Below, piece by piece: positions 1-38,743 of a stretch of 38,743 bases of DNA. The stretch spans positions 176 through 38,918 of the forward strand of contig PLTC01000140.1 of the NCBI GenBank assembly GCA_003165295.1, given 5' to 3'. Numbering within the stretch: position 1 is the first letter of the stretch; the number at the start of each line of letters is the position of its first letter. Below the pieces are notes generated by a model. That model ran no database searches. It was not told the origin of the DNA and saw only the letters and a program-made list of their open reading frames with translations. Position numbers and translations under genes: made by a program. Origin of the DNA: Rhodospirillales bacterium (GTDB lineage Bacteria > Pseudomonadota > Alphaproteobacteria > Azospirillales > Azospirillaceae).

Positions 1-9
1 GACGTGAAT

Positions 10-104
10 GAGGTCAAGGAGGCGAGCCTTCTTGCGGGTGCAGGGCAGAGCCCTGCAAAACCAGGACAATAGTGATATCCTGGCCCATATGGGGCTTTGT
101 CCCT
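10..104 (+). repeat. Dispersed hairpin repeat, copy A
   Basis: This roughly 95-bp block recurs in inverted orientation at 37640-37735 and 38671-38743. It holds a perfect 7-bp stem, GCAGGGC-AGA-GCCCTGC (40-56), then CCAGGA/TCCTGG arms around an 11-nt loop containing AATAGTGAT (61-83), then a GGGGCTTTG stretch. It lies just beyond the 3' end of the pentapeptide-repeat gene. Small size, hairpins and a gene-end position fit a REP/BIME-like element that may also stop transcription. No coding capacity or transposase is visible. Confidence 0.75.
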
Positions 105-155
105 GGACCCGACCGAAGGCGGGCGGCCTTTGGAAACCGTGAGGTGATGCCGGTA

Positions 156-1445
156 TCAGTCGTCTTCCATGGCCGGCAGGCTGGCTCCGCTGAGATTGGC
201 GTCGGTAAATATCGTCTCCCGAACATTGGCGTCGCTGAGGATCGCACCGGAAAGGTTGGCGCTGCTCAGGTCGGCTCCGGAAAGATTGGCGCCGCGCAGG
301 TTGGTGCGAACCAGCGAGGCCCCGACCAGACCGCAATTGGCCAGGTTGGAGGCCCACAACCGGCCGGTCGGTCGGCCGTCCAACCCCTTCACGTCGACCC
401 AGCCCAGGCCGGCACCATCGAAACGGGCGCCGGTGCAGTCGGCACCGCGCAGGTTGGAGCCGTCAAGGATCGCCCCGGTGAGATCGGCGTCGCGCAGGGT
501 CGCCGCGGAAATGTCGCACATGATCAGCAAGGCATCGCGTAACCGGGCTCCGGTCAGGTTGGTCGCGCGCAGATTGGCGCCGCTCAGGTTAACCCCGCAC
601 AGATCGATGTGGGTAAGGTCGGCGCCGGCCAGATCGGCGCGCGATCCGGTGGCGCCGTTGCTGTAGATCCACTCGAAATGCTGGTTGAGGCTGTTCTGAA
701 TATGACGCGGAAAGTTATTGGCGGCGCGCGCCATGTTGGCGCCGGTGGTGTCGGCGCCGCCCATATCGGCGCCTTCCAGTTTGGCGCCATGAAGATCGGC
801 GTTGCGCAGATTGGCGCCGGCCATCACCGCGCCGGTCAGATTGGCGTTACGCAGACAGGCGCCGGCCAGATTGGCACCGCTGAAATTGGTGCCCCGTAAG
901 TCGGCGTTGGTGAGATTGACGTTCTTCATCATGGCGCGAGCCAGACTGACGCCATTCATCAGCGCCCCCCGGCAGTCGGCACCGGCCATGGAACAGTCGG
1001 TCAGGTCGGCGCCGGTCAGATTGGCGTCGACCATGAAGGCGTCGTCCAGGTCGCTGCCGGTCAGGTCGGAGCGCACGAAATTGACCCCGCCGCGGGTGCC
1101 GGTCAACAGGGCGCCGCCCCGCAGATCGCCTTCGCGCAGGATCGCGCCCTTGAGCTTGGCGCCGCGCAGATGGGCGCCGCGTAAATCGGCCCGATAGAGG
1201 TTGCAGCCCGAAAGGTCGGCCTTGGTCAGGAACGCCGCGAACAGATCGGCATGGCTGAGGTTGGCACCGGAAAGGTCCGACTGGCGCAGGTTGACTCCCG
1301 ACAGCTTGGCCGATTCCAGATTGACCTTGGACAGATTGGCGCCTTCAAGATTGATCATGCTCAAGACCGCGCGGGCGCCGCTCGACTTTTTCTTCAGCCA
1401 TCGCTCATGCTTGTCAAGGATGGCAACCAGCTCATGCGGTGTCAT
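156..1445 (-). CDS. Pentapeptide-repeat protein (right-handed quadrilateral beta-helix)
   Basis: The 429-residue protein is almost entirely tandem A(D/N)LXX pentapeptides from about residue 33 to the C-terminus (for example SGANLSHADLFAAFLTKADL). This is the signature of the pentapeptide-repeat family, which folds as a right-handed quadrilateral beta-helix. The first 30 residues (ELVAILDKHERWLKKK) are a charged helical cap seen in many such proteins. About 20 residues near the middle (NNFPRHIQNSLNQHFEWIYS) break the repeat, suggesting a loop or interaction insert. No signal peptide or membrane segment is seen, so it is probably cytoplasmic. The ATG at 1445 follows GAAGGAG with an 8-nt spacer. 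It appears to be transcribed alone from the promoter at 1624-1652. Family members serve many roles (gyrase mimicry, scaffolding, effectors); nothing here chooses between them. Confidence 0.93.
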   Translation of the reverse strand: MTPHELVAILDKHERWLKKKSSGARAVLSMINLEGANLSKVNLESAKLSGVNLRQSDLSGANLSHADLFAAFLTKADLSGCNLYRADLRGAHLRGAKLKGAILREGDLRGGALLTGTRGGVNFVRSDLTGSDLDDAFMVDANLTGADLTDCSMAGADCRGALMNGVSLARAMMKNVNLTNADLRGTNFSGANLAGACLRNANLTGAVMAGANLRNADLHGAKLEGADMGGADTTGANMARAANNFPRHIQNSLNQHFEWIYSNGATGSRADLAGADLTHIDLCGVNLSGANLRATNLTGARLRDALLIMCDISAATLRDADLTGAILDGSNLRGADCTGARFDGAGLGWVDVKGLDGRPTGRLWASNLANCGLVGASLVRTNLRGANLSGADLSSANLSGAILSDANVRETIFTDANLSGASLPAMEDD

Positions 1446-1623
1446 GCCACGCGCTCCTTCGCGCAGCCGCCGCCGCAGTCGCCGGGAACGAAAGAATCCC
1501 GATTCACCCCAGCCACGCCCTTGCCCTCGGCGGAATCGCCCCGCTCATCGTCATCCCGCCTGCCAACCGCTCCCGGAACCGGTGACGCCACCGGAGACGT
1601 GGCATCCGGTCAAATTGAAACCA

Positions 1624-1652
1624 ATTGTAACGCCTTTCCATCGTCGGAACAA
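1624..1652 (-). promoter_or_regulatory. Sigma70-type promoter for the pentapeptide-repeat gene
   Basis: Read on the minus strand, TTGTTC (1652-1647) and TACAAT (1629-1624) are separated by exactly 17 nt, matching five of six consensus positions at -10 and four of six at -35. Transcription would start near 1617, giving a leader of about 170 nt before the ATG at 1445. Assigned by consensus only. Confidence 0.55.
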
Positions 1653-1821
1653 AGTGTATTGCAGAGATGTATCGGCGGCGCTGGTCTCGGCGTCCGATCT
1701 TGACTCGATAGAAATGATACGAAAAATCGGACATCGCGGCGCTTCGGCAGCTGGTCTTGATTGTAACGGCGATCCGTCGCCGGCTCTTCGAAGGCGGGCA
1801 TTCCGGCGGGCCTTGTGATTG

Positions 1822-1878
1822 ACCCATGGGGCTTTGCCGCCAAACCCCCACCAGGAGCGTGACGCCCCTGGACCCGCC
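1822..1878. terminator. Hairpin repeat between the ABC operon and the pentapeptide gene; rest of the gap empty
   Basis: The gap 1446-1983 (538 nt) holds no convincing gene. At 1851-1871 CCAGG-A-GCG pairs with CGC-C-CCTGG around a TGA loop. It is preceded by CCCATGGGGCTTTG and followed by GGACCCG, the same word set as in copy A of the dispersed repeat (83-118). It sits about 110 nt beyond the end of the ABC transporter operon, so it could terminate that transcript. There is no T-run, so intrinsic termination is uncertain. Apart from the promoter at 1624-1652 I see nothing else in the gap. Confidence 0.45.
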
Positions 1879-1983
1879 TGACGTCAAGGGTTCCGCAGGT
1901 GCCGTTCGGGCGGCCGACGGGGACCCGGGCGGCGTCTTCGGGGACGTCGCGCTCGGGATTGAGATGGCGCGGTGCCGGTGTGA

Positions 1984-2745
1984 TCAGATGCCTTCGCCGC
2001 CCGCCATGATGTCGGAGAGGGCCGAGCGGAGCTGATGGACGTGATCGGCGAAGCCAACCGAGCCGCGGTCCCGGGGCCGCGCCAGCGGCACCAGGAAATC
2101 GCGGATGATCCGTGCGCCCGGTTGCCCCCCCAACACGATCACCCGGTCGGCCAGGTACACCGCCTCGTCCAGGTCGTGGGTGACGAACAGGATGGTGGTG
2201 TGGGTGGCGTGCCACAATCGCAGCAACTCACCCTGGAGCGTGTGCCGGGTAATGGCATCAAGCGCCGAGAACGGCTCGTCGAGCAGCAGCAGCGCGGGAT
2301 GCACCGCCAGCGCCCGGGCCAGATTGATCCGCTGGCGCTGGCCGCCCGACAACTGGTAGGGCCAGCGGTGGGCGTAGTCGGCCAGCCCGACCAACTCCAG
2401 CACCTCGAAGGCCCGATGGCGGCGTTCCCCGGCCGACAGGTGGAGGCGCTCAAGCCCGAACAGCACATTGCCCAGGATCGAGCGCCACGGCAGCAGGCGC
2501 GCCTCCTGGAACACCAGGGCGAACGGCCGGCGGCCGGGGTCGGGCTCGAACGGGGCAGAAACGGTGCCCTCCCTCGGCGCCAGCAGGCCCGCAATCACCC
2601 GCAGCAGGGTGGACTTGCCGACCCCCGAAGGGCCGACAATGGCCGTGAACGAGCGCGCCTCGAGGCTGGCGGTAAAATCGGCCAGCACCGGCGGCCCGTT
2701 GTCGAAGCCGATGGCCAGACCGGCGATGTCGACTACCGTTGCCAT
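1984..2745 (-). CDS. ABC transporter ATP-binding protein, SsuB/TauB/NrtD type
   Basis: This cytoplasmic ATPase of a substrate-binding-protein-dependent importer has 253 residues. Visible motifs are Walker A GPSGVGKST (about residues 38-46), Q-loop VFQEARLLPW (the LLPW form is typical of the nitrate/sulfonate/taurine family), signature LSGGQRQR, Walker B LLLDEPFSALD, and switch histidine FVTHDLDEAVYLADR. The ATG at 2745 lies inside the end of the permease gene (13-nt overlap), indicating translational coupling. Length is normal for the family. It is the last gene of the operon at 4533-1984. Substrate cannot be read from the ATPase. Confidence 0.93.
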   Translation of the reverse strand: MATVVDIAGLAIGFDNGPPVLADFTASLEARSFTAIVGPSGVGKSTLLRVIAGLLAPREGTVSAPFEPDPGRRPFALVFQEARLLPWRSILGNVLFGLERLHLSAGERRHRAFEVLELVGLADYAHRWPYQLSGGQRQRINLARALAVHPALLLLDEPFSALDAITRHTLQGELLRLWHATHTTILFVTHDLDEAVYLADRVIVLGGQPGARIIRDFLVPLARPRDRGSVGFADHVHQLRSALSDIMAGGEGI

Positions 2746-3479
2746 GACAGGATCCGATCACGTAGCCAGACGAACACGATATCGGTCAAGCCATAGCAGA
2801 CCGCGATGGTGATCATGTAGACCACCACCACATCGGTCGCGAGCAAGGACGACGCCTGCATCATCCGTTGCCCCAAACCGGGAATCCCGAACAGTTCGGC
2901 TGCGACCACCGCCATCCAGGCCTGGCCAAGACCGGTGCGGACGCCGGCCAGGATTCCGGAGGCCGAGGCCGGCAGTACGATCGGGACCAGTTGCCGCCAC
3001 ACGCCTTTGTGACCAAATGCCTCCGCCAGTTCGATCAGGTCCTTGTCCACCGCCCTGGCCGCACCGTAAGAGGCGTAAAAATTGATCCACAAGACGCCGA
3101 TCACGATAATGAAGGTGGCCGCGGCCTCGCTGATTCCAAACCAGACGATGGCGAACGGGACCCAGGCCAACCCGGGTACCGGCCGCAATAGCCGGATCAC
3201 CCAGGACAGAAAGCGGTCGAGATCGTTCCATAGTGCCGCCGCCACCCCCAGCGCCACGCCAAGACCGGTGCCGAGCAAAAGGCCCATGGTATAGTGGCCG
3301 AGGCTGTGGAGGGTGGCATCAAGCCACCAGCCGCCGGTGATCTCGCGCCAGAATGCGGCCGGCAGGCTGCTCGGTGGCGGCAACAGCAGGGCCGGCACCA
3401 GGCCTAGCCGCGGCACCGCCTCCCAGCCGAGCAGGAAGGTCGCGAGCCCCGCCGCCGCAAGCCATCCGCGCCTGTTCAT
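2733..3479 (-). CDS. ABC transporter permease, SsuC/TauC/NrtB type (BPD_transp_1)
   Basis: This integral inner-membrane permease of 248 residues has about six hydrophobic segments, beginning with an N-terminal TM (LAAAGLATFLLGWEAVP). The cytoplasmic EAA loop that contacts the ATPase is visible as ELAEAFGHKGVWRQLVPIVL followed by PASASGILAG. The ATG at 3479 is preceded by CGGAG at 5 nt and lies 10 nt after the stop of the binding-protein gene. Size and loop match the aliphatic sulfonate/taurine/nitrate importer subfamily. It works with the ATPase at 1984-2745 and the binding protein at 3490-4533. Confidence 0.92.
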   Translation of the reverse strand: MNRRGWLAAAGLATFLLGWEAVPRLGLVPALLLPPPSSLPAAFWREITGGWWLDATLHSLGHYTMGLLLGTGLGVALGVAAALWNDLDRFLSWVIRLLRPVPGLAWVPFAIVWFGISEAAATFIIVIGVLWINFYASYGAARAVDKDLIELAEAFGHKGVWRQLVPIVLPASASGILAGVRTGLGQAWMAVVAAELFGIPGLGQRMMQASSLLATDVVVVYMITIAVCYGLTDIVFVWLRDRILSWQR

Positions 3480-3489
3480 CGCAACTCCG

Positions 3490-4533
3490 TTACGGCTTGG
3501 GGGCCACGGTCAGGGTTTGGGTCGCGGCACGGTAGAAGCTGTCGTCGAACACGGTCGCGAGGTCGACCGGAACCGGCAGTTCCCCGAGCCTGACCTGGAA
3601 CATCTGAAGCGTGCCGGTCGCCTCGACGATCTGGTCGGGATCGGCGGCGAAGCGGCTGGCCGGCGACGCCAGGGCGCGCCGAAAGACCTCCACCGGCACG
3701 ATTCCGTTGCCCAGCCCCCTTTGCAGATGCACCGCCGCCGCGGCCGGGTCGGAGCGCAACAACCCGGTCGCCCGCGCCGTCAGCGCCACCAGCCGGGTCG
3801 CGGCATCGCGGTCGCGGGCGATGAAGGCATCGGCCAGCGCCAGCACCGAGCCCGGTTGGTTCGGCAGCATCTGCCCGCCCAGGGCGAGCAGCCTCGCCCC
3901 CGGATCGCGGTCGAGGACCGTGGTCACCGCCGGCTCGCGAACCGTCGCGGCATCGACGGCGCCGGCCAAAAGCGCCTGTTGGGTCTGCTCGATGCCCATC
4001 GCCACGATGCTGACATGGGCCGGGTCGACCTTGACCACGTTTTCCAGCCAGTAACGCAGGGTGGTGTCGGGCACCGAACCGGGGGGTTGGGTGGCGATTC
4101 TGACCGGCCGTCCGGTCCTTTCGAAGAACGCCTTGAAACCGGCCGCGGTGGTGTTGCCCGGTGTTGCCGCGAAATCGCCACGGCCGACCACGGTCATCTC
4201 CTCGATCGCGGTGGCCGCCACCACCTTGACCCCAACCCCTTTGGTCCGCGCCACCAGGATCGGGGCCACCCCGCCGAAATAGGCGTCGATGGTCCCCGAG
4301 ACCAGGGCCGAAATCATCGCCGGCCCGGAATCGAACCGGGTGAGGGTGAGCGTAAGACCGGCATCCCGAGCCCAACCCTCGCCCTCGATCACGAACAGTT
4401 GCCCGATGCCCAGCACCGGGATGTAACCGACGCGGACCGCGGTCCCGGCCTGGGCCGCCGTGACCGGCAGTCCGAGGATGAACAAAACCGCAAGGACCGC
4501 GCGGAACGGCCGCAGAAGACGCTTGAGGACCAT
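3490..4533 (-). CDS. ABC transporter periplasmic substrate-binding protein, SsuA/NMT1-like
   Basis: The protein is 347 residues long with a clear signal peptide (basic MVLKRLLRPFR, hydrophobic AVLAVLFILGLPVTA, cleavage near AQA-G). The mature start VRVGYIPVLGIGQLFVIEGEGWARDAGL is the typical opening of the SsuA/TauA/NMT1 family. The motif FDSGPAMISALVSGTIDAYF (about residues 67-86) is the conserved ligand-domain strand and turn of that family. It is the first gene of a three-gene importer operon. The substrate is likely a small organic or inorganic anion (sulfonate, taurine, nitrate-like) or a thiamine-precursor-like molecule; no residue pattern decides this. The 181-nt gap upstream holds no clear promoter match. 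Nothing links this importer to the large envelope cluster beyond adjacency. Confidence 0.9.
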   Translation of the reverse strand: MVLKRLLRPFRAVLAVLFILGLPVTAAQAGTAVRVGYIPVLGIGQLFVIEGEGWARDAGLTLTLTRFDSGPAMISALVSGTIDAYFGGVAPILVARTKGVGVKVVAATAIEEMTVVGRGDFAATPGNTTAAGFKAFFERTGRPVRIATQPPGSVPDTTLRYWLENVVKVDPAHVSIVAMGIEQTQQALLAGAVDAATVREPAVTTVLDRDPGARLLALGGQMLPNQPGSVLALADAFIARDRDAATRLVALTARATGLLRSDPAAAAVHLQRGLGNGIVPVEVFRRALASPASRFAADPDQIVEATGTLQMFQVRLGELPVPVDLATVFDDSFYRAATQTLTVAPKP

Positions 4534-4714
4534 GGCTGCCTGCCGTTAACCGTGAACGGGACTTGCCCGGCCCGCCGAAGGACCCGGAATGACCCTTGTA
4601 GGGGGTTCTTCCGAGGTTGGCAAGACCGGATCATCACTGATATGGTGTGGTTCGTCCTACATTTAACTTGACATTAGTGTTGATTGTGGTGCGGCGGCGA
4701 CCGGACCGATGATT

Positions 4715-5935
4715 TCACCATTTGACCTCGGGGAACGGCGGCTGGTCGCCGGCCGGTTCGAGGTGACGGTTGATTCGTTCCGCGACGTAGGGAATCGTCC
4801 AGAGCCACAACGCCTCGCGCAGATAGAACACCGTCTTGTCCTGCATGGACAACTCCTGATAAAGCGCGCGCAGGATCGCGAAACCGGCCTGGATCTCGTT
4901 GACATCGAACACCTGCTTGCTGAGTCGGTCGATTTCAGTGGCCACGGACTCGCAAAGCGTGTCCCGCGAGGCGCTGTCGCTGTGGGCGATCTGGCTCTCG
5001 GTGAACAGGCAACCGCCCGGCCCGCCGGGACTGTAAAGCGCATCAATGCTCCGTTGGCGCCGCGCGTCCAGATCATTGAGCGCCGAGAGGAAGGCGCCAG
5101 GGGCCAGGTGACGCCCGTGGGGCGTGGTCGCCGGGTCGTCGAAGGCGTTGAGCGGGACCCAGCGCCGCTGGTCCCGCGGGGCCGAGAGGAGGGCGAATGC
5201 CCAGACGATCCCACCGGAGAGATAGACCCGCTTGTGGAGCGCCAGGTCGGGAAGGTGTGCCAGCTCCGCCCGGATCGCCGGACGCAACTCATGATCGATG
5301 ACCGAGGCCAGGGCGTCATCGTAGGACAGGCCGGGGTTCGGCCCTTGCGTCAGGTCCCTGGCCCGCTTTGCCAGTTGCTTTACGCCAAGTTCCCTCCACT
5401 CAAAAGGAATGTGTGGCGGCGTTCCCCGGGTGTTCAGGAAGTTGCCCTTGATGTTCCCGCTGCCAATATCGATCAGCACCACCTCGCGGCGGCGGGCTTT
5501 GATCAGGCCGGCAACCGCGCCGTCGAAGTTAAGCCGGGTTTCCGTTGATGCGGCCAGGATATCGGGATCAAGCCCAAGTCGCCGCGTAATGGCATCCCGC
5601 AACACGTTTTTGAACTGCTCCGTTTCAGCAAGCCCGCTGCTGACCACCACATAGATATGGCTGTGGTCCACGCGGTACTGATCCACCATTTCCACCACCA
5701 GACTATCGGCCTGCGCCAGCACCGCCGCCAGATTCGCCGGCGTGCCCGGAGCCTGTTCCAGCATCGGCAGTCGCGCCGCGATCTGCAAACCGCGGCTTTC
5801 GCCGTCCTCGACGACAAAGCCCCGGATCGCGCTGGTACTGAACTCGATCACGCCGTAGGGGGTCGCGAGCGCCGGAACCGATGTTGCAGATAACACTACG
5901 AAAAAAAGGCCGATCAGCAGGTACCGCAGTGTCAT
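4715..5935 (-). CDS. Exported actin-fold (ASKHA, Ppx/GppA-like) protein
   Basis: The protein is 406 residues from the ATG at 5935, which has AGGAG 8 nt upstream and lies 5 nt after the previous stop. A signal peptide (TLRYLLIGLFFVVLSATS, cleavage near PALA-T) leads directly into a Ppx/GppA-like actin fold. The phosphate-1 loop analogue is VIEFSTSAIRGFVV (29-42). A strand-helix block VVVSSGLAETEQF (96-108) and the turn STETRLNFDGAV (130-141) resemble the Ppx ATSAVR and EEAR segments. Phosphate-2 is VVLIDIGSGNIKGNF (152-166), and the adenosine-type loop is VYLSGGIVWAF (237-247). The usual first Asp is Glu here. An actin-fold nucleotidase-like domain sent to the periplasm is unusual, because its normal ligands (ATP, polyphosphate, pppGpp) are cytoplasmic; it may bind another phosphorylated ligand or act as a structural fold. 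It is the last gene of operon I. The fold is fairly sure; activity is unknown. Confidence 0.72.
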   Translation of the reverse strand: MTLRYLLIGLFFVVLSATSVPALATPYGVIEFSTSAIRGFVVEDGESRGLQIAARLPMLEQAPGTPANLAAVLAQADSLVVEMVDQYRVDHSHIYVVVSSGLAETEQFKNVLRDAITRRLGLDPDILAASTETRLNFDGAVAGLIKARRREVVLIDIGSGNIKGNFLNTRGTPPHIPFEWRELGVKQLAKRARDLTQGPNPGLSYDDALASVIDHELRPAIRAELAHLPDLALHKRVYLSGGIVWAFALLSAPRDQRRWVPLNAFDDPATTPHGRHLAPGAFLSALNDLDARRQRSIDALYSPGGPGGCLFTESQIAHSDSASRDTLCESVATEIDRLSKQVFDVNEIQAGFAILRALYQELSMQDKTVFYLREALWLWTIPYVAERINRHLEPAGDQPPFPEVKW

Positions 5936-5940
5936 GGCTT

Positions 5941-7368
5941 CTACTCCTGTCGCCAAAGCCCATTGCTTGGGTGTTGCCCGATACACTCTTTGTATGACTT
6001 CGGATTATCGCCTCGATCGAAACATACCCATACCACCAGCGGCGTCTGTTTCATAAGCACGTCATTGTCGCAGGTTATCTGCACCTTGCGAATGTCAGGC
6101 GTGTTAGGCTGTAGCTGAGACTTGTCTGCTGCCGTAACTGCTATGGTTGCGCGCTCCGGGCATCCTAAGAATAGCGACGACGGGGTTGCTCCATAGCTGA
6201 GAAACTGCTTTGGCCAGCTCACGTCTTCAATTTTCACATCATCGGTTCCAGGGTCGAGATTTGATCGGACGAGAACCGGGCAAACAAAGTTGTGGAGTTG
6301 ATCCATGCTCAAATCATTAAGTCTACCGGCGGTCGGGCAGCCGGCATTTTGCTCTCGACTTCGAGAAGGAGATGACAGGCTAAGGGATAAGTTTATCAGA
6401 TGTTTGTATTCTTCGGTGACCGTCTCGTTATCCTCGGACTCCGGCATTACGGTAAGAGTTTGTAGAAATTTTGAGCTTCCAACGGTTATATCGCAAGATT
6501 GCATTGGCCTGTCATTCCCCATGAGTTGATCGCCGGTACCCTCGCATCGCAAGCTGCCAATATTGGATTCATTCGCAGCATCAATACGAAAATCCTTGAT
6601 AACGAACGGAAAATTATTATTTGAATCATTGTTGCTGCGACTTTCAATTGCAATAGAAATATTATAACGCATTACCAAAGGATGAAATATAACAAACGCA
6701 CTGTTGCACGTCTCATTCTTTCCACTGATTGAGCAAAGCGGATTTATATGCTGGTGGTCAATGAGCCCGAGTTCAAGTCGGACTCCAGACTTAATCCAGG
6801 ATGGCTCTGTAACCTTAAGCGTATAAGTATATGATTCCCGCCTATGGCCGGTCGACCGTGTCGTTGGCTCGAAGGAAAAGCTTTTACCAGTCAAGGCATC
6901 CCAATTTAGTATACTGTCACTTGGTTGCTCTCCCGGGAAATTGAGCTTACTCGATGCGACAATAAAAACATCATCTTGAGAAATGCTCTCGCTGGAGTAT
7001 GATTGATCTTTTCTAATGAAGACAACGTAACGGTTCTCAGGGTGATACCTAGTCCCGACCGGGGCGTTGAACGTGATGCCAAATTGTTGAAAAAGTTGTT
7101 TTGCCCTGTTTGCCCCGGTATCGTCATATCGATTTACCGGCACATACCGGTCATACCGCGAATTACCATCCGGCATTTCAATAGGTTTAGCCGTAAAGAG
7201 TACGTCGGCCTCTGTTGGTGGCGATGGCGTCGGGACAAGTCCGGCACCAGATGCGGTATAAAACGCCGGAATTGCGACCATCGCAATGCCAATGGCCAAT
7301 ATTATCAGCCTTTTTGCACGGGGAGACGAAGCCAACCCGCCACGCATATCTTCATTTATTTTGAGCAT
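5941..7368 (-). CDS. Membrane-anchored periplasmic protein of unknown function, cysteine-rich
   Basis: Not recognised. From the ATG at 7368 (GAGG 9 nt upstream) it has 475 residues; an ATG at 7383 is the main alternative. One N-terminal TM (RLIILAIGIAMVAIPAFYTASG) anchors a long extracytoplasmic part rich in beta strands, with at least nine cysteines that look paired, for example NPLCSISGKNETCNS and a C-terminal VVWVCFDRGDNPKSYKECIG. No enzyme motif is visible. The gene is much poorer in GC than its neighbours (18 of 60 bases at 6601-6660). It lies between the two-TM protein and the actin-fold protein of operon I with gaps of about 22 and 5 nt, so co-translation and a shared envelope complex are likely. 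Confidence 0.7.
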   Translation of the reverse strand: MLKINEDMRGGLASSPRAKRLIILAIGIAMVAIPAFYTASGAGLVPTPSPPTEADVLFTAKPIEMPDGNSRYDRYVPVNRYDDTGANRAKQLFQQFGITFNAPVGTRYHPENRYVVFIRKDQSYSSESISQDDVFIVASSKLNFPGEQPSDSILNWDALTGKSFSFEPTTRSTGHRRESYTYTLKVTEPSWIKSGVRLELGLIDHQHINPLCSISGKNETCNSAFVIFHPLVMRYNISIAIESRSNNDSNNNFPFVIKDFRIDAANESNIGSLRCEGTGDQLMGNDRPMQSCDITVGSSKFLQTLTVMPESEDNETVTEEYKHLINLSLSLSSPSRSREQNAGCPTAGRLNDLSMDQLHNFVCPVLVRSNLDPGTDDVKIEDVSWPKQFLSYGATPSSLFLGCPERATIAVTAADKSQLQPNTPDIRKVQITCDNDVLMKQTPLVVWVCFDRGDNPKSYKECIGQHPSNGLWRQE

Positions 7369-7390
7369 TAAAGGCATCCTCATCGGCCTA

Positions 7391-8089
7391 TCACGGTCTG
7401 CGCTCATAGCAATCGTTGTCATCAGAAGTCGCGGTTTCGCAGGTGTCATTGCTCAAGTGTGATGAAAGTTCCTGAGACAACCTTTTAATGTGCCCCTCAC
7501 AGGCTTGGGCGTTGGTTAAAAGCGTCTTATACCACTCCGATGGTATATCGAAGTGTCCAGCCTCTCCGTTTCCGTTGTCGTTAACGTATTCTGGTTGTAG
7601 TTGTAGTAATGAGGCGGAGAGAGCTTGATAATTAATTATTAACTGCTTTAATTGCAGTAACTTACTGCCGCATGTGAGGAAGTATCCAGACTGAAATGCT
7701 TCTGAGATTCCAACCGAAGAAAGGAAATAGAATCCGAGGGAGCCAATTTTAGCTCTATGAGCATGGTCATAAAATTCAATCAAATTTACTTCACTGAGCC
7801 TCCGAATATTATTATCAAGCTCCTGCGTTGATATTGTAATAAGCGCCTTGCGCTTGTCGATGTCCTTTATCGTTTCAACATGGTCCGTCGCCAGGAGGGT
7901 GACGCTGGTTACCATAAAAGCCGGCATTACTGCGATTATCGCGGTCACCCGATATTGCAGTATTGGATTCTTGCCATATCGCTGTAGCAGGCGATGCAGC
8001 CGGGCGCTAAAGCCAATTGTTCCAATAGTCAACAGCACGGAAAAAATAGCGAGTCCAACTAGGGTGGTATGTGTTACAAGTCCCGACAT
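7391..8089 (-). CDS. Small membrane protein with two N-terminal TM helices, unknown function
   Basis: Not recognised. The protein has 232 residues; the ATG at 8089 has a strong AGGAG 6 nt upstream. TM1 (about 8-28, TLVGLAIFSVLLTIGTIGFS) and TM2 (about 46-68, VTAIIAVMPAFMVTSVTLLA) are followed by a helical domain of about 160 residues with possible coiled-coil character (TISTQELDNNIRRLSEVNL). The acidic C-terminus contains two cysteines. With two TMs the C-terminal domain lies on the same side as the short N-terminus. Base composition is AT-rich like the next gene. It belongs to operon I, 50 nt after the vWA gene. Confidence 0.7.
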   Translation of the reverse strand: MSGLVTHTTLVGLAIFSVLLTIGTIGFSARLHRLLQRYGKNPILQYRVTAIIAVMPAFMVTSVTLLATDHVETIKDIDKRKALITISTQELDNNIRRLSEVNLIEFYDHAHRAKIGSLGFYFLSSVGISEAFQSGYFLTCGSKLLQLKQLIINYQALSASLLQLQPEYVNDNGNGEAGHFDIPSEWYKTLLTNAQACEGHIKRLSQELSSHLSNDTCETATSDDNDCYERRP

Positions 8090-8139
8090 ATTACACTCCT
8101 ATTATTACGTCTTGTTAAAATTTATCACGCATCTAGGTC

Positions 8140-9900
8140 TTATTCCTCCCGATACAACACCGTTGCAACCGTGGTCGCATTCGGCTTCGCTTCGAGCGTT
8201 TGGGACAGCAGGGGCGGCTGACCGGTGCCCATGGTGGCTTCGAGGGTGTAGAAGCCTGGGCGGACTCTGATGTCGTCGCCGGTCCAGGGGCGGGGACTGG
8301 CGGCGGGGTTCGCGGGAATCAGGCGCCAATGCAGGGCGGCGGCCTTGGCCGGGGCGATCGGAGCGCCGTCGGCGTTGATCACCCGGTGCCGGACCACGGG
8401 GGCGCAGAAGCGGTAGTTAACCGCCACGGTTTCATTACCGGCCACCTCGAAGTCCTGGGAGGTGATGGGCGCCAATCCCCACGACGCCGCGACCCGGTAT
8501 CGGCCCGGGGGCAGGGAAATGTCGAGGGCTCTGGCGCCCCGGTAGTGCTCGACGACCGAACCGGCGGGCTCGATCCGGTAAACCAGCAACTCGATCTCCC
8601 TTTGCAGGGCGTCGAGCTCAGCCGGCACATTCCAGCCGTCGATGGCGGCCGACACCATGAGGCGGCCGTTGGGTTGGTCCACCGTGAAGGTCACGGCGGC
8701 GTCCCCTTCAACTGCGAGGTGAACGTCCCGGAGTTGGGGCGGACCGCCATTGGCCTCCAGGGAAATCCGATAGTCTCCCGGTTCCAGGACCGCCTTCACG
8801 GCCCGTCCGGTCCCGCGGGCGGCGACGGAGCTGTCGGTGCGGCGGACCGTCCAACGCAGGCCGGTCTCGTTTGCCGCGCCGGTGCCGGCTGCGGTCATGG
8901 TCAGGTGGCTGGCCCCCAACTCCACCACCACCGGTTTGTTGTCGCCCGGGACCAGGTCCACCCATTGTTCATGGGGTGGGCCGTTGCTGCCCGACGCCGC
9001 CGTGACCACCAGCCGGTAATGCCCCGGCGGGACCTCGAAGACGCCGGTTCCGTCGCGGGTTGCGGGCGTCGCCGGCGACTCGGGTTCAGGGACAAGAGTC
9101 GCTTTGAGAACGCTGCCGCCGGCCGGTGGCACCGGCAGGTGCTGCGGGCCGACGATCGCGGACCAACCCAGCCGGGCCGGTGGCGGCGGCCGGTCAAGGC
9201 AGGTCGCGCTGCGCATCGCCGCGCGCAGGTCTTCCCGACTGTAGGCATCGAACAGCTTGCCATGGCTGCGCTGGGTGAAACAGGCGAGTTCCGGGAGCGA
9301 CTCGCGACTGGCCCGGAAGCCGATGATGTCCACCAACGCCACGGTTCCGGCAGCGGCGTAAGCCCCCGAGGCGCTGCAAGGATCCTTGCGGCAGGCGTCG
9401 GGCTCCTCCTTGCCGTCGGAGATCAGGACCACCTTGGCGTGATGAGGGCGGGCAAGGTCATTGGCGCGAAGCAAGGCATCGGTAATCGGGGTGGTGCCAA
9501 TGGGCAGCAACCGCTTCAACTGGTCATCGATCCGTGCCGCCACCGTGGATTTCGGGCCGCTGTCCACCACCGTTTCAATACTGTCACAAGAGCCCCGATT
9601 CCGGTGGCCGTAGGCGATGACGGCGATCTCCGTCCGGTCGGGAAGCTCCGAGACCAGACGGCGAAATTCATCCCGCAAAATTTCGTAACGGGTCCGGCTG
9701 ACGCCGTGATCGTCCACAGGCGCCCACATGCTGCGGGAATAATCGAGAACGAACACCAACGAAGAGGGCGGCCCGTCGCACCGTTCGTCGGCCCGTCCGA
9801 CGCCGCTTACCGCGGCGACCGCGACTCCGGCCAACATCGCGGCCATGCCCGACCGATGACGACGGCCGTTGCCGCCTTTCCCGGCCCGAATATCGTCCAT
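8140..9900 (-). CDS. Exported von Willebrand factor A domain protein with C-terminal beta-sandwich domains
   Basis: From the ATG at 9900 (TGATG overlap with the upstream stop, GGGAGG 6 nt before) it has 586 residues. An N-terminal signal segment (SGMAAMLAGVAVAAVSGVGRA) is followed by a vWA domain with a complete metal-ion-dependent adhesion site: DYSRSM in the first strand, GTTPITDAL for the Thr, and LISDGKEE for the second Asp. CRKDPCS and later single cysteines suggest disulfides. The remaining 350 residues are several repeats ending in PGxYR, such as VPPGHYRLVV, EPGDYRISLE and LPPGRYRVAA, the pattern of small carboxypeptidase-regulatory or Ig-like beta sandwiches. vWA domains bind protein partners through Mg2+. 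In operon I it follows the metal-site-deficient paralogue-like protein. Confidence 0.88.
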   Translation of the reverse strand: MDDIRAGKGGNGRRHRSGMAAMLAGVAVAAVSGVGRADERCDGPPSSLVFVLDYSRSMWAPVDDHGVSRTRYEILRDEFRRLVSELPDRTEIAVIAYGHRNRGSCDSIETVVDSGPKSTVAARIDDQLKRLLPIGTTPITDALLRANDLARPHHAKVVLISDGKEEPDACRKDPCSASGAYAAAGTVALVDIIGFRASRESLPELACFTQRSHGKLFDAYSREDLRAAMRSATCLDRPPPPARLGWSAIVGPQHLPVPPAGGSVLKATLVPEPESPATPATRDGTGVFEVPPGHYRLVVTAASGSNGPPHEQWVDLVPGDNKPVVVELGASHLTMTAAGTGAANETGLRWTVRRTDSSVAARGTGRAVKAVLEPGDYRISLEANGGPPQLRDVHLAVEGDAAVTFTVDQPNGRLMVSAAIDGWNVPAELDALQREIELLVYRIEPAGSVVEHYRGARALDISLPPGRYRVAASWGLAPITSQDFEVAGNETVAVNYRFCAPVVRHRVINADGAPIAPAKAAALHWRLIPANPAASPRPWTGDDIRVRPGFYTLEATMGTGQPPLLSQTLEAKPNATTVATVLYREE

Positions 9901-11111
9901 CACGGTCCTCCCTGGCAAATTTGCGCGGTCCGCTCGCCAAGGCCGGCCATCATGCCCGGGGTGGCCTTCGTGCCCGGATCGCCGCCGCCAGGCGCCGCGG
10001 CCAGGTGCCTGATGTCGGGCTGGTCAGCGCAGTGGCCGGGCATGACCTGAATGTCCTGAAGTTGCAGCGCCACCGAGCTTGGACGGGCCGCCGGCGGTGG
10101 CGGCGGCTCCGGCTTTGGCGGCCCGCCGCCGCCGCCATTCGGGGGGGCGGGAACCGGCGTCTGGGGCGCCGCCGCATGTTGCCCCGATGTCCCGTTGGCG
10201 CCGCCGCCGCTGCCCCCCGGATCGACGGGCACCATCGGTGCGACCGCCCCCGCGGATTGCGTCGAACAGGCGGGCAACTGCGTCGGTGATGCCGAGACGG
10301 CGCGGGTGGTGCAGGATCCGCTGAAGTCCGGTGGGTCGAAGCGAACCGGCTGAGCAGCATCCGGGCAGTCAAGTAGCCCCTGTCCCCGGAATATGACCTC
10401 AGGCTGGTTGTTCTGGCGCCTGCGAAGGTCTGCCAGCACGTCTAGGAAACGCAGCGTCTCGGGCGGAATGACCCGTCCCTGACCGGGGACCAGCACGGTA
10501 ATGTCCAACCGGAAGGGGCTGTCAACGATCTCCTTGAGCCGCGGATACCGCACTTCGGGGCCGGAAAAGCAGGGCGCCGTTGCGTAGTATTGATCGCCCG
10601 ACTTCACGTCATTGGACATGCTGTCGGTTACGATGTAAATTTTGATCGTTTTGGCCTGTTCCAGCGCCATCGGCGTCAGCGTCGTTTTTATCTGATCAAA
10701 GTAGCTGTGATGGTGCTCAATCGCCAAGGCGATCGCGTACAGCAGCTCAAGCTCAGTACGTCTATCATGAAGAGAAATTCGCGCCTCAAGTGCGCGCATT
10801 CTCTGCATCGTGTCCGCGACGAATTGTTCAGGCGCTTGCGCCTCGTCCTTAACAAAGGAATTCCCGGTGGTCCAACTGATGATCTGAAAGGAGTTCGAGC
10901 GCGGCAGGTGCCGCGCCAACGCAACGAACGATTGAAAGTTCTGATCCCTGGCCAGGACGTCGGGCGGAGTCTCCAGGTGGAACAGGGATCCGTTAACGAT
11001 TATCGCCTGGCCGAACCATTCCTGTGCCCGGCAGGGATTGCAGAGCCACGGCGCCATCACCACCAGCACGGAGAATATCACCGCGACAGAAAGCAGGGGA
11101 CCTTGCCGCAT
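9900..11111 (-). CDS. Exported protein with vWA-like fold lacking the metal site and proline-rich tail
   Basis: It is read as 403 residues from the ATG at 11111 (GAGGG 5 nt upstream; ATG 11114 is the neighbour alternative). Signal peptide is LLSVAVIFSVLVVMAPWLCN with cleavage near CRAQ. Residues about 30-240 alternate strands and helices in vWA order: strand AIIVNGSLFHL, helix FQSFVALARHLP, strand FQIISWTTG, a long helix block, strand IKIYIVTDSMSND, then LDITVLVPGQG and a helix. The first-strand DxSxS is absent, so no canonical metal site is expected (inference). After that comes a low-complexity Gly/Pro linker (PKPEPPPPPAARPS). The last 60 residues contain CADQ and QICQ, a possible disulfide. 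It is the first gene of operon I and overlaps the intact vWA gene by one base, consistent with a pair acting together. Confidence 0.65.
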   Translation of the reverse strand: MRQGPLLSVAVIFSVLVVMAPWLCNPCRAQEWFGQAIIVNGSLFHLETPPDVLARDQNFQSFVALARHLPRSNSFQIISWTTGNSFVKDEAQAPEQFVADTMQRMRALEARISLHDRRTELELLYAIALAIEHHHSYFDQIKTTLTPMALEQAKTIKIYIVTDSMSNDVKSGDQYYATAPCFSGPEVRYPRLKEIVDSPFRLDITVLVPGQGRVIPPETLRFLDVLADLRRRQNNQPEVIFRGQGLLDCPDAAQPVRFDPPDFSGSCTTRAVSASPTQLPACSTQSAGAVAPMVPVDPGGSGGGANGTSGQHAAAPQTPVPAPPNGGGGGPPKPEPPPPPAARPSSVALQLQDIQVMPGHCADQPDIRHLAAAPGGGDPGTKATPGMMAGLGERTAQICQGGP

Positions 11112-11123
11112 CATCACCCTCAA

Positions 11124-11473
11124 TCATCTACATCTCTGATGTGCGCCCCACACCTGGCCACGCCGTTTAAACCGATACCGGGGCTCCGTGCCCGGAACGA
11201 CCGTCACTTCTCTAATAGCTACCATTGAGAAAACGCGATCGGCAAGAGTTATGACTTATAATATCGCCTTATCAGACCAAGCATGCATATGCATGCCTTG
11301 AATAATCAGACGAAGCCATTGATTAGACCCGCGCCGCTCGATCAGCGCTTCAATCAGCGCCGGGATTATAGTATCGCTGTTGGGCTGACGGCACGATCGG
11401 TTTGGCAGGATCCAACCGGCGCGCTTGGATGGCGATGCGTTGCGGACCGTGCCGTCAATGAGGAGATCGGACC
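11124..11473. promoter_or_regulatory. Divergent promoter region of operons I and II
   Basis: These 350 nt carry no gene and separate two divergent transcription units. They are AT-rich between 11215 and 11310. A perfect TATAAT lies at 11257-11262 (plus) without a good -35. A second -10-like TATAGT is at 11367-11372. A 16-bp palindrome is at 11281-11296. Direct repeats ATCAGACCAAGC (11271-11282), ATCAGACGAAGC (11305-11316), and ATCAGCGC twice (11341-11348, 11353-11360) follow the same start word. The weak -35 elements suggest that an activator is needed. Confidence 0.6.
11281..11296. promoter_or_regulatory. Perfect 16-bp palindrome, candidate operator
   Basis: GCATGCATATGCATGC reads identically on both strands and lies about 19 nt downstream of the TATAAT at 11257-11262, where a regulator could control the start of operon II and block or activate operon I. 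Twelve of its first 13 bases recur at 35706-35718 in the promoter region upstream of operon III. No regulator gene sits beside it; the LysR gene at 37734 is the only transcription factor in the window and has no evident link. Confidence 0.5.
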
Positions 11474-14400
11474 ATGCTGGGTGATGAATTTCGACCTACT
11501 TTGCTGGTCGGTGTCGGCGGCACCGGGTGCGTCATTGCCGAAGAGGTGTATGCTACGGCGTTGTCAATGGGGGCCAACCGCGGCGGTAAAATAGCGGTGA
11601 TCGGCATCGACACCGACGAAAACGACATGCGGCGCCTGAGTGACCTCGACAAGCGGCAGCAAATTCGCTTCAGTTCCTCCGAAACCATTTCCCGCCTGAT
11701 CACCCAGCTCCGTGATTACCTGTCGGGATGGTTCGTCGATGAGGAGACGCTGCCGGCGGAAATCCGCTCCATGACCTTACTTGATGGCGCGATGCAAATA
11801 CGAATGCTGACCCAACTGGCACTTTACGACGCGGTGCTGCGCAGTCAATTTGTCGATAAGATGGAACGGGCGGTTGCCCAACTGGGCCTCCTGGACAGCC
11901 GCGAAGTTCAAAGCGGCGGCATTAATATTATGATGGTCGGTTCCCTTGCCGGGGCGACCGGTAGCGGTTCATTCCTGCAAATTGCGCTGCTGTTGCGTGA
12001 CATTTGCCAGCGCCGTCGCCTCGAAGGCGCCATTCGAGCGATTTTTCTGCTCCCCGACGTCTTCGTCCGTGGCGCGAATCTGCCCGCCGAACAGATAGAA
12101 AATATCTATGCCAACGGCTATGCCAGCATCAAAGAACTGAATGCCGTTAATCTGAAGGTTACGGGGCGGATTGACCGTGGCGACTTCGAGTACCAGTTTG
12201 CGCCCGGATACCCGTTGCGTCGGGACGCAATGCCGTTCAACAGCGTCACGTTCATCGACTGGGAGAATTTAACCGGCGGCAATCTTGGACGAAATATTGT
12301 TTATTATCGGAAAATGACCGCCCGGGCGGTCTATCTTCAACTGTTCAGTCCGATCGGCCAACGCCTTCAAAGTGTTACCGTTAATGATGCCCGAGCTAAA
12401 ATGGCGGCGGCGGCCGCCGGCAGTACCGAAATTTACTCGGGCGTCGGCGTCAGCGCCGTCGTCTACCCGGCTGAGGGAATAAAAAACTATCTCAGTCGCC
12501 AACTGGCCCTGATCAGTCTTTCCGGCGATTGGTTGCGACTGGATTCGTTATTTATTGATCGGGTCCGTCGTTATAATGACGATAAGGCCGCGGGAAATCT
12601 CTCGGTCAGGGCGCCCGTTCGCGGTCTCAGCTACGTCGAGGATTTGGAGCGGTTGTCGAAGGACAGGGTATTATTCTTTCGGGATATCTTCGATAAGAGC
12701 AACCATGAAATCGAAATGAAAACGGGTGAGCGCGAGTTGCGGCCATTTCATATCGATTATCTTGACTCCCTGCTCGAAAAAATTTCTTTTGATTTCTGGG
12801 ACGCCAACGATGACCTGAAAGCAATCGCGGAATTACTGAAGAAGCCGCTGGTCGATGACAACCTTAAGAACACCAAGACGTTGGCAGAAACCACTCAGCG
12901 CTGCGAACGTCAACTGGACCGTAGTTTGACCATACTTGAATCGGCGCTGCGAACAAAGCCGATCGACCTGTTTTTTAATCTCCAATCGGCGGGGGAGTCG
13001 GGGAGCGAGGCGGAGTGGAAAATCCATAATATACAAGCCCACGTCATTGCCGGCGGCCCTCATCTGGTGCAGGTACGCTATTTTCTGTACAAGGCGTTGG
13101 CGGAACTCGAACGCCGACTGGCTGGCCTGTCGGTCAAGGTGGCGCGTGACCAGCTCTTTAAAGTGGCAAACGCCTTCCGGCGTGACCCCGATGAAATGGA
13201 GAGTCCGACCAGTCGCGGAGCCCCCGAGGTGTTGGAGGAGGCGCGCAACGCCGTCAATCCCGGCCTGTGGAAGGCTATGTGGGCGGGCGATGGCGGCTTT
13301 CGGATAAAATATACCAGCTATTACAATTCTTCATTGCGGGGCCTGCTGGCCTATGTTGAGACCTCTGTCCGCAGCACGGTGCTGACCGCGTTGCGGGACG
13401 AGCTTGAATCGTTAACCCGTGAAGTTGAAGGCGTGTTCCAGACTCTGGCGGATTTTCGGGATCGGCTGGCGGCAGATGTTGAGCGACTGGAAGCGGAACA
13501 TGAGAGAGGTGCAGGCACCTTCGACGGGAATGTCTTTGTCTGCGCCACCAAGATCTGCAAGAAGTCCCTGTGGAAGGAACTCTCCGAAGCAACTACCGGA
13601 CTGGGACTGTCGTCGCAGGCCAATCGGACGCTGGCGGATGCTGTTTATCGGATATATCGCGACAAGCAGCGCAAGAAGGCGAATAAATCGGCAGGTGAGC
13701 TTCGAGATTTGTTGGAACGGGCGATTTTCGTTGATTTCGCCGGTAGGGCTCTGGCCAATTTTGTTTCGTTTCACGACTTTAGCGTGATTCGCGCGGTACA
13801 AAAGGAGGCCGAGATCGAGGGCGGTGACTGGTTGGACCGACTGCGCCATGCGGTGGATGTCGCCGGCAGCCAGTCCGAACCGTTCCTGCCCTTGCTGTCA
13901 CGCGATGCCGGACAACGAATTATGTTTTGGGCGATTCATCCAGATACGCGCGTTGATGTCGGTGATGATCGTCAATTTGATCAATTGTTCACCGCCAACC
14001 AGGGAGAAAGCCCGTTGGTCCTTGAAGAATTTTCCAGGCAGGAACTCTTGTGCATGAATACAAGGGTCAATCTCAATCTTCGTGAGTTACAAAAACTCTA
14101 TCCCGGCGAGACTCGGAACGGAATGGCGGTGATGCGTCCCGGAATTTACTACAACGCATATAAAAATATGACAGATGCCATTGCAGCCGCCGAGCTGAAA
14201 GATCCACGGCGGCCAAAATCTCGATATTTCACTCCTCATGTGCATAAGGACTGGCACAGGCCGGGCGCGATACCGGAAATATTTGCAGAACTTGATGATA
14301 ACATTAGAGACAAAACGTATCAATCCTTTGTTGCCGGGTTGGCCATCGGGGTGCTCCTTAAGGCCATGCACTACGGCAAAGAGCGGACGCTGGTCCGAAC

Positions 14401-14920
14401 CACCGGCCAGGCGGTTCCGAATCCGATTGAGCGCGCGCTCTGCGAGAGCCACGATGATTGGGAGATTCTGAACGCCCTGAGCCGGCGGCCGGAGCTGGTG
14501 TCGGCGGTTCTCGAGGTTTGGCAGGCGACAACCAAGGACGCCCCACAACCTTCGGCCGATCGCGACGCATGGTTTGACGCCTTGCCCGCCGTGACCGCTC
14601 TGTTGCGGGACGGCCACGGGCTGCTCCGGCAGCTTCTGGCCATCGGCGCGATTCGAACCAATGAGCACGAACGCGACGCCGATGTCCGCGGCGCGGTCAA
14701 GGCGTTCGCCATTCTGTTGGCGGGTCTGGTCGACCTCTATCGGGGAGACCTGGCGGTCGAAGGGCGCAGAGGGGTGAAGACGCAGCTGCTCGAGACCGCT
14801 CGGGACCAGGCCTTCGCCGGCCTGACCGGCACCGCCATCCGCCCGGAAACCGTAACGACCCTCAAGACGGTGTTCGAAGGCGGTCTTGCCGATTTTCGCG
14901 GTGATCATCGTTATTTCTAG
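11474..14920 (+). CDS. FtsZ/tubulin-superfamily GTPase-like protein with long C-terminal extension (Tubulin_2-like)
   Basis: The protein has 1148 residues; the ATG at 11474 has GAGGAG 8 nt upstream. The N-terminus has the tubulin-type nucleotide fold: strand TLLVGVGGTGCVIAEEV (9-25, glycine-rich loop 1), IAVIGIDTDEND (40-51, strand and ribose-contact region), and the tubulin signature loop in the form MVGSLAGATGSGSFLQIA (154-171), matching the G-T-G-S/T-G pattern of loop T4. A conserved later helix region begins NGYASIKELNAVNL. There is no signal peptide or TM, so it is cytoplasmic. Residues about 380-1148 are mostly helical with no recognised domain; this makes it about three times the size of FtsZ. 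It heads operon II, followed by two membrane proteins that could anchor a filament. Family assignment is by motif; GTP binding and polymerisation are inferred. Confidence 0.8.
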   Translation: MLGDEFRPTLLVGVGGTGCVIAEEVYATALSMGANRGGKIAVIGIDTDENDMRRLSDLDKRQQIRFSSSETISRLITQLRDYLSGWFVDEETLPAEIRSMTLLDGAMQIRMLTQLALYDAVLRSQFVDKMERAVAQLGLLDSREVQSGGINIMMVGSLAGATGSGSFLQIALLLRDICQRRRLEGAIRAIFLLPDVFVRGANLPAEQIENIYANGYASIKELNAVNLKVTGRIDRGDFEYQFAPGYPLRRDAMPFNSVTFIDWENLTGGNLGRNIVYYRKMTARAVYLQLFSPIGQRLQSVTVNDARAKMAAAAAGSTEIYSGVGVSAVVYPAEGIKNYLSRQLALISLSGDWLRLDSLFIDRVRRYNDDKAAGNLSVRAPVRGLSYVEDLERLSKDRVLFFRDIFDKSNHEIEMKTGERELRPFHIDYLDSLLEKISFDFWDANDDLKAIAELLKKPLVDDNLKNTKTLAETTQRCERQLDRSLTILESALRTKPIDLFFNLQSAGESGSEAEWKIHNIQAHVIAGGPHLVQVRYFLYKALAELERRLAGLSVKVARDQLFKVANAFRRDPDEMESPTSRGAPEVLEEARNAVNPGLWKAMWAGDGGFRIKYTSYYNSSLRGLLAYVETSVRSTVLTALRDELESLTREVEGVFQTLADFRDRLAADVERLEAEHERGAGTFDGNVFVCATKICKKSLWKELSEATTGLGLSSQANRTLADAVYRIYRDKQRKKANKSAGELRDLLERAIFVDFAGRALANFVSFHDFSVIRAVQKEAEIEGGDWLDRLRHAVDVAGSQSEPFLPLLSRDAGQRIMFWAIHPDTRVDVGDDRQFDQLFTANQGESPLVLEEFSRQELLCMNTRVNLNLRELQKLYPGETRNGMAVMRPGIYYNAYKNMTDAIAAAELKDPRRPKSRYFTPHVHKDWHRPGAIPEIFAELDDNIRDKTYQSFVAGLAIGVLLKAMHYGKERTLVRTTGQAVPNPIERALCESHDDWEILNALSRRPELVSAVLEVWQATTKDAPQPSADRDAWFDALPAVTALLRDGHGLLRQLLAIGAIRTNEHERDADVRGAVKAFAILLAGLVDLYRGDLAVEGRRGVKTQLLETARDQAFAGLTGTAIRPETVTTLKTVFEGGLADFRGDHRYF

Positions 14921-14949
14921 GCTGGTCATTCCTGCCGCGGGAGGTGCGC

Positions 14950-16992
14950 TTGCGACCCAAAGTACTGGTCATAAATTTCGATCCCAGCTGGGACTTTTCG
15001 TCGTTGGTGCGGACCCGGGCACTTAATCTCTATCGGAGGAGTCAGAACATCGAGTTCTGGAATGCCTGCTGGCGAGAGTCCCGGGACGCCGGGTTGGATG
15101 CGAAAATCTGGGGAAGTTGGCCACGGTCCTATCACGGTAACCATGACGCGCTGCTCGCCGATGCCCGGGACGAGGTAACGCAACTGGCAAAGGACAGCAG
15201 ACTGAGCCTGGTCCTGATAGTTTTGGTCGGGGATCCCGAACACCTGCGGGGCGCGACGGGCGAAAACAGAGAGGATATTCTGCAACGGCTCCAACAATTC
15301 AGTGCCGACGATCCGCTTTCCGAGACGAGGATTCTGAGGATTTTGGTTGTCAGGGCGTGGCCGTCGGCAGGCAATGACCAGCAGTGGCTGCGCCGGTATC
15401 ACAACAGAGGTTCGGTTCATTGCACTGCCTATATTTCGATGGTCGCCGAAAGTCGGCAGCGCGAGGAATTGGCGCCTTCGAGTAACTTTGACGGTCTGCG
15501 GCTGCTGGTTGATCTCGCGCGGGACGGCGAAGGTTGGAGACGGTTGCGTCTCGGCATCTGGCCCCGGGCGGTCATTGGCAGTCTGTGGCTTCAAACCGAT
15601 GCCTTGTGCGACGCGCGGGTGGCATCGACGCTGTGCTGTCAGCGGTTGCGGCAATTGATCACCCATTCGGTCGAGACCTTCCAGGATCAAGGCGCATTAC
15701 CCAGAAGCATCGGAGCCGATGACGGCGGGCGCCCGTGGGGCGGCGAACTGGGCGAGTTGGAGGCCAATGTCGACACGGTAATCAAGGACATTGATGCCGC
15801 GGTCGTCAAGCCGGGAGAGTTTTACGGCGCCGAATTTTATCAGCCATGGCTTGACATCGGCATCGTATTCTATAACCGGAGACAAAAGCAAAAGTTTGAT
15901 CACTGGATATTGGAAATTGCGCAGGGCTTCGACCGCAAGCAGCGCGAGGTCGTCAATCAGCTACCCCGAGAGTTGGCGCGCACCGACGAGGAATTTGAGA
16001 AATTTGAGCAAAAGATACTTGAGATGACGCGAAGCCTGTCGGCTTCCAACCTTGGCCGGCCGGCTGATGCCATTGGCCGAATTGGAACCCTGATCGACCG
16101 GCTCGATCGCCGGCGGAGGGAGTTTGTCGACGCCGCGGAGCACTCCCGGCGTTCGGCGCCTCCGCCCGAGCCAGGGGTCGAACGGGGCGGTTCCGGGCTG
16201 GGTCGGCGACCGCCGCGGGACACCCGGGCGGAGGACATATTGCCCGGCCAGGGCAAATGGAAAGACGCCATAATGGCCGCCTGCGAGGCATTTCAGGACC
16301 TGCCCCACCGGGCCGGGACCGCTGTGCTGTTTCTGGGTTCGCTGGTGGTCGCCATTGCGCCGCCGGTGGCCTATAACCTGCCCTGCCTGTGGGCCTTGGC
16401 CCGGGGCAACAGTTGCGCTTATCCGCTAAGTTACCTGGAAATTCATTCGGCCATCGTCGCCGCTCTGATGGCGTGGTGGGGGCTCGCCCTGGTTGCGGCT
16501 CTGTATTTTGCAGGCAGGCGGTTTCGTGCCTGCGTTGCCAATGTCGAGCAAAGCGCGAAAGTATTGGATAAGCAACTCCGCGGCTGGTATCAATCGTGTT
16601 TTCGCTATTCGAGGGAATGCCTGGCTGCGAGCTGGCTCGGAATGGTCAGGGCCTGGCTGTCGGCGCTTCGGCAGGACGTCATCGATTCGGAAGGATTCCA
16701 GTGGCACTTCGATCATTACTTAAATAGCCGGCCGGAAGGAGACCTGACCGAAGCAGAGTATGACGTGGTCGCGGAGTTTCATGGAATTATGAGGCGAATC
16801 AGCCGGTCGCGCTGGCTGCAGGAGATCTTGTTGCGTTGCCGGGACGATGCCAGTCCGGGAGAGGCGGTGATTGTGTTTATCGACGAGGGCTGGGAGCTGC
16901 GATTTGAGTCCAATCATTACCGAGAGACCGTTGAGCTGGCGGCCAGGAAGTTCGTGTGGTCAAATGACCGGGCCAACGGAGGGCAATCGTGA
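14950..16992 (+). CDS. Two-TM protein with N-terminal alpha/beta domain, partner of the tubulin-like protein
   Basis: Not recognised by family. I place the start at TTG 14950 because GGAGG (14940-14944) lies 5 nt before it; the GTG at 14944 overlaps that ribosome site and is the alternative. The product is 680 residues. The first 230 residues are alpha/beta (VLVINFDPSW, LSLVLIVLVGDPEHL, ILRILVVRAW) with no obvious P-loop. Residues about 300-395 form a charged coiled-coil-like stretch (RTDEEFEKFEQKILEM), then a Pro/Arg linker. Two TM helices at about 455-478 and 500-522 bracket a loop with two cysteines, so both ends are probably cytoplasmic. It starts about 30 nt after the tubulin-like gene and ends overlapping the next gene by one base, so tight coupling is expected. 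A membrane receptor or regulator for the tubulin-like filament is a plausible role (inference). Confidence 0.72.
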   Translation: MRPKVLVINFDPSWDFSSLVRTRALNLYRRSQNIEFWNACWRESRDAGLDAKIWGSWPRSYHGNHDALLADARDEVTQLAKDSRLSLVLIVLVGDPEHLRGATGENREDILQRLQQFSADDPLSETRILRILVVRAWPSAGNDQQWLRRYHNRGSVHCTAYISMVAESRQREELAPSSNFDGLRLLVDLARDGEGWRRLRLGIWPRAVIGSLWLQTDALCDARVASTLCCQRLRQLITHSVETFQDQGALPRSIGADDGGRPWGGELGELEANVDTVIKDIDAAVVKPGEFYGAEFYQPWLDIGIVFYNRRQKQKFDHWILEIAQGFDRKQREVVNQLPRELARTDEEFEKFEQKILEMTRSLSASNLGRPADAIGRIGTLIDRLDRRRREFVDAAEHSRRSAPPPEPGVERGGSGLGRRPPRDTRAEDILPGQGKWKDAIMAACEAFQDLPHRAGTAVLFLGSLVVAIAPPVAYNLPCLWALARGNSCAYPLSYLEIHSAIVAALMAWWGLALVAALYFAGRRFRACVANVEQSAKVLDKQLRGWYQSCFRYSRECLAASWLGMVRAWLSALRQDVIDSEGFQWHFDHYLNSRPEGDLTEAEYDVVAEFHGIMRRISRSRWLQEILLRCRDDASPGEAVIVFIDEGWELRFESNHYRETVELAARKFVWSNDRANGGQS

Positions 16993-19900
16993 TGCAAAAT
17001 ATTTCTCAGGCGCCCGGCAAGTCAGGCGATGCAATCGTCAGGATCGTAGTTGGGGGCATTTTGCTGGCGATTGTTTTCCATTCATTCTTTGATACGGCTG
17101 ATTTGTTCTGGGTGTTGGAAAATGCCGCCGAAAATGCGGTGGTGATATGGGCGATCGCGGGACTCGCCATTATAATCGTGGCCTGCGGTCTGGCTTTGTT
17201 GTTCTCCGGGCGGACGATTTATTTCATCAAATTTGTCTTTGTGGTGTTCTTTGGGGTATTGGCTTTTCTGATTCCGTGTCTTCGTGGTTTTTGGGGATTC
17301 ATCGGTCATCTCGGTTGGATGTTGCCGGCCTTTATGGTGGTGATCGGCTTTTGGCTCAGTTTGAGGGGTATATACTATTTCTCCGAGAGCAATACCGTCA
17401 AGTTAAAACTGGCGGCGTCGTTGCTGATGGCCTTGGTGGCAATGTCGGTGACATTTGGGGGGACCGGACGGGGCATCGATTATTTGATAGGTACAACTTC
17501 ATCAAATGAGGTCTTGCATTTGGTGCTTGAGAGCATCCAAATCTTGTGTAACGATATTTTTAATTCGGTCAACAGAATTGACCGCTTTCAATATTTTATC
17601 GTTATGTGGCTGGGATTGGTTATATATCTGGGTATCCGCGCATGCAGCTTAATATTTTCACCATTTTTTCGAGAACACCTGATGGAATATGGCCGGCGCT
17701 GGCTGCCGTCGCTTCTGTGGAAAACGATATCGCTGATTTACGCGCTGTCTCAGGTACACCGAAAGCGCGGCGGGCTGAGCCCGGTCATGCCGCCGGGTCC
17801 AAAGTCGGTGATCACGACCTGGGTTGAAAGTTTCGGCACTCCCGAGAACTGGTCGGCGGTCGCTCCCAGGCGTAGTTATGAGAGTCTGTTGCGCTATGTC
17901 GCTGTTGGCTTTGGCCTGGTGATCCTGGCCCATCCCTGGGCCTGGGACCTTGGCCCCGATGCCCAGGTACTGGGCTGGCTGGGCATCGGTGGCGAGCAGT
18001 ATGACGATGGCATGGCTGCTTTGGAGCGGTTCTTCTGGCTCGGAAGTCTGGTGGTCCTGCTGGAATTACTGGCCTGGCAGAGCCGGCTTCCCCCCACCGC
18101 CGGACCGGCGGCGGCGCAATCGATTGCCGACGCCGAACCACCGCCGGTACCGTCCCTTGAGGCGTTCAAAAGTGAGCTGTTGGCGCGCTTCGGCTCGGGG
18201 CGCAAAAGGCCGGTTGCCTTGACCTTGACCGTGGTCGGTCGGGAGGAAGAGAACAGTGCGGAGACCGGAGCAACGATTGAACGGGTGCTCCGTGAAGTCG
18301 TTAATCATCAATCCAATGTTCTCATCGAAGAAACTATGAACAGGAGACATATCGATTTTTTGGTGAGATTGATCGGTGCCACCCGAAATCACGGTGCAGT
18401 AATTTTGATGGTTGCGCCGGATATCGAGTTCCAGCGGTATTATGATCTGTTGCGTGCGGAATGCCAGAATCGGATCGATCAATTGACGCTTCGGTGGTAC
18501 GTCGCCGGCGAAATGGCTCCTGATGCTTCGCAGATGTATACCGTTGTAATGGTTCGTGAGAGTGCCTTCGAATCCGGATTTATTTCGCAGATCGAAGGCT
18601 TCCGGCGAATTATCCGGCGGCTGGAATACGTCGTTATATTGGGAATGGAAAGCCTGGATCTACCGTTCTTGCGGCTGGACCTTCAGCGATTGTGGACCAT
18701 GCTGGAGGGACGGACGGTTTCGGTGCTGGTCCAAAGCGAACCAATGGTTGGACTGGCCTCGGAGGTCGATAACACCATCCATAGTTATACCCGACAGGGC
18801 CTGTCCGACGATCGGGGGACCGTGAGCCGTGGCTTCACGCGGGAAAGCCTGGCCGCGGATCGTAACGGCACCTGCCATTGGCTGATCTGGAACTCCGATG
18901 AGGCGTTCGAAAAGGAACTGACCACGAGCTACCTGCCGGGCACCACCCAACGGATGCCAATCGGCGTGGTCCTGACCATCGCGGCGCTCAAGGGGAACTT
19001 CCGGTGCGCGAATACCAGTCGTCTCGACCGCCGCGATGCCAGCGTGTGGCGGGTGGCGGAAGAAATTCTCAGGAACAAGCGGGACCCGGCGAACGCGGCG
19101 ATTGCCGACTTTTGTGCCGGCCAGGGCGTCGGCGGTCACGACGGCAGTGGCGGCGGGCCGGCACCTTTGGTGGCAATCATTGATGACCACGCGAATTTGC
19201 TGCCGGCATTGCGCCGGAACCTGAACCATCGCAATGAGGCCGGGTTGCTGGTTCAGGTGGTCGCCGAGCCCTACCCGCTGCGCGACTTTCTGACGGAACG
19301 GCTGGCGACCGGAAGCGGCCAGGCGCCGGTATCCACCGACCTGCTGTGGCCGATGGCGCCCTGCATGCGGGGCTCGGTCACCGAGTTGCTGTATCAGATC
19401 AAACAGAAGCTGGAGAACGATACCCTCTCGGTCACGGAGTTGCGGGGGCTGTTCCAGCGTGCGCCGCGCCACGTTCTTGAATCCATTGGGGTGACGCATA
19501 CCCGCGCCGGCGTGCTTGAGCTGTTTCGGTTGATCCTTGGTCGCGACCCGCCGCCGTTGGCGCAGACCTGGACCGACGCCCATGAAGGGATTCTGAGTTC
19601 GCGGGACGGGCACCTGGGCGCACTGCCATTCTCGTTTTCGCGCCGGCTGACCGGCCCTCAGGGGGTATCGTTGAACGCCCAGTGGGCTGCCGACGACTGG
19701 GGGCTGGCCTACGCGGTGGGAACCGAGCACCTGATCAATGGGACATGGTATCGGGTCAAGGGGGTGGCGCCCGATCATTGTTCCCTCGAGCATTGCCTGC
19801 CTTCCTCCCTGGCCACCGCGCGGCCGAGGTACCGCTTCGTCAACCGGTATGATTTGGGCGGCGACCGGGAGGTCGCCGCGTTTGAGGAGGATAAGTCAGA

Positions 19901-20612
19901 TCGCCTGGTTAACGATGTGACGGTACGGCACCAATTGGTGCATACCAACTTCAAACGGGTGACCAGGGGTTATTACCGTCTGGACGAAGGCAGCCAGCCA
20001 TTTGGGCGCAATCAAAGAAATCCCGCGCTCAGCACCATGCGCGATATGACCATCCAGCGGCGGATGAGTATAATATCAAAGTTGATAATAAGCAATATTC
20101 CTTCGAACTGGATTGCCGGTGCTGATGGAAAGTCCATTGAAATAGTCGCAAGAACTTTGGCTGTCTCGCTTTATGATTTGATCCGGTCGCTGTTTCCGGC
20201 CCAATGCCACCGTATCGCGGTGGTCTGGCGCTGTGCGCCACCGGCGTCCGTTTCGTCGAAGGCCACGAGCGATGCCCGGTGCTCGACGGCGGCTGCGCTC
20301 GACACCTTCATCGACCAGATCTACCCAAAGCTGGACCCTCCGGCCATCGCCGAGCCGGACACTCTGGAGCTGCTGGTTATTGAAGATTCGCAGCTTGACC
20401 TGGGGGTCGCGCGCGCGATCCACAACGAGGCCGATCGAATTCTCCGTGCCCTTCGGGAATACGTCTCGTGGTGCGCCCGGGATGGTAATGACGAGTATTA
20501 CCGTTTTGGAGCCAGCGAGCCCGGCAACCTTCTGTCATTTCGAGCCGGCAGGAGCTTTCTCAATTATTTGACATTGCAAGAGGCAGAAGACGATGCCGCC
20601 GATGACAACTGA
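16992..20612 (+). CDS. Polytopic membrane protein with C-terminal degenerate helicase/DUF1998-like region
   Basis: ATG 16992 (or GTG 16989; stop-start overlap TGATG, GGAGGG upstream) gives 1206 residues. About eight TM helices fill residues 15-365 (for example VVGGILLAIVFHSF, FVFVVFFGVLAFLIPCL, FWLGSLVVLLELLAW). The soluble part (about 385-1206) is predicted cytoplasmic. Its order resembles a superfamily-2 helicase of the YprA/DrmB type with dead motifs: an ATP-loop position without GKT, a strand LEYVVILGMESLDLPF (about 543-558) where DEAH should stand, and VSVLVQSEPM (about 576-585) where the SAT strand should stand. It then shows a DUF1998-like end: NGTWYRVKGV (about 914), VTRGYYRLDE, and LELLVIEDSQLDLGVARAIH (about 1123) followed by a helix ending VSWC. 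This similarity is by eye and needs profile comparison. It is an operon II core member. Confidence 0.62.
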   Translation: MQNISQAPGKSGDAIVRIVVGGILLAIVFHSFFDTADLFWVLENAAENAVVIWAIAGLAIIIVACGLALLFSGRTIYFIKFVFVVFFGVLAFLIPCLRGFWGFIGHLGWMLPAFMVVIGFWLSLRGIYYFSESNTVKLKLAASLLMALVAMSVTFGGTGRGIDYLIGTTSSNEVLHLVLESIQILCNDIFNSVNRIDRFQYFIVMWLGLVIYLGIRACSLIFSPFFREHLMEYGRRWLPSLLWKTISLIYALSQVHRKRGGLSPVMPPGPKSVITTWVESFGTPENWSAVAPRRSYESLLRYVAVGFGLVILAHPWAWDLGPDAQVLGWLGIGGEQYDDGMAALERFFWLGSLVVLLELLAWQSRLPPTAGPAAAQSIADAEPPPVPSLEAFKSELLARFGSGRKRPVALTLTVVGREEENSAETGATIERVLREVVNHQSNVLIEETMNRRHIDFLVRLIGATRNHGAVILMVAPDIEFQRYYDLLRAECQNRIDQLTLRWYVAGEMAPDASQMYTVVMVRESAFESGFISQIEGFRRIIRRLEYVVILGMESLDLPFLRLDLQRLWTMLEGRTVSVLVQSEPMVGLASEVDNTIHSYTRQGLSDDRGTVSRGFTRESLAADRNGTCHWLIWNSDEAFEKELTTSYLPGTTQRMPIGVVLTIAALKGNFRCANTSRLDRRDASVWRVAEEILRNKRDPANAAIADFCAGQGVGGHDGSGGGPAPLVAIIDDHANLLPALRRNLNHRNEAGLLVQVVAEPYPLRDFLTERLATGSGQAPVSTDLLWPMAPCMRGSVTELLYQIKQKLENDTLSVTELRGLFQRAPRHVLESIGVTHTRAGVLELFRLILGRDPPPLAQTWTDAHEGILSSRDGHLGALPFSFSRRLTGPQGVSLNAQWAADDWGLAYAVGTEHLINGTWYRVKGVAPDHCSLEHCLPSSLATARPRYRFVNRYDLGGDREVAAFEEDKSDRLVNDVTVRHQLVHTNFKRVTRGYYRLDEGSQPFGRNQRNPALSTMRDMTIQRRMSIISKLIISNIPSNWIAGADGKSIEIVARTLAVSLYDLIRSLFPAQCHRIAVVWRCAPPASVSSKATSDARCSTAAALDTFIDQIYPKLDPPAIAEPDTLELLVIEDSQLDLGVARAIHNEADRILRALREYVSWCARDGNDEYYRFGASEPGNLLSFRAGRSFLNYLTLQEAEDDAADDN

Positions 20613-23346
20613 TCGCGGGGGCCGGCGCGCCGACGGAACGGGGGTGTCGCAACCTCGGGTGCGGATGGCGGTGGCTCTGCTGGCGCTGGCGCTGGCGCTG
20701 GCGGCCTCGGGCTGGCCCTCCGCCGCGCAGGCCCGGGTGGTGGGGATCATGTTTGACGACTCCGGCAGCATGATGCCGCGTAGCCATCTGCCAAGCTTCG
20801 CCATCCAGTTGTTGATTTCATCTCTCGACGGGCGGGATGATCGGGATCGGGTGTTCACCACGCAATTGTCCCAGTTTCTTTACGCGGTATCGGTCGGCGG
20901 CGACCTGATCTCTCTGCCCTTTCATTCCGATCAGGTCGATTCCGACGGGATCGACCGATTGCTGTCCAGCCCGACGCTGGCGGGACCGCCCTATTCCCCG
21001 CGGGCGATCGGCACCCGCGACCTACAGCAGGCGTTGATCGATACGATTGGCGAGAAGTGGCCGGTTATCCGGCCGGGCACCGGCACCCCTTATATTCCCA
21101 TTGAGGTGATGCTACGGGTGCTGGCACGGGAGACAAAACCTGAGGAGCCGGCCTTTCTGGTGATCGTCACTGACGGCGACTTTGACAATGACAAGGAAAT
21201 GCCGCTGCCCTCGCCGGAGCACCTACGGGACTCTTATGAAAAGTATCGCAGTCAATTTAAGGGTCCGCTCCATGTATTCTTTCTGTTGATTGCGTCTGAA
21301 GATGAGGCGGCGGTTGAACAACAAAAAGTTCGGGCCAATTTGCTCGAAGTATTTAACGGCAAGGCGCAGGACGGCGCCTATACCGTCGGCGATGTCGGGT
21401 CACTGATTGCCGCGGTCAAGGCGATCGTCGGCCGCATCTCGGCAACGGATCTGGACCGCTTCCAATCTTATCTGAGCGTACAGGGAAACGATCTCGTGGT
21501 CGACAGCCCGCTGAGCCTGTCCCGCATCACCATCATGTCCACGGGCAGCGATCAGACTCCGCTGGCGAAGCTGATGAAGACCAGCTTCGGTGAGGTGGAG
21601 CGGTTGGAATTCGATGCCCGGATGAACGATGTCGACCGGCAGTGGCCGGCGATCGGACGCCAGAGAGCGCGGACCGTTCATCTGCGGCAGTCTCCGGCGT
21701 TGCCACCTGGAAAGTATACTTTGAGTTTCGATCGTCCTCCGGGGACCGGGGTGACCGTGCTGTTCGAAGCCAATGTGACTCTGAAGGTCGAAATCCTTGA
21801 TGGCGAAACCAATCTGCCGGTGCCGCCGACCAATAATCGCGTGACTTTGGTGCTTCGCCATGATTACAAGGCTCATCTCACCCTGGTCGATCGCGATAGC
21901 GGGAACACCATCGCGACGCCGCCCCTGAGCAAAGCGGTTTACCAGGCATTTTTGTCCCGCCCCGCCGACACCCGCAGTCTGACCGTGGTTGCGGATCCGA
22001 ACCGGCCCGGCGTCGCTTACGCCGATTTGCGCCCGGAGCAGGTCGGTGCTTACGACCTTGCCACCAGTATGCGGTTGCCGGGATTTCTGACCACCACCGG
22101 ACAGCCGGCGGCGCTGGACGTCGTGAACTCCCTGGTAAGCCTTGATACCCGGATCGACCCGGAACAACCCTGCCCGGCGGCGCTTTCGTGCGGGTCCCAG
22201 GGCATTCCCGTTCCTTATGACGGCTCTTCCGACACCAGGAGAGTCGCGAAGGCGGTGATAACCTTCCGCGGCGCTCTGCCCGGTGGCTTTACCGTTCAAT
22301 TGGAGGGTGGGCCGCCGGGCTTCGAACTGCGATATGCCGGTCAGCCGCTGAACTCAGATACGCCGGTCATGGCATCGCCGGGGGAGTCCCGGACCATCGA
22401 ACTGGTGCGGACGCCGGCGTGGCGTCCAGCCACGGGGAATGCGGGGCAGGGAGGGTTTCCGTTGACCCTGATCGCGACCGCGCGGGCGCCGCTCACGGGC
22501 TCGTCCCGGGTCGAACGGCGGGGCATTCCCCTGGTTCCCACCGCGACTCTGGCGGTTACGGGCAATGACCAGGATCCGACGGGGGTGTCACCGCCCAGGC
22601 TGGATGCCGCGGCCCTGGAGAACGGCACCACCGGCTGGAGGCTGGAAGCACGGGACACGCTGAAACCGCCGACGGTGAACGATCTTCATGTCAGGATTCC
22701 CTCGTTGTTGCTTTCTGCCGCTGTCGAAGTGGACAAGGGCAGGATCCGGGTGATTCCCAGAAGCGCGGCGTGGTGTGCATGCCTGTTATGGATCGATGGC
22801 GGTATGCACGATGTCATCGTGACCTACACCAGCGACAACGGACTTCAGACGGCCTCGCAGCGGACCAAGGTCGACATCGCGCCCGGCAAACGGGAGATTT
22901 TGCAGGGCTGTGGGTTGCTGGCGCTGGCCTTGCTGCTGCTGGTCTGGTTGATCGGGGCGCTGGCGGCCGCGGCCAGGAGGCGGCGTTTTCCCCCCGGCTC
23001 CTTTCTGAAAGTCGATGAGGGGGGGGCCGTTCCCCGCTATCGCGAGCTCAAGGGCAATCCCTGGTCGTGGCTGACCTGTCTTGTATGGTTTGCCATCAGG
23101 GTTCCCCACGAGCGTTGCCAGGAAGGCGGCTTGACCCTTGAGGCATCAAGCCATGGCGCGAATATCATCTGCGATCGCCAATGGCCTAACTATTTTCTCG
23201 ATCGAATGGGCCAGACGCTGGCGGAAATTCACCCGGAGCCGCGCCCGAATTCGGTTATTGCCCTGTTCTGGGGTGACAAGCTGCAAGAGGCGGTAGCCAA
23301 GGGCAGCAAGATAACCCTCAAGGACCAGATCAACGATGACGACTGA
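20593..23346 (+). CDS. Membrane-anchored vWA protein with signal peptide and C-terminal TM
   Basis: The protein has 917 residues; the start overlaps the previous gene by 20 nt (ATG 20593; ATG 20602 is an alternative). The signal peptide (VALLALALALAASGWPSAAQA) is encoded by a run of CTGGCG units. The vWA domain follows at once with MIDAS VVGIMFDDSGSMM, a Thr loop region around YIPIEVMLRVL, and FLVIVTDGDFDND. Several beta-sandwich segments follow (residues about 290-760). A single TM (about 770-792, LLALALLLLVWLIGALAAAA) with a following RRRR stop-transfer leads to about 120 cytoplasmic residues. Topology is therefore periplasmic vWA plus cytoplasmic tail, well suited to link the periplasmic partners to the cytoplasmic tubulin-like scaffold (inference). 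The intact DxSxS suggests Mg2+-dependent partner binding. Confidence 0.85.
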   Translation: MPPMTTDRGGRRADGTGVSQPRVRMAVALLALALALAASGWPSAAQARVVGIMFDDSGSMMPRSHLPSFAIQLLISSLDGRDDRDRVFTTQLSQFLYAVSVGGDLISLPFHSDQVDSDGIDRLLSSPTLAGPPYSPRAIGTRDLQQALIDTIGEKWPVIRPGTGTPYIPIEVMLRVLARETKPEEPAFLVIVTDGDFDNDKEMPLPSPEHLRDSYEKYRSQFKGPLHVFFLLIASEDEAAVEQQKVRANLLEVFNGKAQDGAYTVGDVGSLIAAVKAIVGRISATDLDRFQSYLSVQGNDLVVDSPLSLSRITIMSTGSDQTPLAKLMKTSFGEVERLEFDARMNDVDRQWPAIGRQRARTVHLRQSPALPPGKYTLSFDRPPGTGVTVLFEANVTLKVEILDGETNLPVPPTNNRVTLVLRHDYKAHLTLVDRDSGNTIATPPLSKAVYQAFLSRPADTRSLTVVADPNRPGVAYADLRPEQVGAYDLATSMRLPGFLTTTGQPAALDVVNSLVSLDTRIDPEQPCPAALSCGSQGIPVPYDGSSDTRRVAKAVITFRGALPGGFTVQLEGGPPGFELRYAGQPLNSDTPVMASPGESRTIELVRTPAWRPATGNAGQGGFPLTLIATARAPLTGSSRVERRGIPLVPTATLAVTGNDQDPTGVSPPRLDAAALENGTTGWRLEARDTLKPPTVNDLHVRIPSLLLSAAVEVDKGRIRVIPRSAAWCACLLWIDGGMHDVIVTYTSDNGLQTASQRTKVDIAPGKREILQGCGLLALALLLLVWLIGALAAAARRRRFPPGSFLKVDEGGAVPRYRELKGNPWSWLTCLVWFAIRVPHERCQEGGLTLEASSHGANIICDRQWPNYFLDRMGQTLAEIHPEPRPNSVIALFWGDKLQEAVAKGSKITLKDQINDDD

Positions 23347-23397
23347 GGCCATTATCGGGCCGGCCGGACCAATCCAGTGGCTATAATCCAGGATGCG

Positions 23398-25686
23398 ATG
23401 CCGATGTTATCCCGAATGCGCGATATTTCGCGGAAATTCCTGTTGTCCATTGTCGGGCTGATGGCGATGCTGACCGGGGCGGCGATCTTCGTCGCGGCGG
23501 AGTCAGGCATGGCGTGGGCCGAAGACGACCGCGTTCGGTTCGTTATCCGCTCCAATGAAACGCTGTTGCTGGCGCGCATTGATCTTCATTCCTGTATTGA
23601 TGACGATCAAAAGATCAATACGCTCTCGAACGTTAAATTTCTGGGTATTGCCCCGGAGCTGCATACCGGCCATCACTACAGCTTGCGGGTGGCACGCTGG
23701 CCGACCATCAATTCTGGGAGCGATGAAGACAGCGAACCCGAAGTTCAAACGATCATCCGCAGTGAACTGACCTTTAGACTGATCACCAGCGATGGTGAGT
23801 TACCTTTACTGTTCGACAAAGATCAGATTCGTTATGTCCCGGCCTGTAAGGGCGCGAAAACGATCGCGGCGCCGCCGAACGTTTACCCGACCATCGTCAT
23901 CGATGCGGCTCCCGATGGTGGTGGCAGGGACAGGTTGCCGGGCGGTCACGAAAAGCGGGAGAAGCTGCTGGGCTTCCTGGCTGCCCAGGAGCACCTGCCG
24001 TTTCTTGTCGCCGGCGCTGCGCCGTTGCCGCTGCCCGGCGGCGCGCGGGGCAAGGAGCCGAAGATGCGGGACTGGGTGGTGGCGGCCTTCCGCGCCGGCC
24101 CACCGGCGTTTCTGGCGAAATGGCCGGAGCGGGTAACGTTGACCGTGGACGGCTCGGAGTTCGACGGGGAAATCGAATCCCTGAAGCTCAACTGCCAGCC
24201 GGCCCCGGTCCCGGTTGCCGCGGGGGGAGGCGGTTCGGCGCCCAACGACACCCCGTCATCGCCGCAACTTCCGCCGGCGGCAACCGGGGCGGTTCCGGCT
24301 GGGGCGGTTCCGGCTGGGGCGCTTCCGACCGGGGCGCTTCAGGGGGCGCCGGCCCGCTTTGCCCTGATCCTCAACGTACCTGATGTTCTTGCGCCGTATA
24401 ACCTGGAGACTGTGCTTAAGGAAACGGGTAACCGCTGCCCCGGTCCGTGGCGTCGGCTGGCCGACGATCCTCGGGTCTATCAGGTCGAGTGCGGACAGCC
24501 ACCGCCCTACGACATCGGCATCGGCTCCTTGCTCCCGGTTCGGAGTTTGTCGACGGAACGGATCGTCAAGGCCGACGAACTGATGGTTCGTCTCCCGGCA
24601 AAGTTGGTGGGTGATTGGCCGAAGGAGCGATTTTCCGACGGTGTCGTCTGGCTGGGTCCGATATCGCTTCGCGACTTCGTTTCGACCGGCAGTGCCATTT
24701 CGATGTTCCCCGACGCACCCGCCGACTCGCCGGGCGCGCGGACCTGCGTCGCCGTGGTCAAAGGAGAGATCGGCACCGCGGTCTTTGGCCCGCCGCCCGA
24801 GGTCCCGCCACCCTGCGTTACCCAGACGCTGAACATCCCCGACGCCTGGCGCCAGCGGGTCCGGGGACAGGCCTATCCGGTGGTCGATGGGTGTCTTGGT
24901 GACCAGCCGGGTGTGACCTGCCTGCGCTCGACCGGGACCGGAACCGCGACCGGGGCGGCGGTCACGGTGACGTTCGGGCCGGGATGGGAACCGGCGACTC
25001 TGCCGGCGGCGTCGGTCAATCCGGCGGCGTTGGCTCAACGCCTGCGGCCGCAGTGGCCTTATGCGGCGATACTGACGGCAACCGGGGACGGGAACAACCG
25101 GGCCGCCCGCCTGATGGTGACGTCCATCGCCTATTGCGCCGACTCTCGTGGCGAGTCGTGCTGCGGCGGTGGCGAACTTCCGGGCTTCGCCCCCAGGGCA
25201 TTCGACAGCACCGAGCCGCTCCCGACGCTGACGCAGGCAGGATGTTCCACCGCGGCCGCTCTGCCGCGCTTTGGAATTGCCAGCTTCGTCCATACCACCG
25301 GAGAGGCGACGGAATACCGGTTTCGTCGTTACTGGACAATTTCGGCGGTCTCGGGGCGGCCCTACCAGATTCCCTGGGCGGAAACCGTCCGTACCTATCC
25401 CATTCGACTGTTGGGCTCCGATCGCCTGGCGGTCCCGTCGCCAGCCGAGTTGCGGCTGGCGCTGTTCGGCAGCCTGCTGGCCTGTCAGAGAGCGACCGCC
25501 AACGACGACGGCCTTGATGCCTTTCCCCTGCATCCGGCCGGTGACTACGATCATCAGGTCAGCCTCCCGGTCTTTGCACAGCTTAAAGGTGCAGCAGGCG
25601 CCGTTTCCCAGTGCGCGGAGGGCGTGCTTGATCCGGCAGATCCGCCAACGGTAGTATTCACGCTGGAGCCATCGGCGGGTCGCTAA
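23398..25686 (+). CDS. Exported protein of unknown function, paralogue of the protein at 31431-34247
   Basis: It is read as 762 residues from the ATG at 23398 (AGGA 4 nt upstream; GTG 23377 and ATG 23404 are alternatives). The signal peptide is LLSIVGLMAMLTGAAIFVAA with cleavage near MAWA. No known family is recognised. The order of short motifs matches the protein at 31431-34247: HHYSLRVARWPTI with HQFSLRTKSWGAI, YPTIVID with YPTVRIT, a Pro/Gly linker near the middle, GWEPATL with GWEPVPIT, RLRPQWPY with GLRPVWPG, YPIRLLG with YPVHLSG, and VSQCAEGVLDP with VSRCAHGVPDR before a FTLE strand. The paralogue has an extra C-terminal vWA-like domain absent here. The middle linker contains a four-unit 15-nt repeat. 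It is the last gene of operon II and probably a periplasmic structural component. Confidence 0.72.
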   Translation: MPMLSRMRDISRKFLLSIVGLMAMLTGAAIFVAAESGMAWAEDDRVRFVIRSNETLLLARIDLHSCIDDDQKINTLSNVKFLGIAPELHTGHHYSLRVARWPTINSGSDEDSEPEVQTIIRSELTFRLITSDGELPLLFDKDQIRYVPACKGAKTIAAPPNVYPTIVIDAAPDGGGRDRLPGGHEKREKLLGFLAAQEHLPFLVAGAAPLPLPGGARGKEPKMRDWVVAAFRAGPPAFLAKWPERVTLTVDGSEFDGEIESLKLNCQPAPVPVAAGGGGSAPNDTPSSPQLPPAATGAVPAGAVPAGALPTGALQGAPARFALILNVPDVLAPYNLETVLKETGNRCPGPWRRLADDPRVYQVECGQPPPYDIGIGSLLPVRSLSTERIVKADELMVRLPAKLVGDWPKERFSDGVVWLGPISLRDFVSTGSAISMFPDAPADSPGARTCVAVVKGEIGTAVFGPPPEVPPPCVTQTLNIPDAWRQRVRGQAYPVVDGCLGDQPGVTCLRSTGTGTATGAAVTVTFGPGWEPATLPAASVNPAALAQRLRPQWPYAAILTATGDGNNRAARLMVTSIAYCADSRGESCCGGGELPGFAPRAFDSTEPLPTLTQAGCSTAAALPRFGIASFVHTTGEATEYRFRRYWTISAVSGRPYQIPWAETVRTYPIRLLGSDRLAVPSPAELRLALFGSLLACQRATANDDGLDAFPLHPAGDYDHQVSLPVFAQLKGAAGAVSQCAEGVLDPADPPTVVFTLEPSAGR
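24286..24342 (+). repeat. 15-nt tandem repeat encoding an Ala/Gly/Pro linker
   Basis: GGGGCGGTTCCGGCT occurs twice in tandem (24286-24315), then as GGGGCGCTTCCGACC (24316-24330) and a partial fourth unit. It encodes repeats of GAVPA. It lies in the interdomain linker of the exported protein at 23398-25686, at the place where the paralogue carries polyproline. Unit length is a multiple of three, so copy-number change would alter linker length without breaking the frame. Confidence 0.85.
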
Positions 25687-25739
25687 GGTTGGCGCACCGA
25701 AACCATCACGGGGGCGGAGAAGCAAATCTCGGCCGGTTC

Positions 25740-26069
25740 CGTCAGCGTTTCTCGACCCATGATTATTGAGAGTGTGACAAACAATCGAGTCTGCCAAAGA
25801 ACGCCCGACATTCGGTCGAATCACGGTTGTCTGGCCGGCGTCCTGAAGCTTGTGGGTATTGTAAATCCTGTTGACCTTGGAGCGGGCCGTCGGCATCCAT
25901 GCGGGATGCCGAGCTTGGTCGCCTCCATCAACATCAGTGGAAAGGCGTAAATGTAGGCCTGCCGGGCCTGGTTGGCGACCGTGCCGACCGGCGGGTCGGC
26001 GGGATTGTCACGAGTGGCCATGCCTGATCCGCCGTTGTTCGGCAGGGCGACGGCCACTTGCCAACCCAT
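25740..26069 (-). pseudogene. Decayed N-terminal fragment of a DUF1254 protein
   Basis: The 400-nt gap between convergent operons II and III holds a broken reading frame on the minus strand. From 26069, one frame gives ANQARQAYIYAFPLMLMEAT, the typical opening of DUF1254 proteins. Near 25890-25900 the similarity moves to another frame, giving VNRIYNTHKLQDAG and then TTVIRPNVGRSLADSIVCH, which follows the DUF1254 order (NQF-H-R-FPD, then VVRPN-DTLY). The rest of the roughly 300-450-residue family protein is missing. A frameshift and truncation have therefore destroyed the gene. I see no other gene or clear terminator in 25687-26086. Confidence 0.65.
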
Positions 26070-26086
26070 GGGATGAGCCGAATACC

Positions 26087-28048
26087 CTAAAATAAGTCAA
26101 TCGGTGTCGTATTTCTTCTGATCGGAGTGTAGTGGATAACGGACAACCCAATCGTCAGGCAGACCATGCCGATTGCCCAGAAGATGACCAGGACATCCAA
26201 AACACTGAATGGCATGGTTACGATAACACTTTGAGACCCCAATTTGGTCACGGCAAGATCGTAGGCGGCCGAAAAAGTAAAGAAAAAATTTATAACCAGC
26301 GACAGAAATATGATTATTACAACCGGTAGCAGCATGCCGATTGCGGTACTCAGGGTAAGTTGAATCGCGATCATCGACCTGATATCGCGACTGGTCATTC
26401 CTTGCGCCAAAAGAAGACCGTATTGCTCGCGGCGCCGCTGAATTAAGGTGTACAGAGTCAGGCTCATCAGGTAGAGCATAAGCCCGCCAAACACCGCCAG
26501 CAGCGGCCAGGCCATCCACGCAAGTAATTTCTGTAAAAAATCAAAGCGCAACAGGCTTTCTTCGTAGGACCTCTCAAATTGAAAGGCGCGAATGCCGGGC
26601 TGGTCGGGGCTTTCGAAGGTTTTCAAGGCATCGACCACCGCAATAATATCGTTCCGATCGCCCATCGAGACCGTCGCGGCATTCAGGTTGGCCCAGGTCT
26701 CGATTCGCCCTTTGGCACGCCGGGCATCATCGTTACCGGCCAGGCAATCGCTGTTGTATCGCTGGCCAAGGTCGCGACGGGGAAGGCTGGGGCAGGGCAG
26801 CGTCAGCCAGCCGTCGCCGGCATATCCGTAGGCGACCACCCTTTGCCGGTCACCTGAAAGGACGGTGCCGGCGGCGTTCGCCCCGGTCGAGTTGAGACAG
26901 GAGGTCACGAAGCGTTCGGGCAACGGCGGCGACAGAGTCATCACCACATCCTCAAAGCCGTGTCCCGGGATGGGCGGCATGCCGACCCGTTTGCCGAGAC
27001 ACAGGGCCAGGGAATGGACAATTTCCCGGCGTTTTTCCGGTGTGATATCCAACCCGGACGAGCCCACGATCCGAACCTTTCCGATGCGACCGGCCTCGGA
27101 CCCGGTCGCTCCGGGGAAATAAGGCAGGTCGTTGACCCGGCTGTGGCCGAACGCGCGGACCAGCGCGAGCGGCGCCACGAACGAGACATTGGGTTCGGCG
27201 CTCAGGCTTTCTGCCCAACGGACCTCGAAGGGAATGAGTTCCTGGTTTTCCCCGATGCCGATGGAAAGCCAAAAGACCCGCGGGCCGGTATGTCGGGGCG
27301 TCGCACCCGAACCTTCGGCCGCAGCCGCTCCGCGACCGGTACAATCGGGAGTTATTTCGCCGACCGGGGGAAAGTTGTGCGCGAAGTCTTCGGCGACCTG
27401 GGGGGGCAGCAGCGCCGCAAGTGCCGCAAGATAGGCGTTGCGGTTCAGGTGACCGAAATTGTCACGGTTCAGGATCAACTGTGGTCGGAGTTCCGAGGTC
27501 GGGGCCGCCGCGCTGCCGAAGCACCGCCGCCATAACGGATCATCCTCGAGCACCGCCCAGCCTTCGAATTTGAGGGGACGGCCGCCTGCCTGGGTATCCC
27601 AGACGTCCGGCGACGGCAGGTCAATGGTGTGGTCCGAGGCGTCGATGAACTGGTAGGGGTGAAGGACCAGTCCGCGAAATCGTGGGTCTCCGGCCCCTGC
27701 CGCCCGAGACCGGAAGTCGGTGATGACGGTCCGATCGATACGGTTGATCCTGGCCACATTGCCGACCACCTGAATCCCGATCCCTTCCTGGGGATCCTTG
27801 CCGAGCATGACATCGGCCAATTGGACGACGAAGCCGCGCTGAAGCGATAAAAAAAGCAGGCAAACCAGCGCGATAAAAGATATAAATCCCGTAAAGGCGA
27901 TGAAATCACGTCCGCAATGGGGACCGCTACGGACGAACAAGGCTTTCAGGCCGCCAATATACTCGGATATGCCGAGAAACATCCAAAGAGGATAGTCCGG
28001 CCAGCGGCTGATCGTGATCAGATGTCGGTGAAAAAAAGTGATCATCAT
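26087..28048 (-). CDS. ABC transporter permease, MacB/FtsX-type, with very large extracytoplasmic domain
   Basis: The protein has 653 residues from the ATG at 28048, which overlaps the ATPase stop as ATGA. Topology is one N-terminal TM (about 50-72, FIAFTGFISFIALVCLLFLS), about 430 extracytoplasmic residues, then three TMs (about 508-532, 562-590, 612-640). The cytoplasmic loop LIQRRREQYGLLLAQGMTSR followed by DIRSMIAIQL is the coupling motif of the MacB/FtsX/LolC (type VII) superfamily. These proteins transduce ATP-driven conformational change across the membrane and do not usually pump through a TM channel. The extracytoplasmic domain is larger than the roughly 200-residue MacB one and has several cysteines. 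It is the last gene of operon III, downstream of exported vWA proteins, so a mechanotransmission role is favoured over efflux. Confidence 0.82.
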   Translation of the reverse strand: MMITFFHRHLITISRWPDYPLWMFLGISEYIGGLKALFVRSGPHCGRDFIAFTGFISFIALVCLLFLSLQRGFVVQLADVMLGKDPQEGIGIQVVGNVARINRIDRTVITDFRSRAAGAGDPRFRGLVLHPYQFIDASDHTIDLPSPDVWDTQAGGRPLKFEGWAVLEDDPLWRRCFGSAAAPTSELRPQLILNRDNFGHLNRNAYLAALAALLPPQVAEDFAHNFPPVGEITPDCTGRGAAAAEGSGATPRHTGPRVFWLSIGIGENQELIPFEVRWAESLSAEPNVSFVAPLALVRAFGHSRVNDLPYFPGATGSEAGRIGKVRIVGSSGLDITPEKRREIVHSLALCLGKRVGMPPIPGHGFEDVVMTLSPPLPERFVTSCLNSTGANAAGTVLSGDRQRVVAYGYAGDGWLTLPCPSLPRRDLGQRYNSDCLAGNDDARRAKGRIETWANLNAATVSMGDRNDIIAVVDALKTFESPDQPGIRAFQFERSYEESLLRFDFLQKLLAWMAWPLLAVFGGLMLYLMSLTLYTLIQRRREQYGLLLAQGMTSRDIRSMIAIQLTLSTAIGMLLPVVIIIFLSLVINFFFTFSAAYDLAVTKLGSQSVIVTMPFSVLDVLVIFWAIGMVCLTIGLSVIHYTPIRRNTTPIDLF

Positions 28049-28845
28049 GGCCAGCTCCGGGCCGGTGGGACATTTTCGATTCCCAGCGTCGCCGGTTGTC
28101 CGGGTGATTTGACCAGTCGGATTCGCTTCGGCGCCTCGGTCAAATAGACATCGTCGGCATGGTGGGTTACCCACACCACCGCCGATTGCCCGCTGCCAAT
28201 GTTCAGGAACCCGAACACCCGCTCCATGACCCGCCGACGGGTGTCGTCATCAAGGTGACCGGTGGGCTCGTCGGCGAACAGGATGGTCGGTCGGGAGATG
28301 ACCGCCACGCCCAGGGCCACCCGTTGCCGTTGCCCTCCCGATAACTGGTTCGGGTACTGGTCGCCCAGAAAGCGATGGTCGGACTCGGGTACGGTGATCG
28401 CGTCGAGGACCTGATCCACGCGATCGGAGATGACCGGGTTCGCCATTTTGCGCAACCGCAGGGGCCAGCCAAGATTCTCGCGGACCGTCAGGAACGGCAG
28501 CAATGCACTGTTCTGGAAGGCAAAACCAAAGCGATCGCGGCGCAATTGATGCCAATGCGGTGGCGGCATCGAGCCGGACGCGCCGGTCGTGAACGACACG
28601 GTTTCGCGCCCGTCGGGAAACACCCAGTCGATACCGCCCCGGCGCGGCCATTTGAGGCAGGCCAGGGCGTACAGGAATGTACTCTTCCCGGTTGCGGTTC
28701 TGCCGACAATCGGCAATCTATACCGGAAGTCGGCGAAATCCAGCACCAAGGTGGGACACACCACCTGATCCCGTATCGGAGTTTTCTCGGTCCAGGATAA
28801 CGCCAGATCCGTCAGCCTCAATCCGAACGCCATGGCTGCGGTCAC
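28045..28845 (-). CDS. ABC ATPase partner of the MacB/FtsX-type permease
   Basis: It is read as 266 residues from GTG 28845, which overlaps the upstream TGA (GTGA) and has GGAG 8 nt before it; ATG 28833 is the alternative. Motifs are Walker A VGRTATGKST (47-56), Q-loop FAFQNSALLPFLTVRENLGW, signature LSGGQRQRVALG, Walker B ILFADEPTGHLDD and switch VVWVTHHADDVYL. The DEPTG-LD form and the VRENL sequence are typical of the MacB/LolD/FtsE group. All catalytic residues are present, although Walker A GRTATGKST is an uncommon variant. It is translationally coupled to the permease (ATGA) and to the vWA gene upstream, so the three form one module. Confidence 0.9.
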   Translation of the reverse strand: MTAAMAFGLRLTDLALSWTEKTPIRDQVVCPTLVLDFADFRYRLPIVGRTATGKSTFLYALACLKWPRRGGIDWVFPDGRETVSFTTGASGSMPPPHWHQLRRDRFGFAFQNSALLPFLTVRENLGWPLRLRKMANPVISDRVDQVLDAITVPESDHRFLGDQYPNQLSGGQRQRVALGVAVISRPTILFADEPTGHLDDDTRRRVMERVFGFLNIGSGQSAVVWVTHHADDVYLTEAPKRIRLVKSPGQPATLGIENVPPARSWP

Positions 28846-31409
28846 GGCAGGAACTCCAGGGGGATCCAGTAAAAGGTCTCCTTCCCGCGCTTTGCCGCGT
28901 CATCCACATCACGCTGCGACTTTGGATTGCGATAGCTGTAGCGGTCGTCGGGGCCAAGCCGCTCCGGCTGGATGTAATCGGCCTGCACGGCGGGAACCGC
29001 CTGTCCCTTCGGGCTCAGAGCACATTGTAACTGGGGAAGATTTTCCGGTGGCCGGTAAACCGGCTTCCAGACGTTCGTCTCGACGATCTCCAGTCGTTTC
29101 GAGGCGGCGCGGGCCCAGCGGGCGAGGTGTTCCACCTCGCAGGGTTGGACGAGGGCGGCGTCCCACAGGTCATGCATGCTGTAGCGCATCAGTGGACTGA
29201 CCAGGGCGCCGGGCAGGAAGGTGTGTTCCAGCACCTGCTGGAGCGACTGCGCCGGATCCGCGGTGCCGACCAGTTGGTTCACGCTTTCGGTGACGGCCTG
29301 ACAGAACAGGTAGCGGGCGTCCTCGCCGGTCATCGGGCGGTCCAGGGGGCGGAGCAGGGTCTTCCATTGCCCCAACTGCCTGGGGGAGATCATGACCTCG
29401 GGGACCAGCGGCGAGCGTGCCCGCTCCTCAGGCGACTCGCCCAGGGTGTCCTCGACGACGAAGTCGGCTACCACGTCGAGCTGATCCTTGTGGCACTGCT
29501 CGCCCAGCTCCGGGCACAGCCGCTCTTGCGCGTTGAGCAACCATACCATCGGAACGTCCTTTTCGGTAAATTTGATCTCCTTGATGATGGTATCGAGTGA
29601 TTCGCCGGCGCGGACCTTGGTGGCAAGGGTGGCGGCGGTTCCCGGTCGGGTCAGGGCCGCCACCTGGGCGACCACCTTGTCGGCGACATCCTGTTCTTCG
29701 CGCCGGGAGGCGCTGGTCAGGGGAAAGAAGTGGCTCCTCGGTTCGACTTCGCTGCCGGCGTAAAGACCGGACAGGATGGCCAGGGCCTGGGAGCTGAACC
29801 AGTCGAAGGCCTTCTTGTAATCCCCGGGATTACTCTTGACGTCGTGGTTGAACGGTGGCTCGATGAAATACACCGCGACCGGCCCCTTGAAGCTCTTCTT
29901 CATCCGGTTGACCAGATCGCTCATCTCCACCGGCTTGAAGCCACGGTGGCGCTGCATGTCGGGGTCATAGCCGGCGTCGCCGATGATGAACAAGACCTTC
30001 AGGTTATCGGTGCAGCCGGTCATATCGGTCAACGCCTGGTCAATACCGCCGAAGGAGTTTTCCGCATAGTCCTCCAACTCGCCGTCAGTGGTTGGTACCG
30101 CCTTTGCCTCCACCGTAGATATGTTATCACGAAACTGCTTTTGCAGTTGTTCAGCCTGTTCCTGGGTCAAACGCCCGCACAAGTCCTCGGGTATCGTGTT
30201 GAACGGAAAGCTTTCGCGCATTCCAGCGTTGTGAGGACGCTTTACCGTGTCCGAATAGATGCGAAAGCCAAAGCGCAGACTGGCTCCCAATTGAATCTTG
30301 GCGTTCAGGCCATCGATGATGTGGCCGATCAGGCCGGTGGATTTGCCGAAACGATCGCCCTTGATGGCGGTCAACTCGGGGCCCATGCTCTCGGTACCGT
30401 CGATGGCGAAGAAAACGTCCACGTCCTTCAGCTTGCTGGTGGCGGTTTCCACCGCCTGCTGTCTGGCCGATGACTCCAGCCGCTGGGAATCGATGCCGAC
30501 CGCCGGTGCCGCGGTCCGGTAAAACGCCCGGCCGCCGATCCACGTCTTGGCCAGGATGGGCAGGCGCAAGGGGGTGCGGTACCACTCCGGCCCGCCCAGG
30601 ATGTGCTGACAGTCGCGCTGGGTCGCCGCATCTTCGGGGCGGTAGCCGCAGACATAGTCGTTCGGTTTCGGCAGGTCGTCACGCGGACGCAGGCCGATGG
30701 ACGAATCCCAGCGGATCACCTGATGACTGTCGATCCAGCCAACCAGTGGGTTGGCCCCGTCAAGGATCACGCTGTAGCCCAGCAACAGGCGGCCTCCAAC
30801 CTCGTCGAACACCACCAGGCGATCGAAACGTTGGAGTTGCACGCAGTTTCCCGGGCCGCAATTGTCGCCTTCGGAGGTGTTGTACGCCGTTACCGGAAGG
30901 GTCTGACCCCGTGGCGCCCAGGCGGTGCGGATAATCGCCTGGCGATAAGCGCCAATTTCGCAACTGAAATCACCGGCGGGGGCACGGCCCGATTCGAGGG
31001 GGCAGCTTTCGACCCGGAGTGGCCGGATTCCGCACTGGACCGCCCGTGCCTCAACCCAGCCAAGGCTGCCGAAAGTGAGATCGGCGACCTGCAATCTGGT
31101 ATTGCGATTGGGTTGGGGGGTGGCCGGAAAAAAGTCGGTGATTCGGACACCGGTATTGAAGGCCAGGGGCGGGACCGCTTCTTCGGTGCCGGTGGCCGTC
31201 CGGTAGACCTTGGTGGCGTCTTCCCGAATCCACGCCCAATGGTCCCAACCGAACGGTCCGGTCGGGGCCGCCGCCGTGGGCGGGCCGACACGGTGTCTGG
31301 TGAAGTCGACCCGGGCACAGGAGCCGGTATCGTCGTCGGACTCCGCCCGTGCCGGCGCCGCCCAGGCCCAGAGGGCGATCAATACCAGCAAAAACGCACC
31401 GCATCTCAT
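28842..31409 (-). CDS. Exported vWA protein with N-terminal SH3-like repeats
   Basis: The protein has 855 residues; ATG 31409 has GGGAG 6 nt upstream and follows the previous stop by 21 nt. The signal peptide is GAFLLVLIALWAWAAPARA. Residues about 25-250 contain two or three SH3-like units (LGWVEARAVQCG, VGWIDSHQVIRW) with disulfide-prone cysteines. The vWA domain starts near residue 335 with DVDVFFAIDGTESM (a DxTxS form of MIDAS) and continues to VLFIIGDAGYD and VAVYFIEPP. The last 250 residues are helical, with cysteines and no recognised domain. It is predicted periplasmic. Within operon III it sits directly before the ABC ATPase with a 4-nt overlap, suggesting it contacts the permease's large periplasmic domain. 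Confidence 0.82.
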   Translation of the reverse strand: MRCGAFLLVLIALWAWAAPARAESDDDTGSCARVDFTRHRVGPPTAAAPTGPFGWDHWAWIREDATKVYRTATGTEEAVPPLAFNTGVRITDFFPATPQPNRNTRLQVADLTFGSLGWVEARAVQCGIRPLRVESCPLESGRAPAGDFSCEIGAYRQAIIRTAWAPRGQTLPVTAYNTSEGDNCGPGNCVQLQRFDRLVVFDEVGGRLLLGYSVILDGANPLVGWIDSHQVIRWDSSIGLRPRDDLPKPNDYVCGYRPEDAATQRDCQHILGGPEWYRTPLRLPILAKTWIGGRAFYRTAAPAVGIDSQRLESSARQQAVETATSKLKDVDVFFAIDGTESMGPELTAIKGDRFGKSTGLIGHIIDGLNAKIQLGASLRFGFRIYSDTVKRPHNAGMRESFPFNTIPEDLCGRLTQEQAEQLQKQFRDNISTVEAKAVPTTDGELEDYAENSFGGIDQALTDMTGCTDNLKVLFIIGDAGYDPDMQRHRGFKPVEMSDLVNRMKKSFKGPVAVYFIEPPFNHDVKSNPGDYKKAFDWFSSQALAILSGLYAGSEVEPRSHFFPLTSASRREEQDVADKVVAQVAALTRPGTAATLATKVRAGESLDTIIKEIKFTEKDVPMVWLLNAQERLCPELGEQCHKDQLDVVADFVVEDTLGESPEERARSPLVPEVMISPRQLGQWKTLLRPLDRPMTGEDARYLFCQAVTESVNQLVGTADPAQSLQQVLEHTFLPGALVSPLMRYSMHDLWDAALVQPCEVEHLARWARAASKRLEIVETNVWKPVYRPPENLPQLQCALSPKGQAVPAVQADYIQPERLGPDDRYSYRNPKSQRDVDDAAKRGKETFYWIPLEFLP

Positions 31410-31430
31410 CGCGATCTCCCGTGGGCAGCC

Positions 31431-34247
<2,817 letters not shown>

Positions 34248-34270
34248 GGGGGCCTTCTCCAGAGGCAACA

Positions 34271-35566
34271 TCAAGGTTGGCTTTCCACCACGTAAAACCC
34301 GATGGTCGGCTGCGCGAACGCCGCGGCGACGCATTGAACGAGGGAACTGCCGGGAAGCGACGGGTCATGGCGGTCGAAGCCGGCGGCGAAGACCATGCGT
34401 TCCATCGAGTACGGATTGCAGTCGCTGGCGGTCCAATGGCGCTGATAGAGAGTAGTCCGCTGCACCGTCCACGCCGGCGGGTCGATATGCTCGATGCGTT
34501 CCTTGTCGCTCAGTATGTCCAGGGCCACGACCGTACCCAGCCACTCTTCAAGGGTGGGCAGCCGGGCCTGGCCGGTACCGGAGCGCCGCAGCGATCCGGC
34601 ATAGGCGGCGGCAAGACCCTGAGCAACGTCAACCACCGGCTGGACATCCACCGCGACCTGGGGATTCTGCCCCAGGCCGGACCTGGCTCCGACGCTGCGT
34701 TTCAGGACGGTCGGGTCGAGACCGGACCTGTTATAGAAGCCGGCAAAAGCCCCGGCCGTCACCGGCGCCGCCAACACGCAGAGGGAATTGCGAATGATTA
34801 CATCCCGGGGCAATTCCCTGTCGAGTCTCCCCGACTTGTTCAACAGGTCCTGGGTTAGCGGACCTGCCTGCGCCACGGAATAATGTCCGGCCGGAATCAC
34901 GATCCCGTCGGCGGTATCGATCCTGCACCGCTTATCGGGAATCTCGGTGCTGGTCCAGGTCCGCGGCATCGGGTCGGGGCCCGGCGTCGCCACCACCGGC
35001 GGGCAGACCGGCGGCGGCACGGCGGCCACCTGCGGCTCATGGTTCGCGCCGGCAATGTCGCTCAGGGTCAGCCGAAGCTTGTCGTTGTCGGCCTTGATCC
35101 GGTCGCGCTCGTCCGCCAACCTGGCGATTTCTGCGGTGCCGGCTTCGCACTGGTTATTGGCCTGATCGTCACGGTCCTTGTCACATTGCTTCAGGCTTTC
35201 CTGACAGGACTTGAGGTCGTGAAGCTCGCCGCGCGCCGCCTGTAGGCTCTCAAGTTCATGGCGCTGCTGCTCGAGCTGTTGCGCCTTGATCTGACTGTCC
35301 TGGCTCATCTGGTCCAGATGTTCCTGGAGTTGCCTGAGTTCCTGTTGCTTGTCGGCGATCTTCCGGCCGAGTTCGGCGTCCTGGCGGGCCTTGGTCGCCA
35401 ACGCATCGTCCAGGTCCTTCGCAACGCCTGCCTGGTAGCCCTGGACCGGCGCGCCGCCGCCGGCAGTGGTGTTCACCGCTTGCCCCAACGCCTCGTGGCA
35501 GGTTGTCACCAACAATGCGGCAAAAGCGGGCAGGAGAAAACCGGCGGGACGGCACTTGGTTGACAT
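34271..35566 (-). CDS. Exported coiled-coil protein with SUMF/FGE-sulfatase-like C-terminal domain
   Basis: From the ATG at 35566 it has 431 residues (GTG 35578 is the alternative). The signal peptide is FLLPAFAALLVTTC with cleavage near ALGQ. Residues about 50-165 form a Gln/Glu/Asp-rich coiled coil (KQQELRQLQEHLDQMSQDSQ). A short Pro-rich linker (VAAVPPPVCPPVVATP) leads to about 230 residues ordered like the formylglycine-generating-enzyme/SUMF family: CVLAAPVTAGAFAGFYNRSG (VTnxxyxxFxxxtG), PVVDVAQGLAAAYAGSL (PVxxVswxdAxxYaxWl), ARLPTLEEWLGTVVAL (RLPTEAEWEyAa), and a terminal GFYVVES (GFRVV). This C-type-lectin-like fold also occurs as a non-catalytic binding domain. It is the first gene of operon III and probably a periplasmic spacer or ligand-binding stalk. 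Confidence 0.7.
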   Translation of the reverse strand: MSTKCRPAGFLLPAFAALLVTTCHEALGQAVNTTAGGGAPVQGYQAGVAKDLDDALATKARQDAELGRKIADKQQELRQLQEHLDQMSQDSQIKAQQLEQQRHELESLQAARGELHDLKSCQESLKQCDKDRDDQANNQCEAGTAEIARLADERDRIKADNDKLRLTLSDIAGANHEPQVAAVPPPVCPPVVATPGPDPMPRTWTSTEIPDKRCRIDTADGIVIPAGHYSVAQAGPLTQDLLNKSGRLDRELPRDVIIRNSLCVLAAPVTAGAFAGFYNRSGLDPTVLKRSVGARSGLGQNPQVAVDVQPVVDVAQGLAAAYAGSLRRSGTGQARLPTLEEWLGTVVALDILSDKERIEHIDPPAWTVQRTTLYQRHWTASDCNPYSMERMVFAAGFDRHDPSLPGSSLVQCVAAAFAQPTIGFYVVESQP

Positions 35567-35578
35567 GCTGGCATCCAC

Positions 35579-35808
35579 GGCATGCGGCGCAACAACGGCG
35601 CGAAAAACCAGAGTAAATTCCGTTTAAAACCTGAAACGGGCTATCACAGATGCGAATAATGATCCAGCAAAAAATACAGGCCGCCGGTTTGTCGCCTGGA
35701 TATTCGCATACATATGCAATATCGGCGATGTATCGGCACAAAGTTTCCGGTTAGATCATGCCTGTGTATGCCAATACCCCATTTACTGTTTGGCAGGGCG
35801 ATTGACCG
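35579..35808. promoter_or_regulatory. Divergent promoter region of operon III and the CapA-like gene
   Basis: The region is AT-rich relative to its surroundings. It contains a long inverted repeat (35650-35709) and, overlapping its right arm, GCATACATATGC (35706-35717), an inverted GCATA/TATGC repeat nearly identical to the palindrome at 11281. On the minus strand TTGCTG (about 35673) and TGTGAT with a 16-nt spacer form a weak candidate promoter for operon III. No strong promoter is seen for the CapA-like gene. Confidence 0.5.
35650..35709. repeat. Inverted repeat in the operon III promoter region
   Basis: The left arm ATGCGAATA-AT-GATCCAG (35650-35667) is mirrored by the right arm CTGGATATTCGCAT (35696-35709), separated by 28 nt. 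The arms match over 14 bases once a short insertion in the left arm is allowed. It could form a stem-loop in an operon III leader or be two half-sites for a looped dimeric regulator. Confidence 0.6.
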
Positions 35809-37611
35809 ATGGCTAGGATGCGGGCGCCAGAGGCCGAAGTTGAGTCGGGATCATCGATCATGTTTCGCACCATCCGATGGAAAGTGGCGGCGCCGACGGC
35901 GCAGTCCTGGAAGCGGCGCGACTTTCGGGTCAGGCTTATCAGTCTTGCGGTCTGGTCGGCGGCCATGGCCGCGGTTGGTGGTGGCGTGCCCGACCGGGCC
36001 TTGGCGCAATCGTCGTCCGCTGAAGGACGAATGGTCGGCGCGAGGGAGGATATGGAGATCGACGAGAGCCGTGACGCCGGATCATTCGTCAATGATCCGC
36101 TGGCGCTGGCGCCGCTGCGAACGAAGCCGCCACCGATGGTTCCGGTGATACCCGAAACCGAGGTGGTGATGGCAGCGGTTGGCGACGTCATTCCCCACGA
36201 AGCGGTTCAAATCCAGGCCTCCCGTCACGCCCTTGGCTTTCGCAGCCTGTGGCGCGAGGTCGAGGTGTTGTTGCACCGGGCGGATCTCGCCTTTGCCAAT
36301 CTGGAAACGCCGGTGGCCGCCGATGTCCTGGCGGACGGCAGCGCCGCCGTGGTTCCCGGCGTCTGGTATGACGGCAAGGTCTATTCGGGATATCCGACGT
36401 TCAATGCGCCGGACTTGCTGGCCCGGCAACTTAAGGAGGCGGGGGTCACTGTCGTTCTGACCGCCAATAACCATTGCCTCGATCGTGGCCCGTTGGGGAT
36501 CGACCGTACCATTGATGCGCTGAACGACATCGGACTGCTTCATACCGGTACCCGCCGCCGGAATGCCGCGGCCGATCAGCCGTGGCATGTGGTGACCGCG
36601 GTCCGCGGCATGCGCATCGCCTGGCTTGGGTGCACTTACGGCAGCAACGGGTTTGCCGATCAGCACGGCCAGAGTCTTCGCTGCTATCAGAACCAGGCGG
36701 CGATCATGGACATGATCCGCGATCTCCGACGGCAGGGCGAGGTCGATGCGGTCATCGTCACCCCCCACTTCGGCATCGAATACGATGAACAGCCGACGCC
36801 GGCCCAGCGTCAGTTCGCCCGCAGGGCCATCGAGGCCGGTGCGCTGGCGGTGATCGGCAGCCACCCGCATGTGGTGCAACCGTGGGAATGGTGGCCGGCC
36901 GGGGACGGGCGGCAGGGATTCATCCTCTATAGTCTGGGTAACTTCATCAGCAATCAGGACACGGTACCGACCCGAAGCTCTCTGGTCCTGTATCTGGGGC
37001 TGGCGCGGGCGGTTGCCGATGGTTCGGTGGTGGTGTCGGGTGTCCGCTATGTGCCGATCCAGTCGATCCGGGCGTCGGCCGACCAGACCGGGGAAATCAA
37101 GGTTGAAATGGCGTCGGCGGACGGGGCCGACCCGGCGGGGTGGAATTATGTGGTCGGTCGCTTTGGCCCGGCATTCGTCCATGCGCCGACGCTGCCGTTG
37201 ACGACTTTGGCGGAAGCCGGGGCCAGAGCCACGATCTTGCAACGGGTCGGACGCCTGATGCGGGGGGTGGGCGGCCAGGAGGATGACCCGGACTCGGGCA
37301 CTCCGGCGGAAGCCGCGCCGGCGGCCGACGAAGGGCCGGTGCTGATGGTCGCGGGCAACGACCGGCGGCTGGGCGAAGGGTTGGCGGGGCCGGTGGAGGG
37401 CGGGGCGACGGCGCTCGAAGGGGCCGTCGGACCCAATCGCCGGCGCGACACCGTCGTCGTCCCACCCGAGGGGCCGGTCGCCGAGGCCATGGCTCCCGCC
37501 CCGCCCGCCGATGAGGGGGCCTGCGGTCCGGCAGAGCGTGCCGGCAACCGGCCCGCAGAGGGCGGCGTCAGCAACCGGCCTTTGCCGGTTCCGGGGGCAA
37601 AGGCCGGCTGA
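35809..37611 (+). CDS. Exported CapA/PgsA-type metallophosphatase-fold protein
   Basis: The protein has 600 residues from the ATG at 35809; internal ATG 35860 lacks a ribosome site. An N-terminal signal segment (LISLAVWSAAMAAVGGGVPD, cleavage near RALAQ) precedes a complete PGA_cap (CapA) domain at about residues 115-420: VMAAVGDVIPHEA, FANLETPVAA, VLTANNHCLDRG, VIVTPHFGIEYDEQPT and VIGSHPHVVQPWEWW. These carry the Asp, Asn and His residues of the calcineurin-like metal site. In the family these proteins act in poly-gamma-glutamate or capsule synthesis and export, or as envelope enzymes. The last 130 residues are a low-complexity Pro/Gly/Ala/Glu tail. No capB/capC ligase gene is nearby, so capsule synthesis is not supported. 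It is divergent from operon III across a 230-nt shared promoter region and may be co-regulated. Confidence 0.87.
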   Translation: MARMRAPEAEVESGSSIMFRTIRWKVAAPTAQSWKRRDFRVRLISLAVWSAAMAAVGGGVPDRALAQSSSAEGRMVGAREDMEIDESRDAGSFVNDPLALAPLRTKPPPMVPVIPETEVVMAAVGDVIPHEAVQIQASRHALGFRSLWREVEVLLHRADLAFANLETPVAADVLADGSAAVVPGVWYDGKVYSGYPTFNAPDLLARQLKEAGVTVVLTANNHCLDRGPLGIDRTIDALNDIGLLHTGTRRRNAAADQPWHVVTAVRGMRIAWLGCTYGSNGFADQHGQSLRCYQNQAAIMDMIRDLRRQGEVDAVIVTPHFGIEYDEQPTPAQRQFARRAIEAGALAVIGSHPHVVQPWEWWPAGDGRQGFILYSLGNFISNQDTVPTRSSLVLYLGLARAVADGSVVVSGVRYVPIQSIRASADQTGEIKVEMASADGADPAGWNYVVGRFGPAFVHAPTLPLTTLAEAGARATILQRVGRLMRGVGGQEDDPDSGTPAEAAPAADEGPVLMVAGNDRRLGEGLAGPVEGGATALEGAVGPNRRRDTVVVPPEGPVAEAMAPAPPADEGACGPAERAGNRPAEGGVSNRPLPVPGAKAG

Positions 37612-37639
37612 TACCGGCAGGGCGTAGAGGATGACCTTG

Positions 37640-37735
37640 GGGGGCTTTGCCCCGTATGCGCCAGGATATCACTATTGTCTTGGTTTTGCAGGGCTCTGCC
37701 CTGCACCCGCGAAGGAGGCCCGCATCCTTGACCTC
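37640..37735 (-). repeat. Dispersed hairpin repeat, copy B
   Basis: Read on the minus strand it matches copy A (10-104) over about 90 nt, starting at GAGGTCAAGGA and including the GCAGGGC-AGA-GCCCTGC stem and CAATAGTGATATCCTGG. It ends with a GGGGC-AAA-GCCCC stem where copy A reads GGGGCTTTG. It fills the gap between the convergent CapA-like and LysR genes and overlaps the LysR stop codon, so it may act as a two-way terminator. Confidence 0.8.
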
Positions 37736-38630
37736 ATGGCGCGATGGGTTCAACGGTGCCTGCCAGTTCGGCGAAGCCGGCGACGGCGCGGCTGGTGTGA
37801 CGGGCGGGGTGGTGGAGCAGACGGAAGCGACGTGGCGGGCAGGGGGTGGGGATGGCGTGAAGGATGCCAAGCGCGGTCTCGCCTTGGACCATCATTTCCG
37901 ACATCACCGCGGCGCCGGCGCCGGCGCCGACCGCACTTTTGACCGCCTCGCCGCTGGGCAGTTCCAGCGCCACCGGCAGGCTGGCGGGGTCGACGCCGTG
38001 GCGGCGCAGGCAGTCCTCGAAAATCTGCCGGGTGCCCGAGCCGCGCTCGCGCCACACCCAGGGGGTGGTGGCAAAGGATTCGGGGCCGACCCGGGGCTCA
38101 CCGAACCAGGGATGGTCCCGGCCGACCACCAGCACCAGCCGGTCGCCGGGCAACTCGCCGATCACCAGGGCGGGATCGGCCACCGTGCCCTCGACACAGG
38201 CGAGGTCGGCGGTGCCGGCCAGAATTGCGGCGACCGCCTGTTCGGTGTTGCCGATGGCCAGGGACAGGGTGACGCCGGGATGGCACCGGCGGAAGCGGTG
38301 CATCCGCGGCGGCAACCAATAGTTGGCGACGGTGTAGCTGCCGAACAGGCTCAGCGTGCCGGAAACCATGTCGGACAGTTCGCCGAGCAGCCGGACCGCG
38401 TCCTCGGCCCGTTGCAGGATGGCCCGGGCCTCGCTCAGCAGCAGGGTGCCGGCCCGGGTCAGCTCGATGCGCCGGCCGATGCGGTCGAACAGCGGCTGGG
38501 CCAGATTCTGCTCCAGCGTTGCCACCGCGGCGCTGACCGCCGACTGGGTCAGGCGCAGGTCATGGGCTGCCCGGGTAAAGTGGCGGCGCTCGGCCACCGC
38601 CACGAAGATGCGAAGCTGTTCCAGGGTCAT
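37734..38630 (-). CDS. LysR-family transcriptional regulator (CysL/CbbR-like)
   Basis: From the ATG at 38630 it has 298 residues, the usual LysR length; an open frame extends upstream only into the repeat. The N-terminal winged helix-turn-helix reads MTLEQLRIFVAVAERRHFTR then AAHDLRLTQSAVSAAVATLE, with LFDRIGRRIELTRAG in the wing. The effector domain opens GSYTVANYWLPPRMHRFRRC and contains LAIGNTEQAVAAIL, the GNTEQ form seen in CysL/CbbR-type regulators. It normally binds T-N11-A sites and responds to a small metabolite. Divergent LysR targets usually lie upstream; that neighbour is outside the window. It is convergent with the CapA-like gene, so there is no operon link to the large cluster. 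Confidence 0.93.
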   Translation of the reverse strand: MTLEQLRIFVAVAERRHFTRAAHDLRLTQSAVSAAVATLEQNLAQPLFDRIGRRIELTRAGTLLLSEARAILQRAEDAVRLLGELSDMVSGTLSLFGSYTVANYWLPPRMHRFRRCHPGVTLSLAIGNTEQAVAAILAGTADLACVEGTVADPALVIGELPGDRLVLVVGRDHPWFGEPRVGPESFATTPWVWRERGSGTRQIFEDCLRRHGVDPASLPVALELPSGEAVKSAVGAGAGAAVMSEMMVQGETALGILHAIPTPCPPRRFRLLHHPARHTSRAVAGFAELAGTVEPIAP

Positions 38631-38670
38631 GGACTGTCCCGGGTTCCAAGGGGGCCCCCTTTGGTGGGGA

Positions 38671-38743
38671 GCAGGGGCAGCGCCCCATAGGCGCTGGGAT
38701 ATCACTATTATCTTGATTTTGCGGGGCTCTGCCCTGCACCCGC
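38671..38743 (-). repeat. Dispersed hairpin repeat, copy C (cut by window end)
   Basis: On the minus strand GCGGGTGCAGGGCAGAGCCC, then GATAATAGTGATATCC and a GGGGCGCTGCCCC stem repeat the pattern of copies A and B with several substitutions (CCAAGA to TCAAGA, TCCTGG to TCCCAG). It is in the same orientation as copy B, about 1 kb away, and brackets the LysR gene. A further palindrome, CCAAGGGGGCCCCCTTTGG-like (about 38646-38664), lies beside it. Confidence 0.75.

What the first reader, a model, noticed from the sequence alone, without database searches (positions are those of the whole stretch)
4715..35566. Three-operon envelope system built around a tubulin-like protein, vWA proteins, an actin-fold protein and a MacB-type ABC module
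Fifteen genes in three tightly packed units (operon I 11111-4715, operon II 11474-25686, operon III 35566-26087) encode a cytoplasmic tubulin-superfamily protein, two linking multi-TM proteins, five vWA-like domains outside the membrane, two paralogous exported proteins, a coiled-coil spacer and an ATP-driven mechanotransmission-type transporter. Start/stop overlaps, adjacent operons, shared promoter motifs and paralogy between operons II and III argue that they act together. FtsZ-like families linked to vWA proteins have been proposed as membrane-remodelling systems (Makarova and Koonin 2010, from memory), but I know of no description with these extra parts.
Basis: partly seen in the sequence, partly recalled or inferred. 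Interest (0 to 1): 0.87.

Follow-up and report, generated by a model that had tools for sequence, protein, structure and literature searches.

The report
Tubulin-like machine beside envelope-damage sensor
A soil-type bacterium carries, side by side and apparently under one switch, a known but unstudied tubulin-like envelope machine and a relative of the sensor that tells Pseudomonas its outer membrane is damaged, which suggests such sensors can be wired to machines other than the type VI secretion weapon.

Summary
The fifteen genes exist as described, but they are two modules, not one conserved three-operon system. (1) A core of tubulin-like protein, two membrane proteins and a membrane-anchored vWA protein (operon II genes 1-4), usually with a divergent exported vWA protein (I2), recurs in ten other proteobacterial loci. 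It is the FtsZl1/Tubulin_2-vWA system proposed in 2010. (2) Operon III is a separate module. All five genes recur in the same order on a Sagittula plasmid, four recur in a Tad-pilus locus, and neither place has a tubulin-like gene. Its vWA protein is a kinase-less homologue of the periplasmic part of PpkA. With its ABC ATPase, FtsX permease and SUMF1-domain protein, operon III resembles the TagQRST-PpkA envelope-damage sensor of the P. aeruginosa H1 type VI secretion system. In this genome coupling is still plausible: a promoter box found at only two places in 4.2 Mb lies at both operon groups, and operon II gained a paralogue of an operon III subunit. Best reading: a TPP-like sensor beside a tubulin-like machine.

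The parts
9900..11123 (-). I1, exported 407-aa protein in the divergent slot; in most relatives this slot holds a TAXI/NMT1_3 solute-binding protein instead
   Evidence: ORF; no family; relatives NMT1_3 in L028 and L041
8140..9918 (-). I2, exported vWA protein; conserved divergent partner of the tubulin core
   Evidence: VWA_2 E 5e-8; homologues in 6 core loci
7391..8089 (-). I3, 232-aa protein with two TM segments, low GC, found only here
   Evidence: GC 0.455; no homologue in core loci
5941..7449 (-). I4, 502-aa membrane-anchored protein, low GC, found only here
   Evidence: GC 0.478
4715..5986 (-). D, exported Ppx/GppA-like (actin-fold) protein
   Evidence: Ppx-GppA E 0.028, homologue E 4.8e-4, alignment of motifs
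11474..14920 (+). II1, tubulin-like protein of the FtsZl1/Tubulin_2 family
   Evidence: PF13809 E 1.1e-44; AF2 and Foldseek to CetZ/TubZ/FtsZ
14944..16992 (+). II2, core membrane protein with a TM hairpin at 457-522
   Evidence: family in 10 loci; TM scan
16989..20612 (+). II3, core protein with about 6 N-terminal TM segments and a large C-terminal region
   Evidence: family in 10 loci
20593..23346 (+). II4, core vWA protein: signal peptide, DxSxS, C-terminal TM 775-793 and short tail
   Evidence: family in 10 loci
23377..25686 (+). II5, exported paralogue of III2; absent from all other tubulin-core operons
   Evidence: hhalign E 4.5e-7 to III2; no hit in core loci
34271..35578 (-). III1, exported coiled coil plus C-terminal FGE/SUMF1 domain (TagR-like composition)
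   Evidence: PF03781 24.3 bits against cut-off 23.3; Sagittula orthologue
31431..34334 (-). III2, exported 967-aa subunit
   Evidence: orthologue in Sagittula, partial in G013, G109
28842..31409 (-). III3, exported SH3-like/vWA protein, kinase-less homologue of the PpkA ectodomain
   Evidence: hhalign E 5.1e-13 prob 97.9; DxTxSM and C-terminal signature; blind search
28045..28845 (-). III4, ABC ATPase (TagT-like position)
   Evidence: ABC_tran E 2.3e-21; orthologue in Sagittula E 9e-37
26087..28048 (-). III5, FtsX-type permease with large periplasmic domain (TagS-like); likely start at 28048 gives an ATGA overlap with III4
   Evidence: PF02687 E 1.5e-7; hhalign to TagS family E 1.8e-5 prob 78; start
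11281..11296 (.). 16-bp palindrome GCATGCATATGCATGC between operons I and II
   Evidence: GCATRCATATGCA occurs at only two places in 4.2 Mb
35706..35718 (+). second copy of the box, GCATACATATGCA, upstream of operon III
11163..11171 (+). shared word CCGTTTAAA (its partner is at 35620-35628)
11400..11409 (+). shared word GTTTGGCAGG (its partner is at 35788-35797)

Best explanation
The locus couples two envelope modules. The effector side is an FtsZl1-type machine: a cytoplasmic tubulin-like GTPase family member on an inner-membrane platform (II2, II3), with a membrane-anchored vWA protein facing the periplasm (II4) and an exported vWA partner (I2). The sensor side, operon III, is a divergent, kinase-less relative of the TagQRST-PpkA envelope sensor: a SUMF1-domain protein on a coiled coil (III1), a large exported subunit (III2, with paralogue II5 in operon II), the PpkA-ectodomain homologue III3, and an ABC/FtsX pair (III4, III5) that would use cytoplasmic ATP to move periplasmic parts. 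Inferred working: outer-membrane or periplasmic disturbance changes the III1/III2-III3 complex, with the ABC pair resetting or amplifying it. Since III3 has no kinase, the signal would pass by contact to II4/II3 and so recruit or orient tubulin-like polymers at that spot to remodel or repair the envelope. Shown: the genes, the homologies, the conserved order, the shared promoter box. Inferred: what is sensed, contact between III3 and II4, polymerisation, remodelling.
For: Core operon: Tub, 682, 1207 and vWA917 in ten loci, with divergent I2 in six. Operon III: same five genes in order in Sagittula and four in order in G109. III3 against PpkA-ectodomain profile: prob 97.9, E 5e-13, against at most 1.3% for the window's other vWA proteins. 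Both families share DxTxSM and the very C-terminus [YFW]x[VI]Pxxx[LM]P, present in 33 of 2467 ORFs held, all III3 or PpkA relatives. A profile made only from operon III vWA proteins pulled five new loci from the order, and all five are PpkA-ectodomain genes beside TagR-like and mostly TagS-like genes. Gene order vWA-ABC-FtsX is the same as PpkA-TagT-TagS. Coupling here: GCATRCATATGCA only at these two promoter regions in the genome; three collinear shared words, 5 of 1000 shuffles; II5/III2 paralogy. Function of relatives: TagQRST/PpkA senses outer-membrane damage (PMC11881912) and TagQ/TagR trigger local assembly (PMC6657622).
Against: The two modules do not co-occur elsewhere: 0 of 10 tubulin-core genomes or records have III3 and 0 of 3 operon-III records have Tubulin_2. 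No TagQ-like lipoprotein, kinase, phosphatase or FHA gene was found in the window. The similarity of III1 to TagR is only at the level of Pfam FGE (profile comparison not significant), and III4 is no closer to TagT than to other ABC ATPases. The promoter box was defined from the two sites themselves, so its uniqueness is partly circular. No experiment on any FtsZl1 protein was found in the library.
Confidence: 0.5

Rival explanations
1. Two independent envelope modules lie next to each other in a horizontally acquired island and do not work together.
For: Each module occurs without the other in every other genome checked. Cluster GC is 0.598 against about 0.66 in the flanks, and I3/I4 are near 0.46, as in an island built up piece by piece.
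Against: Promoter box shared only by these two regions in the genome, collinear shared words, and an operon III-type subunit added to the end of operon II.
Confidence: 0.32
2. Operon III is an exporter or extractor of the MacB/LolCDE type that delivers the secreted proteins of operons I and II; the vWA and SUMF1 proteins are its periplasmic partners.
For: FtsX fold permease plus ABC ATPase; best NCBIfam hits of the ATPase are FtsE and LolD, far below cut-offs.
Against: No MacA-like adaptor and no fused ATPase. The vWA partner is specifically of the PpkA-ectodomain family, and in that family the ABC pair is a signalling module (PMC6657622).
Confidence: 0.12
3. The whole cluster is an anti-phage or conflict system.
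For: Patchy distribution, often plasmid-borne.
Against: No meaningful PADLOC match apart from coiled-coil similarity; nearly all parts are envelope proteins; no nuclease, toxin or immunity gene recognised.
Confidence: 0.04

Closest known systems
FtsZl1/Tubulin_2-vWA predicted membrane-remodelling system (Makarova and Koonin 2010, PMC2875224)
   Same: Tubulin_2 protein with long helical C-terminal part, in an operon with vWA and uncharacterised membrane proteins
   Different: No kinase, diverged GTPase or OmpA gene in the window; has operon III, D, I3, I4 and II5 in addition
TagQRST-PpkA threonine phosphorylation pathway of the P. aeruginosa H1 type VI secretion system
   Same: PpkA-type SH3-vWA ectodomain, ABC ATPase, FtsX permease and SUMF1-domain protein in one operon; order vWA-ABC-FtsX
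   Different: No kinase domain, no TagQ lipoprotein, no PppA, Fha or TagF in the window, no type VI genes beside it; extra subunits III2/II5; much larger permease ectodomain
SrfABC-TagQRST-PpkA neighbourhood of host-associated Deltaproteobacteria (PMC3608642)
   Same: A PpkA/TagQRST set outside type VI secretion; in the similar loci seen here (L124-L130, L144) PpkA is also kinase-less
   Different: Partner genes are SrfA/B/C, not a tubulin-like system; TagQ present; Tag genes much closer to those of Pseudomonas
Operon on Sagittula stellata E-37 plasmid NZ_CP155730 (unnamed)
   Same: All five operon III genes in the same order
   Different: Followed by coiled-coil and MotA/ExbB-like genes; no tubulin-like gene on that record

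Membership tests
FtsZl1/Tubulin_2 | N-terminal Tubulin_2 domain above curated cut-off | tested here: met
   153.6 bits against 27
FtsZl1/Tubulin_2 | FtsZ/tubulin fold of the N-terminal domain | tested here: met
   Foldseek to CetZ, TubZ, FtsZ, prob 1.0, TMt 0.31-0.43; E 9.5e-4 at best
FtsZl1/Tubulin_2 | Coiled-coil middle and mostly helical C-terminal domain | tested here: met
   long helices such as 607-674 in the model; pLDDT 71, low in parts
FtsZl1/Tubulin_2 | Operon with a vWA protein | tested here: met
   II4 and divergent I2, conserved in relatives
FtsZl1/Tubulin_2 | GTP-dependent polymerisation | not testable with these tools
   not shown for this family in the papers read; T6-H7 elements reported as not identifiable (PMC2875224)
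TagQRST-PpkA pathway | PpkA-type periplasmic vWA domain | tested here: met
TagQRST-PpkA pathway | ABC ATPase and FtsX-type permease next to it, order vWA-ABC-FtsX | tested here: met
   (permease E 1.8e-5, prob 78)
TagQRST-PpkA pathway | SUMF1-domain TagR | tested here: inconclusive
   FGE/SUMF1 Pfam domain in both, but profile comparison with TagR not significant
TagQRST-PpkA pathway | Ser/Thr kinase domain on PpkA | tested here: not met
   III3 begins with a signal peptide; no kinase gene found in the window
TagQRST-PpkA pathway | TagQ outer-membrane lipoprotein | tested here: not met
   no similarity of III1 or III2 to TagQ
TagQRST-PpkA pathway | Linked type VI secretion genes, Fha, PppA, TagF | tested here: not met
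   none recognised in the window; the two TagF matches in the genome lie on other contigs
MacA-MacB exporter | ATPase fused to FtsX permease, with MacA adaptor | tested here: not met
   separate genes, no adaptor found

The most novel reading that the evidence does not exclude
The TagQRST/PpkA-ectodomain set is a general plug-in envelope-damage sensor that bacteria attach to different machines (type VI secretion, SrfABC, Tad-like pilus, FtsZl1 tubulin-like system). Here a kinase-less version directs a tubulin-like cytoskeletal machine to sites of envelope damage by protein contact, without phosphorylation.
Probability: 0.3. Interest if true: 0.82.

Novelty: new variant of a known kind. Interest (0 to 1): 0.62.

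Why it matters
No function has been shown for the widespread Tubulin_2 family in the papers I found. A sensor relative with a known trigger (outer-membrane damage) beside and apparently co-regulated with such a system gives a concrete, testable stimulus. It also suggests that the TagQRST-PpkA sensing logic is broader than type VI secretion and can work without its kinase.

Tried and rejected
PDB sequence searches with profiles of II1, II2, II3, II4 and with III1, III3 gave nothing useful. AF2 of II2 was too poor to use (pLDDT 50). A defence-system reading was rejected (PADLOC). A MacB label was rejected for lack of MacA and fusion. Direct profile similarity of III1 to TagR or of III2 to TagQ was not found. 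The C-terminal half of III3 alone does not match PpkA above shuffles; only the short terminal signature does. A possible FGE-like end on a kinase-like protein in G109 was suggestive only (E 0.004, prob 8; Pfam finds no family). Homology of I1 to the TAXI proteins in its slot was not found.

Full report
ANATOMY. The window lies in an Azospirillaceae-like genome (relatives with the core include Azospirillum ramasamyi and A. cavernae). Fifteen genes in three packed units were confirmed at the stated places. Operon I (minus): I1, I2, I3, I4, D. Operon II (plus): II1 tubulin-like, II2, II3, II4, II5. Operon III (minus): III1 coiled coil plus FGE/SUMF1, III2, III3 vWA, III4 ABC, III5 FtsX. Annotated starts of several genes are probably too early; III5 likely starts at 28048 with an ATGA overlap. 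Cluster GC is 0.598 against about 0.66 in the flanks; I3 and I4 stand out at 0.455 and 0.478.

THE TUBULIN CORE IS KNOWN. II1 is a Tubulin_2 protein (E 1e-44). An eight-sequence AF2 model (pLDDT 71) matches CetZ, TubZ and FtsZ. A genome-contig scan gave twelve loci. Iterated profiles found II2, II3 and II4 homologues in ten loci each, and divergent I2 in six. The other divergent slot is a TAXI/NMT1_3 solute-binding protein in relatives such as L028 and L041, and I1 is unrelated to it. This is the FtsZl1-vWA arrangement of Makarova and Koonin (PMC2875224), which they proposed to be a membrane-remodelling system. A later study set these sequences aside as a divergent group with a separate history (PMC9871819). 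D, I3, I4, II5 and operon III are not found in those loci.

OPERON III IS A SEPARATE MODULE. Searching III3 in 82 family genomes and 385 class genomes gave full-length homologues only in G013 and G109 besides the window. A plasmid search added Sagittula stellata. In Sagittula all five genes recur in order (the III3 pair is). In G109 III2, III3, III4, III5 recur in order inside a Tad-pilus-like locus that also has an FHA-like gene. In G013 only III3 and part of III2 are seen before the contig ends. None of these three records has a Tubulin_2 gene, although for Sagittula only the plasmid was searched. Conversely none of ten core-bearing genomes or records has III3.

OPERON III AND THE TYPE VI DAMAGE SENSOR. 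Searching TagF led to type VI loci with PpkA-TagT-TagS-TagR-TagQ. III3 matches the PpkA ectodomain, and a search with that ectodomain found more relatives in 398 genomes. Many of these have no kinase and sit in TagT-TagS-TagR-TagQ operons beside SrfB and SrfC. With that larger family III3 scores prob 97.9, E 5e-13, while I1, I2, II4 and III2 score at most 1.3%. III5 matches the TagS family at E 1.8e-5, prob 78. III1 and TagR share the FGE/SUMF1 Pfam domain only. III4 is an ordinary ABC ATPase, no closer to TagT than to others. Two further features tie III3 to PpkA: the DxTxSM motif and a C-terminal signature [YFW]x[VI]Pxxx[LM]P-stop, found in 33 of 2467 ORFs held, every one a III3 or PpkA-ectodomain relative (several loci overlap, so the 33 are not all independent). 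As a blind check, a profile from four operon III vWA proteins only was searched in 82 genomes. Its five additional hits all turned out to be kinase-less PpkA-ectodomain genes. TagR-like genes are beside all five, TagS-like genes beside four, and TagT-like genes were detected beside two of them. The C-terminal half of III3 alone does not match PpkA above shuffles, so the homology claim rests on the SH3-vWA part and the signature.

PRIOR KNOWLEDGE OF THAT SENSOR. In P. [quoted passage not shown] PMC6657622). The set outside type VI secretion, beside SrfABC, was reported for host-associated Deltaproteobacteria (PMC3608642). I found no report of it beside a tubulin-like system.

ARE THE MODULES COUPLED HERE? 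For: the I/II divergent region and the region upstream of operon III share, in the same order and orientation, CCGTTTAAA, a GCATRCATATGCA box and GTTTGGCAGG. The exact-match chain is reached in 5 of 1000 dinucleotide shuffles, and in 12 of 2000 and 8 of 2000 comparisons of each region with random genome pieces, though random pairs of genome pieces reach it more often, 143 of 2961, probably through repeats. The box occurs at no third place in the 4.2 Mb genome; this is partly circular since the pattern was drawn from the two sites. II5 at the end of operon II is a paralogue of III2 (E 4.5e-7) and is absent from all other tubulin operons. Against: no second genome with both modules. I put functional coupling at about one half.

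MECHANISM. Shown by sequence: components, likely locations, homologies, order, shared box. Inferred: sensing of envelope damage by III1/III2/III3, energy input by III4/III5, transfer to II4 and II3 by contact because there is no kinase, and local action of II1 polymers. D, an exported Ppx/GppA-like protein, has a homologue beside Ser/Thr kinases, PP2C phosphatases, FHA and OmpA genes in A. lipoferum 4B, which fits an envelope-signalling theme but proves nothing.

Noticed in passing
window 1984-4533 (-): Complete ABC importer (NMT1-like binding protein, permease, ATPase) downstream of D on the same strand; the relatives' TAXI protein is also of the NMT1 kind, which may be coincidence.
   Followed up: no
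window 35809-37611 (+): PGA_cap/CapA-like gene divergent from operon III, sharing the region that holds the promoter box, so it may belong to the same regulon.
   Followed up: no
window 5941-8089 (-): I3 and I4 have GC near 0.46 in a genome near 0.66, so they look recently acquired although they sit inside operon I.
   Followed up: partly
L141-L145 and L124-L130: Kinase-less PpkA-ectodomain genes with Tag genes (TagR-like in all, TagS/TagT-like and TagQ-like in many), several beside SrfB/SrfC, occur in Azospirillaceae and other Proteobacteria.
   Followed up: partly
L053-L054 (G109): Operon III-type genes inside a Tad/Flp pilus-like locus with two TadA-type ATPases, an FHA-like protein and a kinase-like protein.
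   Followed up: partly
L108 (A. lipoferum 4B plasmid): Cluster of FHA, PP2C, Ser/Thr kinase, OmpA and DUF4384 genes ending in a homologue of D.
   Followed up: partly
L038: A contig binned as Turicibacter carries tandem copies of tubulin-core genes.
   Followed up: no

Follow-up and report, generated by a model that had tools for sequence, protein, structure and literature searches.

Gene and gene cluster

The window, meaning the whole stretch of 38,743 nucleotides analysed here, carries on its minus strand, at 4715..5935, a gene for an exported Ppx/GppA-fold protein of 406 residues, which was defined by reading frame, alignment, sequence profile and structural model. The frame is intact, running from an ATG at 5935 to a stop at 4715; an AGGAG ribosome site lies 8 bases upstream of the ATG, and the codon-position GC is 0.67/0.45/0.78. 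The frame of the neighbouring upstream gene ends at 5941, so the gene is the last of a five-gene minus-strand run. Because a relative in Azospirillum lipoferum matches at an E-value of 5e-21, the glycine-rich loops are conserved and the N-terminal segment occurs in none of 48 ordinary Ppx proteins, coding by chance was discounted and the gene, as first observed, is real.

The first 24 residues (5864..5935) were assigned as a signal peptide with a predicted cut between ALA and TP (residues 22-25), using the sequence, a hydropathy control and the low pLDDT of this region in the model. The loops named in the original prediction were all located: the phosphate-1 loop EFSTSAIRG at residues 31-39 (5819..5845), the phosphate-2 loop DIGSGNIK at residues 156-163 (5447..5470), of which DIGSGN spans residues 156-161, and, from the alignment, the adenosine-type loop LSGGIVWA at residues 239-246 (5198..5221), which carries the family signature YLSGGxVW. 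Comparison of family and ordinary rows placed Glu31 in the first loop where PPX has Asp, and Lys163 at the end of the second where PPX has a catalytic Glu (E143 of the Deinococcus radiodurans enzyme, DrPPX); from the same comparison and the D. radiodurans paper (PMC11234463), Glu132 (5540..5542) was identified as the kept equivalent of the PPX catalytic Glu (DrPPX E114). The glycine-rich loops are among the best-conserved parts of the 49-row alignment, in which E132, G139, D156, G158, Y238, G241, G242, V244 and W245 are invariant, and the window protein retains the key residues Glu31, Glu132, Asp156, Lys163, Trp245, Lys367 and Trp379.

Pfam searches and hydropathy were used to describe the remaining genes of the cluster. 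Directly upstream in the minus-strand run lies a 502-residue protein without Pfam match (5941..7449), whose N-terminus holds a single membrane segment and whose C-terminal part is large, preceded by a 232-residue protein with two membrane segments (7391..8089), an exported vWA protein (PF13519; 8140..9918) with the MIDAS motif DYSRSM and, as the first gene of the run, an exported protein of 407 residues (9900..11123; hydropathy). A hydrophobic segment lies towards the N-terminus of all five products of the run. A divergent operon on the plus strand starts with an FtsZ-like protein (11474..14920) that matches Tubulin_2 (PF13809), which we take to be the FtsZl1 family of Makarova and Koonin, at an E-value of 1.1e-44 and has neither an export signal nor a membrane segment. 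Further along, two more exported proteins without Pfam match (20593-23346 and 28842-31409) have the vWA-type MIDAS-like motifs DDSGSM and DGTESM, and an FtsX-like permease and ABC ATPase occur with an FGE-sulfatase-like protein (26087-28845 and 34271-35578), a set that presumably resembles TagR/S/T upstream of T6SS kinase signalling. A PGA_cap (CapA-type) protein (35809-37611) lies at the far end of the cluster.

The original prediction had also placed an actin-fold protein outside and a tubulin-fold protein inside the membrane. Both genes are present in the 38-kb cluster of the window, but the pairing is not conserved: a Tubulin_2 match was found in 2 of the 16 genomes or records with relatives, in neither of them shown near the actin-fold gene, and Tubulin_2 is present in 23 of the 81 Azospirillaceae genomes searched, of which the one that contains the window is alone in having a close relative of the exported Ppx-like protein. 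The other 26 matches in the 81 genomes were at 8.5e-13 or weaker, and the 19 of these that were fetched as loci were assigned to the ordinary Ppx control. A conserved actin-tubulin pair was rejected on these counts, and the gene for the exported Ppx-like protein is best regarded as accessory to this single cluster.

Fold assignment

Taken alone, the window protein gave weak matches to Ppx/GppA (Pfam E-value 0.026; 3cer E-value 0.096) and, with 14.4 bits, stayed below the curated cut-off of 27 for the Pfam family Ppx-GppA (PF02541). Sequence homology to the Ppx/GppA superfamily was established by profile, the 49-row profile matching the Ppx structure 2j4r at an E-value of 1.2e-11 and PF02541 being matched by 38 of the 49 members at E-values up to 0.01 (best 8.1e-15). 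Overall, Ppx models matched 38 to 41 of the 49 members and MreB models one in each library, and no NTPDase family was among those listed for the 49 members at an E-value of 0.01.

A structural model was calculated with AlphaFold using 48 relatives, yielding a pTM of 0.83 and a mean pLDDT of 81.3, and was compared with known structures, as had been proposed with the original prediction. In the Foldseek search (E-value 1.1e-11) the top 31 rows were Ppx/GppA proteins, followed by NTPDases, and VIA-align gave a Z-score of 25.0 to the Aquifex aeolicus Ppx/GppA protein 1t6d over 287 residues at 2.9 Å, with NTPDases next at Z-scores of about 19-22 (best 22.1, to 5u7x). The model therefore has a two-lobed actin fold with Ppx/GppA proteins as its closest structures, so that the Ppx/GppA-like fold claimed at the outset was borne out by profile, model and both structure comparisons. 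The predicted fold is neither unrelated to this type nor built around a retained signal segment, residues 1-19 of the model having pLDDT values below 50.

Bacterial actin filament proteins (MreB, FtsA, ParM) were not the best profile match, and MreB and FtsA were absent from the 50 structure-match rows shown. Actin and tubulin folds form filaments in other families and the two genes share one 38-kb cluster, which is what could suggest a periplasmic structural actin that assembles into filaments and works across the membrane with the tubulin-like protein; given that Ppx proteins and NTPDases are the closest folds, that MreB models match a single member of 49 in each library, that the tubulin pairing is not conserved and that ATP is not expected in the periplasm, we regard such a role as extremely improbable.

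Relatives and phylogeny

The plasmid search (P0001) returned one relative, from A. lipoferum 4B, at an E-value of 5e-21 over 96% of its length, and the family-wide search added a second Azospirillum copy. No match was found when genome contigs were scanned with the single sequence of the window protein, and a three-row alignment (the window protein and both Azospirillum copies) used as the query identified 79 loci in genome contigs, from Acidobacteria, Planctomycetota, many Flavobacterium, Chitinophagaceae and other Bacteroidota, together with a fragment from the cyanobacterial genus Chamaesiphon. In a first class-wide profile search the loci inspected held ordinary Ppx apart from the window's own gene, and these were excluded from the family and kept as a control set.

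In a tree built from 30 family rows and 25 ordinary Ppx rows, one branch with a support of 100/100 divided the two groups. The exported Ppx-like proteins are thus a separate and widespread clade that covers Azospirillum, Acidobacteria, Planctomycetota and Bacteroidota as well as the cyanobacterial fragment, and no earlier description of it appeared among the open PMC papers listed by the literature searches. Two ordinary Ppx/GppA genes are present elsewhere in the window's genome, so that housekeeping polyphosphate turnover need not rely on the exported Ppx-like gene.

The window protein is among the most divergent rows of the tree, with a branch of 1.87, has Ser33 where Gly is usual and Arg38 where Lys is usual, and is the sole close relative among the 81 Azospirillaceae genomes, as might be expected of a decaying or newly acquired copy without function. 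The intact frame of 406 residues, the ribosome site, the codon-position GC, the position of the gene at the end of a tight run and the retention of all seven key residues listed above argue against this explanation, which we consider very unlikely.

Export and membrane topology

The N-terminus, MTLRYLLIGLFFVVLSATSVPALA followed by TPYG, was judged by eye to be a typical Sec signal with an A-x-A site, and its best 12-residue window has a mean hydropathy of 2.86. With a threshold of 2.2, 78 of the 81 family members scored (L072 plus the L084 and L080 fragments being left unscored, and the identical sequence of L004 and L078 counting twice) have a hydrophobic 12-residue segment before loop 1, as opposed to none of the 48 ordinary Ppx proteins of the control; the remaining three members lie just below the threshold at 2.04, 2.04 and 2.16. 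In nearly all structure-match rows listed, the fold alignments begin at residue 21-26, leaving the signal segment outside the fold.

Three architectures among the relatives support a position of the actin-fold domain on the outer side of the membrane. In two acidobacterial genomes (L088 and L169) a membrane segment flanked by three Lys/Arg residues on the kinase side and one on the other is followed by the actin-fold domain; in L063 the domain lies behind a membrane segment, ahead of which the protein has a short N-terminal stretch containing paired cysteines; and in Azospirillum sp. B506 the broken gene continues, after a change of frame, into a region with the envelope domains PBP_like_2 and OmpA. 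At this last locus (L078:3255-5812) the actin-fold frame is interrupted and the next frame encodes the C-terminal end of the domain before PBP_like_2 and OmpA.

The cleavable signal sequence and periplasmic location put forward in the original prediction are supported by the N-terminal segment of the family and by the kinase fusions, and export of the window protein is accordingly very probable as judged from sequence. The similarity in fold is all that speaks for an ordinary cytoplasmic Ppx whose N-terminus merely resembles a signal, and this explanation is highly improbable in view of the presence of the segment in 78 of the 81 members scored and in none of the 48 ordinary Ppx, the order of kinase, membrane segment and domain in L088 and L169, and the two ordinary Ppx genes found elsewhere in the same genome.

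Active-site residues

The catalytic residues of D. radiodurans PPX are D7, R86, E114, D136 and E143, and its kcat/Km falls from 2.28 to 0.05 in the D7A and to 0.04 in the E143A variant (PMC11234463). Equivalent positions, which were derived from alignments and motif order rather than from residue-by-residue superposition, were compared between 30 family rows, consisting of the window protein and 29 representatives obtained from 81 with a similarity filter, and 49 ordinary rows. From a further row set, A3, L003, L004, L080, L084, L132 and near-copies were omitted. Two of the five residues are kept throughout, the equivalents of E114 (Glu132) and D136 (Asp156) being present in 30/30 family and 49/49 ordinary rows. 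The other three are altered: D7 corresponds to Glu31 in 29/30 family rows, as against Asp in 49/49 ordinary rows; R86, an Arg in all 49 ordinary rows, has no fixed counterpart in the family, which is mixed at this position (103); and E143 is replaced by Lys163 in 29 of the 30 family rows and by Arg in one, as against Glu in 48/49 ordinary rows. In addition, the Arg of loop 1 is changed to Lys in 28/30 family rows, and the third loop reads YLSGGxVW in the family. A Flavobacterium subgroup (for example L098, L115 and L129) has the second loop altered to DIGGQRTK, DIGAKTTK or DIGAQTTK, with the Lys retained.

The window protein shares this pattern, with two of the five PPX catalytic residues kept and three altered, and its cleft appears from the aligned residues to be preserved but with more Lys and fewer catalytic acids than that of PPX. 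With three of five catalytic positions changed, ordinary hydrolysis of ATP or polyphosphate, to which the original prediction had pointed, is unsupported. With Lys substituting for the second catalytic Glu, Glu for the metal-binding Asp and no counterpart to the catalytic Arg, the protein most likely binds a ligand without hydrolysis of the PPX type.

As an alternative, the protein could be an active hydrolase that attacks nucleotides or polyphosphate outside the cytoplasm; it would then resemble the ecto-NTPDases, use Lys163 and Glu31 as an altered active site and scavenge phosphate. NTPDases are the next-best fold match (Z-score 22.1 to 5u7x), Glu132 and Asp156 are kept in 30/30 rows and an MFS transporter is encoded near some Flavobacterium relatives, all of which would suit such an enzyme. 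However, the Glu to Lys and Asp to Glu changes and the lost Arg each strike a residue important in PPX (PMC11234463), an NTPDase family was absent from the matches listed for the 49 members, and the kinase fusions described below point to sensing, making a hydrolase a rather unlikely, if serious, alternative.

Kinase fusions and neighbouring genes

In L088 and L169 the order is kinase, membrane segment, domain, the actin-fold domain being the outward-facing half of a receptor Ser/Thr kinase. In L003 (A. lipoferum), L063 and L170 the adjoining upstream gene encodes a single-pass kinase composed of a kinase domain, one membrane segment and a tail, and in L061 (397-1557) and L171 (8197-9633) homologous TPR proteins with a membrane segment (E-value 3e-31) adjoin the exported gene, with long Pro/Ala-rich tails that both end in RAH. 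In the acidobacterial loci L059 (1-378), L060 (498-1040), L062 (8994-9635) and L172 (9853-10443) the exported actin-fold gene has immediately upstream of it one for a small protein in which a short conserved motif is joined by a low-complexity linker to a C-terminal membrane segment; three of the four proteins have an N-terminal signal, the start of the L059 protein being cut off by the contig end. The motif reads EKKxSLSKYGPEDAFPGA in three of these proteins and EKKRAMHKLDPIDIFP in L062, the latter form being found by eye and with a looser pattern, and across all loci the exact motif is confined to L059, L060 and L146/L172 (one place).

An upstream neighbour with a membrane segment and a tail was thus present in 9/9 loci outside Bacteroidota in which a separate neighbour is visible (L003, L059-L063 and L170-L172), a set that is non-independent, as L059, L060, L062 and L172 are of one kind and L062 and L172 come from one genome. 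The fused L088 and L169, L078, the fragment L084 and the window, whose upstream gene has an N-terminal membrane segment, fall outside this count. A crude background of about 16 of 97 other called genes with the same layout was obtained for acidobacterial and planctomycete loci, with crude gene calls and non-independent loci. The nine neighbours together with the two kinase fusions suggest that single-pass signalling proteins have the exported domain as an outer module that can be detached.

No upstream partner with a membrane segment and tail was seen in Azospirillum B506 (L078). Most loci are from Flavobacterium, in whose relatives there was no constant membrane-tail neighbour and an MFS transporter and a DUF1231-like gene, considered as partners, were each found at 7 loci. 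A general pairing with a kinase was rejected, as a kinase match was absent at an E-value of 1e-15 from the one Flavobacterium genome searched (G474). Some Flavobacterium loci (L069, L079) hold two copies of the exported actin-fold gene, and in L072, L119 and other Chitinophagaceae or Bacteroidota loci a TPR-like region of about 100 residues, recognised by eye and in L119 without Pfam match, precedes the exported domain.

Proposed function

On balance we favour the reading that the exported Ppx-fold protein is a binder of a phosphate-bearing ligand rather than a cutter of the PPX type, and that it signals to a single-pass partner. The protein would be exported to the periplasm, where the signal peptide would be removed and the mature protein would fold into the two-lobed Ppx/GppA-type actin fold. 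Its cleft, predicted to retain the glycine-rich phosphate loops with Lys for the second catalytic Glu, Glu for the metal-binding Asp and no catalytic Arg, may bind short polyphosphate, a pyrophosphate group or a nucleotide without cutting it in the manner of PPX, and the open or closed state of the cleft could be relayed to a single-pass membrane partner. In Acidobacteria this partner would be the fused Ser/Thr kinase; in the window we infer a likely partner in the neighbouring envelope complex, made up of vWA and single-pass proteins, beside the FtsZ-like operon. Against this stand the different chemistry that Lys163 could serve, the two catalytic acids kept in every row, the lack of a kinase beside the window's gene, and the divergence of the window protein (branch 1.87, Ser33 for the usual Gly). 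The protein is nevertheless probably an extracytoplasmic binding or sensor module, a polyphosphatase role being improbable.

More tentatively, and with a good deal less confidence, a widespread Ppx-fold clade might have been relocated to the cell exterior, where a former polyphosphatase would serve as a non-hydrolysing receptor domain for phosphate-rich ligands (polyphosphate, extracellular nucleotides, pyrophosphate lipids), fused to or docking on the tails of single-pass kinases and scaffold proteins and, in the window, feeding an FtsZ-like/vWA envelope machine. To our knowledge, extracytoplasmic actin-fold proteins are few and those known are nucleotide-cutting enzymes. A clade that keeps the phosphate loops, has Lys for a catalytic Glu and supplies the outward-facing half of a receptor kinase would represent a novel class of sensor domain in bacteria; sensing of polyphosphate or extracellular nucleotides would become testable in soil bacteria and Flavobacterium, and an annotation of such genes as "exopolyphosphatase" would mislead.

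Comparison with known systems

Gene neighbourhoods of FtsZl1 and vWA proteins were described by Makarova and Koonin (2010; PMC2875224), and the window shares with these clusters, as presented in the available part of that paper, the Tubulin_2 protein, vWA proteins and envelope proteins. The exported Ppx-like protein is not among the members described there (available part of PMC2875224), nor was it found paired with a Tubulin_2 protein in the other genomes searched.

With the Ppx/GppA phosphatases (PF02541; A. aeolicus 1t6d/2j4r, Helicobacter pylori 6pc0, D. radiodurans 8jgo), whose fold ordinarily serves to degrade polyphosphate within the cell, the exported clade shares the two-lobed actin fold, the phosphate and adenosine loops in register, the catalytic Glu and the Asp of the second loop. 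It differs from them in export, in the change of the second catalytic Glu to Lys and of the loop-1 Asp to Glu, in the loss of the catalytic Arg, and in its own YLSGGxVW loop and separate clade. Ecto-NTPDases or apyrases such as CD39 and Legionella NTPDase1 are known extracytoplasmic actin-fold enzymes and the second-best fold match (Z-scores of about 19-22), but their loop motifs differ and their families were not listed for the 49 members.

Receptor Ser/Thr kinases with outer sensor domains, such as the PASTA kinases, consist like L088 and L169 of a kinase, one membrane segment and an outer domain. In L088 and L169 the outer domain is instead a Ppx-type actin fold, whereas most relatives carry this domain as a separate exported protein, as does the window.
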